A stretch of 64,000 nucleotides of DNA from Bradyrhizobium sp. CCBAU 53351 (lineage in GTDB: Bacteria > Pseudomonadota > Alphaproteobacteria > Rhizobiales > Xanthobacteraceae): contig NZ_CP030060.1 of the NCBI RefSeq assembly GCF_015291745.1, forward strand, positions 434,001 to 498,000. The letters are read 5' to 3'. Positions 1 to 64,000 of the stretch are shown here, piece after piece. Made by a program: the position numbers and the translations under genes. Positions within the stretch are counted from its first letter, which is position 1. Each line of letters starts with the position of its first letter. A model generated the notes under the pieces. That model saw only the letters and a program-made list of their open reading frames with translations. It made no database searches and was not told the DNA's origin.

Positions 1-1
1 C

Positions 2-496
2 GCGTCGGGACAGGTGCTCGCCTTCGCGTTCCTTTATCGCGTCTACTGGGCGTTCGTCGGCAACCAGTATGCCCGCCAGTTGTTCGCGTTTCCGATCTAC
101 AACCGGATCTGGCGCTGGGGCCTTTTGTACGAGCTGCGATGGTACCTGTTCCTAGTGCGCTACCCGAAAAAATACGTCGGCCACAATCCTTTGGCCAATA
201 CTGCGATGTTCTTGTTCGTGATTGTGATGATCCTGATGATGCTGACCGGATTTGCACTTTACGCTGAGGGCGAAGGTCGCGACAGCTTATGGTATGCGCT
301 GTTCGGCTGGTGGTTCTCGATCTTCCCAAACAGTCAAGACGTGCATACAGTGCACCATCTCGGCCTCTGGTTCATTGTGACTTTCGTCATCCTGCATGTA
401 TATGCTGCCGTGCGCGAGGACATCGTGTCGCGTCAGAGCATGCTATCGGCCATTATTACCGGCGAACGGACGTTTCGCGACTCGCGACCTGACTGA
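2..496 (+). CDS. hupC: Ni,Fe-hydrogenase b-type cytochrome subunit, 3' part
   Basis: This is the C-terminal part of the membrane di-heme cytochrome b that anchors uptake [NiFe] hydrogenase and passes electrons from H2 to quinone. The frame is open to the left window edge, so the gene is truncated there and the GTG at 14 is internal. The visible protein has the family pattern: LAFAFLYRVYWAFVGN, a helix around MFLFVIVMILMMLTGFALY, then VHHLGLWFIVTFVILHVY, whose histidines fit a heme-ligand helix. hupS and hupL should lie to the left. The stop codon is only two bases from the stop of the convergent TonB receptor, so no hupD follows here. Family assignment is confident; the missing N-terminal helix cannot be judged. 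Confidence 0.9.
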   Translation, partial: ASGQVLAFAFLYRVYWAFVGNQYARQLFAFPIYNRIWRWGLLYELRWYLFLVRYPKKYVGHNPLANTAMFLFVIVMILMMLTGFALYAEGEGRDSLWYALFGWWFSIFPNSQDVHTVHHLGLWFIVTFVILHVYAAVREDIVSRQSMLSAIITGERTFRDSRPD

Positions 497-498
497 TA

Positions 499-2814
499 TC
501 AGAATGTGCCCGCTAGGGTCACTCGGACGGTCAAGGGTTCGACCGGGTGAAGCACATAGTCCATCACACCAATGGCACAGACTGGCGCAGGGGCGGCATT
601 GGCGGCACAGAGATTGTAAAGTTTGTCCGTCTTCAGCAGGGAGCCATAGGCATAGGTGATCTGGTTCGCCTTGCTGTTGAGGAGGTTGAGCAAATCGAGC
701 TGGAGGCGCCAGCCCTTGTCGGTGCGGTAGCCGATCCGCGCGTTGAAGATGCCGGTAGGTTGCGATCGGAAGGCGTTGTCTTCCGTCAGCGGACTGGAGG
801 CGAGATAGCGCCAACGCAGGGCGCCGAACCAGCCCGTCTTCGCGCCGAGCGAGATGCCGGCGGACGCCATCATGGTCGGTGCGTTAGGGATATAGTTGCC
901 GGGCGCGTTGCCGATCTGCGCGGCGGGATAGCCGGCGAGTGAGGCATAAACCTCCGCCTGGTCGCTGTCGTAACCGCGAAAGCGCGCATGGGTCATCGCG
1001 AGATCGGCGTCGACGTCAATCCAAGACCGTGGGCGGTAATGGTTGGTCCATTCGAATCCATAGCGGCGGCTCGCGCGCGCCGTCGTGGTATCGCCGGCAT
1101 CGCCTGAGAACAGGATCTCGGAATCCTGGTCGAGGACGAAGAGGCTGAGCGAGGTGTCGAGATCCGGGACGATCCTCGAACGCACGCCGACCTCCGCGCC
1201 CCTGGTGCGGACCAGCAGCGGCGAGCGCGGCAGCTTTGTCCCGGGATCGCTCGGATCTTCCGTCGTCGTCGCACCCCGCGCGTCGTTCGAGTGCATGCCA
1301 TAGCCGGCGCCGAAAAAGAACTCGGTCTTGTTAAAGGGACCGACCACGATGCGAAGCTTGGGACTTCCGATCGTAGCGTTGGCATGGCCTGAGTTGTTCG
1401 CATCGAACAGCGACGTCACGTCGGCCGCGTAATAGTCCCCGCGCCAACCGACCGTGGTCCTCAGCCAGTCCGAAAAGTGCAACGTACTCTCGGCGTAAGC
1501 GCCGATGCTGCCTTCCCCGACCTTATCGCTGCGTACGTTGGACAGGAAACTGCGCCGGTGGGTGTCGGTGAGCGCGAGATCGATGGCGTCGTAACGGGAC
1601 TGCAGGCCGAAGGTCGTCTGCATCGGCAGCCCAGCGAATGAGCCATCCATCGTCCGTGCGATGTTAGCGCCGGCCATTAGGCGGCCGTCGTGCTGGTGAA
1701 ATTGGTCGCCGACAACGGGATTGGCCAGGAAATAAGTGAAGTTATTGTAGAGATCGAGCTCGCTCTTGACGACATAAGCGTTCGCCTTCCAGGCCCCGGA
1801 ATTATCGCTCTGCGCCACGCGCGCCGACAGGGCAAAACGGTTTGCGTTGCCGCCGTCAGTCGGGTCTTCAGATCCAAACCGATCCATCAATCCGTCCGTC
1901 ATGGCGCGCTGCGGCACCTGATCGGTCGAATTCCATCTGTTGGCGTAAGCCATGCCCGTGACCGACACGCCGTCGGTGGCCGTGCCCTGACTGTAGCGCA
2001 AGAGCCCATTGAGCTTGCGGAGGTTGTCCGGGTTGTCCCAGGGGCCGTTGTAGGTCCCAGCCTCGCCGGCGAGGAGCAATGTCCCATCGCCGAGCCTCGT
2101 CGAATCCATGCCGAGGAAGCGGCGATATCCAAAGCTGCCGGCGGTCATCTGCGCTAGCCCCTTCACCGTGCGGTCGATCAGGCCGATATGCACGGCGCCG
2201 GCCGAGGAGAAGTCGCCTTCATCGGCGAAGTAAGGCCCCTTCTTTACCTCCATGGCGGCGATCGCTTCAGGAATCAGCCAATTGAGGTCGGCATAGCCCT
2301 GGCCGTGGGCGTGAGTGCGCATGTTGGCAGGCACATCATCAACATAGATCGCGAGATCCGTGCCATGATCGAGATTATAGCCGCGCAAGAAGTACTGGTT
2401 CGCTTTGCCCTCGCCGGAATGCTGCGTCACAATGAGCCCCGGTACAGCTTCGAGCACTTCGCCCGGGCGCATCACGGGCCGCGCGTTGACGTCTTCGCCT
2501 GATACTGTGATCTGGCTTGCCATGCTCGACGCGGGAGCCAAGGCCGCGCTGCTCTTGGCCGATACCGCTGAGGCTTGCCCGCCCAGCTGGCTACTGGACC
2601 CTATGCCGAGCGCTCGATCCGAGCGTGGCGTTGGAGCTCTTCGCGGTCGCCGTGGGATCTCCTCACGAGTGACTATGACTGCAGGCAAGGTGTAGCTAGT
2701 CTGGATATTGTCTCCAGAGCTAGGTTCAGCGTCGATCATGAGGGCGCAGATGCTTAGTGCTGCAATGCTCGTCCAGCGGGCAAAGACGGCAGGCTTCGAG
2801 CGGCTCGACAGCAT
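499..2814 (-). CDS. TonB-dependent outer-membrane receptor, probably for nickel
   Basis: An outer-membrane beta-barrel receptor that would import a metal or metal chelate using TonB energy. From the chosen ATG at 2814 the protein has a basic N-terminus, a hydrophobic stretch (WTSIAALSICALMI) and a signal-peptide-like end; an ATG at 2877 would add 21 residues and overlap the upstream gene. Neither start has a strong ribosome site. A plug domain follows (VMRPGEVLEAVPGLIVTQHSG, then FLRGYNLDHGTDLAIYVDDVP), then a long barrel ending in VTLAGTF with the usual C-terminal phenylalanine. It lies directly downstream of a NiCoT permease under a NikR-type operator, so nickel is the likely cargo. Substrate is inferred from context only. 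Confidence 0.85.
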   Translation of the reverse strand: MLSSRSKPAVFARWTSIAALSICALMIDAEPSSGDNIQTSYTLPAVIVTREEIPRRPRRAPTPRSDRALGIGSSSQLGGQASAVSAKSSAALAPASSMASQITVSGEDVNARPVMRPGEVLEAVPGLIVTQHSGEGKANQYFLRGYNLDHGTDLAIYVDDVPANMRTHAHGQGYADLNWLIPEAIAAMEVKKGPYFADEGDFSSAGAVHIGLIDRTVKGLAQMTAGSFGYRRFLGMDSTRLGDGTLLLAGEAGTYNGPWDNPDNLRKLNGLLRYSQGTATDGVSVTGMAYANRWNSTDQVPQRAMTDGLMDRFGSEDPTDGGNANRFALSARVAQSDNSGAWKANAYVVKSELDLYNNFTYFLANPVVGDQFHQHDGRLMAGANIARTMDGSFAGLPMQTTFGLQSRYDAIDLALTDTHRRSFLSNVRSDKVGEGSIGAYAESTLHFSDWLRTTVGWRGDYYAADVTSLFDANNSGHANATIGSPKLRIVVGPFNKTEFFFGAGYGMHSNDARGATTTEDPSDPGTKLPRSPLLVRTRGAEVGVRSRIVPDLDTSLSLFVLDQDSEILFSGDAGDTTTARASRRYGFEWTNHYRPRSWIDVDADLAMTHARFRGYDSDQAEVYASLAGYPAAQIGNAPGNYIPNAPTMMASAGISLGAKTGWFGALRWRYLASSPLTEDNAFRSQPTGIFNARIGYRTDKGWRLQLDLLNLLNSKANQITYAYGSLLKTDKLYNLCAANAAPAPVCAIGVMDYVLHPVEPLTVRVTLAGTF

Positions 2815-2825
2815 CGCTGCAGCCG

Positions 2826-3893
2826 CTAAGTCGCGCGTGATGTCGGCAAGGCGGTTCGAGTGGTCTTTCCCTTCCATGCAACGCGATACAGCAGGAGAGA
2901 TGCTAGCCAGGCGAGAGCGAACAATGACATCACGCCGAAGCCTAAGATGGCTTGTGATCCCTTGAGGCGATCGACGAGGCTCGAAAGGGCACCCGTGAGC
3001 TCAAGCTGATCGCTGATCAGGCCAAGCGTTTCCACGCTGCCGATGAACAGCGCAATCGCGACTGAGGCACCTGTGATTGTCAGATTGTACCAAAGCTTTC
3101 GGGCCGGATCGACGAAAGCCCAGCGATAAGCGCTGGCCATAAATGCTGAATCCAAGGTATCAACCAGGGACATTCCGGCAGCGAAAAGTGCAGGAAAGAC
3201 TATGGCCTGCCAGAGCGACAGGCCGCGCGCAGTCTCAGAGGCAGAGAGGGAGAGCAGGCCAATTTCGGTCGCCGTGTCGAAACTTAATCCGAACAGGAAT
3301 CCGAGCGGATACATGTGCCAGCTTTGCGTCACAATTCGGAAGATCGGGCCGAGCAAATGCGAAAGAAGACCGCTTCCGGCTAGGGGCGCATCGAGTAATT
3401 GTGCACCGTAGACGCCGCTGGCCTGCGCTGCACGCATTGTGCGCCACAAGTTTGCGAAGATCGCAAAGTTGACGGCGGCCACGCCGAGCAGGAAGACGGC
3501 TGAAACCGAGGTTCCGAGAAGGCCGCCCAAGTTTTTGAGCAAACCCTCTCCGCCGAGGGTCATGACGCCGGCGGCAAGCAGGATCATTGAAGCGAGAACG
3601 ATCGTGGAATGGCCGAGCGCAAAGTAGAGACCTGCAGTTTCGGAGGCGCGGCCGGCATGCATCAGCTTCCGCACGACATTGTCGATTGCCGCAATATGAT
3701 CGGCATCCACGGCATGGCGCAGACCGAACACCCAAGCGAGCAGCGCGGTTGCCATTACCGACGGCTGACCGGCGAACAGCGCAACGGCCCAGCCCCAGGC
3801 TGCAATGTTGGTCAGCGTCAGCCCTGCCAGCAACAAGACAGTTCTCAACTTAAGGCCTTTCAAGAGGCCACTTCGTGACGTGACCTGCCCCAT
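2826..3893 (-). CDS. hupN: NiCoT family high-affinity nickel/cobalt permease
   Basis: An inner-membrane Ni2+/Co2+ permease of the HoxN/HupN/NixA family, 355 residues. The family signature in the second membrane helix is present as LRHAVDADHIAAIDN, and the second conserved block reads GLSFDTATEIGLL; hydrophobic segments suggest about eight helices. It would supply nickel for hydrogenase (or urease) maturation. It is the first gene of a two-gene unit with the TonB receptor. Its start codon is 17 bases downstream of a perfect NikR-type operator, so repression by nickel is expected. The gene symbol follows HupN of Bradyrhizobium; cobalt transport cannot be excluded. Confidence 0.9.
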   Translation of the reverse strand: MGQVTSRSGLLKGLKLRTVLLLAGLTLTNIAAWGWAVALFAGQPSVMATALLAWVFGLRHAVDADHIAAIDNVVRKLMHAGRASETAGLYFALGHSTIVLASMILLAAGVMTLGGEGLLKNLGGLLGTSVSAVFLLGVAAVNFAIFANLWRTMRAAQASGVYGAQLLDAPLAGSGLLSHLLGPIFRIVTQSWHMYPLGFLFGLSFDTATEIGLLSLSASETARGLSLWQAIVFPALFAAGMSLVDTLDSAFMASAYRWAFVDPARKLWYNLTITGASVAIALFIGSVETLGLISDQLELTGALSSLVDRLKGSQAILGFGVMSLFALAWLASLLLYRVAWKGKTTRTALPTSRAT

Positions 3894-3910
3894 GCGGCGC
3901 CACTCCCCTG

Positions 3911-3938
3911 GTATGATCTTTTTGTCGAACTCTCATAC
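3911..3938 (-). promoter_or_regulatory. NikR-type nickel operator
   Basis: The sequence is GTATGA, 16 bases, TCATAC, which is exactly the half-sites and spacing known for the Escherichia coli NikR operator. It ends 17 bases before the start codon of the NiCoT permease and would cover its promoter. No nikR gene is in the window. Confidence 0.85.
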
Positions 3939-4546
3939 CCTGAGCAATATTCAGGCCAAGTAAGACCATGGCGTAAAAGGGCGCCAAGCGATTGCACTTG
4001 CAAAAGAATCCCTGTCGATAGCGAGTTACGCCTTAAAATAGGCGATGCCGCTCGCAAACTAACTAACCATATTCGGCAAGGTACTTCCCATCCCTGAAGA
4101 AACGTATTCGTAGTTCAGCAAAGGCTCGCAAGGGCGCAACTGGCTTGGCCAATGGTCCGCCGTGCTTTGACCGGATTTTCTTCAGCTTTGAGGCTTGAGC
4201 GGGCCGCAGCAGAGACTGCTGACAGGTGAATGTGGCTCATCGGTGGTTGCAAAGTTCTCATTTGCCGGCCGCTTCCGCCTCACAGCAGAGTGACGCCAAA
4301 AGCAAATACATCGAGAGCTTTTGGGGGGAAGGCGTGTTTTACCAAGGCGAAATCGCGTTCGTGCCTATCGGGCAGCGCGGCCTGAGCGCGGATGGCCATC
4401 CCCAGAAGACACTCATCTGTTCGTTCGACAGCCCTCCGACGGTGCGGCAGTCGACGTCCAGCATGGGTAACCGGTCGACGCGCCGAGGCAAAAGCTCCGG
4501 GGCCACCTTGGCGGCTTAGGATTGCTCAAATGAAGAGGAGGAAGGC
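3939..4546. other. Intergenic region without a convincing gene
   Basis: About 600 bases between the nickel operator and the ABC importer. One 97-residue reading frame (4226-4519) has no recognisable motif and a composition like noncoding DNA. A purine-rich ribosome site (AGGAGGAAGG) precedes the next gene. No terminator or riboswitch was recognised. Confidence 0.5.
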
Positions 4547-5983
4547 ATGAAGTTCAGGACATTGTTGGGCGTGGCCGCTATCCTTGCGCTCACAGGTGTA
4601 TCGGCTCCTGCCGCTGATAAGGATGCCGCCGACATTGCTGTCGAAGCAGCAAAGAAATATGCGGGCACGACGATCAGTATCGTCTGGGAGGCGGGCCTTC
4701 AATCGCTCGACCCGCTCAACTATTCGGGTCCGAAATGGGAGAAGCTCACTGGCATCAAGGTGAAGGTGGTCGAGGTGCCGACCGACCAGATGTTCACCAA
4801 GATCATGCAGGATTTCAAGTCGGGCGCCGGGGCCTATGACGCACTGAACGTCATTCCATCCTGGATGCCCGACCTGGCCCGGGCCGGAGCGCTCGAGCCC
4901 CTGGACAAATATGTCGACAAGTTCGGCTATCGCGACGAGTTGCAGGACATCGCCGCAGCCTATCGCGACAACCAGATGCAGTATGACGGCAAGATCTTCG
5001 GCTTCCCGGACGACGGCGATGTGATGCTGCTCTACTACCGCAAAGACATTTTCGAGGATCCGAAGATGAAGGAGGGGTTCAAGGCCAAGTTCGGCTACGA
5101 GCTCGCTCCGCCCAAGGATTGGAAGCAGCTTGACGACATCGGACAGTTCATCACTGACAAGATGGCGCCCAAGGTCTATGGCGCCGGCTTCTTCCGAACT
5201 GCGCCTTATCCGCAATACATGTTCCAGGAACGTTTCCGCATGGAGGGCGGCAAGTTCTTCAATGCCGATACGATGAAATCGACGGTGAACAGCGATGTCG
5301 GCCTGAAGGTCTTCAAGCAGATGTTGGCCGAGAACAAGTTCATGCCACCAGGCGTGGAGCAATGGAATTTCGTCGACAACTTGGCCGCGTTCCTCCAGGG
5401 CACCACCGCCATGACGATCTCCTGGCCCCCTTATGGGCGTTGGGCCGCCGGCTACGGCTCGGGCGAGGAAGCGCTGAAATGGGTACCCAAATCGCAAGTC
5501 GCCGGCAAGGTCGGGTATGCGCTCACGCCCCTCGGTCGCCCGGAGCTTGGCGTCGGTTTCGACCTGTCCGTCTCGGCCACGAGCAAGAACAAGGAGGCCG
5601 CTTATCTCTTCATCCAATGGCTGAACAGCAAGAAGACCAGCCTTGAGCGCGTGCAGCTCCCCTATACGCTCCGCGATCCCTTCCGCCTGTCGCACTACGC
5701 GAGCGAGAAATACCGTGCGCTCTGGCCTGATGCTCCTGCCTATCTCGACACGATCAAGACATCTGGCGAGAAGGGCCTGCTCGATCTCTCCCTGCTGCAG
5801 CAGGACAAGTACGACGAGGCGATGACCAAGGCCATTTCGAGCCTCTGGGCCGGCGAAGATCCGAAGACCATTCTCGACCGCATGGCGCAGCAGTTTGATG
5901 CCATCACCGAGAAGGTGGGCATTGAAAACCAGAAGGCGGTTTATAAGGTCTGGGCAGCAAAACCAGGCGCTTATCCGCAATAG
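4547..5983 (+). CDS. ABC transporter substrate-binding protein, family 1 (sugar type)
   Basis: A periplasmic solute-binding protein of the large family-1 type used by carbohydrate importers, 478 residues. It starts with a clear signal peptide (FRTLLGVAAILALTGVSAPAAD) after a strong ribosome site. The body shows the family pattern: TISIVWEAGLQSLDP near the N-terminus, then VPTDQMFTKIMQDFKSGAGAYDAL, and FGFPDDGDVMLLYYRKDIFED near residue 155. It is the first gene of a five-gene unit with two permeases, an ATPase and an SMP-30 lactonase. A stem-loop follows its stop codon, which would favour extra mRNA for the binding protein. The sugar or polyol bound cannot be told from sequence. Confidence 0.9.
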   Translation: MKFRTLLGVAAILALTGVSAPAADKDAADIAVEAAKKYAGTTISIVWEAGLQSLDPLNYSGPKWEKLTGIKVKVVEVPTDQMFTKIMQDFKSGAGAYDALNVIPSWMPDLARAGALEPLDKYVDKFGYRDELQDIAAAYRDNQMQYDGKIFGFPDDGDVMLLYYRKDIFEDPKMKEGFKAKFGYELAPPKDWKQLDDIGQFITDKMAPKVYGAGFFRTAPYPQYMFQERFRMEGGKFFNADTMKSTVNSDVGLKVFKQMLAENKFMPPGVEQWNFVDNLAAFLQGTTAMTISWPPYGRWAAGYGSGEEALKWVPKSQVAGKVGYALTPLGRPELGVGFDLSVSATSKNKEAAYLFIQWLNSKKTSLERVQLPYTLRDPFRLSHYASEKYRALWPDAPAYLDTIKTSGEKGLLDLSLLQQDKYDEAMTKAISSLWAGEDPKTILDRMAQQFDAITEKVGIENQKAVYKVWAAKPGAYPQ

Positions 5984-5996
5984 TTGGCTTGGAGGG

Positions 5997-6023
5997 CGCG
6001 CGGGAGGCACCGCCTCCCGTGCG
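5997..6023 (+). other. Stem-loop between binding protein and permease genes
   Basis: CGGGAGGC and GCCTCCCG pair perfectly across a three-base loop, and flanking bases extend the stem to about 12 pairs with one G-U pair. No T-run follows, so it is a likely mRNA-stabilising or attenuating hairpin inside the operon and not a full terminator. Confidence 0.7.
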
Positions 6024-6040
6024 GCGCGATTCCTGGATTG

Positions 6041-6967
6041 ATGATGACGTTCTCTTTAAGCTTTAATGGCACTGAACATCGCCGCCCGAGCCGGCTCGGG
6101 CGTGTGCTCGAGGACCGCCTACCCTATCTCATCGTTGCGCCCGCAATATTGGTTCTTCTCCTCGTCGGCCTCTTTCCCCTCATCTACTCGTTGATCGTGA
6201 GCTTCCAGCGCATCACGATGACGGACAATGATACGTCTTTCGCCGGCTTGCTGAACTATGCGGAGTTGTTCAGAGATACCCGTTTGTGGGCATCGCTCGG
6301 CCACACCGCGATCATCACAGCAATCGCCCTGCCTCTCGAGCTACTGATCGGCTTCCTGATGGCGCAGCTCTTCATCGACCGCATGCCCGGGCGCCAGCTC
6401 TTCGTCGCGCTCTTGGTGCTGCCGACGGTGATCTCTCCGATTGTTGCTGGTGCGACCTGGCGCCTGTTGTTCGACGTCCGCTTTGGTCCCATCGGTGAGA
6501 TACTCAGCTTTTTCGCCGGCGAACCGATCCGGATCCTGTGGACCGTCAACCCTGCTTACGTCTATCCGGCGATCATCATCTGCGAAGTTTGGCAGTGGTC
6601 GCCGTTCATGTTTCTGCTGCTGCTCGCTGCGTTGTCCAATGTCGATCAGTCTCAACTGGAGGCTGCTGAGATCGATGGGGCATCGTATCTGCGCGTGCTT
6701 CGCGCGATCATTCTGCCGGCGATCGCGCCCGTGATAGCTGTTGCATGCCTTATCCGCGGCCTCGACCTCGTGCGCATCTTCGACATCATCTGGGCCCTCA
6801 CCGAAGGCGGGCCGGGCTCGATGACCGAGACGATTTCACTCTACACCTATGTGCAGGGCTTCTCGCAATTCGAAACCAGCTACACCGCCGCGATCTCCTT
6901 CCTGGTGATTGCGCTGCTCACTCTCATTACCACGCTTGTCCTCAAGCGCATGGAGATTGCGCGATGA
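6041..6967 (+). CDS. ABC sugar transporter permease (MalF/UgpA type)
   Basis: Inner-membrane permease subunit, 308 residues from the ATG at 6041; an upstream TTG frame at 5984 runs through the stem-loop and is less likely. It has six hydrophobic segments, beginning with LPYLIVAPAILVLLLVGLFPLIYSLIVSF. The EAA loop that contacts the ATPase is visible as QLEAAEIDGASYLRVLRAII, followed by LPAIAPVI. The C-terminal LTEGGPGSMTETISLYTYVQ block is typical of this subfamily. It overlaps the next permease by four bases (ATGA), indicating translational coupling. Confidence 0.9.
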   Translation: MMTFSLSFNGTEHRRPSRLGRVLEDRLPYLIVAPAILVLLLVGLFPLIYSLIVSFQRITMTDNDTSFAGLLNYAELFRDTRLWASLGHTAIITAIALPLELLIGFLMAQLFIDRMPGRQLFVALLVLPTVISPIVAGATWRLLFDVRFGPIGEILSFFAGEPIRILWTVNPAYVYPAIIICEVWQWSPFMFLLLLAALSNVDQSQLEAAEIDGASYLRVLRAIILPAIAPVIAVACLIRGLDLVRIFDIIWALTEGGPGSMTETISLYTYVQGFSQFETSYTAAISFLVIALLTLITTLVLKRMEIAR

Positions 6968-7803
6968 GGCTGATGAAGCTGCCCACCAGGAAGGGGCGCG
7001 TTCTGGTGCTACGCTATATCGGCGCCGGCGTCGTCACTTTGCTGTTTCTATTTCCGGTTTATTGGCTGTTTATGATTTCGTTCAAGACGCCGGACGAGAT
7101 CTATCACGTGCCGCCATTGTGGATGCCTGGGCAGATCCAGTTCTCGAATTATTATGTCCTATTCAAGGATGGTGACGTCATGGCCATCCTGAACAGCCTG
7201 ATCGTCGCCGGCGTTAGCTCCGCCATTGCCATCATTCTTGGTACCCTATGCGCCTACAGCCTCGCCCGCTTCGGCACGGGTGGCGAGAACCTTGCGATGT
7301 GGATCATTTCCCAGCGCATGATCCCGCCGATTGCGGTCGTCTTCCCGATCTTCCTCATCTACGTCTATTTCGGTTTGGTTGACGGCTACTTCGGCCTGAT
7401 CGTGCTCTATACCGCGTTCAATCTGCCCTATGTCATCTGGATGATGCGGGGTTATATCGTTGATGTTCCGCTCGAGCTGGAGGAAAGCGCCCTCGTCGAC
7501 GGACTGAACCGATGGCAGGTCATCTGGAAAGTCGTCTTCCCGATGGTGCGCCCGGGGCTCATGGCGACTTCGGTCTTTACTTTCGTGTTCGCCTGGAACG
7601 ACTTCCTCTTCGCGCTGGTGCTCACGCGTACCGAAGTGATCACTTTTCCGGTCATGCTGACGCACTATTTCGGTGGCCAGTCGAACTTCTGGGCCAAAAT
7701 CGCGGCGATGTCCGTCCTGGGGACTTTGCCGATCTTCGTCGCAGTTACGGTAATGCAGCGCTATCTCGTGCGCGGCATCTCGCTCGGCGCCGTCAAAGGT
7801 TGA
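6964..7803 (+). CDS. ABC sugar transporter permease (MalG/UgpE type)
   Basis: Second membrane subunit of the importer, 279 residues. The start overlaps the stop of the first permease (ATGA); the longer reading frame upstream is a shadow. The N-terminal helix ends in [19 protein letters not shown], a family pattern, and the EAA loop reads [20 protein letters not shown]. The C-terminus [14 protein letters not shown] is the usual ending of MalG-like proteins. It pairs with the preceding permease and the following ATPase. Confidence 0.9.
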
Positions 7804-7813
7804 GGAGATTAGA

Positions 7814-8917
7814 GTGGCCGACGTCAAGTTGACCGGAGTGCACAAATACTACGGTAACGTGCATGCCGTTCGGGGACTAGACTTAACCATCAGCGATGGC
7901 GAATTCGCTGTGCTCGTGGGTCCGTCAGGCTGCGGCAAGAGCACGCTTTTGCGGACGATCGCCGGTCTCGAAGATCCGGACGACGGCACGATCGCGATTG
8001 GCGGCGCTATCGTCAACGATCTGCGTCCGCGCGAACGCAACATTGCGATGGTCTTTCAGAACTACGCACTCTATCCCTATTTAACCGTCAATGAGAATAT
8101 CGCGTTCGGCCTGCGCGCCCGCAAGACGCCAGAAATCGAGATCAGGAAGCGGGTCAGCGAAGCCGCCGAGATGCTCGGCATCGGCAATCTCCTCCAGCGT
8201 TATCCACGTCAGCTCTCCGGTGGACAGCGTCAACGCGTCGCGATCGGACGGGCCATCGTTCGCAAGGCGGATCTTTTCTTGTTTGACGAGCCGCTCTCGA
8301 ATCTGGACGCCCAATTGCGTGACGAAATGCGAACCGAGATCAAGCGTCTGCATCACGAGATCACCACCACAATGATCTACGTTACACACGATCAGGTCGA
8401 GGCGATGACGCTGGCGGATCGTATCGTGCTGCTACGCGATGGAAAAATAGAGCAGCAGGGAGCTCCACTCGAACTGTTCGAGCGGCCGCGAACGGGCTTC
8501 GTGGCGGGCTTCCTCGGCTCTCCTTCGATCAATCTCATACCGGCAACCCTGACGGCGATGAATGGCGGGCTTTCTGTCGTTTTCGGTTCCGGAGAGTCCC
8601 TGACTGTGCCGCCTGCGAAGGCCACTGCCCTTTCTAGCGTGGCGGGACGTGAGGTCATTGTCGGCATTCGGCCTCAGCATTTCGGCCGAGCCGGCGACGG
8701 ACCATTGCGCGATGGGGTGGTGCCCTATTCAGCGGTCGCCGATCTCATCCAGCCTACAGGTACTCGTACCTTCACGACCATCAAGATCGGCGGAGTAGAC
8801 GCAGTCGCGGAGCTGCAAGCACATGATGTTCAGAGCCATGGCGAGCGAATCCAGCTCGCCATCGACCTCAATCGGATGGTGCTGATCGATCCGGCCACAG
8901 GCTCGGTCATCGCCTAA
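7814..8917 (+). CDS. ABC transporter ATP-binding protein (UgpC/MalK type)
   Basis: ATPase subunit that powers the sugar importer, 367 residues, starting at GTG 7814 after GAGGAGATTAGA. Walker A is GPSGCGKST near residue 36, the Q-loop follows as [10 protein letters not shown], the ABC signature is [15 protein letters not shown], and Walker B is [14 protein letters not shown]-terminal TOBE-type regulatory domain starts near residue 240 ([11 protein letters not shown]). Length and domain order match MalK/UgpC proteins, which usually serve carbohydrate or polyol importers. Confidence 0.93.
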
Positions 8918-8962
8918 GCGCAAGAGTTCGCAAACCCAACAACGGGATGCAGGGGGAAAAGC

Positions 8963-9853
8963 ATGGCATCGAGACTTTTTGCTAGCGGAATCGGAGCGCC
9001 CGAGGGGCCAATCTGCCTCCCCGACGGATCGATGTATGTCACGGAGATGTCCGCATCGACGTTGTGCATCACGCGGCTCGATCAGCGAGGCAATCGCAGA
9101 GTGGTTCGCGCGACGGGCGGCCGCCCGAACGGACTGACGACGGACGGCCACGGCCGCATCTGGATCGCGGAAGCGGGCCTGCGGGCGCTGATTTGCATCG
9201 ACCAAGCCGGAAACGAGATCCGGCGCATGCAGGGCGAAGGCGCCGATCGCTTTCTATTTCCGAATGACCTCTGCTTCGGCCCCAACGGACTACTCTACAT
9301 GACTGATTCAGGCATGGCGGCTGAGGATTTCATCAACGGGCAGGCCTTCGTCGAGGGCTATATGGACCTTGATTGGGACGGCCGCGTCTACGAAATCGAT
9401 CCCGCGGCCATGAAGGTCCTTCGCGTCCTCGATCGCAAGATCCGATTCACCAACGGGATTGCTTTCGGGCCCGACGACCATCTCTATGCCAACGCATCGT
9501 TCACAGGCGAAATCTACCGCTATGACGTACTCGGCAAGCCAATGCCTGAACGTGTTGTTTTCGGCAATGTGCTGCAGCCCGACTCCAATCCTGACTTCAA
9601 GGGGCCCGACGGGATGGCTTTTGGCACCGACGGCCGGCTCTATTGCACAGTCTATAATCAGAAGAACGTCACTGTGCTCGACCGCGGCGGCAACGTCGTG
9701 GACCGGCTCATGCTGGATGGGCCGCAACCGACAAATTGCGCCTTCACGATTGAAGGCAAGAAGTTGCGCGTGACAGAGGTCGGCAAGGGCCAGGTTGAAG
9801 AGCTCGATGTGCCCTGCGAAGGGGTGCCTCTACATCTGCCTAAATTCGGTTAA
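8963..9853 (+). CDS. SMP-30/gluconolactonase/LRE family protein
   Basis: A six-bladed beta-propeller of the SMP-30/gluconolactonase family, 296 residues, likely a metal-dependent sugar lactonase. Family features are GAPEGPICLPDGSMYVTEM near the start (metal-binding Glu), GRPNGLTTDGHGRIWIAE, FPNDLCFGPNGLLYMTDSG and GPDGMAFGTDGRLYCTVYNQ. It follows the ABC ATPase by 45 bases on the same strand, so it probably hydrolyses a lactone made from the imported sugar. No dehydrogenase or regulator accompanies it, so the substrate remains open. Confidence 0.85.
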   Translation: MASRLFASGIGAPEGPICLPDGSMYVTEMSASTLCITRLDQRGNRRVVRATGGRPNGLTTDGHGRIWIAEAGLRALICIDQAGNEIRRMQGEGADRFLFPNDLCFGPNGLLYMTDSGMAAEDFINGQAFVEGYMDLDWDGRVYEIDPAAMKVLRVLDRKIRFTNGIAFGPDDHLYANASFTGEIYRYDVLGKPMPERVVFGNVLQPDSNPDFKGPDGMAFGTDGRLYCTVYNQKNVTVLDRGGNVVDRLMLDGPQPTNCAFTIEGKKLRVTEVGKGQVEELDVPCEGVPLHLPKFG

Positions 9854-10330
9854 GGTTGGAAACTCGTTTCCGGTCGGCACGCGGCACTTGGCACAGAGCA
9901 ACTAGCTGGTGCAGGCCGCAGATGAGTTGGCGGCAGCTCGCGGTCTTAGCATTTCGCGACGGCGCGCCTGGGGCGGATACATACGAGCATGAACAGTTCA
10001 AAACAGGAGCTAAGACAAGTGGGGCCGCTGGCTTGCCGAGGATTATGGCCACCGGCCCCGGCGTCAGCTACTTGAAATTGCCCTGCCCCAGGTGCAGTAG
10101 CGATAGCTGACAGGCACGAGATGGCCCGGCGGCGGCTCCTCCGCAAATCTCGGCTGCAGTTAACGTAAATGGCAGGGCGCGAGGTGATGTTATGTTTTGT
10201 TTTGGTCAGCATGGCGGTGCCGCCAGTTGAAGTGCCGTGATCGTCGCCCACCAGGACGGCCTATGTCGCGGAGCCGCGAACGGAAGTTGGGCAATTACTC
10301 GTCCGGCTACGACGCGAGTTGAGTGATTGG
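9854..10330. other. Intergenic region, no convincing gene
   Basis: Reading frames on both strands (for example 9856-10110 plus and 9946-10251 minus) show no domain, signal or membrane pattern. A short perfect hairpin, GGAAAC-TC-GTTTCC, sits just after the SMP-30 stop at 9858-9871 but has no T-run. Nothing else was recognised. Confidence 0.5.
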
Positions 10331-10510
10331 TTAGGTCGGAACTCCTTGCGAGCCGTTAGTTGATCGCGAGCGGAGCTCAAACTCTAGCTCTGTCAGCTTT
10401 TTGATCAGCTGCTCAATAACCGCCTCGTAATCAGAACGCGTGAGTGAGTTCACGCCACGGGAGGCGAGCTCGTGCTGCAGGATTGTTGCCATCACGGCCT
10501 TGACGCTCAT
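10331..10510 (-). CDS. Small helical protein of unknown function, 59 residues
   Basis: A short frame read directly from the sequence: ATG at 10510, stop TAA at 10331-10333. The product begins MSVKAVMATILQHELASRG and continues with SDYEAVIEQLIKKLTELEFE. It is rich in heptad-like leucine, isoleucine and charged residues and is predicted to be mostly alpha-helical, perhaps a coiled coil. GATGAGGTCCT precedes the ATG, a good ribosome site at normal spacing. The amino-acid pattern looks much more coding than the neighbouring frames. I do not recognise the family. Confidence 0.6.
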   Translation of the reverse strand: MSVKAVMATILQHELASRGVNSLTRSDYEAVIEQLIKKLTELEFELRSRSTNGSQGVPT

Positions 10511-10829
10511 AGGACCTCATCTGAAATGATTTCGCATCAAATCTCAAACCAAGGAGACAATCAACAAGGAGGAGGATGGAGCTGGAAGTGTCGCTGCATT
10601 CCGATCGATTATCAGCCCCAGGGATGCATACGTACCCAAAAGACTTTGAGCCTGGATATTCGATGCTCCTCCACCAGTTGGCCGATTTGCTGACTCCGCT
10701 TCCCGTCTTTGCTTTATGAGCTGGTCAAAAAGCCACCATCAGCTAGCACGAGAGCAGCTCTTGTGGTAATTGCAGTCCATAGGTCCATAGTTTGTTTTTG
10801 AAGAGTTTCATTTCGAGGACGATTTGTTC
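10511..10829. other. Intergenic region, no convincing gene
   Basis: Contains the likely promoter area of the divergent small genes on either side. Overlapping frames of 60-75 residues (10472-10693 plus, 10714-10902 minus) have no recognisable features. It is lower in GC than the flanking operons, which is common in sparse accessory stretches. Confidence 0.45.
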
Positions 10830-11060
10830 GTGACGATGGTTGCCGTGCTTTGCCAATTTGCATCCGCCGATTGCGTTGATAAGATCGTGACGAGCTCTGC
10901 ATTCGACAGCACGCTTACTTTCCAGGGCTGCGTTATGAACGGCCAGACAGGGCTGGCCCAGTGGAAAGAAGCGCATCCAATTTACCGCTCAGATACTTGG
11001 CATATTCAGCGGCACAAATGCATGCCGGGAGATTACAATATCGCTCACCACAAAGCGTAG
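10830..11060 (+). CDS. Small secreted-like protein of unknown function
   Basis: A 76-residue product read from GTG 10830; TTG 10824 and ATG 10836 are alternatives, and GAGGACGA lies just upstream. The N-terminus (VTMVAVLCQFASADC) could be a short signal or membrane segment. The C-terminal half, GQTGLAQWKEAHPIYRSDTW followed by KCMPGDY, resembles from memory small Bradyrhizobium proteins of unknown function with the same layout. Four cysteines suggest an oxidised periplasmic fold. The minus-strand frame over the same bases (10743-10976) looks less coding. Confidence 0.5.
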   Translation: MTMVAVLCQFASADCVDKIVTSSAFDSTLTFQGCVMNGQTGLAQWKEAHPIYRSDTWHIQRHKCMPGDYNIAHHKA

Positions 11061-11117
11061 AGATCAAAGAAGCTACGCAACGCCCGCCACCGCGGTGTCA
11101 GCGAGAGCGTATGCGGT

Positions 11118-11762
11118 TCATCTAATGTCCCCAGCGCAACGCGCGGACGGGGCTTGCCGGGGCTCTGTTCGCTCGGAAGCATTTGAGCTAAGCCGAGTGG
11201 CTACAGGACGAAGAAAGTACAGCGAGAGGCCAGGGTTCCGTTCGCAAATCCTCTTTAATGCGTCGGCCTTGATCCAGAAAAGCTCCAAATCGCTGGCCGC
11301 TCGAGCAGATTGCGTGCGGCGGCGTCGATCCACGGCGAACAGCCCAACCTCACCAAAAACCTCTCCTGGATACAAGAGCTTGTCTATTTCGGGAAGCTCG
11401 ACTTGTCCTGATCCGATGAGATAGAGTGCATCGGCGTGATCCCCTTTCTCGAAGATTGTCTCTCCAGCCTTGATCCGCTGTGTGTGCATGAACGGCTGAA
11501 GCCAGTTCGGAGAAAGATCTGTATTAGCGGCGAGCTTGGCGCGGCGTAGTACCAAGACCATGCGGACGAAGTAGGCAGCGTTTAGTGGAAGCAAAATAAA
11601 GTGCAGAATCAGCACAGGGTAGATACCGGCGCCAGTGGCATAGACGATGAATGCGAGATTGCTGCAGATGGCGACGGCCCGCAGAGTCAGCATGGTGTGC
11701 ATGCAGAATGTCACGAGGACGAGCGAAGAGGCCAGATAGCCACAAGCTTCTATCCACGTCAT
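11118..11762 (-). CDS. Membrane protein with C-terminal cyclic-nucleotide-binding domain
   Basis: 214 residues in two parts. Residues 1-80 hold two or three membrane segments (ACGYLASSLVLVTFCMHTML; YPVLILHFILLPLNAAYFV). Residues 90-195 form a Crp-type cNMP-binding domain, seen as IKAGETIFEKGDHADALYLI, GSGQVELPEID, then PGEVFGEVGLFAVDRRRRTQ, where the phosphate-cassette glycine and arginine region lies. No DNA-binding helix-turn-helix follows, so this is not a Crp/Fnr activator. It stands alone between sparse DNA and the TRAP unit. It could be a small membrane sensor; its output is unknown. Confidence 0.75.
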   Translation of the reverse strand: MTWIEACGYLASSLVLVTFCMHTMLTLRAVAICSNLAFIVYATGAGIYPVLILHFILLPLNAAYFVRMVLVLRRAKLAANTDLSPNWLQPFMHTQRIKAGETIFEKGDHADALYLIGSGQVELPEIDKLLYPGEVFGEVGLFAVDRRRRTQSARAASDLELFWIKADALKRICERNPGLSLYFLRPVATRLSSNASERTEPRQAPSARCAGDIR

Positions 11763-12046
11763 GGCAGCCTACTTTGCTGCTTTAGGCGCAATGAATCACC
11801 TGCAAAGCGCGGGCCAAGCGTTCATCAGAAGACGAACGGCTGACGTACCGCCTCAGCCGAGCCGGAGCCTGCTTCGCTCTGTTGGTTATCCAAGGCTGCA
11901 CGCCGCGCATATGAACCAGTTCACACGCTGATCGGGGCGCTTCGCTTCGCCAGCGTTATAAACTGCTGCCGGTGCCAGCAAGTTCTATCCGCTCGCGTCA
12001 CTTAAGGTGGCAGCCGATCGCGGTCCGGTCACGGGACCGGATAGTC

Positions 12047-13942
12047 TTATTTCAGGAAGCCGATAGACAGCCAGGGCACCGCGGCGACGATCAGCGTGCC
12101 AATGAGCAGCGCAATCATGTATCCCACGATTGGTCTCATACCGTCGTCCGGGTTAATGCGGCTGATAGCGCAGGCCGCGTAGTAGCCGACCCCAAACGGC
12201 GGTGCGAACAGGCCGATGCCCATCGCGAGAACCACGACCATTGCGTAATGGACATCGTGGACCCCAACCTGCCGCGCGATCGGGAACAGGAGCGGACCGA
12301 ACAAGACGATGGCTGGGATCCCCTCCAGCACGCTGCCTAGAATCACGAAAGTTACGATCGTCACCGCTAGGAAGACGGGGACACCGCCGGGAAGGCTGGT
12401 CATGAACTTGGCAAGCGAGGCTGAAAATCCCGACTGGGTCAGCGCCCAGGCCATTCCTGTCGCGGCGCCGATGATGAGCAGAATCGCGCCCGACAGGGAG
12501 GCCGTCTCGACCAGCATAGGATAGATGCGTCGCCAGTCGAACTGGCGGTAAATGAGGAGACCGGCGCAGGCCGAGTACAAGATGCCGATGGTCGAGACCT
12601 CCGTTGCCGTTGCAACGCCTTCGACGACGGCGGTCCGGATCACGAAAGGCAAGGCGATCGCAGGAAGAGCAATGACAAAGGCTCGGCCGATCTCCCGCCC
12701 AGTCGCCCTTTTGACGTGAGAGAGGTCCTCGCGCCGGTAGCGCCACCACACGATCGCCCCGAGCATAACTGCGAGCACCACGCCCGGGAGCAATCCGCCG
12801 GTGAATAGCGCGGAGATCGACACGCCCGTCACCGAGCCGATCGTGATCAGAACCAGCGACGGCGGAATCGTTTCGGTTTGCGCCCCCGTGGCGGCCAGCA
12901 ACGCAACGAGGTCGCCGGGTTTGGCGCCACGCTGCCGCATCTCGGGAAACAGCACAGGGGCCACGGCCGCCATATCTGCCGCCTTGGACCCTGAGATACC
13001 GGAGACCAGATACATAGCCCCGACCAGGACGTAGTGCAGCCCGCCGCGGACGTGGCCGAGGAGACTTGCGAGGAAACCGACCATTGCGCGAGCCATGCCC
13101 GTCATCTCGATCAGCAGGCCCAGGAAGACGAAAAGAGGCACGGCGAGCAGGATCAGATGGCTCATCCCTTCATCCATCCGCCCGATCATCACTACGTCCG
13201 GCGTGCTCGTCGTAAGCGTGAGATAACCCACGGTGGCGAGACCGAATGCAAAGGCAATCGGAACGGCGGCAAAGACCATCGCACCGACAACAAAGACGAA
13301 GAAGATCAGAAGGTTCAGATTGCCGAGCGGCTTAAAAACCGGCGCGAGCAGCACGAACGCAAGGATGAGACCGGCGACGATCGCTAGAGAGGCCAACAAG
13401 CTGCGTAGATTGGCAATTCGGCAGAGCCGGAGGGCCGCGGCGATCAGCATCAGCCCAATTCCGATCGGTAGCGCCGCCGCACGCCAAGTGTTGATGATCT
13501 CCAGCGCCGGCGTGGTGACGAAGGCCTCGTCGGCGGCAAATTCATAGGCCGGCCAAACGACGAGCAAAAGAAACGCCAGCGAGGCTGCGGCCGCCACCAC
13601 GTCCAAAAACGCACGCACCTGGGCACTGAGCACGCCGACGATGGCTGTCATACGCATGTGCTCGCCGCGCTGGAAAGCAATGACGGAGCCGAGCATGGCA
13701 AGCCAAAGGAAGAGAATACCGGCGAGTTCGTCGGACCAGACGATGGGGGAGCGGAATACGTATCTGCCTACGATTCCTGCGGCCAGGATTGCGACTTCGG
13801 CCAGGACGAGTAGCGCGGCTGGGACCGCGACGAGGTGGCCCAACATCGTGTTCGCTGTTACCGCCCAATGTCGGGGACCCCGTTCAGTCGAGGCGGTCGC
13901 TCCACCGTCATCAGCATGTGGAGCGTGGCTCACGCTGCTCAT
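12047..13942 (-). CDS. TRAP transporter fused small and large permease (DctQM)
   Basis: Membrane component of a tripartite ATP-independent periplasmic transporter, 631 residues. The N-terminal 190 residues are the DctQ part (VFRSPIVWSDELAGILFLWL, FQRGEHMRMTAI), and the rest is the DctM part with many helices (GLLIEMTGMARAMVGFLASL, VSGISGSKAADMAAVAPVLF, PPSLVLITIGSVTGVSISAL). The two are one polypeptide, a known fusion arrangement. The ATG overlaps the stop of the DctP gene (ATGA); the ORF could extend to 13978, which would overlap dctP further. It would import an organic acid or sugar acid with a sodium gradient. Confidence 0.9.
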   Translation of the reverse strand: MSSVSHAPHADDGGATASTERGPRHWAVTANTMLGHLVAVPAALLVLAEVAILAAGIVGRYVFRSPIVWSDELAGILFLWLAMLGSVIAFQRGEHMRMTAIVGVLSAQVRAFLDVVAAAASLAFLLLVVWPAYEFAADEAFVTTPALEIINTWRAAALPIGIGLMLIAAALRLCRIANLRSLLASLAIVAGLILAFVLLAPVFKPLGNLNLLIFFVFVVGAMVFAAVPIAFAFGLATVGYLTLTTSTPDVVMIGRMDEGMSHLILLAVPLFVFLGLLIEMTGMARAMVGFLASLLGHVRGGLHYVLVGAMYLVSGISGSKAADMAAVAPVLFPEMRQRGAKPGDLVALLAATGAQTETIPPSLVLITIGSVTGVSISALFTGGLLPGVVLAVMLGAIVWWRYRREDLSHVKRATGREIGRAFVIALPAIALPFVIRTAVVEGVATATEVSTIGILYSACAGLLIYRQFDWRRIYPMLVETASLSGAILLIIGAATGMAWALTQSGFSASLAKFMTSLPGGVPVFLAVTIVTFVILGSVLEGIPAIVLFGPLLFPIARQVGVHDVHYAMVVVLAMGIGLFAPPFGVGYYAACAISRINPDDGMRPIVGYMIALLIGTLIVAAVPWLSIGFLK

Positions 13943-14964
13943 GACAGCTGACCCGCCGCTTTTTCGAGCTGCGACCACGCCTCCTCGCCGAATTTGCCCT
14001 TCCAGTCGGAGTAGAAGCTAGTCTTGGACAAGGCTTGTCGGAAGGCGGCGCGATCGACTTCGATAAATTTGAGACCTTTGGCCGACAGATCGGTGCGCAA
14101 GGACTGGCTGAGCTTTGCGATATCAGCCCGCTGATCGACGGCGGAGCGATCTAGTTCGCGGGTCACGACCTCCTGAACATCCTTCGGTAAGCGCTCGAAT
14201 GCGCGCTTGTTGGCGAGGATCCAGTATCCGTCCCAAACGTGCCCGGTCAGGCTGCACGTGCTTTGCACTTCGTAGAGGCGGGCGGTTGCAATGATCGGCA
14301 ACGGATTCTCCTGGCCGTCCACGACTTTGGTCTGTAACGCGGAGTAGACCTCGTTGAAGTTAATAGGCGTCGGGCCGGCTCCAAGCGCCTTGAAAAGCGA
14401 GGTCAAAAGCGGCGCCGGGGGGACGCGGATCTGGAAATTCTTTAGATCGTCAGGGCTGCGGATCTCACGTCCGGAAGAAGTCACCTGACGAAAGCCGTTA
14501 TCCCACGCTTTGGAAACCGCCATGATCGGAGTTTTGGCAATCTGCGTCCGGATGTAGGTTCCGAGATCTCCGTCCATAGCTTTCCAAACGCTATCGTAGT
14601 CAGTAAACGCGAAGCCGGTGTTCACCAGGCCCGCACTTGGGACCAGGGTGGCGAGGATCGAAGAGGACTGATTAAAGAATTCGACGCCGCCGCTGCGGAC
14701 CTGGGTCATGAGCTCGGTGTCGGACCCGAGCTGGTTGGCCGGAAACAGCCTGATCTCGAGCCGGCCACTGGTAGCCTCTAGAATGCGTTGGATGGCTTCC
14801 TGCGCGCGGACGTTCACCGGATGCGTCGGATCCTGGCCGGTTGCAAATTTATAAACGAATTCGGCCGCAGATGCCGGTCGAGTGAGAATTGCGCAGAGAG
14901 GTACGGCCGTTGCAGCTTTCAACAGGGAACGCCGGCTGATATCTCTGCGTTTCGATACGCTCAT
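13939..14964 (-). CDS. TRAP transporter substrate-binding protein (DctP)
   Basis: Periplasmic receptor of the TRAP system, 341 residues. It begins with a twin-arginine-like leader, SRRSLLKAATAVPLCAI, and a plausible AxA cleavage site (RPASAAEF), suggesting export by Tat. DctP features are visible: DPTHPVNVRAQEAIQRILE, FPANQLGSDTELMTQVRSGG, and INFNEVYSALQTKVVDGQEN, the conserved block around the carboxylate-binding region. It is coupled by a four-base overlap to the fused permease and follows the split transketolase. The ligand is probably an organic or sugar acid. Confidence 0.9.
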   Translation of the reverse strand: MSVSKRRDISRRSLLKAATAVPLCAILTRPASAAEFVYKFATGQDPTHPVNVRAQEAIQRILEATSGRLEIRLFPANQLGSDTELMTQVRSGGVEFFNQSSSILATLVPSAGLVNTGFAFTDYDSVWKAMDGDLGTYIRTQIAKTPIMAVSKAWDNGFRQVTSSGREIRSPDDLKNFQIRVPPAPLLTSLFKALGAGPTPINFNEVYSALQTKVVDGQENPLPIIATARLYEVQSTCSLTGHVWDGYWILANKRAFERLPKDVQEVVTRELDRSAVDQRADIAKLSQSLRTDLSAKGLKFIEVDRAAFRQALSKTSFYSDWKGKFGEEAWSQLEKAAGQLS

Positions 14965-15143
14965 GTCTTCCTCCTCGTTCTATTTACCTAGCGGTGGCGA
15001 TCTCAGCGCAGGCGGCGCAGCCGTTCCGCTCATTCGTGTGCCCGCGTCTTGAGTGCCGGCATTTGGGCAAAAGCCAGCGTTCGCCGCTGCAAGGTGCGGC
15101 GGGCAACGTTGAGTACAGCTTGTTGGACCTCAGCCCAGCGGCG

Positions 15144-16154
15144 CTAAAGCCACTGTTTGATTTGCCTTGCGACCTCTGCGGTGGAAATCCCGTAACGGTC
15201 GTGCAGCGTTGGAAGCGCGCCGGCGTCGAGAAATTCGTCCGGCAATGCGATCTGGCGGAAAGGCGGATGTGCCCCAGAACGCAAGAGGAGTGCGGCAATT
15301 GCTTCGCCGAGGCCACCAATGGTCGTGTGATTTTCGGCAACGACGACAAGCCGTGCCGGCTTGCTGGCCTCACGCAGGATAGTCTCTGCGTCGAGGGGCT
15401 TGATGGTTGGAACATGCAGCACCGCTGCATCCACGCGGTCATCCTTCAAAGCTTGGACGGCCTCGAGTGCCCGCATGGTCATGATGCCGGACGAGATGAT
15501 CAGGACGTCCTTGCCATCACGGATCAGCTTGGCCTTTCCAAGCTCGAACTTATAGTCGTATTCATCCAGAACGACAGGCACCTGGCCGCGCAGCAGGCGC
15601 ATGTAGACTGGACCTTGATGCGCGGCTATGGCTGGCACCACCTGCTCGATTTCACTGGCATCGCAGGGGTCGATCACCGTCATATTTGGCATGGCCCGAA
15701 ACAACGCGAGATCCTCGGCGGCTTGATGACTTGGGCCATAGCCCGAGGTCAGGCCGGGCAAGGCGCAGACGATTTTCACGTTGCGGTCTTCCTCCGCAAT
15801 GGTCTGATGAATGAAATCGTAGGCGCGCCGCGATGCGAACACGGCATATGTCGTCGCAAAGGGCATGAAGCCCTCTGCGGCGAGTCCGGAGGCTGCTCCG
15901 AACAAAAGTTGCTCGGCCATGCCCATCTGGTAATAGCGGTCTGGAAATTCCTTGGCGAAGATGTGCAGGTCGGTGTATTTGCCGAGATCGGCGGTCATGC
16001 CGACCACCTCTGGCCGGCTCCGTGCCAGTTCGACGAGTGCATGTCCGAACGGCGCTGGCTTCGTCTTTTGGCCCTCGGCCGCAATCGAGGCGATCATGGC
16101 AGAGGTGGTTAGGCGCGGCTTGCCCGCTTGCGGTGCTGATCTGACGGTCTTCAT
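15144..16154 (-). CDS. Transketolase-like protein, C-terminal subunit
   Basis: The pyrimidine-binding and C-terminal domains of a transketolase carried as a separate 336-residue subunit. Start ATG 16154 follows CCGGGAGGCAGGC and overlaps the N-subunit stop by ATGA. Motifs include EVVGMTADLGKYTDL, YQMGMAEQLLFGAASGLAAEG (catalytic Glu in MAEQ) and GYGPSHQAAEDLALFRAMP. It must pair with the preceding gene to bind thiamine diphosphate. Split transketolases occur in dedicated catabolic pathways (for example apulose-4-phosphate and sulfofructose transketolases), so this is likely a specialised enzyme and not the housekeeping one. Confidence 0.9.
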   Translation of the reverse strand: MKTVRSAPQAGKPRLTTSAMIASIAAEGQKTKPAPFGHALVELARSRPEVVGMTADLGKYTDLHIFAKEFPDRYYQMGMAEQLLFGAASGLAAEGFMPFATTYAVFASRRAYDFIHQTIAEEDRNVKIVCALPGLTSGYGPSHQAAEDLALFRAMPNMTVIDPCDASEIEQVVPAIAAHQGPVYMRLLRGQVPVVLDEYDYKFELGKAKLIRDGKDVLIISSGIMTMRALEAVQALKDDRVDAAVLHVPTIKPLDAETILREASKPARLVVVAENHTTIGGLGEAIAALLLRSGAHPPFRQIALPDEFLDAGALPTLHDRYGISTAEVARQIKQWL

Positions 16155-17002
16155 GCCTGCCTCCCGGCTTCCAGCGCGGCAAGGGCAAGTTGCCATTCGT
16201 GCTGCTCGACGCGAATGAAATGGTTCTTCTCGCGCTGCTCGAGGAAAGGAACGCCCTTCCCCATGAGGGTGTCGGCGACGATCATTCGCGGCTTCGGCTC
16301 GGGATGCGACTTTGCACGGTCGAATGCTGCGAGCACGGCATCGAGATCATTGCCATCGATACGTTGTACGAACCAGCCGAATGCCTGGAGCTTGTCGACC
16401 AAGGGTTCGAAGGCCATGACTTGCGTCGAGGGACCGTCGGCCTGCTGGTTGTTGACATCGACAATGCCGATCAGGTTGTCCAGCTTGTAGTGGGCCGCCG
16501 ACTGGATGGCCTCCCACACGGAGCCCTCGTCGAGCTCGCCGTCGGAGAACAAGGTGTATACCCGCGCCTCGGACCTTTTGCGTTTGAGGCCAAGGCCCAT
16601 GCCGACAGCAATGCTGAGCCCGAGGCCGAGCGAGCCACCCGACATTTCCATTCCGGGCGTGTAGGAGGCCATGCCCGACATTGGCAAGCGGCTCTCGTCA
16701 CTGCCATAGGTCTCAAGCTCTTCCTCGGGGACGATCCCCGCTTCTATCAAAGCCGCATAAAGCGCAATAGCGTAGTGCCCGTTTGAGAGCAGGAAGCGAT
16801 CGCGTTCCTCCCAGGTCGGATCCTCCGGCCGATAGCGCATCGCGTGAAAGTAAGCCACGGCGAGAACGTCGGAGATATCGAGCGCCTGAGCGATATAGCC
16901 TTGGCCCTGAACTTCCCCCATGCGCAGCGCATTGCGGCGAATGTTATAGGCGCGGTCCGCCAGCTTGGGCGTGTTGGTCAACGTTTTGGTCGGCGCTTCC
17001 AT
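16151..17002 (-). CDS. Transketolase-like protein, N-terminal (ThDP-binding) subunit
   Basis: 283 residues, the thiamine-diphosphate domain of a split transketolase. The ThDP signature is FSDGELDEGSVWEAIQSAA with the later NLIGIVDVNNQQADG. Other marks are RDRFLLSNGHYAIALYAALI and GGSLGLGLSIAVGMGLGLK. It lies between an SDR gene (24 bases upstream) and the C-terminal subunit (ATGA overlap). Together with the SDR and TRAP genes it suggests oxidation of an imported polyol or acid to a ketose-like intermediate followed by two-carbon transfer. Confidence 0.9.
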   Translation of the reverse strand: MEAPTKTLTNTPKLADRAYNIRRNALRMGEVQGQGYIAQALDISDVLAVAYFHAMRYRPEDPTWEERDRFLLSNGHYAIALYAALIEAGIVPEEELETYGSDESRLPMSGMASYTPGMEMSGGSLGLGLSIAVGMGLGLKRKRSEARVYTLFSDGELDEGSVWEAIQSAAHYKLDNLIGIVDVNNQQADGPSTQVMAFEPLVDKLQAFGWFVQRIDGNDLDAVLAAFDRAKSHPEPKPRMIVADTLMGKGVPFLEQREKNHFIRVEQHEWQLALAALEAGRQA

Positions 17003-17026
17003 CGATCTGGACCTTCTCTTGCTGGC

Positions 17027-17776
17027 TCAGTGGATGAGCATGCCGCCATTGACGTCGATCACGGCACCAGTGACGTACGCGGAGAGATCGGAGGCCAGAA
17101 AAGTGTAGATGCCGGCGACATCTTCTGCGGTGCCGAGACGATTGAGTGGAATGCCTTCCAGAATTTTCGCACGCATTTCATCAGTCAGCTTGCCGGCCGT
17201 GATATCGGTGCCGATCAGGCCAGGCGTGACGCAGTTGACGCGGATGTTGTCAGGACCGAACTCGCGAGCCATGGCCTTGGCTAAACCAAGAACGCCGGCT
17301 TTCGCTGCCGAATAGTGTGGTCCCCCAAAAATTCCGCCGCCACGCTGGGCCGACACCGACGACATGCATGCGATCGATCCGGACTTCCGCGCACGCATAT
17401 GCGGGATCACGGCCTGGGAGAGGAAGAGAACGCCTTTGAGATTGACGTCTTGAATGCGATCCCAATCGGCGGCTGATATGTCCAGGAGCTTCACCGGCTG
17501 GGTAATGCCGGCATTGTTGATCAGTATATCGATACCACCGAATGCCTCGACCGCGCTTGCAACTGCCCGCTCGCAGGACGATTTGTCAGCGACGTCGCAG
17601 CGCAAACCGAGGTGTTCCTTGCCAAGAGTGGCTGCTGCCCCTGCCGCGGCTCCGGCATCGATATCGAGGATTGCGACCCGAGCGCCCTCGGAGGCAAACC
17701 GCCGGGCGGTGGCGAGCCCGATCCCCCGCGGCGAGGCCGCGCCCGAAATGATGGCTGTCTTCCCGCTGAGCAGCAT
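17027..17776 (-). CDS. Short-chain dehydrogenase/reductase
   Basis: A classical SDR of 249 residues. Start ATG 17776 follows CGGGAGGAACTG, whereas the longer frame to 17878 has no support. The nucleotide motif is SGAASPRGIGLATARRF, with an acidic residue after the second strand (ILDIDAG) that points to NAD(H). NNAG, a serine in SSVSAQRGGG and the YSAAK catalytic motif are present. First gene of the SDR-transketolase-TRAP unit, with a LysR regulator diverging 110 bases away. Its alcohol substrate is unknown. Confidence 0.88.
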   Translation of the reverse strand: MLLSGKTAIISGAASPRGIGLATARRFASEGARVAILDIDAGAAAGAAATLGKEHLGLRCDVADKSSCERAVASAVEAFGGIDILINNAGITQPVKLLDISAADWDRIQDVNLKGVLFLSQAVIPHMRARKSGSIACMSSVSAQRGGGIFGGPHYSAAKAGVLGLAKAMAREFGPDNIRVNCVTPGLIGTDITAGKLTDEMRAKILEGIPLNRLGTAEDVAGIYTFLASDLSAYVTGAVIDVNGGMLIH

Positions 17777-17885
17777 CAGTTCCTCCCGCAAATTGTTTTC
17801 CTTGACAATGCTAGGAATGACCCTCGCTCTCCGCGCCGACAAGCGCACAGTTGTCATGGGTCGATGAATCTGGTTCACTTATGCG

Positions 17886-18782
17886 ATGCTCTCGAATGTT
17901 CCGATATCGGCAATTCGCGCCTTTGAGGCGGCGGCCCGCACCGGATCGTTTCGCGATGCGGCGAATGAGCTTCACCTGACGCCAAGTGCAGTCAGTCATG
18001 CAATCCGTAAGCTGGAGGACACGCTCCGGACCGTTCTCTTCGAGCGCAGTGCACGCGCGGTGCGGCTCACGCCGGCCGGCGAGAACCTGATGCGACATAC
18101 CGGCGCTGCATTCGATCAGCTCCGCCGCGGCTTGGAGGAAGTCGCTGCTCGTGGTCCGCAGTTGGTGCGGGTTCACTCCGCTCCGAGCTTTGCAGCGCAA
18201 TGGCTAACGCCACGACTGGCGCAGTTTCTTGCAGCCCATCCGAAGCTAGAAGTTCGCTTGGCTGCCAGCACAGACTATGCGCGTTTCAGTAACGATGATT
18301 TCGATGTCGACATCGTTTACGGTCCGCCGAGGGCGGAGGGCGTCGAGATTGTTCCTCTGCCAGAGGAAACAGTCACTCCCCTATGCTCCCGGAAGCTTGC
18401 AAAATCAATCAAGAAGCCGATCGACCTCCTGGATCAGACATTGATCCGTTCAGACGTGAAGCAAGTTCAATGGCATCAGTGGTTCGCCGCCAATGGATTG
18501 GAAGCTCCAGCGATTCACGGCATGAGATTCGATCGAAGTTTCCTGGCGATTGCAACCGCCGCCGAAGGACTGGGAGTAGCCTTGGAATCAACGCTTCTAG
18601 CGGAGCGCGAATTGGCTAGCGGACGACTGGTTGCTCCATTGGCCGGCCGCGCAACCGATATTCGATACGTCGGTCACAGGCTAATTTATCCGCGCGCCAG
18701 CCGGCAACGCTCGGCGGTGCGCGCTTTTGCCGATTGGATCGTCGCCCAGCTCGGAGGCGAAGCTAGCCTTTCCTCCCAGTAA
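17886..18782 (+). CDS. LysR-type transcriptional regulator (GcvA-like)
   Basis: A LysR regulator of 298 residues. The N-terminal winged HTH is clear: ISAIRAFEAAARTGSFRDAA, then LHLTPSAVSHAIRKLED. The effector domain begins near residue 95 (VRVHSAPSFAAQWLTPRLAQ), which matches the GcvA/AmpR branch. It is divergent from the SDR-transketolase-TRAP genes with a shared intergenic region of 110 bases, so it very likely controls that unit in response to a pathway intermediate. No exact operator was assigned. Confidence 0.88.
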   Translation: MLSNVPISAIRAFEAAARTGSFRDAANELHLTPSAVSHAIRKLEDTLRTVLFERSARAVRLTPAGENLMRHTGAAFDQLRRGLEEVAARGPQLVRVHSAPSFAAQWLTPRLAQFLAAHPKLEVRLAASTDYARFSNDDFDVDIVYGPPRAEGVEIVPLPEETVTPLCSRKLAKSIKKPIDLLDQTLIRSDVKQVQWHQWFAANGLEAPAIHGMRFDRSFLAIATAAEGLGVALESTLLAERELASGRLVAPLAGRATDIRYVGHRLIYPRASRQRSAVRAFADWIVAQLGGEASLSSQ

Positions 18783-18860
18783 GTATCGCTCGTTGCCGCG
18801 ATGGTTTGGCTATCCGAAAAAGTGAGGATGGGCCTCGTCAGAACGGCCATGCGCGGTGGC

Positions 18861-19583
18861 TTATCGCAACAATTGTGTGACTGCGAGAGGGACGAGCAAA
18901 GACGTAACCAGCGCGTTCAGGCTCATCGCAATCCCCGAGAACACGCCCGCAACCTCGTCCACCTGAAACGCTCGCGCGGTACCAATGCCGTGCGCGGCGA
19001 TGCCCGCGGCAAAACCACGCGCACGAAAATCAATGATACCACTCCAATTCATCAATGGCGTGACAATGATCGCTCCCATGATCCCCGTGAGGATCACCGC
19101 GACGGCGGTCAGAGAAGGGTCGGCGTGCAGTGTTTCGCTGATCCCCATTGCGACCGCGGCTGTCACGGACTTAGGCGCAAGGGACAGTACAACATCGCGC
19201 GGCAAGCCTGCAGCTTTCGCAAGCAGCACAATCGACGCGGCCGCTGTGACCGAGCCCACAACGAGGGCTGCCAGCATTGGCACGATCGAGGCAAGGACGA
19301 TCCTGCGGTTCTCGTAGAGCGGGATAGCGAGCGCGACTGTGGCTGGGCCGAGCAAGAAATGTACGAACTGCGCTCCGCTAAAATAGACCGGATATGGCGT
19401 GCTGGTCACGAACAGAAACACGCCGATGATCCAGACCGCGTGGAGAACAGGATTGGCGAGCGGATGTCGGTGGAGGGCAAGCGACAGCGCTTCCGAGACT
19501 GCATAAACCAGTAAGGTGATCGTCAGCCAAAGCAGAGGCGATTGCGACAGATAGACCCAGAGCGAGAATGCATGGTCCTTCAT
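18861..19583 (-). CDS. lrgB: LrgB family membrane protein
   Basis: 240 residues, mostly hydrophobic, of the LrgB/CidB family that partners LrgA/CidA. Conserved features include FLLGPATVALAIPLYENR near residue 85 and LAPKSVTAAVAMGISE near residue 135, then HGIGTARAFQVDEVAGVFSG near the C-terminus. Family members have been linked to murein hydrolase control and, in plants and bacteria, to export of small organic acids such as pyruvate or glycolate; which applies here is unknown. Its start overlaps the stop of lrgA (ATGA). Confidence 0.85.
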   Translation of the reverse strand: MKDHAFSLWVYLSQSPLLWLTITLLVYAVSEALSLALHRHPLANPVLHAVWIIGVFLFVTSTPYPVYFSGAQFVHFLLGPATVALAIPLYENRRIVLASIVPMLAALVVGSVTAAASIVLLAKAAGLPRDVVLSLAPKSVTAAVAMGISETLHADPSLTAVAVILTGIMGAIIVTPLMNWSGIIDFRARGFAAGIAAHGIGTARAFQVDEVAGVFSGIAMSLNALVTSLLVPLAVTQLLR

Positions 19584-19960
19584 GGCGCCTCATGACCGAA
19601 CAGCCGGCTGACCAGGCGAAACGTTAGCACGGTCGCGAGAAGGGTCACTACGACGGAAAGGGCAAGAATCAACACAATTGCTATCCCATGAGCATAAATG
19701 AGATCGAGTTTTTCCACGACACCCACGCCGGCCGGGACAAACAGGAGAGACAGATTGTTGAGCAGCCCCCTGCTGGCAGTCTCAACGCCGCCGTTTCGCA
19801 GCGGTCCTTGAGCGATGATTGCGAAACGGTCACGGACGAGCAGCAAAATCAACAGCAGCAGGAGCCCGACGACCGGACCAGGCAGCAGCAGGCCGAACCC
19901 GCGCGTAATGGCCTCTCCGATCAATTGGCAGAGGAGGATAAGACCGAGACTTGCCAGCAT
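19580..19960 (-). CDS. lrgA: LrgA/CidA family membrane protein
   Basis: A 126-residue holin-like membrane protein starting at ATG 19960; the longer frame to 20251 reads through unrelated sequence. The family motif is visible as LILLCQLIGEAITRGFGLLL followed by PGPVVGLLLLLILLL, and LLFVPAGVGVVEK in the middle. Four hydrophobic segments are expected. It is coupled to lrgB by overlap and preceded by an HTH protein gene 20 bases upstream, so the three probably form one unit. Confidence 0.87.
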   Translation of the reverse strand: MLASLGLILLCQLIGEAITRGFGLLLPGPVVGLLLLLILLLVRDRFAIIAQGPLRNGGVETASRGLLNNLSLLFVPAGVGVVEKLDLIYAHGIAIVLILALSVVVTLLATVLTFRLVSRLFGHEAP

Positions 19961-19980
19961 GGGGCACCTGAGTAGCACTT

Positions 19981-20409
19981 TCACACGAGGAGAAGCTGCC
20001 GGAAGCTCAATTTTGTTGATTCTTGAGACCGGCGCTGCCCTCCTGCGCTGCAAAAAAGATAACGATTGATAGCCATCTCGATTTGCCGATGGAGCGTCAT
20101 CGCGGCTGAACACCGGGGCTTGCCTACGACCGGAAGGGTAACTTTGATTCCTGCATCGACAAAGGTCTTTCTCAAGCTTTCCCTCTGCGCGTCGGACATT
20201 GGTGTGTCGCTGTACTCCTCGATCCGCCAGATGATCGCCGTGGAGACGCACACCCGCTGGGCCACTTCCTTGACGGACCAGTTCAACAGGCCGCGGGCGG
20301 CACGCAGATGCCTGCCGCTGAGGCCCTCATGCCAGCGATACAGCCCGTCTGCTCGCTGCAAGCGGCATTCGACTAAAAAGGCTGTGCGGTTTCGACCGAA
20401 ACCGCCCAT
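19981..20409 (-). CDS. XRE-like helix-turn-helix protein
   Basis: Up to 142 residues. The core, LSGRHLRAARGLLNWSVKEV followed by AQRVCVSTAIIWRIEEY, matches small XRE-type DNA-binding proteins common in Bradyrhizobium, continuing as SLRKTFVDAGIKV. The first 29 and last 45 residues are not conserved-looking, so the start is uncertain and the C-terminal tail may be an extension. It lies just upstream of lrgAB on the same strand and may regulate them. Its recognition helix is somewhat atypical (STAIIWRIEE), so function is tentative. Confidence 0.6.
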   Translation of the reverse strand: MGGFGRNRTAFLVECRLQRADGLYRWHEGLSGRHLRAARGLLNWSVKEVAQRVCVSTAIIWRIEEYSDTPMSDAQRESLRKTFVDAGIKVTLPVVGKPRCSAAMTLHRQIEMAINRYLFCSAGGQRRSQESTKLSFRQLLLV

Positions 20410-20568
20410 CCGCGCAGAGCTGCCTCGTGGTCGTCAGGCAATGTAAGCTCCTGGCCGGAGTTGCAGCCGGGCTTGGAGCATCTCGTGCACGACCATGCGT
20501 AGAGCCTCGCCGCAGTCCGGATCGACATCAAGATGGCTCGACAGACGTTTCAGGGCGAACGGACTGTT

Positions 20569-21984
20569 CTAGCAGACAGCAACGCGTACGTTGTTTGTCG
20601 CGCCTATTTGTCCGAATGGGAGGCCAAAGACCACGACGGCCAAGTCGCCGGACCGCACATAGCCTTCCCGTTGCGCTGCCACGGCCGCGATCCGGGTTAT
20701 TTCTTCATGGCCGGAGGGATCGCTGGCCACGACACTATGGACGCCCCACAACAGGCACATGCGTCGCGCCACAATGTCGTCTGGCGTCAGAGCAAGAACG
20801 GGGATCGGTGGTCGTTTGCGCGAAATGCGGGCTGCGGTCGTCCCGCTCGCCGTGAAGCCGATGATGGCTTTGGCCTCGATCGTGGCGGCAAGATCTGCGC
20901 CTGCCGCTGCGACAGCGTGTGGAGGGGTAATCTCTTCGTCGACTTGCGCAGCCCTGATCAAGGAGCGATAGAGACGATGTTGCTCCGTACTCCGGATGAT
21001 ACGATCCATCATGGCGACGGCTTCGGCCGGATAAGCGCCGTTTGCCGTTTCGGCTGATAGCATCACAGCATCGGCTCCATCATAGATGGCGGTCGCAACA
21101 TCGGAGGCTTCCGCGCGCGTCGGCGTCGGCGCTGCCACCATGGAATCAAGCATTTGGGTTGCGACGATCACGGGCTTTGCGGCCATTCGGCAAGCACGAA
21201 TGAGCTCTTTTTGTCGGCCAGGCACGTTTTCCGGGGGAATCTCGACCCCAAGATCGCCGCGGGCGACCATGAGGGCGTCGGACAATTTGATGATATCATC
21301 GATGTGATCAAGCGCCATTGGCGTTTCGATTTTGGCGACGAGGCCGGCTGCCTCACCGATTAGAGCTCGTGCCTCAATCAGGTCTGAAGGCTTCTGAACA
21401 AAGGACAAGGCAACCCAGTCGACGCCCAGCTCTAGGCCGAAGACGAGATCGTCACGATCCTTCTTGGTCAGGGGGTAGATATCAAGCAACGCTCCCGGCA
21501 CGTTTACGCCTTTTTGATCGCGGATCGTTCCACCGACAATGACGCGCGCTATCATGTCGCCATCGCCTGGCTTTTCGAGGCTTAGGCGAACACGGCCGTC
21601 ATCGATGAGCAGATTTTGACCTGGATACGCAGCTACAAAGATCTCCGGATGTGGCAGAGGGATCGCCTGCTTTCCGCCTCTTGCTCCGTCCAGAACAAAG
21701 CGGACCGTTTCGCCGGCCTGCAGCGTGAGCTCACCCTCTTCAAGCGAACCGATGCGCAGCTTCGGGCCTTGCAGATCTTGTAGCACGCCGATGGGTCGGC
21801 CGAATTCGCGCTCGAGCGCGCGAATGGCGGTAAAGGCGCGCGCGTGATCGTCTTTGGTGCCATGACTGAAGTTCAGGCGGAATGTATCGGCACCTGCAAG
21901 ATCGAGAGCACGGAGTTGGTCGAGCTCGACGGTTGCCGGGCCGATGGTTGCGACGATCTTGGCATGGCGCGAGCGGCGCATCAA
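20569..21984 (-). CDS. pyk: Pyruvate kinase
   Basis: Converts phosphoenolpyruvate and ADP to pyruvate and ATP; 471 residues, normal length. The N-terminus HAKIVATIGPATVELDQLRA and DTFRLNFSHG are family hallmarks. The catalytic lysine region is GLVAKIETPMALDHIDDII, and the metal/PEP motif is ALMVARGDLGVEIP. A C-terminal domain follows (IIGFTASGTTAARISRKRP). It is the last gene in the strand-consistent series Tm-1-like, TIM barrel, FAD dehydrogenase, pyk. That placement suggests this copy serves a catabolic route ending in PEP or pyruvate, though it could be the main glycolytic enzyme. The gap to the upstream gene is 94 bases. Confidence 0.93.
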   Translation of the reverse strand: MMRRSRHAKIVATIGPATVELDQLRALDLAGADTFRLNFSHGTKDDHARAFTAIRALEREFGRPIGVLQDLQGPKLRIGSLEEGELTLQAGETVRFVLDGARGGKQAIPLPHPEIFVAAYPGQNLLIDDGRVRLSLEKPGDGDMIARVIVGGTIRDQKGVNVPGALLDIYPLTKKDRDDLVFGLELGVDWVALSFVQKPSDLIEARALIGEAAGLVAKIETPMALDHIDDIIKLSDALMVARGDLGVEIPPENVPGRQKELIRACRMAAKPVIVATQMLDSMVAAPTPTRAEASDVATAIYDGADAVMLSAETANGAYPAEAVAMMDRIIRSTEQHRLYRSLIRAAQVDEEITPPHAVAAAGADLAATIEAKAIIGFTASGTTAARISRKRPPIPVLALTPDDIVARRMCLLWGVHSVVASDPSGHEEITRIAAVAAQREGYVRSGDLAVVVFGLPFGQIGATNNVRVAVC

Positions 21985-22078
21985 AAATCAAACCCCTTGG
22001 ATGAGCCGCCTTCGAGCCAGCCGCTCCTGGCGAAAGCCAATGCTTCGTCGATCACGCGCTCGCCCCATGCAAACGATG

Positions 22079-23857
22079 TCAAGCTCCAGAAGCGGCAGCC
22101 TTTGTCTTTTGCTGCGTCGCCGATAGGATGGCGTTGACAGCCCGGTACGCGAACACAATCGCAGGCCCGATGGTGATGCCTGCTCCTGGATAGATGCCGC
22201 GCATCGGGGATGTCATGTCGTTGCCGCAAGCGTAAAGGCCCGCGATGGATCTTTCCTGCCCGTCTAGGACCTGGCCGCAAGTGTCGGTTGCCAGGCCGGT
22301 GGCCGTGCCGAGCGTTGCCGGAACGATTGGAAGCGCGATAAACGGGCCTGTCTTGATGGGTCCGAGATTTGGGTTTTTCTTGCTCACGGCCGGATCGCCG
22401 AGCGTGCGATTAAAGGCGGATTCACCGCGTTTGAACAGCGGATCGCGCCCCTCAGCAGCGTGCGTGTTGTGCTCTTCGACGGTCTTTTCAAGCGCAGCCG
22501 GATCTAGCCCCAGCTGTTTGGCAAGTTCAGGAATTGTCCGGCCGACCTTGATGTACCCAAGGCGCGCATATTTTCCGATCCTCAAGGTCCAGGGCCAGGG
22601 CAGCAGATGTCCCATACCTCTCAACCGTACGAACTCCAGGTCGCAGATGAAGTAAAATCGCTTATCTGCCGGATAGCCGCTGGTGAACATCGCCAGGCAA
22701 ATGTCGTGATACGAATTGGATTCGTTGACGAAACGCTTGGCATCCGGCCCCACTGCGATGACGCCGGGACGGCCGCGATCGAGCCAGCCATAGGGGACCA
22801 CTTGGGAGGAGCTGCCGCTCTTGAGAATTGAGACGGGAGTCCAAAAGCCGGCAGAGGCGACATTGTTGTCAATCGCAGCTCCAAGCCTGGACGCCAGGGA
22901 AATGCCATCGCCCACAACGTCCACATGGGCCAGCGTGTCATCGTGCTGGTGGGGACCGCTGAGGCTGGCTCTTAACTCTGCGCTGCGAGCAAATCCGCCC
23001 GTTGCGAGGATGACGCCATGCGAGGCGCGCACGCGAAGGTCGGAACCGTTCCGCTTGACGACGGCTCCGGTGACACGCCCATCTTCCCTGATCAGCTCTA
23101 TCAGCGGGGAGCCAGGCCATATCTCGACGCCGTGCTTGCGCAGACTGACGACCAGGCGCGCGATCAGGGCGTTCCCTCCGCTGAGCTCTGTCCCGCGCCT
23201 GTGGCCCAGCCGGTCACGCGCGTAGCGACCGACACGCCGCAAGACGTGTCTGAGGGCGGCAAAGGATTGGAAGGGATTGAGGAAGCTTCTGACCTCGCTG
23301 GATGAGATCATCATTCCACCAAGCACAACCCGGATGGGATCGCCGATCAGATCGAAATCGGCTCCGAGAAGGCGCCCATCATAGGGAGCCGGGCTCAGTG
23401 CCCGGCCCTTGTCGACGCCGCCGATCTGGCTCGAATGATAATCGGGCGCCGAGGCCAGCGTGAAGTTGACCTCTGTCCCGTCCTCAAGGGCGGCAAGTGC
23501 AGCTGGGCCGTCCTCGAGATAAGCATCGATGAAGCCTGCCCGGTAATAGGTGCCAAGTTCGTGCTGCAGGTAGGTCCTTGCCTTCGCAAGCGAGTCGTCG
23601 ATCTTCGCTGAGCGCGCCTGGGGTGAGCAAGGAACCCAGATCATACCATTGGAAAGAGCTGTCGTGCCGCCGAGCCGGGCGGATTTTTCGCAGACAGTGA
23701 CGCGCAGTCCTGCTTTTGCCGCATAGAGGGCGGCCGAGAGCCCGGCTGCACCACTCCCGACTACGAGAACGTCGGTTGCCCATTCGTGATCCGCCCTTGC
23801 GCTTCGGGCGATCGCCACGGTCATGCCCTTGCTTGATTGGCCCATCGGTGTGTCCAT
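22079..23857 (-). CDS. FAD-dependent dehydrogenase (KstD/fumarate reductase flavoprotein type)
   Basis: A 592-residue flavoprotein starting at ATG 23857 after GAGGCTGGA; the longer frame lacks support. The FAD-binding Rossmann motif is VLVVGSGAAGLSAALYAA near residue 33, followed by CEKSARLGGTTALSNGMIW. A second block, ASHGVILATGGFARSAELRA, and the C-terminal IAGLYACGNDMTSPMRGIYP followed by GAGITIGPAIVFAYRAV are typical of 3-ketosteroid dehydrogenase and flavocytochrome c/fumarate reductase flavoproteins. No steroid genes are nearby. It probably oxidises or reduces a C-C bond of an intermediate made by the Tm-1/TIM-barrel genes upstream. Substrate unknown. Confidence 0.82.
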   Translation of the reverse strand: MDTPMGQSSKGMTVAIARSARADHEWATDVLVVGSGAAGLSAALYAAKAGLRVTVCEKSARLGGTTALSNGMIWVPCSPQARSAKIDDSLAKARTYLQHELGTYYRAGFIDAYLEDGPAALAALEDGTEVNFTLASAPDYHSSQIGGVDKGRALSPAPYDGRLLGADFDLIGDPIRVVLGGMMISSSEVRSFLNPFQSFAALRHVLRRVGRYARDRLGHRRGTELSGGNALIARLVVSLRKHGVEIWPGSPLIELIREDGRVTGAVVKRNGSDLRVRASHGVILATGGFARSAELRASLSGPHQHDDTLAHVDVVGDGISLASRLGAAIDNNVASAGFWTPVSILKSGSSSQVVPYGWLDRGRPGVIAVGPDAKRFVNESNSYHDICLAMFTSGYPADKRFYFICDLEFVRLRGMGHLLPWPWTLRIGKYARLGYIKVGRTIPELAKQLGLDPAALEKTVEEHNTHAAEGRDPLFKRGESAFNRTLGDPAVSKKNPNLGPIKTGPFIALPIVPATLGTATGLATDTCGQVLDGQERSIAGLYACGNDMTSPMRGIYPGAGITIGPAIVFAYRAVNAILSATQQKTKAAASGA

Positions 23858-23889
23858 TCCAGCCTCGCTGCGATTTCTTGGAACTGAGG

Positions 23890-24720
23890 TCAGTGATGTT
23901 GGGGAAGCGGGACGGCTTTGAATTCCTCGGCTGCCGCCTTTACTGCCCGTTCGATCGGAATTCGTTCGATGGAGGAGGCGCCGACAAATCCGACGCATTG
24001 CGTCGACCGGTACACCTCGGCCGTATCCGCGGGCTCTGCGATCGCACCACCATGGCAGAGCAGGACAACGTCGGAGCGCCCGCTCCTGGCCGCGGCGTTG
24101 ATGTCGTTGATGCGATTGATCGCGTCTTTGACCGACCGCCCTTCCTCATGGCCAACGAGCCCGCCCCGTGTGGCGCCGACATGAGGGATGATGCAGTCGG
24201 CCCCGGCGCTTGCCATCGCCTTGGCATCGTCCGGGTTTGCGACATAGGCGAGCGAGAAGATGTTCTTCTTGCGCGCAGATGCGATCATCTCGACTTCGCG
24301 TTCGAAGCCGAGCCCGACGCGGCCGCGGCGGTCGCGCCATTTGTCGCCCATGGTCGAGATGGTGGGATAGTTGATCACGCCTGAGAAGCCGGCCGCCCAG
24401 AATTTGTCGAGCAACGCATCGAGATCGAGCCGAACGGGATCCCAGGCCTCAACGCCGCCGATCACGGGGATGGAAGAGACAACGTTGCGGATTTCTGCGG
24501 CAAGCTCGAGCGTGCGCGCGTTGGAGTCTCCGATCCGGCTGGTCGGAAGCCCCATCAGGCGCGACAGCCCGGTAGAGTAGACCACCAGCATGTCCGCGCC
24601 CCCGAGGACAGCGCATTTGGCCACCAGGCCGCAGCTGCTGCCTGCGGCAAGAACCGCTCTGCGCTCGGCCACCTGGCTTGCGATCTTCGCTAGGATTTCG
24701 CTTCGCTCAAACATCCGCAT
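23890..24720 (-). CDS. PEP-hydrolase-like TIM-barrel protein (Tm-1 C-terminal type)
   Basis: 276 residues of the family named phosphoenolpyruvate hydrolase-like (PF09370 as I recall it), the same fold as the C-terminal half of the plant Tm-1 protein. Start ATG 24720. Visible blocks: RRAVLAAGSSCGLVAKCAVL, ADMLVVYSTGLSRLMGLPTS, VIGGVEAWDPVRLDLDALLD, FSGVINYPTIS, VGLGFEREVEMIASARKK and VVLLCHGGAIAEP. It follows the Tm-1-like gene by five bases, so the two halves of Tm-1 occur as neighbours. Homologous barrels occur twice more nearby: fused to a regulator (27128-28903) and as a short copy (26510-27115). No reaction has been proven to my knowledge; I infer a catabolic carbon-carbon lyase, hydrolase or isomerase role. 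Confidence 0.85.
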   Translation of the reverse strand: MRMFERSEILAKIASQVAERRAVLAAGSSCGLVAKCAVLGGADMLVVYSTGLSRLMGLPTSRIGDSNARTLELAAEIRNVVSSIPVIGGVEAWDPVRLDLDALLDKFWAAGFSGVINYPTISTMGDKWRDRRGRVGLGFEREVEMIASARKKNIFSLAYVANPDDAKAMASAGADCIIPHVGATRGGLVGHEEGRSVKDAINRINDINAAARSGRSDVVLLCHGGAIAEPADTAEVYRSTQCVGFVGASSIERIPIERAVKAAAEEFKAVPLPQHH

Positions 24721-24725
24721 CGCAG

Positions 24726-25961
24726 TCAGCCTTCCTGCGCCAATTGCTCGAGGATCCAACTCGCGGCCGCCTCGGCAAATTCGGGATCGTTGATGTGACA
24801 GTTCAATTCGCGCACCGTGATTTTGGGCGGCAGATTGTTCTTGACCGCGTCCAGCCAAGCGCGGTCGGCATTGCAATCACGGAACACGCCGCCGTCGCGG
24901 TCGTAGTCGGAGACGCCTTTCGCCGGCCAGAGCACGATGGCTGGCGCTTCGGCCCGCGACAGCCGCTCGGCCGTAAGCCGGCCGATGCTTGCGTTTTCGG
25001 ACGGAGTTGTGCGCATGAGCGTGGTGTAGCGAGTATGGGAGTAGAACTGGCGGCAGCGAAACTGATCGGGGACGCTGGATGGTGGACCAAAATTGACCAT
25101 GTCGACTGCGCCTGGCGCGACGACCTGCGGGATTGATCGATCCGCGGCTGCCTTGAGCCGATCCGGTCCGGCGCTGGCGGTGCCACCGACGATTTCGTCA
25201 GCAAGCTCGGTTGTGGTCAGATCGATTACAGCGTCAAACTCACCGGCCGCGATTAGCTGTTCCATCTTGCGCCCGCCGGCCCCGTTAGCGGGGAAAACGA
25301 TCGCATCGAGGCCGGCCTCTCCAAGACGTCTTACGCATTGATTGGCCGCCGGCGTCGTAACTCCGAAGGCCGTGATGGCGACGATTTTCTTCCGTCTCCT
25401 CTGACGGGATGGCTCATATTGCATGGCGGCCACGGCGCGGCCGGCATTGTCCAGCACGCGTTGGGTGAAGGCGTTGATCCCGAAGAGGTCGACAAGGGTC
25501 GGATAGAGGATGATGTCGTTATGGACGGCCAGTTCGGCGAGCAGTGCGGGCCTGGCGCTACTCACAAGGAGCTTCGGGAAGCCATATGGTAAATCGCGGA
25601 CGACTTCGCCAAAGACGGCGCTGCCCTTGCCACCCGCAATTCCGACAATTGCGCTGATCGCGCCTGATTGGCGAAGATCATCGACCATTTTGCGGGCCGA
25701 TTGGGCAATGTCGTTCAAGAGCTCGACGGGAGAAACGGCGCGGCCGCCATCTGTCGGCTCTTTGTCCGACCCTGCCTTGGACGTACCGACGTCTAAGACC
25801 ACCGTCGTGCGGCCCAGGCCTTCGATGACGTTTCGGAGATAAGATGCTTCTGCGCCCTTCGTATCGAGCGTCGCCACGATTGCAACGGCGCCAGCGGCTC
25901 CGACCTTGGGCGAGCGCCCAAGCCTGGCCGACTTCGCGTCGTCGGTGCAATGGTGCGACAC
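24726..25961 (-). CDS. Tm-1-like ATP-binding domain protein (UPF0261)
   Basis: 411 residues, homologous to the N-terminal half of tomato Tm-1, which binds ATP. The GTG start at 25961 follows GAGAGGAAAGATC. Family blocks are AIVATLDTKGAEASYLRNVI near residue 27, AISAIVGIAGGKGSAVFGEV near residue 100, FGVTTPAANQCVRRL near 205, FPANGAGGRKMEQLIAAGEF near 230, PQVVAPGAVDMVNFGPPSSV near 285 and the C-terminal LNCHINDPEFAEA. First gene of the unit with the TIM barrel, FAD dehydrogenase and pyk. The direct-repeat site at 26042-26058 lies 81 bases upstream. Biochemical role is unknown. Confidence 0.88.
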   Translation of the reverse strand: MSHHCTDDAKSARLGRSPKVGAAGAVAIVATLDTKGAEASYLRNVIEGLGRTTVVLDVGTSKAGSDKEPTDGGRAVSPVELLNDIAQSARKMVDDLRQSGAISAIVGIAGGKGSAVFGEVVRDLPYGFPKLLVSSARPALLAELAVHNDIILYPTLVDLFGINAFTQRVLDNAGRAVAAMQYEPSRQRRRKKIVAITAFGVTTPAANQCVRRLGEAGLDAIVFPANGAGGRKMEQLIAAGEFDAVIDLTTTELADEIVGGTASAGPDRLKAAADRSIPQVVAPGAVDMVNFGPPSSVPDQFRCRQFYSHTRYTTLMRTTPSENASIGRLTAERLSRAEAPAIVLWPAKGVSDYDRDGGVFRDCNADRAWLDAVKNNLPPKITVRELNCHINDPEFAEAAASWILEQLAQEG

Positions 25962-26041
25962 GATCTTTCCTCTCCGATCCTGCTTGATACGAATGGTCTA
26001 AACGCGGCCGAGACGCTCAATAAGTGCCGCGCCGGGGAGAG

Positions 26042-26058
26042 TTGGGTAATATTGGGTA
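26042..26058 (-). promoter_or_regulatory. Tandem direct repeat, candidate operator (site 1)
   Basis: On the plus strand the sequence is TTGGGTAATATTGGGTA: two TTGGGTA units exactly one helical turn (10 bp) apart. It lies 81 bases upstream of the Tm-1-like gene. The same arrangement occurs at 26486-26502 and 35966-35982, each before a transcription unit carrying a member of, or controlled by, the TIM-barrel family. Confidence 0.7.
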
Positions 26059-26311
26059 GATGTCTCGAAGCGCTCGGGAGCGCACCGGTGGCTCTAGCCA
26101 AGGTTGCCTGTCCTGTCTGCGGCGTGTCTTCCCCTCTCCTCTTCCGGCATCTTCTGTCCGGCGTCCTTTCGGGCCCATGAGACGCACGCGGTGCGCAGCA
26201 GGCGAAGGTCATCTCCGCCAGCCCTTGGGACGCTGTTTCACCCATTGCAAAAAGTGCCAAGTGGCGGGCGGGTGGACAGCTCGCGCGGTTCAATGCCTGT
26301 GAATTGAATTC

Positions 26312-26347
26312 TAAAAAGAGACCGCTGCTGGAGCTCTCCAACAGCGG
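26312..26347 (-). terminator. Candidate intrinsic terminator, minus strand
   Basis: Read on the minus strand, an imperfect stem (CCGCTGTTGG with CCAGCAGCGG) is followed by TCTCTTTTTAG. It would stop minus-strand transcripts running past the regulator gene before they reach the Tm-1-like promoter. The stem has one unpaired position, so strength is moderate. Confidence 0.5.
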
Positions 26348-26485
26348 CGTAAGTCGAGGGAGGAAGCAGACGAGGCCGGCCTGCCAGCGGATAGATGAGA
26401 CGTCGTCGGAAGCCTGACGTGCCTAGATGTCGTGCAGATCTCTAGACCGAACTGAAATGCCGTATAAGATCAGTGCGATGTTTAA

Positions 26486-26502
26486 ATGGGTAAGATTGGG
26501 TA
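26486..26502 (+). promoter_or_regulatory. Tandem direct repeat, candidate operator (site 2)
   Basis: The plus strand reads ATGGGTAAGATTGGGTA, matching the other two sites at 13 of the 14 repeat positions with the same 10-bp period. It ends seven bases before the TTG start of the short TIM-barrel gene, so a bound protein would block transcription or translation initiation there, or the true promoter is elsewhere. Confidence 0.7.
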
Positions 26503-26509
26503 GAGGCGG

Positions 26510-27115
26510 TTGAAGCAAAGAGCAGTCGGCGAGCTCATTTCAAGCAGGTCGGACACGCGCGAGGGTTATTGCCTAGCAATCTATGCGCCGGCTTTAGGGA
26601 GCCTTCCGGAAGGCTCCATGCTGGTCATGGCGACCTTGCCCGTCGTTGACTGGAACGATTGTCTGTTACGGGATCTGCGCACGTTCCGAAAGGAGAGATC
26701 TGCGGGTGTTTACGCCGCGATCGTCATGATCGATCCCTTCGCGTGCTGGGAGGATCTTGCCGATGCGTTGAAAGAGGCCGGGATCAAGGGGATCATCAAC
26801 TTCCCGCCGGCGTCTCTCATTGAGCGGTCAACGACAGGGACGCCCATTGAAAGCGGACAGGAGATCGAGCTTCGACGTCTGGAATGGTTTGCCAATTTGG
26901 ACTTCAGGGTGTTGTTCGCGACGGACGACATCTCTAAGACCGCAATGGCCGAGCGGCGCATCGGCTCGCATCTGGCCGGCCTGGTCCAGATGCCGGAAGA
27001 AGCGCTCAAGTTCGTGATTGGCGATGGCGTCGATTTGGTAAGCGCCGGGAAGCGAGGAGCGCCGGTGGCGAAGTTCGCGCTTCTGAGCGGCACGAAGCCG
27101 CCAGCGCGAAAATAA
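26510..27115 (+). CDS. Short, divergent PEP-hydrolase-like TIM-barrel protein
   Basis: A 201-residue protein that aligns by eye with the middle of the full TIM-barrel neighbour: YCLAIYAPALGSLPEG matches its MLVVYSTGLSRLMGLP, IVMIDPFACWEDLADALKEA and GIKGIINFPPASL match VEAWDPVRLDLDALLDKFWA and GFSGVINYPTIS, and GQEIELRRLEWFANLDFRVL matches FEREVEMIASARKKNIF. The first strand with the AGSSCGL block and the late CHGGAI block are missing or unrecognisable, so an eight-strand barrel is doubtful. The only in-frame start before the homology is TTG 26510. It is divergent from the Tm-1 unit and convergent with the regulator gene (12 bases between stops). It may be a ligand-binding or regulatory relic; no function is assigned. 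Confidence 0.65.
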   Translation: MKQRAVGELISSRSDTREGYCLAIYAPALGSLPEGSMLVMATLPVVDWNDCLLRDLRTFRKERSAGVYAAIVMIDPFACWEDLADALKEAGIKGIINFPPASLIERSTTGTPIESGQEIELRRLEWFANLDFRVLFATDDISKTAMAERRIGSHLAGLVQMPEEALKFVIGDGVDLVSAGKRGAPVAKFALLSGTKPPARK

Positions 27116-27127
27116 TGAGGAGCAGAG

Positions 27128-28903
27128 CTACTCCAGGATCCGCAGCTTCTTGATCTTGTTGTAGAGGGTCTTCCTGGAGAGTCCAAGGGACTGGGCAGTT
27201 TTTCCGCGGTGGAGCTTGTTTCGTTTCAGCCCTTCGATGATCCACTCGCGCTCGGAGAACACATTTGTCCGTTTCACGGCCGATGACGCGGTCAGCAAAG
27301 GCCTTAGGACGTCAGCCGTAATGTGTGACAGTTGCAGCGTCACCAGCTGGTTGACGATTTGGCGCAACTCTCGCAGGTTTCCCGGCCAATCATGCCCGGC
27401 AAGCGCCAGGAAGGCAGAATTCTCTATTCCCAACGTCGGCGCGTTTGAATCTCCCTTCGCTTCCACCGTGAAATGCTGGACCAGTTGGGGAAGGTCTTCG
27501 AGCCTGTCCGGCAAGGCCGGCAGGGCAATGTCAAGCCCGGTAAACAGGGCAAGAAGCCGAGGACAGAGCACGGTTTGAAGGCTGGCGCTGCGAGCAATTG
27601 TCGCTGTTGCAATGATCCGTGCGTTGGACCGCACGACCGATACCCCGTTCAGGGGTGCAAAACCGCCGGTCTCGAGGTAATCAGCAAGACGCTCCTGGCC
27701 ATCCCGCGGCAGTTGATCCAGATGCAGCAGCAGGACGGCAGTGCCGTTTGCAGCTTCAAGAATCGATAGTTGGCGCTTCCTGGTCTCGTCGCGCTCCGCG
27801 CCGAACAATGCACCGATGTTGCCCGCTGCCGGCCCCGCGCGGCACTGGAAGAGCGCAGCCTTTGTATGTTTGCGGTCGCTGAAGCTGTGAACGAGATTCG
27901 CTATCCTGCGTTTTCCCGAGCCCGTTTCGCCCCACACGAGCACAGGATTAGGATTGGCAGCCAGGCGTTTGGCGGTCTCGAGCACCCGCTTCATGACTGA
28001 GGATTGGGCAATGACGCCGTGCCTGAACCCGCTCAATTGGAGCTGACGCTCGAGCAGATCGACTTTCTCGCGCAAGAGATGAATCGTCTTGAACCCGGAT
28101 GTGACCTCGAGGACCGACATCTCCAACGGGACCCGGTCCAGCGAAGAGCCGCCTATGAAGCCCTGGACGCCCGTTTCGCGGCAGATATCGAGGAGTTCGT
28201 CCGGCTTTGTAATGGGTCCGCCGCCGAGTAGACAGATGACGTTCTTGTCGGTGGAGTGCGCCACCCGTGTCACGGCGCTGGTCCGCGCTGCGAGCTCGGA
28301 CTGGCTGATCGATGGATCAGATCCGCTTTCGACGCTGCGATTGAGATTGAAGTTGATGCAGATCGCCTCAATGCCTGCCTCGACCATGCGCCGCGCTTCG
28401 GCCTGGGAGCGGGTATAGGCAATCGTCATCAAACCGCGTTGACGGGCTTTTGTTAGAAGTTCGATTTCTCGCTCGTAGCCGAGGCCAGATTTCTCGAGCA
28501 AGGACCTTCTAAAATCGTCGATGTGGATGACGGAGGGGAAATTGGTAACCCCTGTAAAGCCCCATCGGATGATCCGGTCGAGGAAGCGATCGAGATCGAG
28601 GCGCGGATCGAAGGTGCATGCGCCGAAAAAGACCGGCAGTTTGGTGCTGGGCAGGATCTCGGTTCGGCCGAATCCGGCGACGAATTCGTTGCTATCGCGG
28701 ATGGGCAGGATCGAGGCTGGCGAGGAGCCGCCCATGGCGCGAAAACGGCCAGCGTTGAGCGCAAGGACAAAATCTGCACCCGCCCGTTCGGCCGCCCTTG
28801 CGGTCATGCCCGAGCCGATGCCTGCCCCGAGCACGAATGAACGGGAATTGCGGAAGAACTGCCTGATTCCTGCGTTCTTGACCTGCTCTACCCGGTTGTG
28901 CAT
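27128..28903 (-). CDS. Fusion regulator: TIM barrel + degenerate AAA+ + Fis-type HTH
   Basis: 591 residues from ATG 28903, preceded by AGGAGGGGCGGCCGGT. Residues 1-275 are a PEP-hydrolase-like TIM barrel (GADFVLALNAGRFRAMGGSS, FDPRLDLDRFLDRIIRWGFT, GLGYEREIELLTKARQRG, VICLLGGGPI). Residues 276-292 look like a helical linker. Residues 295-540 are a sigma54-activator-type AAA+ domain with intact Walker A (GETGSGK, 325-331) and HDWPGNLREL near 505. The GAFTGA loop that contacts sigma54 is absent: the region reads LFGAERDETRKRQL. The Walker B acidic pair is replaced by AVLLLHLDQLP. A Fis-type HTH ends the protein (HRGKTAQSLGLSRKTLYNKI). Last gene of the ABC-PfkB-SDR-phosphatase unit. I infer a sigma54-independent, ligand-sensing regulator of this locus. 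Confidence 0.88.
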   Translation of the reverse strand: MHNRVEQVKNAGIRQFFRNSRSFVLGAGIGSGMTARAAERAGADFVLALNAGRFRAMGGSSPASILPIRDSNEFVAGFGRTEILPSTKLPVFFGACTFDPRLDLDRFLDRIIRWGFTGVTNFPSVIHIDDFRRSLLEKSGLGYEREIELLTKARQRGLMTIAYTRSQAEARRMVEAGIEAICINFNLNRSVESGSDPSISQSELAARTSAVTRVAHSTDKNVICLLGGGPITKPDELLDICRETGVQGFIGGSSLDRVPLEMSVLEVTSGFKTIHLLREKVDLLERQLQLSGFRHGVIAQSSVMKRVLETAKRLAANPNPVLVWGETGSGKRRIANLVHSFSDRKHTKAALFQCRAGPAAGNIGALFGAERDETRKRQLSILEAANGTAVLLLHLDQLPRDGQERLADYLETGGFAPLNGVSVVRSNARIIATATIARSASLQTVLCPRLLALFTGLDIALPALPDRLEDLPQLVQHFTVEAKGDSNAPTLGIENSAFLALAGHDWPGNLRELRQIVNQLVTLQLSHITADVLRPLLTASSAVKRTNVFSEREWIIEGLKRNKLHRGKTAQSLGLSRKTLYNKIKKLRILE

Positions 28904-28937
28904 ACCGGCCGCCCCTCCTGTGCGGCAGGCCCGAAAA

Positions 28938-30050
28938 TTAGCTCCAATTTGCCGGTGCGTGCAACCGCTGCAGGGCCTTGCCGTTGGCCGTGAACAGGTG
29001 GCAATCGGCTGGTGAAGCCGCAAGGCGGACCTTGCCAGATCGTTTGGCTGGCTCGAGCCGTGGCGCTTTGGCGACCACGGCTTCCTTGCCCGCGTTGCCG
29101 TAGATGTAGGTGACGCTGCCAAGGTGCTCGACGAAATCGACGTCCAGCTCGAGAGCGATCTCTTTGTCTTCTGCCGGCTGCGAGAAATCATCGGGACGGA
29201 TCCCGAGCGTGATCGGCTTGCCGACCAGCAATTGATCCGGCCGAACGGGGACCGAGACGGTCGAGCCCGCGTCAAGCCTGACCTCCACCCCTGTCTCGTG
29301 CGCGGCCTCGATATGACCGCCCAAAAAATTCATCTTAGGCGAGCCAATGAAGCCGGCGACGAAGCGCGACGCCGGGTAGTGATAGAGCTCGTGGGGGCTC
29401 CCCACCTGCTCGATATTGCCGTCCTTGAGCACGACGATCTTGTCAGCCATGGTCATGGCCTCGACCTGATCGTGAGTGACGTAGATCATGGTGTTTCCAA
29501 GCTGCTCGTGGAGCTTGGCGATCTGGACCCGCATCTGCACCCGCAGCTCGGTGTCGAGGTTGGACAGCGGCTCGTCAAACAGAAACACCTTGGGCTCGCG
29601 GACGATGGCCCGCCCGATCGCCACGCGCTGGCGCTGGCCGCCGGAGAGCTGCCGTGGCTTGCGATCGAGCAAATGGTCGATCTGCAATAAGGACGCGGCC
29701 TCAGCGACACGCTTCCCGATCTCCGCTTTCGTCGCTTTGGCCATCCGCAAGGGGAAAGCCAGGTTTTCCCGGACGGTCATGTGCGGATAGAGGGCGTAGC
29801 TCTGGAACACCATGCCTAGATTGCGGTCGGCCGCGTCCACGTCGTTGACGAGCTCATTGTCGATGAAAAGCCGTCCTCCGCTAATCGGCTCGAGACCGCC
29901 GATCATGCGCAGCAGGGTCGACTTGCCCGACCCTGAAGGCCCGACGAAGACGACGAATTCGCCGTGATCGATGGTGAGGTCGATATTGCGCAGGATCTGG
30001 ATAGTGCCATAGGCCTTGTTGAGGCCTTCCAGGCGAACATTGGCCATCAC
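28938..30050 (-). CDS. ABC transporter ATP-binding protein (UgpC/MalK type)
   Basis: ATPase subunit of the second sugar-type importer, 370 residues. Walker [10 protein letters not shown], signature [16 protein letters not shown], Walker [12 protein letters not shown] and the H-loop [17 protein letters not shown] are all intact. The TOBE-like C-terminal domain starts near residue 240 ([14 protein letters not shown]). The start overlaps the end of the phosphatase gene by four bases. It is separated from the permeases by three catabolic genes, an interleaved order that ties uptake and breakdown into one transcript. Confidence 0.92.
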
Positions 30051-30871
30051 GCTCTCCTCTGCCGTACGGTGTCTACACCAGCCTTCACGGCGATTTCTGA
30101 AAGGCTGGACACGGTAAAGTCGGCTGGCAGCAGCGCGGCGTCCTTGCGAGGTGGGACGCCTGTCGTGACGAGCACGGCAGGAAGGCCGGCGCGCTTGCCG
30201 GCCTGGATATCTGTCTGTATCTGGTCGCCGATCATCAATGTGGATTGACGTGGCGTTCCAAGCCGCGAAAGCGCGGCTTCGATCATGTGCGTCTCGGGTT
30301 TGCCGACGATCAGAGGCTGGACTTGAGTTGCGGCTGCAACTGCCGTGATCATGGCCCCTGCCCCTGGTTCGAAGCCGTCCGCAGTCGGCAAGAGAAGATC
30401 AGGGTTTGTGCCTATGAACACGGCGCCGCCCAGGATAGCCGCAGCAGCAATTCGCAGCTTGTCATGCGTAATCTGGCGGTCGAGCCCCATCACCACGACT
30501 TCAGGCTTCGCATCGGTGACTTCGAGGCCCGCCTCCTCGATCGCTTTGGCAAGGGATGGCGCGCCGATGACAAAGGCCCGTGTCAGTTTCGGGTATTGGG
30601 CGCGAATGAGCGCCGCGGCCGTGATGGCGCTCGTCACGACCTGCCTCGGGGAGATCGAAAGCCCGAAACCTCCGACCTTGCGCACAACATCTTCCGGCGT
30701 GTGGGTCGAATTGTTAGTGACGAAGCAGAAGGGAAGTTTTGCCCGCTGCCAGCTCTTGAAGGCTTCGATGGCGTCCGCGATCGCGGCGTTCCCCCGGTAG
30801 ACCACGCCATCCAGATCGGAAATGACACCGGCGATCTCGGGCCATTGAAGCTGAGTGCCGGACTTAGCCAT
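30047..30871 (-). CDS. HAD-superfamily phosphatase, NagD-like
   Basis: A 274-residue HAD phosphatase with a large cap domain of the NagD/PGP type. Motif I is [14 protein letters not shown] near residue 16 (nucleophile Asp and acid/base Asp), motif II lies in [13 protein letters not shown], and motif IV is [16 protein letters not shown]. The cap includes [14 protein letters not shown], typical of NagD/AraL relatives. It overlaps the SDR gene by eight bases and the ATPase gene by four. In a sugar operon it probably removes phosphate from a dead-end or intermediate sugar phosphate. Confidence 0.87.
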
Positions 30872-31634
30872 TCATCAGCATCCCGCCGTTCACGTGAACG
30901 ATCTGGCCGGTCATGTAGGAGGCCGCAGGGCTTGCGAGAAACACGGCAAGGCCGGCAATGTCGTTCGGCAATCCAACCCGTCCCAATGGGATTCGGCCGC
31001 TATGGCGGGCTTCCGTCTCCTCACGCGGACGGCCATGCATGGGGGTGTCGATGATCCCCGGTGCGATTGCATTCACATTGATCTTGAGCGGCGCGCATTC
31101 ATAAGCAAGGAGCTTTGTGATGTCGTGAACGATTGCCTTGGAGAGGCAATAGTCCGCCCCTCCGGCCTGATAGTTGAATACGGCGCCTTGCGAAGACAAG
31201 GAGGAACCGACATTGACGATGCGGCCGCCCTTGGTTGTCATGAAGCGCTCGATCGCGAGCTTCGAGCAGCGGAGGATTGCGACCGAGTTGATCTGGATTG
31301 TGCGTTCGATCTTGTCGGCCGCCCCGCTGAGGAGCGGCTGGGCAGATTTAACGCCGGCATTGTTGACGAGCACGTCGAGCCGGCCGAATCGTTTTCCGAT
31401 CTCCTCGAGCACGCGCGCCACGTCCTCTTCGCGCGAAACGTCCATGGCCATCGGCAACACGCCATTGCCATGGGGAAGTCCTACCAATGTCTGCCTGAGG
31501 CTTTCGAGATTGGCGTCGGTGGCAACGACGTTGGCCCCTCCTGCCCGAAACGCATTCACAATGGCAGATCCGATGCCGCCCCCTGCCCCTGTCACGAGCA
31601 CCGTTCTGTCTGAGACTGAGAACTGTTCGGTCAT
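30864..31634 (-). CDS. Short-chain dehydrogenase/reductase
   Basis: 256 residues. The cofactor motif is VLVTGAGGGIGSAIVNAF, followed by ATDANLESL with an aspartate suited to NAD. VNNAGVKSAQPLL, the serine block VGSSLSSQGAVF and the catalytic YCLSK are present, and it ends with the usual [11 protein letters not shown]. The start overlaps the kinase stop (ATGA). Likely a polyol or sugar dehydrogenase acting on the imported substrate before or after phosphorylation by the PfkB kinase. Confidence 0.88.
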   Translation of the reverse strand: MTEQFSVSDRTVLVTGAGGGIGSAIVNAFRAGGANVVATDANLESLRQTLVGLPHGNGVLPMAMDVSREEDVARVLEEIGKRFGRLDVLVNNAGVKSAQPLLSGAADKIERTIQINSVAILRCSKLAIERFMTTKGGRIVNVGSSLSSQGAVFNYQAGGADYCLSKAIVHDITKLLAYECAPLKINVNAIAPGIIDTPMHGRPREETEARHSGRIPLGRVGLPNDIAGLAVFLASPAASYMTGQIVHVNGGMLMNG

Positions 31635-32572
31635 TCCAACTCCAAGATCGTTTGTGATTTGAGGAATTCATCGACCTCTGCTGCCAGCGGCATTGAGGCC
31701 TGCGCCCCGCGGCGCGTTACGCACAGGGCAGCAACGGCTAGTGCTCGTCTGACCGAATCCCTCAGAGGCAGGCCTTGAGCGAGCGAAGCGGCAAAAGCGC
31801 CATTGAAGGCGTCCCCGGCGGCCGTGGTATCGACGACTTTGACGGGAAAGGCACGCAGCGCAAACGAGTGCGCCGCGTCGGCATAGAAGGCGCCCTGCGC
31901 TCCCAGCGTGATCAGTGCGGCTTTGGGTCCGAGGTGCAGAAGCTTGGACGCCGCCACTGCGGCGCTGTCGAAATCGGTCACCTCTACCCCGGTCAGCTCG
32001 AAGGCCTCGGTCTGGTTGGGGGTCACGTAATCGACTTGTCGCCATGCCGCCGGCGAAAGCCCGGGTCTGACCGGCGCCGGATTAAAAATGAGTTCGAAGC
32101 CCTTCTCGCTTTTCATTTCAAAGAGCCGGTTGAGGGCGGAGATGGGCAAGCCCATTTCGGCAACAACGAGCGCGCCTGGCGCGATGAATGCGGCCGCGCT
32201 CTCAACCATGGCCGGCATCACATTCAGATTGGCGCCCGGATCGATCACGATCATGTTCGAACCGTCGTCTCCCACCAGGACGAGGGCCGAGCCGGAGACC
32301 TCACCGGCACAAATGGTGATGGCCTCAGCACGGACTCCGGCTTCGCGCAGTGACTGCAAGAGGGACTGGCCAGCCTCGTCCCCGCCAAGACGGGTGTAGA
32401 ATAGGGGCTTCAGTCCAAGCCGTGCGGCCGCTACGGCTTGATTGGCGCCCTTCCCTCCAGGATTGCGGTTCAATTTGCCCATCAAACTTTCACCCGGCGT
32501 TGGCAGCCGCTCGACATTGAAGCAGAGGTCGAGATTGGTCGTTCCAAAGAACATCAAGGGCCTGGGATTCAT
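31631..32572 (-). CDS. PfkB-family sugar kinase, ribokinase-like
   Basis: 313 residues starting at ATG 32572, which overlaps the permease stop (ATGA); the long upstream extension is a shadow of the permease gene. The N-terminal PfkB signature is NPGGKGANQAVAAARLG and the C-terminal one is VVDTTAAGDAFNGAFAASLA, holding the catalytic aspartate. Substrate-contact region NLDLCFNVERLPTPGES resembles ribokinase. It would phosphorylate the sugar or polyol brought in by the adjacent ABC importer. Confidence 0.9.
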   Translation of the reverse strand: MNPRPLMFFGTTNLDLCFNVERLPTPGESLMGKLNRNPGGKGANQAVAAARLGLKPLFYTRLGGDEAGQSLLQSLREAGVRAEAITICAGEVSGSALVLVGDDGSNMIVIDPGANLNVMPAMVESAAAFIAPGALVVAEMGLPISALNRLFEMKSEKGFELIFNPAPVRPGLSPAAWRQVDYVTPNQTEAFELTGVEVTDFDSAAVAASKLLHLGPKAALITLGAQGAFYADAAHSFALRAFPVKVVDTTAAGDAFNGAFAASLAQGLPLRDSVRRALAVAALCVTRRGAQASMPLAAEVDEFLKSQTILELE

Positions 32573-33429
32573 TTTACTGCCCCGAAAGTGAGACCACGTT
32601 CGAGGTGGCGCTGGCCCATCACGATCAAGATCACCGGAATGATCATGGTAACGACCAGTCCTGCAGCCATGACGGGATAGAACTGCACCCCCGGATTGAG
32701 CAGCTTGAGTAGCGCGACGGTCACCGGCGCCTTGGTGGAGCTCAGGATCAAGCCGAGCGCGAAGTTGTGCCAGGCCAGCAGAAAGATCAGCAAGGAGGCG
32801 CCGATCAGGCCGGGCTTGAGAAGCGGCAGCACGATATGCAGAATGACCCTGACAGGTTTGGCCCCGTCCATCGCTGCAGCCTCCTCGATGTCCTTTGGAA
32901 TATCCTCGATGTAGGAGCGGCTCAACCACACGATCATAGGCAGCGTGACGACCTGGTAGACCCAGATCATGCCGAGATAGGTGTCGTAGAGTCCGATGGT
33001 CTGGAACACGTTGAAGAGCGGGATGACGACGAGCAAGGCCGGGGCGAACCTGAAGCCAAGAATGAAGAAGGCGATGTCCTCCTTCATCGGGATGTCTCGC
33101 CTTGCCAGAACGTAACCGGCGGGCACGCCAAGGAGCATTGAGACGAAAACAGATCCGAGCGCGATGGCGACGCTATTTGTCACTGGCGTGAGGAAATCAA
33201 CCTTGATGGTGCCATAGCTTGTCGCGCCGGCCTGCGCGGCGTCGAACAGCACCCGGAAATTCTCAAGCGTCGGCGAGAAGATGAACTTGGGCGGCCAGGC
33301 CATGACCTCGCCCTGCTGTTTCAACGACATCAGCAGGATCCAGATCAGCGGAAAAGCGAGAGTGAGCGCGCAGATGCCAACCAGCAGATTGAGAGCGATA
33401 TTTGTCGATCCTGAGCGATTTAGGCGCAT
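32569..33429 (-). CDS. ABC sugar transporter permease (MalG/UgpE type)
   Basis: 286 residues, six hydrophobic segments. The N-terminal helix LNLLVGICALTLAFPLIWIL and the EAA loop PKDIEEAAAMDGAKPVRVI are typical, and the C-terminus GQRHLERGLTFGAVK is the standard ending. It lies between the first permease and the kinase gene. Belongs to the same importer as the binding protein at 34463-35848. Confidence 0.9.
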   Translation of the reverse strand: MRLNRSGSTNIALNLLVGICALTLAFPLIWILLMSLKQQGEVMAWPPKFIFSPTLENFRVLFDAAQAGATSYGTIKVDFLTPVTNSVAIALGSVFVSMLLGVPAGYVLARRDIPMKEDIAFFILGFRFAPALLVVIPLFNVFQTIGLYDTYLGMIWVYQVVTLPMIVWLSRSYIEDIPKDIEEAAAMDGAKPVRVILHIVLPLLKPGLIGASLLIFLLAWHNFALGLILSSTKAPVTVALLKLLNPGVQFYPVMAAGLVVTMIIPVILIVMGQRHLERGLTFGAVK

Positions 33430-33440
33430 GTCGCGTCTCT

Positions 33441-34436
33441 TCAGCTAACGCGTTGTCGGACGTATCGCCACAACTTGACCGTGAGGAACGCTCCGGCCAG
33501 GACGATGATCCAATTGACGACCATGAGGGCCGCGCCCCGGCCGAAGGCGAGGTTCTGGAATGCGGTGATGTAGGCGCGCACGGAAAGAACGGAGGTGCTG
33601 TTGCCGGGACCGCCTTGCGTCGTTCCGAAAATGATGTCGAATTGATTGAGAGATTCGATCAGACGGAAGACCGCAGCAATCAGGATGTAGGGCGCGATCA
33701 ACGGCAGCTCGATGTAGAGGAAGGTTGCCCAGCCCTTTGCACCATTGACGCGCGCGGCCTCCCTGATCTCCTCATTGATGCCCTGGAGGCCGGCGAAGAT
33801 GATCAGCGTGAAAAAGGGGGTGTAAGTCCATATGTCGATCAGGACGAGGGAAATCATCGCTGTCGCGGGATCAGAAATCCATGCAAACCGGCCCATTCCT
33901 ACAAGCGACAGCAGATAGTTCAGGATGCCGCTCTGCGGATCCATCATCGTCGTCCACATCAAGGCAACGCTCATGGGCGGAAGCACGAGTGGCAACAGAA
34001 TGACCGGCCGCATCACGCGTGCCAGGAACACTTCGGTGGCAAAGAGCTTGGCGAGGGCAACGCCGAGCACGGCTTCCGCAAGGACCGCTGAACCAGCGTA
34101 GACAAGTGTTGCTCGGACGCTATTCCAGAAGTCGTCTGTCTTGATCAACGCGGCGTAATTGGTAAGGCCAATAAAGTGGACCAGTGGCCGGCCGAACTTG
34201 AGATCCGTCAGGGACTGAAATACGCCGTAGAAGAACAGGAACAGAAAGCCAAGAAGGATCAAGACCGCCGGCGCGATCGCGGCGATGCTCCACCAGTCAA
34301 GGCGCGGCGGGCTGGCACTCTTGGCCGCGCCGTCTTGCGCCGAAGCGAGTTGGCTCACTGAAGACTGCAGCGTCACGATTGCGTCTAATCCTGAAGAATA
34401 CATTTCAACTGACATCGAAATCCAAGGGGGCGGCAT
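33441..34436 (-). CDS. ABC sugar transporter permease (MalF/UgpA type)
   Basis: Up to 331 residues. ATG 34436 has an AAGGGGGTGGTAGG tract upstream; ATGs at 34415 and 34403 are possible alternatives, and the first 45 residues are poorly conserved-looking. The first helix is IAAIAPAVLILLGFLFLFFY, the EAA loop reads EIREAARVNGAKGWATFLYI, and FGTTQGGPGNSTSVLSVRAY is the family C-terminal block. Eleven bases precede the next permease. Confidence 0.9.
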   Translation of the reverse strand: MPPPWISMSVEMYSSGLDAIVTLQSSVSQLASAQDGAAKSASPPRLDWWSIAAIAPAVLILLGFLFLFFYGVFQSLTDLKFGRPLVHFIGLTNYAALIKTDDFWNSVRATLVYAGSAVLAEAVLGVALAKLFATEVFLARVMRPVILLPLVLPPMSVALMWTTMMDPQSGILNYLLSLVGMGRFAWISDPATAMISLVLIDIWTYTPFFTLIIFAGLQGINEEIREAARVNGAKGWATFLYIELPLIAPYILIAAVFRLIESLNQFDIIFGTTQGGPGNSTSVLSVRAYITAFQNLAFGRGAALMVVNWIIVLAGAFLTVKLWRYVRQRVS

Positions 34437-34462
34437 GCAAGCCTACCACCCCCTTTGGGACT

Positions 34463-35848
34463 TCACATCGACGAACGGATCTCGGAGGCAAGGTCGGTCA
34501 GCGTTGCCTTCACATCCGCTCCATTGACCATCTTCTGCATCGCCACCGCCCAGGCATTCATTGCCTCGGCGAAGCCGACGCGGGCCGTAAAGGCGAGTTG
34601 CGCCTGGTCCTGCACAGTCTTGAACGTCTCGACGAAGTTGTTGAATTCAGGCTTTGCGGCGTATTCGAGCCAGGCCTTGTCGCTCCAGGTCGATGCGCGC
34701 GGAGAGTTGACGAGCTTGCCCGCAACGGCACCGTTCAGCTCGACCTGCTTGGAGGTCGCCCATTGGATGAAGAGCCAGGCCGCGCCCTTCTTCTGGGAGG
34801 CGGCGTTCATGGCCAGAGACCAGATCCAGATGTTGGATTCGAAGTTCTTGCCGTTCGGTGCGCGCAACGGTGGTGCAAAGGCGATCTTGCCGGAGGCGGG
34901 CTTGCCGGCGACGTCGTTCCAGAAACCGAACATGTTGGAATCGATCGCCATGGCGGTCCGCCCTGAATTGATCCCTTCGACCACCTGGTACCAATTGTCA
35001 TTGGCAAAGGAGGGAGCAGCGCATTTCTTGATCATGTCGACATAGTCTTTGTGGAAGGCGATCGACTCTGGCGAATCCAGGCCCGTGTCGAGTTTGCCGT
35101 CTTTGACGACGAAATCGTGCACGCCATAGGACCTCGCAATCGAGATCGCAGCCGTGTGGATGCTGCTCCAGAACCTTACGCCGCGAACGCCGAGAGGCGT
35201 GATGGTGGGATCGGCAGCTTTGAGTTTCTCACAAGCGGCCGACATCTCCGGCGGGGTGCTCGGGACTTTGATACCGTGCTTGTCCAGCACATCCTTGCGG
35301 TAGAACAACTGGATGTTCTCGAAGCCATGGGGGATCGCCCAGACCTGCCCGCTGCCGGCCTCGATCTGGCCCTCCTTGACCTTCCATGTCAGCGCTTCGC
35401 GCAAGGCTGGGAAGAAGTCCTTGTAGTCGTAGGCTGCAGAGGTGAGCTTTGAATCGTTTAGATAGCGATCGAGCGGTTCGAGCAGTTGGCCCGGGGCAAG
35501 GTCCCAGGCGGGCTGGATGCCCGTGCCGACGACATCCCAGCTTGGCGATTTCGTGCTGAGCTGGATCGTTAGCTTATTCCAATAGGCATCATCCGGATAA
35601 AGCTCCGGCGTCACCTTGATGCCGGTGAGTTTCTCGAACTCGGGCAGTTGAGCCGCAACAGCGTCAGCATAGGGGTGAATATCGTAGGCCCAGACGATGG
35701 ACGTGCCTTCGAATTGCCGCCAGTTGATGTCTTCTGCGTAGGCCTGGGTGGCAGCCAGTGCCGCCCCGGCGCACACGGTGGAGTTAATGAGAGCTTTTTT
35801 GATAAGTTGAGCCGAATGACCGCAAACAACGGCTAGCGTCCTTGGCAT
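34463..35848 (-). CDS. ABC transporter substrate-binding protein, family 1
   Basis: A 461-residue periplasmic binding protein that starts the importer-kinase-SDR-phosphatase-regulator unit. ATG 35848 follows CGGAGGGAATC; the earlier frame to 35884 lacks a ribosome site. The signal peptide ends near AATQAYAED. TSIVWAYDIHPYADAVAAQL resembles the N-terminus of the other family-1 binding protein in the window, and QLFYRKDVLDKHGIKVPSTP is a conserved block. The direct-repeat site 3 lies about 118 bases upstream. The bound sugar is unknown. Confidence 0.9.
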   Translation of the reverse strand: MPRTLAVVCGHSAQLIKKALINSTVCAGAALAATQAYAEDINWRQFEGTSIVWAYDIHPYADAVAAQLPEFEKLTGIKVTPELYPDDAYWNKLTIQLSTKSPSWDVVGTGIQPAWDLAPGQLLEPLDRYLNDSKLTSAAYDYKDFFPALREALTWKVKEGQIEAGSGQVWAIPHGFENIQLFYRKDVLDKHGIKVPSTPPEMSAACEKLKAADPTITPLGVRGVRFWSSIHTAAISIARSYGVHDFVVKDGKLDTGLDSPESIAFHKDYVDMIKKCAAPSFANDNWYQVVEGINSGRTAMAIDSNMFGFWNDVAGKPASGKIAFAPPLRAPNGKNFESNIWIWSLAMNAASQKKGAAWLFIQWATSKQVELNGAVAGKLVNSPRASTWSDKAWLEYAAKPEFNNFVETFKTVQDQAQLAFTARVGFAEAMNAWAVAMQKMVNGADVKATLTDLASEIRSSM

Positions 35849-35965
35849 GATTCCCTCCGATGGGCTCTTTGGCCCGCAAACCACGCGCCCTCTCCTCTAG
35901 CAGAGGCCGTGGTAGGCGAAGGCTATGCGCCATTCTAACGGGCTAAGCGGCTTTTGACACAGAGT

Positions 35966-35982
35966 TTGGGTAAGGTTGGGTA
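35966..35982 (-). promoter_or_regulatory. Tandem direct repeat, candidate operator (site 3)
   Basis: Plus strand TTGGGTAAGGTTGGGTA, with the TTGGGTA units 10 bp apart as in sites 1 and 2. It lies about 118 bases upstream of the binding-protein start. The surrounding stretch from 35849 to 36221 has no gene. Confidence 0.7.
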
Positions 35983-36221
35983 AGAGCCAGAAATCGGGGT
36001 TTCTAAAATAAGATCGGCTGGCCGCGACGAGGCTACGCAATGCGAAGCGCCAGTGGACGCTTCAACAGCACTTTTGCAGGCATACGAAAACGATCTGAAA
36101 AAAGCCTCCGCCAGACATTTGGTCTAGGCAGAGTAGCCTCTCATGCTTGCAATGCTGGCCCGATGACGCTGTTCTCAGTATAAATTGCTTTCAGTCTGGC
36201 ATTGCCAATTGGAGTTGCAGG

Positions 36222-36377
36222 ATGATCGCGCAAATCGCAAGAGTCGTTTCCAGCACGGTCAGAAAACCAGCTGAGGACGGCGATACTCTCAAGATTCTTG
36301 GTATATTTTGTGGAGCAGGCCTTCTGCTCTCTCTACTCGTCGCAATGGCTTTTGCGCTCGACTTGACGCCTTTGTGA
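36222..36377 (+). CDS. Small single-span membrane protein, unknown
   Basis: A 51-residue product from ATG 36222, preceded by GGAGTTGCAG at proper spacing; the frame upstream to 36147 has no ribosome site. After a polar N-terminus (MIAQIARVVSSTVRKPAEDG) comes one clear membrane helix (ILGIFCGAGLLLSLLVAMAF), and the protein ends in LDLTPL. Such small inner-membrane proteins are common in Bradyrhizobium. It stands alone between the sugar unit and the cbb operon. No function is assigned. Confidence 0.55.
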   Translation: MIAQIARVVSSTVRKPAEDGDTLKILGIFCGAGLLLSLLVAMAFALDLTPL

Positions 36378-36523
36378 TGGTTCAGCGGTTCATCACGATG
36401 AGGTCGAGCCGAGCAGTTCCCACTAAAGCGCACGGCAGAGGAATTCACCGCGACGGCCCCATCGTCCCTCCGGCATAGCGCCTAGCCGCCGCGTCCTGCG
36501 TGTTTGTTGACCCATGCCGAAGT

Positions 36524-37213
36524 CTAACTCGGGGACCGGCCAACCCTAGTTGCCATTCGTAGGCCCGCGATATTGGTGGCGTACTCGGCAGCGATATTGC
36601 CGCCAAACAGGGCTGAACCCGCCACCAACGTGTCGGCCCCAGCCTCCACGACGGCGGCAGCATTGTGGCACGTGATACCACCATCGACCTGAAGGCGGAT
36701 CGGGCGATCGCCGATCATGGCGCGAATGCGCCTGATCTTGGGGATCTGGCACTCCAAAAACGCCTGGCCACCGAAGCCCGGATTGACGGTCATGACAAGC
36801 ACCAGATCCAACCTATCGAGCACATATTCGATTGTACCCTCCGGCGTCGACGGACACAGGCTTACGCCCGCTTTCTTGCCGAGCGCGCGAATAGCCTGCA
36901 GCGAACTATCGAGATGTGGACCGGCTTCCGCATGAATCGTGATGATGTCGGCACCGGCTTTGGCAAAGCCTTCAAGATAAGCGTCGACGGGCGCTATCAT
37001 GAGGTGAACGTCAAACGTCTTCGTGGTGAACGGCCTCACCGCCTTTATCACGTCCGCACCGAAACTGATGTTCGGCACGAAGTGCCCGTCCATGACATCG
37101 CAATGGATCCAGTCAGCGCCGGCTGCGTCGATCGCCGCGACCTCCTCGCCGAGACGCGCGAAATTCGCCGCCAGGATCGAGGGAGCAATGACGATATCCC
37201 TGGTCATGGACAT
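36524..37213 (-). CDS. cbbE: Ribulose-phosphate 3-epimerase
   Basis: Interconverts ribulose 5-phosphate and xylulose 5-phosphate in the Calvin cycle; 229 residues. The start overlaps the cbbX stop by ten bases (an ATG six bases later is also possible). Motifs: [39 protein letters not shown] (metal ligands), [35 protein letters not shown] and [12 protein letters not shown]. Last gene of the cbb operon as in other bradyrhizobia. Confidence 0.93.
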
Positions 37214-38154
37214 TTGCTCCCGGTCGCCTGCTCGCTGCCAGCTCCGCCGCTGAACACGCGGCTCGCCAATACGTCGGAGGGATCGATGGTTTCGAGATCA
37301 GCGATCTCGAGCATCCGGTCGAGATCGGAGACCAGCCGATCGGCCTGGCGCAACCGGATGCGATCGACAGCGTTGCGGACCGAGCGCGCATTGGAGAAGA
37401 ACGGCTGAGTCCGGCGCAGCACAATGTATCTTTCGAACGACTCGCGTGCCGCGGCCGAGAAGCGGTAGCCGCGCTCCCTCAGCATAAGCTCGGCAATGTA
37501 GAGCAGCTCCGCCTCCGAATAGTCGGGAAACTCGATGTGGTGGGCGATGCGTGATCGGAAGCCTGGATTGGAGGCAAAGAAACTGGTCATCCGTTCGCCA
37601 TAACCCGCGAGAATGACGACGAGATCCTCGCGCTGGTTTTCCATGACTTGCAGCAAGATCTCGATGGCTTCCTGACCATAGTCGCGCTCGTTGTCGGGCC
37701 GGTGCAGGTAATAGGCCTCGTCGATGAACAGTACGCCGCCCATCGCCTTCTTCAGGATCTCCTTGGTCTTCGGCGCAGTGTGACCGATATACTGACCGAC
37801 AAGGTCGTCGCGCGTCACCGAGATCACCTGTCCGCGCCGCACGAAGCCGAGGCCGTGCAAGATCTTCGCCATGCGCAGGGCGACGGTAGTCTTACCGGTG
37901 CCGGGATTGCCGGTGAAGGACATGTGCAGCGTCGGGGCCGAGGAGACGAGCCCGGCCCGCTGCCGGATCCGCTCAATCAACAGGAGCGAAGCGATCTGCC
38001 GCACCCGCTGCTTGACGGGCTTCAAGCCGATCAACTCTTGTTCGAGCTGGTGCAAGGTCTCCGTGATCCCCGCCGCCTCGGCCTCCTTGCGCAGGTCAAA
38101 CGCAGTAGGCACCTCATTGACCTCAATGGTCGTCGTGTGCGGCACATCCAGCAT
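37204..38154 (-). CDS. cbbX: CbbX, red-type RubisCO activase (AAA+)
   Basis: A 316-residue AAA+ remodeller that releases inhibitory sugar phosphates from form IC RubisCO. Walker A is [18 protein letters not shown] near residue 85, the pore region is [17 protein letters not shown], Walker B is [12 protein letters not shown], and [20 protein letters not shown] carries the sensor segment. It lies after cbbS, the usual place. Because CbbX works by pulling on the large-subunit C-terminus, its partner here is the chimeric protein, whose C-terminus is intact. Confidence 0.93.
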
Positions 38155-38220
38155 CTTGGACCTCGAATAAAGAGGCTTCGCCGCCGCAAATGACGGCGAA
38201 GCAGTTGTCCGCCAGGGAGT

Positions 38221-38260
38221 CGGAGCGGGGAGAAAGAGTCGCTCCGAGCGGAAAGCGACT
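38221..38260 (-). other. Alternative stem-loops between cbbS and cbbX
   Basis: CGGAGCG (38221-38227) can pair with CGCTCCG (38240-38246), while AGTCGCT (38237-38243) can pair with AGCGACT (38254-38260). The two hairpins share bases and exclude each other. They sit at the cbbS stop and could act in mRNA processing or stability after the RubisCO genes. Confidence 0.5.
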
Positions 38261-38666
38261 AAGAGGAAGCCGGCTGAGGTTGCCGGTGTACGGTGGTGTA
38301 ACGTACCGAGCGTACGGCCATCTCCTGGCGCACCAGCTCGAACTCAGCCTCCTTCGCGGGCCGGTTGACGAGGAACGAGATGCGCACCGACTCCCAGCCA
38401 TGGCTGGAATCGAATCCCGAGACGCGGATGTAGCGGTCGCCATACACCCTGCGGCATTCGGCGAGCTCCATCATCACGCCGGCAGCGTCCGCGAGATCGA
38501 ACATCGGCAGACCCCACATCTCCCAATAGGTGTTGCGGGGATGCGGGTCGTCGGTGAACTCGATGTTCACCGCCCAACCCTTGCTCAGGCAATATTGCAC
38601 CTGCTTGGTAATCTGCTCGTCGCTGAGATCGGGCAGGAAGGAGAAACAGCCTTGGGTCAGTTTCAT
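38259..38666 (-). CDS. cbbS: RubisCO small subunit, form IC
   Basis: 135 residues. It begins [20 protein letters not shown], then [20 protein letters not shown] and [20 protein letters not shown], all characteristic of red-type small subunits, with the long C-terminal beta-hairpin extension ([20 protein letters not shown]) of form IC/ID proteins. It follows the chimeric large-subunit frame by 12 bases. The gene itself looks intact. Confidence 0.94.
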
Positions 38667-38678
38667 CTTTGCTCTCCT

Positions 38679-42382
<3,704 letters not shown>

Positions 42383-42398
42383 CGGTGTCTCTCCTCGT

Positions 42399-43274
42399 TC
42401 ACTTCAGGCTGCGCTTGCGCTCGATCAACTGCATGATCAGCGGCGTCAGAATCAGCTGCATGGCGAGATCGAGCTTCGCGCCGGGACAGACGATCGAATT
42501 GGCGCGCGACATCCAGCTCTGCGGCAGCATCGAGAGCAGATAGGGGAAGTCGATGCCGCGTGGATTCTTGAAGCGGATCACGACCATCGATTCGTCCGGC
42601 GTCGGGATCCAGCGCGCGATGAACGGATTGGACGTGTCGACCGTCGGCACACGCTGGAAGTTGATGTCGGTCTCGGTGAATTGCGGGCAGATGTAGTGGA
42701 TATAGTCGGGCATCCGCCGCAGGATGGTGTCGGTGACCGCCTCGGTCGAATAACCGCGCGCGCTGCGGTCGCGGTGCAGCTTCTGAATCCATTCGAGGTT
42801 GATGACGGGCACGACGCCGATCTTGAGATCGGCATAGCGCGCGACATTGACCTTGTCGGTGACGACGGCGCCGTGCAGGCCCTCGTAGAACAACAGGTCG
42901 GAGTTCTCCGGCAGCTGCTTCCAGTCGGTGAAAGTACCGGGCGCCGTGCCATGCAGCGCGGATTCCTCGGCGTCGTGGACATAGTGCCGCGTCACCGCCG
43001 TACCGGTCTCGCCGTAGTCGCGGAACGCGCGCTCCAGCTCCTCGAACAGGTTGGTCTCGGGACTGAAATGGCTGAAATGCTTGTTGCCGCGCTCGGCCTC
43101 TTTCGCCATCTGCGCGCGCATCTCGGCGCGGTCGTAGCGGTGGAAGGCGTCGCCTTCGATGTAGGCGGCATTGACCTTCTCGCGGAAAAAAATCTGCTCG
43201 AAAGTCTTCTTGACCGAGGTGGTGCCGGCGCCGGAGGAGCCGGTGATGGAGATGATCGGATGCTTCCTGGACAT
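42399..43274 (-). CDS. cbbP: Phosphoribulokinase
   Basis: Makes ribulose 1,5-bisphosphate from ribulose 5-phosphate and ATP; 291 residues, the bacterial class I length. The P-loop is [20 protein letters not shown], the substrate region is [19 protein letters not shown] in essence, and [13 protein letters not shown] and [13 protein letters not shown] follow. It lies 12 bases downstream of cbbF. No defects were seen. Confidence 0.94.
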
Positions 43275-43286
43275 GGGACACCTCGC

Positions 43287-44324
43287 TCAGAGCCGGAAGA
43301 ATCCGCGCCGCGCGAACAGCGGCGCAGAGACGCTGGCGACCAGCACTGGATCGCAATGAAGCTCCTCGACGCGCCGCACCTCGTTGCTCGAGCCCATGAT
43401 CAGGGGCACGCGCTGATGCAGGCTCTGCGCGGAGAGGTCGAGGATGCGCTCGCGTCCCGTGGAGGCGGAGCCGCCGGCCTGCTCGATGATCATGGCCATC
43501 GGATGCGCCTCGTAAGTCAGGCGCAGGCGGCCCTCGCCGTAGCCGGGGCGCGCGTCCGAAGGGTAGAGGAAGACGCCGCCGCGGGTGAGGATTCGGTAGG
43601 CCTCGGCAACCAGCGAGCCGACCCACCGCATGTTGAAATCATGGTTGGCGGGGCCTTCGACGCCTGCGAGGCATTCGTCGATGAAGGCGCGCACCGGCGG
43701 ATCCCAGTGCCGACGGTTCGAGGCGTTGATCGCGAACTCCTCGCAGGCCTCGGAGATCTGCACGCCGCTGCGGGCGAGACGGAAGCAGCCGGCCTTGTGA
43801 TCGAGCGTGAAGATGTCGACGCCTTCGCCGAGCGTCAACACCAGCGAGGTCTGCGGCCCGTAGGTGACGAAGCCCGCCGCAAGCTGCACTGATCCGCGCT
43901 GGTGAAAGGCGAGCGAGAGGTCGTCGGGTGCCGGCAGGATCGAGAAGATCGTCCCCACCGTCATGTTGATGTCGATGTTGGAGGATCCGTCGAGCGGATC
44001 GATCGCGATGCAGACGCGGCCCTCGCGGTCGCCGATCTGGGGTTCGCGCATCTCCTCCGACGCCAGCGCCGCGATCGGCAGCTTGCTGAGGCAGCGGCGC
44101 AGGATCGCATCGGCCTGGACATCGAGGTCGCGCTGGATGTCGCCGTCGCTGTTGCGCTCCGTGGTCAGGCCAGAGGCGTCAGCGAGATCACCTGACGCGA
44201 TGAGGTCGGCGATTTCGATGGCCGCCGCCGCGATGGCATCGACTGCGGCCGCCACGGCCAGCGCATGCGGCGCGGTCTCGGAATACCGTTGAAGGTGATC
44301 GTCCAGCCTGAGTTGCCCAGTCAT
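43287..44324 (-). CDS. cbbF: Fructose-1,6-bisphosphatase class I
   Basis: 345 residues. The metal-binding motifs are seen in [12 protein letters not shown] and [20 protein letters not shown], and the C-terminal substrate region is [20 protein letters not shown] followed by [15 protein letters not shown]. In autotrophs the same enzyme often also cleaves sedoheptulose bisphosphate. First gene of the cbb operon, with cbbR diverging upstream. Confidence 0.94.
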
Positions 44325-44420
44325 CTGCGTCCATCCCCTTGGCCGGCGCCGCAGCCATGCCCTCCCCTCTGAAGGTCGGTCGCGGTCAGTCCCAGCACCA
44401 GGAGATTGACAGGGACAGAT

Positions 44421-44472
44421 TAATAAGGAAAATTTCTATTCGTAATGAGCACCAAAGAATTTTCTTATAATT
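44421..44472. promoter_or_regulatory. cbbF-cbbR divergent control region (AT-rich)
   Basis: An AT-rich island in GC-rich DNA, with an imperfect inverted repeat (ATAAGGAAAATTT against GAATTTCTTAT). Divergent cbb promoters normally hold CbbR sites of LysR type (T-N11-A). The position between cbbF and cbbR fits, but exact sites were not fixed. Confidence 0.55.
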
Positions 44473-44555
44473 GACCCGGACAGGCGGCTGCACAGCTCCG
44501 GCATCTGACGATCAGGCAGCTGCGCTCGCTCGCGGCGCTGTCGGCCAAGGGCAGC

Positions 44556-45422
44556 GTGACGGCGGCCTCCGGCCATCTTGGGCTGACCCAGCCGGCCGTG
44601 ACCCAGCAGCTGCGGCAACTTCAGGACCTCGCCGGCCTGCCCTTGGTGCAGCGGACCGGCGACGGCATGCAGCTGACCGCGGCGGGCAAGGAAGTGTTGG
44701 CGCTGGCCGAGCGGGTCGAGGCCGCGATCGCGGACTGCCAGGGCGCGCTCGACCTGCTCGCCGGACGGAGCGGCGGCGCGGTGCATCTCGGTGCGGTCTC
44801 GACCGCTAAATATTTCGTGCCGCATGCGATCGCGGCGTTCTCCAAGCGCTACCCCAAGATCGAGATCAAGCTGACGATTGGCAATCGCGATGAGATCCGC
44901 GCAGCCATGCACGGTTATGATCTCGACTTCGCGGTGATGGGCCGGCCACCCGCCGACGTCCACGTCGACGTGCGCCAGCTCGGCCGCAATCCGCACATCA
45001 TCGTCGCCCGCAGGGGACATTGGCTGGAAAAGGACCGAGGACTCAGTCTGACCGACCTTGTGCACGAGACCTTTCTCACTCGCGAGCCGGGCTCGGGCAC
45101 GCGAACACTAATGGAGGGCATGTTCCAGAAATCGGATCTCGAGCCAATCATCGGCATGGAGATGAGCAGCAACGAGACCATCAAGCAGGCTGTTATCGCC
45201 GGGCTCGGCATCGCCTTCATCTCGGCGCACACCGTCGCGCACGAGCTCGGCGAGGGCCGCCTCGTCGTGCTCGACGTCGCGGGCCTACCAATCGTGCGGC
45301 AATGGTACGTGATCCGCCGCAGTGACAAGGTCCTGCTGCCGCCGGCGCAGGCTATGTTCGATTTTCTTGGCTCTGAAGGGTCGAATTATTTGCCGTACCT
45401 ACCTGAACTCGGCGGGCGCTAA
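44556..45422 (+). CDS. cbbR: CbbR-like LysR regulator, start unresolved
   Basis: Activator of the divergent cbb operon. From the first usable start (GTG 44556) the protein has 288 residues, but this cuts into the HTH. The same frame continues upstream without a stop to 44475 and encodes the missing helix as LRHLTIRQLRSLAALSAKGS, joined to VTAASGHLGLTQPAVTQQLR. No ATG, GTG or TTG lies between the TGA at 44472 and GTG 44556. An ATG at 44446 is in another frame and a one-base deletion would explain the mismatch. The effector domain is normal (VHLGAVSTAKYFVPHAIAAF; IGMEMSSNETIKQAVIAGLG). So either a rare start codon is used, or the gene is mutated or misread. Confidence 0.85.
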   Translation: MTAASGHLGLTQPAVTQQLRQLQDLAGLPLVQRTGDGMQLTAAGKEVLALAERVEAAIADCQGALDLLAGRSGGAVHLGAVSTAKYFVPHAIAAFSKRYPKIEIKLTIGNRDEIRAAMHGYDLDFAVMGRPPADVHVDVRQLGRNPHIIVARRGHWLEKDRGLSLTDLVHETFLTREPGSGTRTLMEGMFQKSDLEPIIGMEMSSNETIKQAVIAGLGIAFISAHTVAHELGEGRLVVLDVAGLPIVRQWYVIRRSDKVLLPPAQAMFDFLGSEGSNYLPYLPELGGR

Positions 45423-45515
45423 AGCAAGATCCGGAAAAGTGTGAAGCGGTTTTCCCAAAACTCATGCTCAAACAAAGAGCTAAAGCGCCATGACGATTCA
45501 ACCCATCGCGCTTTT
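45419..45515. repeat. Palindromic intergenic repeat of Bradyrhizobium type
   Basis: The stretch holds GCTAAAGC-like ends in direct orientation and an inner stem GGAAAA/GTTTTCC around AGTGTGAAGCG, followed by CTCATGCTCAAAC and GACGATTCAACCCATCGCGC. I recognise this as a high-copy intergenic element of Bradyrhizobium and Rhodopseudomonas. It follows cbbR directly and may form a stable RNA hairpin. Exact ends are approximate. Confidence 0.7.
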
Positions 45516-45643
45516 TTCTCGACTTCTTCCAATGTTTTATTGCACGTCGACCAGGCATTGACCCACCGCGTCCAGGAGCCGACGCCGTTTCAACCACCAA
45601 GTCTGTCCGGGCCGGTTCTTGGAGGTGTGCCCCGGTGCACCGG

Positions 45644-46507
45644 TTACGGCAACGGCGTGAACTTAAGTTGGCCGAGCGGCACGACTTTGTCGGTGCGGGT
45701 CATCTTGAACTCGGTGTTCGGGCCGAGCCACTTGTCCCAGAGCTGGTTGATCTCACCTGCCTGGTCGAGTGCGAGCAGTGTCTCGTTGATCTTGGCGAGC
45801 AGCGCCGGCTCGTCCTTCTTCATGCCGATGCCGATCGGTTGCAAGACCATGGGCTCATCGATCATCTTCAGCGGTTGGCCAGCGGACTTCGATTCGTTGA
45901 CGAGCTTGGTGATGGTCATGGTATTGGCCACCATTCCGACCGCCTTGTTCTGCTGGACGGCCATGAAAGCCGAGCCGGTGTCGACGAAAGTGAGGGGATC
46001 CGACTCATTCAGCTTGATCGCGAGCTCGGAGGTCGAGCCCTTGGTCGAAGCCAGACGTTTACCTTTGAAGTCGGCCTTCTTGGTTCCTGGATCCGAAGCC
46101 TTCACCGCCAACATCTCCTTGGCGAGATAATAGGGGTCGGAGAACTGGATCTGCTCGGCGCGGCCCAGCGTATAGGCGAGATTGGCGACTGTGATGTCGA
46201 CGCGGCCGAGCTTGACCTCGGGCACCCGCGCCTCGACCGAGAGCGGGCTGATCTTCGCCTCGACGCCCCAGCGCTTGGCAATGGCTCTGCAGAGGTCGAC
46301 ATCAAAGCCAACCATCTCCCGCGTTTTCGGATCGGGCGCGGCAAACGGGGGTACGTCGGCGAAGGTGCCGCAGCGCAGCTCTTTGCGCTGCATGATATCG
46401 GCCAGCTGATCAGCCATGGCCACGCTGGCAAAGCAACTCAGGCCCGTGGCAACGATGGCGGCGCGGAGCACGCATTTTCCAGTCTTAGTCCCGATCCCGA
46501 TCGACAT
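45644..46507 (-). CDS. Amino-acid ABC transporter substrate-binding protein, family 3
   Basis: 287 residues, a periplasmic receptor for polar amino acids or related compounds. ATG 46507 follows AGGGAGTTCGAA; an ATG at 46528 is possible. The signal peptide ends at VAMADQL. Family-3 marks are MQRKELRCGTFADVPPFAAP, VGFDVDLCRAIAKRWGVEAK, GRVDITVANLAYTLGRAEQI and GSTSELAIKL. It is the last gene of a four-gene unit (permease, permease, ATPase, binding protein). Confidence 0.9.
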   Translation of the reverse strand: MSIGIGTKTGKCVLRAAIVATGLSCFASVAMADQLADIMQRKELRCGTFADVPPFAAPDPKTREMVGFDVDLCRAIAKRWGVEAKISPLSVEARVPEVKLGRVDITVANLAYTLGRAEQIQFSDPYYLAKEMLAVKASDPGTKKADFKGKRLASTKGSTSELAIKLNESDPLTFVDTGSAFMAVQQNKAVGMVANTMTITKLVNESKSAGQPLKMIDEPMVLQPIGIGMKKDEPALLAKINETLLALDQAGEINQLWDKWLGPNTEFKMTRTDKVVPLGQLKFTPLP

Positions 46508-46543
46508 TTCGAACTCCCTGTTTTGCAATGATGGCAGGCGTTG

Positions 46544-47320
46544 TCATCGTGCCCGCAGATCCGACAAAAAGCGCTGCGCACGCGGATGCTGCGGCGAGCC
46601 GAAGAACGCGCTCGGCGACGCCGATTCCAGCAGGCGCCCGGCATCCATGAACCAGACACGATCAGCGACATCGCGTGCGAAATTCATCTCATGGGTGACG
46701 CACATCATGGTCATGCCATCGCGAGCAAGTCCCCGCATCACCGCCAGAACTTCGCCGACCATCTCCGGGTCGAGCGCGCTGGTCGGCTCATCGAACAGCA
46801 TCGCCGGCGGCTCCATGGCCAGCGCTCGCGCGATCGCGACACGCTGCTGCTGGCCGCCGGACAGCTGCGCCGGATAGTTCTGCGCCTTGCTGGAAAGGCC
46901 TACCCGGTCGAGCAACTGAAGCGCGATCTCCCTTGCCTTGCTCCGTTTGATGCCGTTCACCTTCACAGGCGACAGCATCACATTGTCCAGCACGCTGAGG
47001 TGTGGAAACAGATTGAAACTCTGGAAAACGAAGCCGATACGGCTGCGCAGGTGGTTCATTGCCAAGCTGCTAATCTTCGCATGAACATTCTGTCCGTCGA
47101 AGCGCAGCACTCCGGATTGGATCTCCTCAAGCCGGTTGACGGTGCGGATGAGCGTCGACTTGCCAGAGCCCGAGGGGCCACATACCACGACCACCTCGCC
47201 CTTTTTCACCTCCGCGTTGATGTCGACGAGGGCGGGCAGCGAACCGTAGAACTTGTTGATGCCAATGAATTCAATCATCGGAGTTGCCGTACTGTTCGAG
47301 GCCTGGTTTGACATGATCAT
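46544..47320 (-). CDS. Polar amino-acid ABC transporter ATP-binding protein (GlnQ type)
   Basis: 258 residues. Walker [20 protein letters not shown]-loop [18 protein letters not shown], signature [16 protein letters not shown] and Walker [18 protein letters not shown] are the standard GlnQ/HisP pattern. Its start overlaps the permease stop (ATGA). The first 15 residues before [18 protein letters not shown] are poorly conserved-looking, so translation may begin a little later. Confidence 0.93.
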
Positions 47321-48069
47321 GTCCTCGATGCGGCTGCCAAAGCCGGCGCTGCAGCACCATCCATCGACCTGGCGCGCCGAACGGCAATCCGACGTTCGAG
47401 CGTGCTGGCCAGCTTAGTGAGAGTCCAGCAGACGACGAAATAGATGATGGCGAGTATGAAGTAGACTTCGAACGGCTTGGTCAGAAGCCGGTTGTTGATC
47501 TGTCCCGCCGCGAAGGTCAGCTCTGGCACGTTGATGATGTAGCCCAACGTCGTCTCTTTGATGGTGGAGACGAACTGGCTGATGATGCTCGGGATCATGT
47601 TGAACAGCGCCTGCGGCAGGATCACGTAGCGCATCGCGCCGAGGTGGCTGTGGCCGAGCGCCCGCGCCGCGTCCATCTGCCCTCGCGGCAATGCCGTGAT
47701 TCCGGCTCGCACGATCTCACTGAGAAAGGCCCCCTCGTAGATGACCAAGGTGGCGAGCATGGTCACGAAGCCGGGAACGCTCTCGCCGATCAGGAGCGGC
47801 AGCAGGAAATAGACCCAGAGGATGATCAGCAGCAGCGGAACGCCGCGCACGACATAGACCAGCGCCGTCGCCGGCCAGCGCAGCACGGGCCAAGGCGATA
47901 GACGCGCGAGCGCCATCGCCACGCTGAGCGGGAATGCCAGCGCAATTCCAAGAATCGACAGGATCAGGGTCGCGGCGATCCCGCCGAGCGGGCCGTTCGG
48001 AAACTGGCCGACCAGCAGCAGCAGCCAGTTGTCGCTGACGATGCCTATCATGTTGAACAGGAGCGTCAT
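47317..48069 (-). CDS. Polar amino-acid ABC transporter permease
   Basis: 250 residues from ATG 48069; the frame to 48117 overlaps the neighbouring permease. Family pattern: [40 protein letters not shown], then the EAA loop region [20 protein letters not shown] followed by [13 protein letters not shown]. Forms a heterodimer with the product of 48071-48772. One base separates the two genes. Confidence 0.92.
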
Positions 48070-48070
48070 G

Positions 48071-48772
48071 TCAGAGCGCTCCCGCCATGCGGCTGCGCCG
48101 CTCGAAATAATAGCCAAGCCACATCAGGAGCAGCGAGCACACGAGGTAGAAGACGGTCGCGATCAGGTAGGTCTCGAAAGCGCGGAAGCTCTGGTTTTCG
48201 ACCTCCTTCACCGCATGCGTGAGCTCGGTGACGCCGATCGCCATGGCAAGACTGCTGTTCTTGAACAGCGACACCGTGTGGTTCACCAGCGCCGGCATCG
48301 CATTTCGGACCGCCTGCGGCAGCAGGATGTAAGTCATCGCGCCGAGATAGCTGTGACCCAGCGCGCGAGCGGCCTCCCACTGGCCCTTGGGCACGGCGCG
48401 CAAGCCCGACCGATGGTCTTCGCTGAAATATGCGGCCTGACACAGTCCGAGCGCGATCACCGCGAAGATTGCCTCGCCGTTCTGATCGGACAGCCAGACC
48501 TGGAGCCGCTCGGGCAGCAGGCTGGAGACACCGAAATACCAGAGCATCAGCTGCACCAGTGTCGGCACGTTGCGGTGATAGGCAACGTAGGCCTCGACCA
48601 GGGCGTCGGCGATCCGGCCCGGCAGCATTCGAATTGCAAGGAGGGTGATACCGAGGCTCATGGCGAGCAGCCAGGAGCCTGCGAAGATGATGAAGGTCAT
48701 CTTCACCCCGTGGACGAGCATGCGGCTGAACTCGGGGTTCAGCAGGATCGCCATGAGGTCGAAGCCCTTCAT
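48071..48772 (-). CDS. Polar amino-acid ABC transporter permease
   Basis: 233 residues. Contains HGVKMTFIIFAGSWLLAMSL, YHRNVPTLVQLMLWYFG (the HisM/GlnP N-terminal permease block), and the EAA loop [20 protein letters not shown] with LLPQAVRNAMPALVN. First gene of the four-gene importer, 13 bases after the upstream SDR gene, so the dehydrogenase is probably co-transcribed. Confidence 0.92.
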   Translation of the reverse strand: MKGFDLMAILLNPEFSRMLVHGVKMTFIIFAGSWLLAMSLGITLLAIRMLPGRIADALVEAYVAYHRNVPTLVQLMLWYFGVSSLLPERLQVWLSDQNGEAIFAVIALGLCQAAYFSEDHRSGLRAVPKGQWEAARALGHSYLGAMTYILLPQAVRNAMPALVNHTVSLFKNSSLAMAIGVTELTHAVKEVENQSFRAFETYLIATVFYLVCSLLLMWLGYYFERRSRMAGAL

Positions 48773-48785
48773 CGCACCCTCCGCT

Positions 48786-49553
48786 CTAGGTGACGGCTGG
48801 AGGGCTGGCGGGGTGCTCGGGACGGACCGTCGACAGTCCGCCCGGCACCTGCAGGGTCGGTGTGATCTCGATATGGCCGATGTTTACCGCCACTGGCGCG
48901 GCAATGGCGAAAGCGATCGTGTCGGCGATGTCCTCCGGTTTGGGCAGCTCGAATCCGTCGATGAAGGCAGCGCGGGTCGCGGCGGAGTCGCCGTGGACGT
49001 GAGCGAAGATATCGGTCTCGACCCGCCCCGGGCAGATCTCGGTGATGCGAACACGCTTGCCGAAGGCATCGATCCGGAGCTGACGGGACAGCATGCTGAC
49101 CGCCGCCTTGGTGGCGTGGTAGGTCGAGTTGCCGCCGAAATTATAGGCGCCGGCGATTGAAGTGATGTTCACGACGTGACCGCGGTCGCGCGCCACCATG
49201 CCGGGCACGACGAGGCGGCACAGATGCAGGACGGCCCCCAGATTCACGCCGAGCAGTAGCTCGATATCCTCGGCATCCGCCTGCAGGAATTTCTTGGGCC
49301 GGTCGACGCCGGCGCAGTTGACGAGAACGTCGAATTCGACGCTGCCGGCGAGCTTGGTAAGCGCAGGCAGATCGCGAACGTCGACGGCATGGGGAATGCA
49401 GCCGGTGCGATCTGCCAGCGCCTTCAGTGGATCGGCGCTACGCGCCAACGCGTGCACCTGCAGTCCCTCGCGCGCCAGGCGCTCGACGACGGCGAGGCCG
49501 ATGCCTGACGAGGCGCCGGTGACGAGAGCCGTCCTGTAGTCGGAAAATGGCAT
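48786..49553 (-). CDS. Short-chain dehydrogenase/reductase (serine dehydrogenase-like)
   Basis: 255 residues from ATG 49553, preceded by GCGAGGACTCAG. The cofactor motif is ALVTGASSGIGLAVVERLA and VNCAGVDRP replaces the usual NNAG. The serine block NITSIAGAYNFGGNSTYHAT and YHATK are present. The YdfG-type layout (ITEICPGRVETDIFAHVHGD) suggests oxidation of 3-hydroxy acids or amino-acid alcohols. Located between the pxp/acc cluster and the amino-acid importer, on the same strand. Confidence 0.85.
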   Translation of the reverse strand: MPFSDYRTALVTGASSGIGLAVVERLAREGLQVHALARSADPLKALADRTGCIPHAVDVRDLPALTKLAGSVEFDVLVNCAGVDRPKKFLQADAEDIELLLGVNLGAVLHLCRLVVPGMVARDRGHVVNITSIAGAYNFGGNSTYHATKAAVSMLSRQLRIDAFGKRVRITEICPGRVETDIFAHVHGDSAATRAAFIDGFELPKPEDIADTIAFAIAAPVAVNIGHIEITPTLQVPGGLSTVRPEHPASPPAVT

Positions 49554-49636
49554 CTGAGTCCTCGCTGTTCTCCAGAGGCTACCGACGGAGCAGTTCCGCC
49601 GCCAAGATGGAATCACTTTGGCGGGATAAGGGGCGC

Positions 49637-50428
49637 TTATGATGGGCCACGCCCGGGGCCGCCGGCGATCAGGTGCGACACCGGCGCGATCTCGCCACCG
49701 GCGGTCTCGATCGCCGCACGGATCGTCCGGGCGAACTCGACCGCGCCCGGGGTGTCGCCATGCAGCAGGATCGATGTGGCCTGCATCGGCAGCGCCCGGC
49801 CGGTCGCGGTGATGACGACGCCGTCGCAGAGCAGGCGCTGCACCCGTTCGAGCACGAGCGCCGGGTCGTGAATGACCGCGCCGGCCGTGCCCCGTGGCAC
49901 GAGCAGTCCGTCATCGTCGTAGGCGCGATCCGCGAGGAAAGTGGTGGCGACGCGCAGGCCGCAGGCCGCCGCCGCCCCCTCGATGGCGCGGCTGGTCGAC
50001 GATACGATGAGGAGCTCTCGATCGAAGGCGGCGACAGCGCGGACCAGCGGTTCGGCGAGTTTGGCGTTGGCGGCCACCATGTTGCCCAAGGCGCCGTGGA
50101 AACTCATGTGGGTCATGCGGTAACCGGCTGCGCGGACGATCCCTGCAAGCGCGCCGAGCTGATAGGTGACCATCGCCGCGAGCTCGGTAGGATCGATGTG
50201 CATCGCCCGGCGGCCGAAGCCCTGGCGATCCGGGAAGCCGACATGGGCGCCGACATCGACACCCCGCGCCTTTGCCGATTCCACGGTGCGCTGCATGATC
50301 AGCGGGTCGCCCGCGTGAAAGCCGCAGGCGATGTTGGCCGACGAGACGAGGCCGAGCAGAGCGTCGTCGTCGCCCATGGACCAGGGACCGTAGCCCTCGC
50401 CCAGATCCGCATTGAGATCGATCTTCAT
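49637..50428 (-). CDS. pxpA: 5-oxoprolinase subunit A (LamB/YcsF family)
   Basis: 263 residues. MKIDLNADLGEGYGPWSMGD followed by ANIACGFHAGDPLIMQRTV is the unmistakable start of this family, with HVGFPDRQGFGRR and HMSFHGALGNMVAANAKLAE further on. PxpA works with PxpB and PxpC to open 5-oxoproline (pyroglutamate) to glutamate with ATP. It overlaps the upstream carrier-like gene by four bases. All three pxp subunits are in this cluster, interleaved with acetyl-CoA-carboxylase-like genes. Confidence 0.92.
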   Translation of the reverse strand: MKIDLNADLGEGYGPWSMGDDDALLGLVSSANIACGFHAGDPLIMQRTVESAKARGVDVGAHVGFPDRQGFGRRAMHIDPTELAAMVTYQLGALAGIVRAAGYRMTHMSFHGALGNMVAANAKLAEPLVRAVAAFDRELLIVSSTSRAIEGAAAACGLRVATTFLADRAYDDDGLLVPRGTAGAVIHDPALVLERVQRLLCDGVVITATGRALPMQATSILLHGDTPGAVEFARTIRAAIETAGGEIAPVSHLIAGGPGRGPS

Positions 50429-50850
50429 TCGGCGTCACTCCCGTGCGGCTGCAATCCGATCAGCGGCGCGCCGTATCCCACCGTCGCGCCATGCTCGGCG
50501 AACGTCTCGACCACCATGCCGTCCTCCGGGGCCGGGACCGGAAGCAAGAGCGGTCCGATCTGGAGAAAGGCGAGCGGCGTGCCGGCCGCAACTTCGTCGC
50601 CGACGGCGACCGATGGTTGCGAGCGCAATGGATGGCGGTCGAGGTAGAGACCCGGCACCGGTGCCCGAATGATCTGCGTGGGGGAAGAAGACAGCGCCGC
50701 CGTCGCAGCCTCGATCATTTCGACTTCGACTCGGGCGCCGTCATGCCGCAGGCGCAGCACCCCGGCTGGGCCTTTCAGCTCGAGCAGGCCGATGTCGGTC
50801 GCCGCGAGGAAGGCGCAGAGCTGGTCGACATGGTCGAGCGGGTTGGTCAT
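50425..50850 (-). CDS. Biotinyl-carrier-like protein lacking the biotin lysine
   Basis: 141 residues with the layout of a biotin carboxyl carrier protein: an N-terminal helical part (LDHVDQLCAFLAATDIGLLE), a linker, then a lipoyl/biotinyl-type barrel (IIRAPVPGLYLDRHPLRSQP, VAVGDEVAAGTPLAFLQIG). Where BCCPs have AMKM, this one reads FLQIGPLLLPVPAPEDG, so there is no modifiable lysine. A second, complete carrier lies at 53843-54283. Overlaps pxpC and pxpA by four bases on either side, so it belongs to the unit. It may be structural or compete with the real carrier. Confidence 0.8.
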   Translation of the reverse strand: MTNPLDHVDQLCAFLAATDIGLLELKGPAGVLRLRHDGARVEVEMIEAATAALSSSPTQIIRAPVPGLYLDRHPLRSQPSVAVGDEVAAGTPLAFLQIGPLLLPVPAPEDGMVVETFAEHGATVGYGAPLIGLQPHGSDAE

Positions 50851-51833
50851 CGCACCGCTCCCTGGTTGCAGTAGAGCTCGACCAATCGGCGGGCGTTGCT
50901 CAGCCAGCGCCGGGTCGCCGCCGACGCGTCCAGCGCCTCGTCCCAGCTGCACAGCACGAAACGAATCCGGCTGCCGATGGGAGCCTGGCCGAGGCGCCAG
51001 AGGTCGGCGTCGATGACGGTGCCGATCTTGGGATAGCCGCCCGATGGCTGCGCATCGCGCATCTGGATGATCGGCTGGCCGCCGTGGGGGACCTGGATCA
51101 CGCCTGGGACAATGCCGTGGGAGCGCAGCTCCATGGGTCGCTGCGGCCTGAGTTCGGGGCCGGCGAGACGATAGCCGTAGCGGTCGCTCTGTGACGTAAT
51201 CTTCCAAGGCTCGGACCATAGCGCCTCGTGGGAAGACGGCGTGAAGCTATCGTATTCGGCAGCCGGCAGCACCCGCACGGCGGTCAACCCGTCCACCTCC
51301 AATGGCAAGGCGAGGCCGGGCGGCGTGATGCCGAAGCCTGTCTTGGCGCGACCGGGGGGCTCGGCAATTGGCAACCGATCGCCGTCGCGCAGCGGACGGC
51401 CCTCTAACCCGCCGAAGGCGCCGCGCAGCTGGGTACTGCGTGAGCCGAGCACCGAGGGAACATCGATCCCGCCCGCGATGCACAGGTAGACGCGGCTGGC
51501 GCGCCAGGTCGCAGTTGAGGGAACGGCGAGCGAGAGGACCTGGCCGGCATCGGCGCGGTGCGCCCACCATGGTAGCACTGGCGCCTCGTCGAGCCGCGGC
51601 GCGCAATCCGCGCCGGTCACGGCGAACACCGTCGAATGGGTGAAGCGGACGCGGAACGGGAACAGCGGTATCTCGAGGGCTGCCGCATTCTCCTCGTTGC
51701 GCAGCAGGATGTTTCCAGCGGCGAGCGCCAACGGGTCCATCGCACCCGATGTCCCGACGCCGAGGTTGAGCGCGCCGGTGCGGCCGAGATCTTGCACCGT
51801 GGCGAGCGCGCCGGCCGACAGCACCTCGATCAT
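50847..51833 (-). CDS. pxpC: 5-oxoprolinase subunit C (biotin-dependent carboxyltransferase family)
   Basis: 328 residues of the KipA/PxpC family. Features: IEVLSAGALATVQDLGRTGA at the N-terminus, GTSGAMDPLALAAGNILLRN, VYLCIAGGIDVPSVLGSRST and GGQPIIQMRDAQPSGGYPKI near the C-terminus. Coupled by ATGA overlap to pxpB. Together with PxpB it forms the complex that activates the lactam for PxpA. Confidence 0.92.
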   Translation of the reverse strand: MIEVLSAGALATVQDLGRTGALNLGVGTSGAMDPLALAAGNILLRNEENAAALEIPLFPFRVRFTHSTVFAVTGADCAPRLDEAPVLPWWAHRADAGQVLSLAVPSTATWRASRVYLCIAGGIDVPSVLGSRSTQLRGAFGGLEGRPLRDGDRLPIAEPPGRAKTGFGITPPGLALPLEVDGLTAVRVLPAAEYDSFTPSSHEALWSEPWKITSQSDRYGYRLAGPELRPQRPMELRSHGIVPGVIQVPHGGQPIIQMRDAQPSGGYPKIGTVIDADLWRLGQAPIGSRIRFVLCSWDEALDASAATRRWLSNARRLVELYCNQGAVR

Positions 51834-52489
51834 CGCAGCACCCGGATGGTTTTGAAGCGGATGCAGTCACCGGGCTGCAGCAGCGCTGGCGGCGTGCGCT
51901 CGACATCGAAGAATGCGACCTCGGTGCTGCCGATCGTATTCCAGCCGCTCGGCCCATCGGAGGCAGAGACGCCGGTCTGACTGCCGCCGATGGAGACGGC
52001 GCCGCGTGGGATGCGCAGCACCGGCACCTTGCGCCGCGGCGTCGCGATGCGCTGGTCCATGCCACCGAGATAGCAGTACCCGGGATGGCTGCCGAGGGCG
52101 TAGACGGTGTAAGTCGGTGCGCTGTGGATCGCGACGATATCGTCGACGCTCAATCCGGTGTGGGCCACGACATCGGCCATGTGCGGGCCGCCGTCGCCGC
52201 CATAGACCACCGGCAGATCAAGGCAGCGCCCGGCGACAGGAAGCGGCTCGAGGGCGTGCCACAGCTCGATCAGTCTGTGCTCGATTTGTCCCCGGTGCCG
52301 CGGCGGCTCGGCGAAAGCGATCATGAGGTTGTTCATGCCCGGCACGGCCTCCCGAACGCCGGGCAGACGGCCCGCCTCCAGCGCCAGGGCCCAGATGCGG
52401 CACTGCGTCGTCAGCGAGGTCTCGCCCGGAGCTTCGAACAGCAGCGCGGTCGTTCCCAGCAGGCTGAGTTGTGGCAGGTCCGTCGTCAT
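51830..52489 (-). CDS. pxpB: 5-oxoprolinase subunit B (allophanate hydrolase subunit 1 family)
   Basis: 219 residues of the KipI/PxpB family, starting at ATG 52489, which overlaps the accC stop (ATGA). Characteristic blocks: DLPVVYGGDGGPHMADVVAH, YTVYALGSHPGYCYLGGMD, IPRGAVSIGGSQTGVSASDG and SGWNTIG. Complete length. Confidence 0.92.
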   Translation of the reverse strand: MTTDLPQLSLLGTTALLFEAPGETSLTTQCRIWALALEAGRLPGVREAVPGMNNLMIAFAEPPRHRGQIEHRLIELWHALEPLPVAGRCLDLPVVYGGDGGPHMADVVAHTGLSVDDIVAIHSAPTYTVYALGSHPGYCYLGGMDQRIATPRRKVPVLRIPRGAVSIGGSQTGVSASDGPSGWNTIGSTEVAFFDVERTPPALLQPGDCIRFKTIRVLR

Positions 52490-53838
52490 GCCTTGCCGCT
52501 CCCGCACAACTGCTGCTCGAGATGGTGAATGCTGACGCCGCCCCTGATGAACGCGGCATCCCTGACGAGCCGCCGGTGCAGCGGCAGGTTGGTCGCGATT
52601 CCTTCCACGCGCATTTCGTCGAGGGCGATGCGCAGCCGGTCCAGGGCCTCGGCGCGATTCGCGCCGTGCACGACGAGCTTGCCGATCAGCGAGTCGTAAT
52701 ATGGCGGCACGCGATATCCGCTGCTGGCATGGCTATCGATGCGCACGCCGGGGCCGCCGGGGAGCTCCCAGGCGGTGATCACACCGGGGGACGGCACGAA
52801 CGTGTCGGGATCTTCGGCGTTGATCCGGCATTCGAAGGCATGACCGCGGCAGACGATGTCGGCTTGCGCGAACGGCAGCGCCTCGCCCTGAGCCACACGA
52901 ATCTGCGCCTCGACGATATCGATCCCAGCGGTCATCTCGGTGACGGGGTGTTCGACCTGCAGGCGCGTATTCATCTCGATGAAGTAGAACGCGTCATCCT
53001 CGACGAGGAACTCGAACGTGCCGACGCCGCGGTATTCGAGCTGCCGGCAGGCCTCCGCGCAGCGCTCGCCGATCTGCGCCAGCACGTCCTGGTCCAGTCC
53101 CGGTGCCGGCGCCTCCTCCAGCACCTTCTGGTGCCGTCGCTGCAGCGAGCAATCGCGGCTGCCGAGCCAGACGGCATTGCCATGGGTATCGGCAATCACC
53201 TGGATCTCGACATGTCGCGGCCGGCGCAGGAATTTCTCGATGTAGATCGCGCTGTTGGCGAAGCCGCGCCGCGCCTCTTCCCGCGTCACGGCGATCGCAT
53301 CGATGAGGCCAGCCTCGCTCTCCACCATGCGCATGCCGCGTCCACCGCCGCCGCCCGCCGCTTTCAGGATCACGGGGTAGCCGATCTGCCGCGCGGTTGC
53401 GCGCGCGAGATCGAGGTCGTCGCCGAGCGCCGCATCCGGACCGGGTACGCAGGGAACGCCGGCGGCGCGCATCGCCCGCTTGGCCGCGACCTTGTCGCCC
53501 ATGACGCGCATCACCGCGGCCGTCGGGCCGATGAAGGTCAGGCCGGCAGCTTCGACCTGCTCGGCGAAGCCAGGGTTCTCGGACAGGAACCCGTAGCCCG
53601 GATGGATCGCCTCCGCTCCGCTGACCTCGGCGGCGAACAGCAACGCCGTCTGGTTGAGATAGCTCTGCGCTGCCGCGGCCGGCCCGATGCAGATGGCCTC
53701 GTCGGCATGATGCACGTAGGGCGCATCGCGATCGGCCTCCGAATGGACGACGATGGTGCGCAGCCCGAGCCGCCGGCAACCACGCTGGATGCGCAGCGCG
53801 ATCTCGCCCCGGTTGGCTATGAGGACCGAGCCGAACAT
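52486..53838 (-). CDS. accC: Biotin carboxylase subunit of an acetyl-CoA-carboxylase-like enzyme
   Basis: 450 residues, normal AccC length. N-terminus FGSVLIANRGEIALRIQRGC, then AVHPGYG-type EAIHPGYGFLSENPGFAEQV, the ATP-grasp loop KAAGGGGGRGMRMVESEAGL, catalytic EFLVEDDAFYFIEMNTRLQV and EHPVTEMTAGIDIVEAQIRV. It is paired with an adjacent biotin carrier (accB) but no accA/accD. Its place with pxpABC suggests a dedicated role linked to lactam or amino-acid metabolism and not fatty-acid synthesis. Symbol denotes family only. Confidence 0.92.
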   Translation of the reverse strand: MFGSVLIANRGEIALRIQRGCRRLGLRTIVVHSEADRDAPYVHHADEAICIGPAAAAQSYLNQTALLFAAEVSGAEAIHPGYGFLSENPGFAEQVEAAGLTFIGPTAAVMRVMGDKVAAKRAMRAAGVPCVPGPDAALGDDLDLARATARQIGYPVILKAAGGGGGRGMRMVESEAGLIDAIAVTREEARRGFANSAIYIEKFLRRPRHVEIQVIADTHGNAVWLGSRDCSLQRRHQKVLEEAPAPGLDQDVLAQIGERCAEACRQLEYRGVGTFEFLVEDDAFYFIEMNTRLQVEHPVTEMTAGIDIVEAQIRVAQGEALPFAQADIVCRGHAFECRINAEDPDTFVPSPGVITAWELPGGPGVRIDSHASSGYRVPPYYDSLIGKLVVHGANRAEALDRLRIALDEMRVEGIATNLPLHRRLVRDAAFIRGGVSIHHLEQQLCGSGKA

Positions 53839-53842
53839 GTGC

Positions 53843-54283
53843 CTACCTGATCCGCATCAGTTCTTGCCCGGCCTCGACCTCCTGCCCGGTGGAGACGAGA
53901 ATTGCGATCACGGCGCCGTCCCGATCGGCACGGACCTCGTGAAACATCTTCATGGCTTCGATGACGCACAATGTCGTGCCGGCGGTGATCGCCTGGGCCA
54001 CCGTGACGAAGGGCGGCGCGTCAGGATCGGGCTGCAGATAGGCAACGCCAAACAGCGGCGCGACGACGCCATCCGCCGCGGCGTTGACCGGTGCCGGTTG
54101 CGCAGGCTCGGGACGGCTCGGGGGGCGCGCCGTGGCGGCGACCACTGGCACCGCCGGCCGCGATTCGGTCGGCTGCGGTCGGCGCACCAGCCGCAATGAC
54201 ATGCCGCCCTGGCTGAACTCCATCTCGGCCAGATCGGAAGCCGCCATGGCGTCAATCAGTGACTTGATACGATCGAGATCCAT
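53843..54283 (-). CDS. accB: Biotin carboxyl carrier protein
   Basis: 146 residues. An N-terminal helical segment (MDLDRIKSLIDAMAASDLAE) and EFSQGGMSLRLVRR strand are followed by a proline/alanine-rich linker and a biotinyl domain with the lysine in VIEAMKMFHEVRADRDGAVI. First gene of the accB-accC-pxpB-pxpC-carrier-pxpA unit. The LysR gene lies 114 bases upstream on the same strand. Confidence 0.92.
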   Translation of the reverse strand: MDLDRIKSLIDAMAASDLAEMEFSQGGMSLRLVRRPQPTESRPAVPVVAATARPPSRPEPAQPAPVNAAADGVVAPLFGVAYLQPDPDAPPFVTVAQAITAGTTLCVIEAMKMFHEVRADRDGAVIAILVSTGQEVEAGQELMRIR

Positions 54284-54396
54284 GCTCCGGCCGTTCGTCG
54301 AGGTCGGCGCCCGCGGCGTCGCTACCTACCGACGAACGCTACCGCTGGCGGTCTTCCCCGACCAAGACGGTTTGGCTTTGCCCATATAAGAGAGCG

Positions 54397-55335
54397 CTAT
54401 GACGCTTTCTGCGCCCGCTCCTCGGCGACGACGAGATTGCCAGGCAGCCCAGCAACGAGCTCGAGCAGGATTTCCTTGATGGCCTGGGCCGGCTCCGATA
54501 GCGGCAAATGATCGGACTGGCACAATGCCAACGGCGCCTCGATGATCGGATCGACGATGCGGGACTGCCAGCCGCCGCAGGAGCCCGCCACCTGTCGGGC
54601 CATCGATTCCGGCAGGATCGTCGCGCCGAGCCCGTCGGCGATCACCGCCGTCAATGTGCTCGCCGATTCGATTTCCGCGACGACCTTCGGCGCCTGACCG
54701 ATCGCCGCAAAGGCTTCGTTCACCATCTTGCGCACGACGTTGTAGGGACGGGCGAGATAGAGATCCATGTCGGCCAGCGCTGGCACGCTGATCTCGCCCG
54801 GCGGGGCCATCATGCTGGCGGGGCCGACCACGTAGAGCTGTTCGCGCAGCAGCGGCACGAACGAGAGGCCATGAACGGCCGTCTTGCCGCCGTAGAGCAC
54901 GGCGAGATCCATCCGGCCGTTCATGACGAGCTCCGAGAGCGTCGTTCCGTAGGTCTCGTTGAGGTAGAGCAGGATGCCAGGGTGGCGGGCGCGCACGGTC
55001 CGCAGCAGCGGCAGCGCGAGTCCGGCCGCGGCCGTTCCAGGCGCAAGTCCGACGGCGACCGCACCGGAGATGCTCTTGGCCGCCGCGCTCATATCGGCGC
55101 GCGCCTGCTCGCATTGACGCAAGATGAGCTGCGCGTGGCGATACAGCACCTTGCCCGCTTCCGTGGGCACGACGCCGCTTTTGGTGCGCACCAGGAGCTG
55201 CTGGCGGACCTCGCCCTCCAAGGTCGCGAGCTGCTGGCTGAGCGCCGGCTGCGCGACATGGAGCACATCGGCGGCCTGCGTCAGGCTGCCGACGTCGACG
55301 ATCTTCACGAAATACTGAAGACGCCTCAGATTCAC
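54397..55335 (-). CDS. LysR-type regulator, Nac-like
   Basis: 312 residues. MNLRRLQYFVKIVDVGSLTQ then AADVLHVAQPALSQQLATLE closely resembles the nitrogen assimilation control protein Nac and related LysR proteins, including the conserved HTH and VPTEAGKVLYRHAQLILRQC. The effector domain begins near residue 90 (VAVGLAPGTAAAGLALPLLR). It diverges from the aminotransferase gene with about 170 bases between them and precedes the acc/pxp unit on its own strand, so it could control either or both. Confidence 0.88.
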   Translation of the reverse strand: MNLRRLQYFVKIVDVGSLTQAADVLHVAQPALSQQLATLEGEVRQQLLVRTKSGVVPTEAGKVLYRHAQLILRQCEQARADMSAAAKSISGAVAVGLAPGTAAAGLALPLLRTVRARHPGILLYLNETYGTTLSELVMNGRMDLAVLYGGKTAVHGLSFVPLLREQLYVVGPASMMAPPGEISVPALADMDLYLARPYNVVRKMVNEAFAAIGQAPKVVAEIESASTLTAVIADGLGATILPESMARQVAGSCGGWQSRIVDPIIEAPLALCQSDHLPLSEPAQAIKEILLELVAGLPGNLVVAEERAQKAS

Positions 55336-55507
55336 CTTGTCCCTCGGATCGATCGGCGCAGCGGCCTTCCCGGCTGCGCGGCATTCAACGGGGCGCCGAG
55401 GAGGAATCCAACCATAAGATATGCCTATCAGGCCAGATTGAACTCGTGTTGGTCAGCGCCGGCGGCTGTCTTTAGCGTCGCACCTCTCCAGACCGGGGTC
55501 AATTGCC

Positions 55508-56716
55508 ATGAACCGTTCTCGTATTTCCGCGCGCGTCAGACGCATCAAGCCTTCGCCCAGCACGGCGGCTGCGGATCGGGCGAGCGCGCTCAAGCGCGAG
55601 GGCAAGAGCATCGTCAGCCTTGTGGTCGGCGAGCCGGATTTCGACACGCCCGCGCATATTCGCACTGCCGCCGTCTGGGCGATGGAGAAGGGAGAGACGC
55701 GGTACACGGTGCTTGCCGGCACGCTGGAGCTGCGCCAGGCGATCGTCGCCAAGCTGAAGCGCGAAAACGGCCTCGTCTACGATCCCGCGGAGATCGTCGT
55801 CACCAACGGCGCCAAGAGCGCCATTTACAGCGCGCTCGAAGCGACCCTCGAGGCCGGCGACGAGGTGATCATCCCAGCGCCCTATTGGGTGTCCTATCCG
55901 GACATGGTGCTCGCCTGCGAAGGAATACCTAAGATCGTGGCCTGTCCGGAAAGCCAGAGCTTCAAGATCTCGCCGGCCCAGCTGGAGGCGGCGATCTCGG
56001 AGAAGACGCGCTGGCTGTTGATCAACTCGCCATCGAACCCGACCGGCGCAAGCTATTCCGCAGCGGAATATCGCGGGATTGCCGAGGTTCTCGCCCGCCA
56101 TCCGCATGTGCTGGTCATGACCGACGACATCTACGAACACATCCGTTTCGACGGCGAGAGTACGCCGCATCTGCTCAACGCAGCACCCGAGCTGCGTGAG
56201 CGCGTCCTCGCCATCAACGGCGTATCCAAGACCTATGCGATGACCGGCTGGCGCATCGGCTGGATCGCCGGCCCCGCGGACCTCGTCGGCGCGCTGAATA
56301 CGCTGCTGTCGCAGGCCTCGGGCAATGCCTGCTCGATCAGCCAGGCGGCGGCGGTCGCGGCGCTCACCGGCGACCAGAGCTTCGTTGGCGAGACCGTTGC
56401 GACTTATCGGGCGCGTCGCGATCGCACGCTCGCGCGTATCAACGCGATCCCCGGGCTGAGTTGCCGGCCGCCCGACGGAGCGTTTTATCTCTACGTCAAT
56501 TGTGCAGGCCTGATCGGCCGGACAACGCCGGCCGGGACTCGCCTCGAGAGCGACAGTGACGTCGTGATGTACTTGTTGGAGGCGGCCGGCGTGGCCGTCG
56601 TCCAGGGCACCGCCTACGGTCTGTCGCCATTCTTCCGTGCCTCGATCGCGACATCGCAAGCGGCGCTCGACGAAGGCACGGATCGCATCGCCCGTGCAGT
56701 TGCCGAGCTGCACTAA
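55508..56716 (+). CDS. PLP-dependent aminotransferase (aspartate aminotransferase class I)
   Basis: 402 residues. Family marks: SLVVGEPDFDTPAHIRTAAV near residue 42, INSPSNPTGASYSAAEYRGI near residue 175, TDDIYEHIRFDGE and the PLP lysine in INGVSKTYAMTGWRIGWIAG near residue 240, with a C-terminal arginine in FRASIATSQAALDEGTDRIA. It is followed 26 bases later by an RraA-family gene. Together they suggest transamination of an amino acid to a 2-oxo acid and then aldol cleavage. Substrate unknown. Confidence 0.9.
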   Translation: MNRSRISARVRRIKPSPSTAAADRASALKREGKSIVSLVVGEPDFDTPAHIRTAAVWAMEKGETRYTVLAGTLELRQAIVAKLKRENGLVYDPAEIVVTNGAKSAIYSALEATLEAGDEVIIPAPYWVSYPDMVLACEGIPKIVACPESQSFKISPAQLEAAISEKTRWLLINSPSNPTGASYSAAEYRGIAEVLARHPHVLVMTDDIYEHIRFDGESTPHLLNAAPELRERVLAINGVSKTYAMTGWRIGWIAGPADLVGALNTLLSQASGNACSISQAAAVAALTGDQSFVGETVATYRARRDRTLARINAIPGLSCRPPDGAFYLYVNCAGLIGRTTPAGTRLESDSDVVMYLLEAAGVAVVQGTAYGLSPFFRASIATSQAALDEGTDRIARAVAELH

Positions 56717-56742
56717 CCTGAAATTGATCGAAAGCATCCTCC

Positions 56743-57408
56743 ATGACCAATCCCGGAATCGTCAGAAACCCCTCCGCTCCCCAGGTCGACCCGTCCACCG
56801 TCGCCAAGCTGCGGAGCATCGCGGTGGCGCTGCTGAGCGATCAACTGCACCGCAACTGCGGCAGCATCGGTCTTCGCGCCTACCATTCGCCCGCCCCCAT
56901 GGCCGGCACGGCGGTGACCGTGAAGACGCGTGGCGGGGACAACCTCGCCATTCTGCGCGCCTATGATTTCTGCCGGCCCGGAGACGTCATGGTGGTCGAT
57001 GCCGGCGGAGACACTACCAACGCTCTGGTCGGTGGCATCATGACCTTCGCCGCCGCTTCGCTGGGTCTCGCCGGCATGGTGCTCGATGGCGCCATTCGGG
57101 ACGCGGCCGAAATCGGCGCACGAGCTTTTCCCGTTTATGCCCGCGGCGTGAACCACCGCGGCCCCTACAAGGACGGTCCAGGGGAGATCAACGTGCCGAT
57201 CACGGTCGGCGGTATGGTGGTCAATCCGGGAGACGTGATCGTCGGGGACCAAGATGGACTTCTCGCCTTCCCGCCCGGTCTTGCCGCAAGCGTGATCGAG
57301 AAGGCGATGGCTCAACATCAGAAGGAGGAGGCGACGATGCAGGCCATTCGCGAGGGCCGCTGGGACCGTTCCTTTGTCGACGCGCTGGAAGCGCGCTGCG
57401 CCAATTGA
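56743..57408 (+). CDS. RraA family protein, probable 2-oxo-acid aldolase
   Basis: 221 residues of the RraA / 4-hydroxy-4-methyl-2-oxoglutarate aldolase family. The conserved core is VVDAGGDTTNALVGGIMTFA, then GMVLDGAIRDAAEIGARAFP with the R-D pair that binds metal and substrate, VNHRGPYKDGPGEINVPITV and NPGDVIVGDQDGLLAFPPGL. The R-D pair supports aldolase activity over the RNase E-inhibitor role. It follows the aminotransferase in one unit. Confidence 0.87.
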   Translation: MTNPGIVRNPSAPQVDPSTVAKLRSIAVALLSDQLHRNCGSIGLRAYHSPAPMAGTAVTVKTRGGDNLAILRAYDFCRPGDVMVVDAGGDTTNALVGGIMTFAAASLGLAGMVLDGAIRDAAEIGARAFPVYARGVNHRGPYKDGPGEINVPITVGGMVVNPGDVIVGDQDGLLAFPPGLAASVIEKAMAQHQKEEATMQAIREGRWDRSFVDALEARCAN

Positions 57409-57669
57409 GCGCGTTTCTGCCTCTGTTAAAGCTTGCTGCGGCGTCTTCACGCCAGAACAACCGCAGAGCCAGGTGAACTCTTGAGATAAGGACACCGGGC
57501 GGAGTCACGGATATGCGCTCTTGAGATCATGGCTCGCGGCGCAGCCCGGACAGCGAAATCGCAACCCCGGCCGCTACCAACCAGCCAGTTCGCAGGTACT
57601 TCCTGCAGGCTGGAAACGCCGCACCAAAACGTGAAGCGTGCCAATGTCCTGGTTACTCGGCAGCGCTCC

Positions 57670-58881
57670 CTACTTCACCAACGCACAGCCGCCCTCCACC
57701 ATTGGCCGGAACGCCTGGTCTGCCGGGATCGTCGAAACAAGCTTGTAATAATCGTACGGATATTTCGTCTCCTCCGGCTTCTTGACCTCGAACAGGTACA
57801 TCGGATGCACGACGCGGCCATCCTGACGGATCGCGGTATCGCCGAAAAGCCTATCGTGGCCTTTGAACGTCTTCATCTGCGGCACGACGTCCTTGGCGTT
57901 GTCGCTGCCAGTAGCGGCGACCGCGTTGAGGTAGGCGAGCGTGGAGGCGTAGACGCCGGCTTGATTGCCGCTCGGCATTTTGCCGTTCATGCCGGGGCGT
58001 GCCGCAAAGCGTTTGGCGAAGGCACGGGTGTCGTCGTTCATGTCCCAGTAAAAAGCCTCCATGAGTTGCAGTCCTTGAGCGACCTTCAATCCCATTCCGT
58101 GGACGTCGTTGATGAAGAGGAGGAAGGCAACGAGCTTCTGTCCGCTCTGCTGGATACCGAACTCAGCCGCCTGCTTCACCGCGTTGATGGTGTCGCCGCC
58201 TGCATTGGCAAGCCCGATCACCTGGGCTTTCGAGCCCTGCGCCTGAAGCAGGAAGGAGGCGAAGTCAGAAGTGCCGAGTGGATGCTTGGAGGAGCCGATC
58301 ACCTTGCCGCCATGCGCCTCGATATATTTCTGCGCTTCCGCCTCGATGCCTTTACCGAGCGCGTAATCGACGGTGAGGAAGTACCACTCCTTGCCGCCGT
58401 GCGACATCATTGCCGCCGCCGTGGTGTTGCCGGTCGCCCAGGTGTCGTTGACCCATTGGATGGTGTTGGGCGAGCAGGCCTTGCCGGTTAGGTCGGCGCT
58501 CGCGGTGGAGGACGCCAGGAACGTCATCCGGCTGTCGCGTAGCACATTGTTGATGGAAAGGCCCACCGCCGAGTTCGGCACGTCGACGATGGCATCGACA
58601 CCTTCAACATCGAGCCATTTTCGCGCAATGGCCGAGCCGACGTCCGCCTTGTTCTGATGATCGGCGTAGACGATTTCAACCTTGACGTCCTTGCCGCCGC
58701 CGGCGAAATCTTCCGCCGCCATGCGTGCGGCTTCGACCGAGCCCATGCCGTTGGTGTCTTGGAATATGCCGGAGATGTCGTTGAGCACGCCGATACGCAC
58801 GACGCCATCCGAAATCTCCGCGTTCGCGGCGCCGACCCAAAAGCTTGCGGCAAGCGCAATGGTCCACCCCAGGTGCTTCAT
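57670..58881 (-). CDS. ABC transporter substrate-binding protein, branched-chain amino-acid type
   Basis: 403 residues, a Leu/Ile/Val-type periplasmic receptor. Signal peptide (LGWTIALAASFWVGAANAEI), then GVVRIGVLNDISGIFQDTNG, KVEIVYADHQNKADVGSAIA and GKEWYFLTVDYALGKGIEAE. No permease or ATPase genes accompany it. In this family several Bradyrhizobium and Rhodopseudomonas members bind aromatic acids. It is beside a P450-ferredoxin pair for substituted benzoates, so an aromatic acid is a reasonable ligand guess. Confidence 0.88.
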   Translation of the reverse strand: MKHLGWTIALAASFWVGAANAEISDGVVRIGVLNDISGIFQDTNGMGSVEAARMAAEDFAGGGKDVKVEIVYADHQNKADVGSAIARKWLDVEGVDAIVDVPNSAVGLSINNVLRDSRMTFLASSTASADLTGKACSPNTIQWVNDTWATGNTTAAAMMSHGGKEWYFLTVDYALGKGIEAEAQKYIEAHGGKVIGSSKHPLGTSDFASFLLQAQGSKAQVIGLANAGGDTINAVKQAAEFGIQQSGQKLVAFLLFINDVHGMGLKVAQGLQLMEAFYWDMNDDTRAFAKRFAARPGMNGKMPSGNQAGVYASTLAYLNAVAATGSDNAKDVVPQMKTFKGHDRLFGDTAIRQDGRVVHPMYLFEVKKPEETKYPYDYYKLVSTIPADQAFRPMVEGGCALVK

Positions 58882-58931
58882 TCTTTGTCCTCCCTCACTC
58901 CCGCGAGTCGGTCGTTGCCGAAAACTGGAAC

Positions 58932-59256
58932 CTAGACCTGCCGCTCCGGCAGACGCAGCACGAGACCGTCGAGCTCAGACGTGATCCTGATCTGGCAGGA
59001 CAGCCGGCTCGTCGGCCGCCGCTCCGCGGCGGTGCCATCGAGCAGCGCGTCCTCGTCGTCGCGGACGGCCGGCAATCGCGCCAGCCAGGGCGTCGTCGAC
59101 ATAGACATGGCAGGTCGCGCACATGGCGTTGCCGCCGCACTCGGCGAGGATGCCGTCGAGGCCGTAGCGGGTTGCCGCCTGCATCGCACTCTCCCCGTCG
59201 CTGGCGTCGAGGTGATCGCTATTGCCGTTGGAATGAACGAAAGTAATGGCTGGCAT
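58932..59256 (-). pseudogene. [2Fe-2S] ferredoxin with a one-base frameshift
   Basis: A P450-type ferredoxin split over two frames. The N-terminal frame gives PAITFVHSNGNSDHLDASDG and the cluster ligands CGGNAMCATC, VYVDDA. It then runs out of register into a nonsense tail ending at 58975. One frame over, the sequence continues correctly as WLARLPAVRDDEDALLDG then RLSCQIRITSELDGLVLRLP with the last cysteine ligand. Removing one G from the GGG at 59088-59090 (plus strand) restores a protein of about 107 residues. It lies 12 bases after the P450 gene and would be its electron donor. Either a real mutation or a sequencing error. Confidence 0.85.
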
Positions 59257-59268
59257 CAAAGGTCCTCG

Positions 59269-60492
59269 TCAGGCCGGGGTGATGGATATCGGCAGGCTCT
59301 CTAGCCCGCGCAGCGTGTTGTTGTAGCGGCGCTCGACGGGACCGGAGATTTCGATCGATGCAACCCTTCGCGCGATCGCGGACAGCACCACCTCACCTTC
59401 GAGCCGCGCTACCAACTGGCCAACGCACATGTGAATGCCGGAGCCGAAGCCGACATGGCCCGAAGTCTTGCGGGTGATGTCGTAGCGATCGGACTCGATC
59501 CAGCGGCGCGGGTCGCGGTTCGCCGCGCCGAGGAACATCAGGACCTTCTCGCCCTCGCCGACGCGCGTGCCGCCGATCTCGACCTCGCGCGTCGTGGTGC
59601 GGAAGAAGGTCTGCACCGGGCTTTCGAAGCGAACGGCTTCCTCGAAGGCGTTGCGCGCCAGCGACGGATCGGCCCGCAGCCGCGCGAATTCCTTCGGAAA
59701 GCGTGCCAGGCAATAGAGAGCGGCTCCGATGCCATAGACTGTGGTGTCGAGGCCTGCGGACAGCAGTGAGCGCACGAGCAACGGCGCCTCATCCGACGTG
59801 ATCTCGCCAGTGTCGGAGAACGCATGGATACAGGCGCCAAAGCCGCCAGGCTTAAGATTCGGTCGCTGGCACTGCTCGGCGACATAGGCCTGGTGCGGCG
59901 CCGATCGCTCGATTGCGGTCTGACGTAGCTCGTTTGGCGGGCCGAAGGCATTGAAGACGAGACCAGCATAAGGAATCAGGTGCTCGCGCCCTTCCGCCTT
60001 CAGTCCGAGCGCATCCGGAAATACAGACAACGGATAGGCCTCTGCGAGATCGGCGACCGCATCGAATTTGCGCCGCTGCAGCAGCTCGTCGATCTTGGCT
60101 TCGGCCGCCAAAGCGAAGCCGTCGCGGATCCGCTTCATGGTCGCGGGCGACAGCACCTTTGACAGCACGGCGCGGGTGCGGGTGTGCGCGGGGGGATCGG
60201 CCTCCAGGATCAGGCTCGGCGGCCGCCAGGGCTTTTCCTTCTTGAAGTCGGAAAGACCGACGCCGCGGCTGGAACAGAAGGTCTGGGGATCGTTGAGGAC
60301 TGAATAGACCTCGGCATAACGCGCCACGCCGTAGACGTTCCATTTATCGAGATAGACGACAGGGCCGGCCTCTCGCAGCCTTTCATGGGTCGGATAGGGA
60401 TCGTCGAAGAACGAGATCGCGAAGGGGTCGACGTCAAGGTGTGGAATGGCCATTGGACCGGCGGTCGAAGCACAGGCGCTCGGTACAGTCAT
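59269..60492 (-). CDS. Cytochrome P450, CYP199A-like (para-substituted benzoate monooxygenase)
   Basis: 407 residues. Long stretches match my memory of Rhodopseudomonas CYP199A proteins: VVYLDKWNVYGVARYAEVYS, GVGLSDFKKEKPWRPPSLIL, EADPPAHTRTRAVLSKVLSP. The I-helix reads SLLSAGLDTTVYG, the ExxR motif lies in AFEEAVRFESPV, and the heme cysteine is in HVGFGSGIHMCVGQLVARLE. CYP199A enzymes oxidise 4-methoxybenzoate and similar acids using a [2Fe-2S] ferredoxin. That partner gene is next door but frameshifted. A MarR regulator gene diverges upstream. Confidence 0.92.
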   Translation of the reverse strand: MTVPSACASTAGPMAIPHLDVDPFAISFFDDPYPTHERLREAGPVVYLDKWNVYGVARYAEVYSVLNDPQTFCSSRGVGLSDFKKEKPWRPPSLILEADPPAHTRTRAVLSKVLSPATMKRIRDGFALAAEAKIDELLQRRKFDAVADLAEAYPLSVFPDALGLKAEGREHLIPYAGLVFNAFGPPNELRQTAIERSAPHQAYVAEQCQRPNLKPGGFGACIHAFSDTGEITSDEAPLLVRSLLSAGLDTTVYGIGAALYCLARFPKEFARLRADPSLARNAFEEAVRFESPVQTFFRTTTREVEIGGTRVGEGEKVLMFLGAANRDPRRWIESDRYDITRKTSGHVGFGSGIHMCVGQLVARLEGEVVLSAIARRVASIEISGPVERRYNNTLRGLESLPISITPA

Positions 60493-60575
60493 TGCAGTCC
60501 TCGCAAATTTGGGCTTGTGAAGCGTTCGCGCATGTCCTTATTTCTGGAGCAGCGCATGAAGCGAGCCCCGACGTG

Positions 60576-61079
60576 ATGCAGCCACCGACCAGCAAATCGA
60601 GACACAACACCGCGACTGAAGGCGATGCGCCGCTGCTCGATCTCGACCGCTACATCCCGGCTCTGATCACCTTCATCGCCAATAAATTGTCCAAGAGCGC
60701 GAACGCGTTCTATCAGCCCGCGTTCGGCGTCAACGTCACCGAGTGGCGCATCATTGCCCTGCTCGCAATCGAGCCAGGCATTCCGGCCGCCCGCATCTGC
60801 CACGTCATCGGCTTCGACAAGGGGCCGGTGAGCAGGACGCTCGCCGCCATGGAGAAGCGAGGCCTGATCGCGATCCGCATCGACCCGAATGACGGCCGCA
60901 CCCATTCGATCTCCCTGACAGCGAAGGGGCGCACCACCCACGACAAGGTGATCGCCGTGGCGCTTGGGCGCGAGCGGCGGCTGCTGTCGTGCCTTTCCAG
61001 GGATGAGCAGGAAATACTGATCGGGCTGCTGCGCCGTTTGCATGAAAATCTCGGCGCGGTGACGGATACCGATAGCTAA
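60576..61079 (+). CDS. MarR family transcriptional regulator
   Basis: 167 residues from ATG 60576 (GTG 60573 in the same frame is an alternative; the part upstream overlaps the P450 start region). The winged-helix core is FGVNVTEWRIIALLAIEPGI, then HVIGFDKGPVSRTLAAMEKR and IRIDPNDGRTHSISLTAKGR, the classical MarR pattern. It is divergent from the P450 gene across 83 bases and is the likely repressor responding to an aromatic acid. No MarR-type palindrome was found in that short intergenic space. Confidence 0.88.
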   Translation: MQPPTSKSRHNTATEGDAPLLDLDRYIPALITFIANKLSKSANAFYQPAFGVNVTEWRIIALLAIEPGIPAARICHVIGFDKGPVSRTLAAMEKRGLIAIRIDPNDGRTHSISLTAKGRTTHDKVIAVALGRERRLLSCLSRDEQEILIGLLRRLHENLGAVTDTDS

Positions 61080-61237
61080 GCCAGGGCGCACAGCACGATG
61101 TGCACGCAAGGCTTCGTTACCTTCACGCTTGCGCCGGCGTTTGCTGGCGATACCATCCCTGCCGAACATCGGTCCTCCCAGGAAAGGCGTAGCGGTTGTC
61201 CCGCCATCTTCCCTTGCGCGAAGGTTCGCATGAATTA

Positions 61238-61251
61238 GTTGCCTAGGCAAC
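61238..61251. promoter_or_regulatory. Perfect palindrome, MarR-like operator
   Basis: GTTGCCTAGGCAAC is a perfect 14-base palindrome of the TTGCCTAGGCAA type that I associate with operators of MarR-family regulators of aromatic catabolism. It lies 160 bases downstream of the MarR gene and faces no intact gene. Confidence 0.5.
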
Positions 61252-61292
61252 AAAAAACCTTTGCCTCCGGCTTGAACCCTCCCTTCCTTATT

Positions 61293-61314
61293 CGCGAACC
61301 TCTCCTGGTTCGCG
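61293..61314. other. Perfect 8-bp hairpin
   Basis: CGCGAACC and GGTTCGCG flank the loop TCTCCT. No T-run follows on either strand, so it is not a standard terminator. Function unknown. Confidence 0.5.
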
Positions 61315-61721
61315 GATAGGCGGCAACCGCTTATAGACCCTTTGTCGATTGCGAGGGGCCGACAATCCGCCGTCTGGCAGAGCATCCTGGCAGCGCGCGC
61401 GGCGAGATGCTCAATGTCGAGCCATCGGAAAGGATCGCTACTAACATAGAGGCCAAGTTCGAGACGGCGCTAGCGGTTTAATGTCAACCCGGGACTGCCG
61501 AGAGGATGAAGAGATAAAGTCCGTAAATGCGAGAGCGAAGGGAGCCGCCGTCATTGGGAGCTTGCTGGCTCGCGCAGCGTATCTACCGGGTCGCACCCAA
61601 GCGGCACGACCGAGGAGAGCAGCGCGCTGCTAGGGGCGGTCGAGACACCCCCGGTATCGATTCTCCGGACCATCCTTAGAAAAAAGACGCATTCAAATGG
61701 CGAAGGGTAGCTGACCTCTCG

Positions 61722-62420
61722 CTAGCCAGCGGCGGCGACTGTTCCATAGATGGTCAAGAGGCCAAGTCCCATCGCGATGTTTCCGATAACGAACTGCAAA
61801 GACCGGTTGACCCAAGTTAAGGTTCGGGCTGAGATGACTAAGGGAACCGCAATCAGCGACGACAGTGCGGCCATCCCCATCATCGAGCCCATACCAAATA
61901 GTAACACGTAAAGTATCCCCGCTAGATGGTTCGGCGCTTGTGAGACGGTTAAGACGAGGAGCGCGGCTGAGCCTGCCATCCCATGCATGAGCCCGACCGC
62001 CAGCGTCCGCCAGCGCGCACCATGGTCATGATCATGCGCGCGCGCCTCAGGGCGCCAAATTTCGCTCTTGTGACTAGGAGCACGAAAATCTGAGATGTGA
62101 TGGTGAACATGGACACGTTCGCGCCATAAGCGCCATATGACGTTGCTTCCTAACAGAATCAACATGAAGCCGACGGCCGCCTCTAGCGGTTGCGAAACGC
62201 CCGGCGGAATTGCATATCCGAGCACCAAAGCCGCCCCGGAGAACAGGAACAAAGTGATGGTGTGTCCAATTCCCCACGTCAACCCATGCTTGACGATCTC
62301 GCCCACATCGCTGCGGCGCGCCGCAATGCTCGATACCGCCGCAATGTGATCGGCCTCGAGCGCGTGCTGCATGCCCAGCAGCAGTCCCAGCCCCAATATT
62401 CCGAACATGGCAAGATCCAA
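61722..62420 (-). CDS. UreH/NiCoT-like nickel permease
   Basis: 232 residues, inner membrane. The metal signature is LLLGMQHALEADHIAAVSSI near residue 15, a second block reads GLTWGIGHTITLFLFSGAAL, and a His-rich loop (VHVHHHISDF and HDHDHGARW) lies between helices. GLMHGMAGSAALLVLTV is the conserved later block. It follows hypB by three bases and is the last gene of hypE-hypA-hypB, so it should import nickel for hydrogenase maturation. It belongs to a different branch from the NiCoT at 2826-3893. Confidence 0.85.
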   Translation of the reverse strand: MDLAMFGILGLGLLLGMQHALEADHIAAVSSIAARRSDVGEIVKHGLTWGIGHTITLFLFSGAALVLGYAIPPGVSQPLEAAVGFMLILLGSNVIWRLWRERVHVHHHISDFRAPSHKSEIWRPEARAHDHDHGARWRTLAVGLMHGMAGSAALLVLTVSQAPNHLAGILYVLLFGMGSMMGMAALSSLIAVPLVISARTLTWVNRSLQFVIGNIAMGLGLLTIYGTVAAAG

Positions 62421-62423
62421 TCA

Positions 62424-63401
62424 TCAAGAGGGAAATACGGTGTCCTTCAGCAACTTGCTTTGCCGTCGTATCCAACCGTACCACTCCTCAAATCCTGCGC
62501 CGTTTCTGGCCGAGACCTGCAGAACCTCGATGGCCGGGTTGACGTCTCTGGCGTATGCCACCGCGCGATCGACATCGAAATCCACATGCGGAAGCAAGTC
62601 GAGCTTGTTCAAGATCATGAGGTCAGCCGACCGGAACATGTGAGGATATTTGATCGGCTTGTCCTCTCCCTCGGTCACTGAGAGGATGACGACCCTTGCA
62701 TGTTCGCCAAGGTCGAACATCGCAGGACAAACTAGATTTCCGACATTCTCGATCATCACGATCGATTCCGGCGGTGGACGCAGCTCTGAAAGAGCGCGCG
62801 CAATCATGTCGGCCTCGAGATGGCAACCCGTGCCCGTATTGACCTGGACTGCTGGGGCGCCTGCGCGTCGAATTCGCTCCCCATCATTGGCCGTCACCTG
62901 GTCTCCTTCGATGACGAAGAGATTGACCTCGTGATGAAGGTCGCCAATGGTTCGCTCCAGCAGCGTGGTCTTGCCGGCGCCGGGCGAGCTTGCGAGGTTC
63001 AGGGCCAGGATTTCGCGACCGGCGAACCAGGCCCGGTTCCTTGCTGCCAAAACGTCGTTCTTGGCGAGGATCCGGGCTTCCAGATCGAGCACCAGGCCCG
63101 CAGCTTCGTCATGATTGGTATGCCCGTGTTCGTGGGCATGGTCATGCGAATGTCGGCGTCCATGATGTCCGTGATCATGATGGTCATGATGATGGTGATC
63201 ATGGCCGTGTCCAGCGTGAGAGTGGACGTGGGCGGGATCATGGTCATGCGAATGGGCGTGAGCAACGCCATCCGCGTGGACATGGAAATGATCATGCAGG
63301 TGCTCACCGGTCTCCCCACCGCCCAGGCTCGCTTCATGTCCGGTCTGGAGATTGATCACCGTGGCACCCGCCTTGGCGCCGCAACCGCAATGTCCGCACA
63401 T
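62424..63401 (-). CDS. hypB: Hydrogenase nickel incorporation GTPase HypB with long His-rich region
   Basis: 325 residues starting at ATG 63401, whose A is shared with the hypA stop (TGATG); the frame to 63536 is not the start. The N-terminus [12 protein letters not shown] carries the CxxCGC nickel site. Residues about 25-105 hold roughly 30 histidines in HxH and HHHH runs, a nickel store as in Bradyrhizobium HypB. The GTPase part has [20 protein letters not shown] (P-loop), [35 protein letters not shown] and [20 protein letters not shown] (NKLD base motif). Acts with HypA to load nickel into the hydrogenase large subunit. Confidence 0.95.
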
Positions 63402-63742
63402 CAGGCAGCCTCCCCTTCGATCTCCATGCTTCTGATCTTCAATTCCTCGCCCTGAAGGCGCGTAAACTGCCGCGAGCCACAAGGGCACGGCGCAAACAGG
63501 CTCGCCTGCTCGAATTCCGAACGACACGTCGCGCACAGCGCTCGCCCGGCCACGCGCCTGATGTCGAGCGCTGTGCCGTCAAGAGGCGTCCCGCGGGCGA
63601 CGGTCTCGAAGCAGAATGCGATCGCCTCTCCCATCACGCCGGAGAGATCTCCAACATCGACGGTGATGCGGCGGACCTTGCGGCCCTTGGCGGCATCGCT
63701 GACGATCGCCACGATGTTACGGGTGATGCCGAGCTCGTGCAT
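63401..63742 (-). CDS. hypA: Hydrogenase maturation nickel metallochaperone HypA
   Basis: 113 residues. The nickel-binding N-terminus [16 protein letters not shown] is intact. The zinc site is made by [12 protein letters not shown] and [20 protein letters not shown]. It overlaps hypB by one base (TGATG) and follows hypE by eight bases. Normal length and all metal ligands present. Confidence 0.95.
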
Positions 63743-63750
63743 GGGTCCTC

Positions 63751-64000
63751 TCAGCAGATCCGAGGCAGCTGTTCGCCGACGAGCATGTCGACCATTCGGT
63801 GTCCGCCAAAGCTCGTCCGCATCATGACGCGGCTATCCTGGTCCGAGGTGATCCGGCCGATACGGGCGGCATCCAAACCCAGTGGATCTCGCCGCATGGC
63901 AGCCAGCGCGGCTTCGGCCTGATCGGGGGGAACGATCACGACGATCTTGCCCTCATTGGCGAGATAGAGCGGATCGAGCCCAAGCACCTCGCAGAACGCC
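63751..64000 (-). CDS. hypE: Hydrogenase maturation protein HypE, C-terminal end
   Basis: The last 82 residues of HypE, the ATP-dependent dehydratase that makes the cyanide ligand of the [NiFe] site. The frame is open to the window edge; the GTG at 63987 is internal. FCEVLGLDPLYLANEGKIVV and the C-terminal MRTSFGGHRMVDMLVGEQLP with the essential final cysteine (PRIC) identify it. Here hypE comes before hypA and hypB, unlike the usual hypABFCDE order. Confidence 0.92.
   Translation of the reverse strand, partial: AFCEVLGLDPLYLANEGKIVVIVPPDQAEAALAAMRRDPLGLDAARIGRITSDQDSRVMMRTSFGGHRMVDMLVGEQLPRIC

Follow-up and report, generated by a model that had tools for sequence, protein, structure and literature searches.

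Gene content of the locus

The window, i.e. the whole stretch of DNA analysed, comprises 64,000 nt of Bradyrhizobium sp. CCBAU 53351 (NZ_CP030060.1, 434,001–498,000, forward strand). Sequence analysis was directed at the system located at 20569..35982, of which 13 genes were scanned with Pfam. An earlier note, made from the letters of this DNA, had placed three homologous barrels and their neighbours here, and the gene positions were confirmed as follows (sources of the assignments in brackets):

34463..35848, minus strand: SBP, extracellular solute-binding protein (SBP_bac_1), part of the importer (Pfam)
33441..34376, minus strand: importer permease 1 (BPD_transp_1; Pfam)
32569..33429, minus strand: importer permease 2 (BPD_transp_1; Pfam)
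31631..32554, minus strand: PfkB kinase, ribokinase type (Pfam, NCBIfam, nearest solved chain)
30864..31634, minus strand: SDR dehydrogenase (Pfam, NCBIfam, nearest solved chain)
30047..30871, minus strand: HAD-IIA (NagD-type) phosphatase (Pfam, NCBIfam)
28938..30047, minus strand: importer ATPase, UgpC/MalK type (Pfam, NCBIfam)
27128..28903, minus strand: REG, PEP_hydrolase-like pseudo-barrel, degenerate sigma54-activator AAA+ domain and Fis-type HTH
26510..27115, plus strand: MINI, shrunken barrel conserved as the partner of REG (start codon not certain within 26510-26618)
24726..25961, minus strand: UPF, UPF0261 / Tm-1 N-terminal type, predicted kinase
23890..24720, minus strand: BAR, stand-alone PEP_hydrolase-like barrel, predicted enzyme
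22079..23857, minus strand: FAD dehydrogenase, 3-ketosteroid delta1-dehydrogenase family
20569..21981, minus strand: pyruvate kinase, found in each of the two copies of the system in this genome and outside the conserved set

A shared operator

The common repeat reported ahead of all three units was identified as the 16-bp element TACCCA-N4-TACCCA (the operator), which occurs three times in the window against 0 in 100 shuffles:

35967..35982, minus strand: operator 118 bp upstream of SBP
26487..26502, minus strand: operator beside the start of MINI
26043..26058, minus strand: operator 81 bp upstream of UPF

When up to one mismatch was allowed, the whole genome contained seven sites, all of them at the two copies of the system, compared to none for the reversed control. 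In 59 regulator loci the same threshold gave 68 sites (31 exact) distributed over 47 loci, while 20 shuffled hexamers yielded 0–11 and other spacings 0–4 sites; the reversed operator gave 18 (3 exact), some of which were real sites shifted by one base. With up to two mismatches, 12 of 13 loci had the operator 114–120 bp ahead of SBP, and L059 carries a further such site, 117 bp before the ORF start; upstream of UPF the distance was 71–157 bp in 9 of 9. The UPF distances taken for the window (71), L047 (72) and L057 (88) refer to weaker sites that overlap or lie nearby; the better site of the window is the one at 81 bp. In 27 chosen genomes the exact sites (10 in total) barely outnumber those of the reversed control (7), and only their placement is striking, nine of the ten lying within 8.5 kb of REG; four of the ten REG-bearing genomes in this set contained no exact site. 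REG would bind TACCCA-N4-TACCCA, whose two TACCCA half-sites lie one helical turn apart.

Conservation across genomes

The conserved core consists of the barrel-AAA+-Fis regulator REG, MINI, the Tm-1-type UPF0261 protein and the stand-alone BAR; transporters and remaining enzymes vary among relatives. Among 385 genomes, nine (including that of the window) contained a REG-like open frame, all with BAR within 11 kb on the same contig. The 42 loci with full flanks carried MINI in 40 cases, UPF in 36 and BAR in 36, and in both Alpha- and Gammaproteobacteria REG is found together with UPF and BAR. Co-occurrence in other genomes, named beforehand as the test by which the proposal could fail, was thus found. 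Furthermore, a second copy of the system is located on the window's own contig, and 12 genes are contiguous in L054, L055, L057 and L059, which represent four other genera. Together with the shared operator these observations support the earlier proposal of a single co-regulated system.

The barrel of REG as a probable pseudo-enzyme

Both large barrels match PF09370 (PEP_hydrolase) far above the gathering score of 33.8 (BAR 291.8, REG 283.5 bits). In the joint alignment, R54, N117, P119, E142, S249 and R253 are invariant in BAR and REG alike. K35, H180, T184 and H223, present in 32 of 32 BAR sequences each, are R, N, N and G in the window REG and are not kept in MINI either. Of 57 REG sequences, 51 have N in place of H180 and 55 have E or G in place of H223 (L058, L098 and L101 (partial) were omitted from the tree and from the REG alignment set). 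REG hence keeps the frame of the enzyme, while both invariant histidines of BAR are replaced. Judged from these substitutions, REG appears to be derived from a disabled copy of the pathway enzyme, which would allow direct sensing of a pathway compound, and the earlier suggestion of an enzyme-type barrel used as a sensor is supported at the sequence level. REG may be an activator or a repressor.

MINI is a conserved partner

The small barrel, formerly described as a truncated copy, turned out to be a conserved partner instead. It is short, its PF09370 score in the window (21.4 bits) lies under the gathering score (the MINI of L092 reaches 36.3), and its pN/pS of 0.40 is the highest among the five genes tested, all of which would suit a functionless, decaying duplicate. 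However, this pN/pS is below 1, the eight MINI sequences compared are free of internal stops, 13 aligned sequences share 43 invariant columns, and 48 family members, including two encoded in the genome analysed here, appear among the matches listed. Considering also its presence in 53 of the 59 regulator loci, debris was rejected as an explanation and is highly improbable. Sequence comparison shows MINI as a shrunken barrel next to REG that is conserved and under constraint. Of five structure predictions for MINI one, with a pLDDT of 81.8, provides the model, while the other four reached 57–71. In 14 homologues a domain fused to REG was read as MINI-like; since it is at least as close to REG barrels (profile probability 98.8) as to MINI (97.3), it could also stem from a separate duplication.

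The AAA+ domain and sigma54

By its Pfam name, REG would be an ordinary sigma54 activator. The window protein indeed matches PF00158 with 67.8 bits (Sigma54_activat, E 1e-18) and retains Walker A (GETGSGKR), and nine of 58 relatives (the unalignable L098 being outside this count) keep the GAFTGA motor. In the window REG, however, GAFTGA is replaced by the loop GAERDE---TRKRQ and Walker B reads VLLLH, so that both motifs are lost and sigma54 independence is predicted. None of the 120 homologues listed contained a GAFTGA loop, and no GG-N10-GC was found at a fixed position past the operators of the window units. In TyrR, DhaR and HupR, moreover, loss of GAFTGA accompanies sigma70 dependence, according to the available part of PMC3162934. 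Sigma54 control of the window units was rejected on account of the degenerate motor and the missing GG-N10-GC, and an ordinary sigma54 activator is scarcely credible. On visual inspection, sigma70-like hexamers were noticed only close to some of the SBP operators.

For comparison, AAA+ matches without a barrel (L105, L106 and L108–L126) were dropped from the loci and kept as 21 GAFTGA controls, 14 of which carried the loop. A sigma54-like promoter was observed at UPF in 7 of 7 motor-keeping loci with a nearby UPF0261 gene versus 1 of 39 motor-less loci, in a comparison devised post hoc, after inspection of the data, and after L066 and L069 had been reclassified, the motor status of L066 having been re-examined once a promoter was seen there. 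Fisher's test (6/7 versus 1/39, p 5e-6) was computed without the site of L069, which lies at 12653 and shows 8/8 matches.

UPF, BAR and a predicted kinase step

UPF matches PF06792 and PF23189 and has the Tm-1 fold. The tomato antiviral protein Tm-1 is a UPF0261-PEP_hydrolase fusion, the two parts being generally separate genes in bacteria, and proteins of both families occur in bacteria, archaea, fungi and plants, as described in the accessible portion of PMC5028733. A solved UPF0261 protein with bound acetovanillone is Saro_1862 (9mpy), to which the window UPF is 29% identical, compared to 34–35% for plant Tm-1. The window UPF and Saro_1862 have the DTK, S134 and D158/N163 motifs in common and differ in the N290-F291 region; 9mpy also deviates at positions which are invariant in UPF's own alignment. 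Families missing from the fold-search lists are not thereby excluded. As far as the available text of PMC13101465 goes, acetovanillone catabolism in N. aromaticivorans begins with the single-component kinase MarK, and Saro_1862 is probably this MarK. By analogy, this structure and that report suggest that UPF is a kinase. UPF differs from the single-component MarK in being always accompanied by BAR (36 of 36 full-flank loci with UPF).

The assignment of UPF and BAR as a kinase of the AcvAB/HpeHI kind was dropped: in the sources as far as available, HpeHI belongs to the rifampin-phosphotransferase type, and hpeHICBAD is described as the homologue of acvABCDEF. In the literature listings no native role was found for the UPF0261 and PEP_hydrolase pair, PMC5028733 being the sole family-centred paper found, as far as its accessible part covers this; the review PMC13406360, in the part at hand, held nothing bearing on the system. 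"PEP hydrolase" is itself a family name and the activity putative.

Importer, accessory enzymes and candidate substrate

The SBP has a sorbitol-binding protein as its nearest solved chain (4rya, E 2e-18). The PfkB kinase scores 286 bits, slightly below the NCBIfam ribokinase cut-off of 299.65, and matches ribokinase 1gqt with E 5e-54, while the nearest solved chains of the SDR are generic FabG-like. These proteins, together with the Ugp/MalK-type importer and the NagD-type phosphatase, would fit the breakdown of a sugar or polyol to pyruvate: once taken up, the compound would be phosphorylated by the PfkB kinase, oxidized by the SDR and split by BAR into pyruvate or PEP, with pyruvate kinase, which each of the two copies in this genome contains, as the last member. 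However, pyruvate kinase is not conserved alongside the rest of the gene set (one partial match elsewhere, in L056), PEP hydrolase is a family name, and 9mpy binds an aromatic ketone. A pair of importer ATPase genes lies near UPF in 27 of 46 distant loci, and the three of these 27 scanned with Pfam (L062, L063 and L092) encode importer proteins of the branched-chain type. The route to pyruvate is unlikely. Of the earlier note, whose interpretation is partly supported overall, the substrate class "sugar" and the pyruvate product are not supported, and neither pyruvate kinase nor such a product belongs to the conserved set.

Alternatively, a lignin-type aromatic ketone could be degraded, UPF phosphorylating a phenolic ketone, as Saro_1862 seems to do, and BAR acting on the aryl phosphate. 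Acetovanillone in 9mpy, the MarK step, the branched-chain-type importers of distant loci and the second copy, where an amidase and a branched-chain-type importer lie behind the same operator, point in this direction. The window set, however, combines a polyol-type importer with a ribokinase-like kinase, no carboxylase of the Hpe/Acv kind was present among the 13 genes scanned, and UPF is nearer to plant Tm-1 than to Saro_1862, from which it departs in several motifs; such a pathway is quite improbable. In this clade, a polyol, a sugar or a cyclic ketone-polyol is a plausible compound.

Proposed mechanism and relation to known systems

We favour a substrate-induced regulon for uptake and breakdown. 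The pseudo-barrel of REG would bind the substrate or product of BAR, MINI would pair with it as the second part of the sensor, and REG would act from the operator at sigma70-type promoters, not sigma54. UPF, as an ATP-dependent kinase, would supply BAR with its phosphorylated substrate; importer, ribokinase-like kinase, SDR, phosphatase and FAD dehydrogenase may be clade-specific additions delivering the compound to this step. Judged by the sequence patterns, this explanation as a whole is reasonably probable. More tentatively, and with some doubt on our part, a two-part all-barrel sensor (dead REG barrel and MINI) might run a Tm-1-type kinase/barrel pathway across proteobacteria, the sigma54 motor having been lost in steps, first GAFTGA and Walker B and later, in many marine lineages, Walker A as well, and the sigma54 promoter having vanished, with the TACCCA operator retained. 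Intermediates of a sigma54-to-sigma70 switch would consequently survive today.

Tm-1-like proteins are thereby placed within a regulon having a dedicated pseudo-barrel regulator and MINI, whereas PMC5028733, as far as available, describes no regulator, operator or pathway. The annotated PEP_hydrolase-sigma54 fusions ("putative TIM-barrel enzyme/transcriptional regulator", many records) have the same domain order as REG; such annotations suggest enzymatic activity and transcriptional activation of the sigma54 type, and for most of the members seen the evidence speaks against either. With a defined operator, an importer and an enzyme-derived sensor, the native role of the UPF/BAR pair becomes a ligand-screening problem, in which the ligand of the REG barrel should point to the substrate of BAR. 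Like TyrR/PhhR, DhaR and HupR, REG has lost the sigma54-contact loop in a family whose other members retain it (PMC1173090, PMC3162934, available parts). Unlike in these proteins, the sensor is an enzyme-derived barrel, the Walker motifs decay too and the change of promoter can be traced beside one conserved operator, next to which the sigma54 motors of the REG family range, as a natural series, from intact to dead.

Gene organization and second copy

The contig that carries the window is 979 kb long, in a genome of 8.1 Mb and two contigs. The system in the window is arranged as follows:

minus strand, first group, in order of transcription: binding protein, two permeases, ribokinase-like PfkB kinase, SDR, NagD-type phosphatase, importer ATPase and REG (regulator with PEP_hydrolase-like barrel, AAA+ domain and Fis-type HTH)
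plus strand, between the two minus-strand groups: MINI (small barrel)
minus strand, second group, following the first: UPF (UPF0261/Tm-1 N-terminal type), BAR (stand-alone barrel), FAD dehydrogenase of the 3-ketosteroid dehydrogenase family and pyruvate kinase

Over the REG barrel, a plasmid-encoded protein from Bradyrhizobium sp. 62B shows 99% identity. A second copy was found in the same genome (G000:C2:145-203 kb, L015-L018), comprising pyruvate kinase, FAD dehydrogenase, BAR, UPF, MINI, REG, ATPase, SDR, kinase, permeases and binding protein with 60-96% protein identity. Its phosphatase region aligns with the window at the DNA level, the gene lying at the edge of the stretches compared; its binding-protein gene is split over two ORFs and its SDR is shortened. 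This copy is interrupted by ~43 kb between UPF and MINI. Of nine proteins scanned there, four are branched-chain-type importer parts and one is an amidase; the other four are reverse transcriptases of group II introns and IS66 transposase pieces, two of each. Contig C1 encodes a 738-residue fusion of an ABC importer ATPase with UPF0261 (L014:6493-8709, plus strand); its neighbours are a branched-chain-type importer and a barrel of the BAR type.

Conservation in other genomes

Twelve genes, pyruvate kinase excepted, form an uninterrupted block in Mesorhizobium (L054), Allorhizobium (L055), Shinella (L057) and Methylocapsa (L059), and REG, MINI, UPF and BAR remain grouped in more distant relatives. 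Among 42 full-flank loci MINI was present in 40, UPF in 36, BAR in 36 and all three in 35; the six loci lacking UPF and BAR are five Bradyrhizobium loci and one from a planctomycete. In a 385-genome sample of the class, PF09370 occurred in 40 genomes and a REG-like match, defined as an open frame of 579-815 residues irrespective of the AAA+ part, in nine (window's genome included). In all nine, BAR shares the contig of the REG-like match and lies no more than 11 kb away. A MINI-like partial match to PF09370 was present within ~2 kb in 7/7 REG-like genomes outside the genus, on the opposite strand in six. The co-occurrence on which the earlier note had staked its proposal thus survived, and judged by its sequence the system is real, conserved and co-regulated.

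In the proposed route, a sugar as starting compound and pyruvate as product are hypothetical. An ATPase gene pair lies near UPF in 27 of 46 distant loci (L060-L104, L107), and Pfam analysis of those scanned (L062, L063, L092) unveiled a branched-chain-type importer; Ensifer L060 and Bosea L068 carry a Ugp/MalK-type importer with a cupin and a GFO/IDH/MocA dehydrogenase. Pyruvate kinase stands outside the conserved set, its sole match among the loci being partial (46%, L056).

A common operator

As the earlier note had stated, a repeat motif precedes each of the three units in the window. The analysis gave its form as TACCCA-N4-TACCCA (0 in 100 shuffles); we regard it as a candidate REG site. 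Genome-wide, TACCCAANNTTACCCA at ≤1 mismatch gave seven sites, three in the window and four at the second copy, and the reversed control gave none. An additional exact operator in the second copy lies 127 bp upstream of the amidase gene (L016:2872-4386), which is followed by the branched-chain-type importer genes.

In 59 loci around REG relatives (1.12 Mb), 68 sites at ≤1 mismatch were observed in 47 loci, 31 of them exact. The controls yielded 0-11 sites for 20 shuffled hexamers, 0-4 for other spacings and 18 for the reversed motif, some of the last being real sites read one base on. At ≤2 mismatches the operator lies 114-120 bp upstream of the binding-protein match start in 12/13 sequences and 71-157 bp upstream of UPF in 9/9. 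In 27 further chosen genomes 10 exact sites were found versus seven for the reversed control, and the total is therefore not enriched. A REG-like frame is present in 10 of these genomes; six of them hold nine of the exact sites, each ≤8.5 kb from REG, and the 17 genomes without such a frame held one. In one genome of the same genus, without an exact operator site, a PF09370 match (G105:C144:5054-5848) is broken by two stop codons.

Loss of the sigma54 motor

REG of the window retains Walker A of the sigma54-activator AAA+ domain and lacks both the GAFTGA loop and Walker B. Among 58 relatives from the loci, GAFTGA was absent in 49 and all three motifs were kept in nine; the Walker B DE was also absent in 48 of the 49 (retained in L088), and many marine lineages have lost Walker A as well. 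None of the 120 listed homologues carried the loop, which was present in 14/21 barrel-less control activators. The motor-bearing sequences cluster on the barrel tree (three changes, as low in 0/500 shuffles), some long branches being unsure.

A sigma54-like promoter (GG and GC plus at least six of eight further matches, ≤300 nt upstream of UPF) was found in 6/7 motor-bearing versus 1/39 motor-less loci (46 loci with UPF; Fisher p 5e-6, in a test devised after the data were seen). The seventh motor-bearing locus, L069, has a perfect sigma54-like promoter outside this count. The background in motor-less loci was ~1 site per 12 kb (82 in 963 kb). As precedents, GAFTGA loss is described with sigma70 dependence for TyrR, DhaR and HupR, and TyrR is compared with PhhR (PMC1173090, PMC3162934).

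The system combines known kinds: a catabolic regulon, a motor-less enhancer-binding protein and a Tm-1-like pair. A description of this combination was not found in the literature searched.

The REG barrel as a proposed pseudo-enzyme sensor

When 32 BAR and 57 REG barrels were aligned jointly, every BAR sequence kept H180 and H223; the REG barrels have N in place of H180 in 51/57 and E or G in place of H223 in 55/57. Furthermore, K35 is exchanged for R, Q or L in 48 REG barrels, T184 for N in 51 and E252 for D in 49. R54, N117, P119, E142, S249 and R253 do not vary in either group, and MINI retains D94, P95, N117 and P119 and lacks R54 and R253. From their invariance we infer that the invariant residues of BAR may be catalytic. 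On the natural reading, REG would bind the kind of ligand that BAR takes, without turnover. Overall, the idea of a barrel domain used as sensor is strengthened and made specific. Fourteen REG homologues (P0070-P0083, 690-854 residues) carry an additional barrel-like domain ahead of the sensor barrel.

Further observation in the window

window 38679-40355, minus strand: single ORF, first ~205 GAPDH residues in frame with a RuBisCO large-chain catalytic domain

This ORF adjoins cbb-type genes, and among 31 genomes searched the joined form occurred in the window only. The two parts match separately on C1 of the window's genome and are close neighbours on one contig in G587; the joined ORF is likely the result of a deletion or an assembly error.
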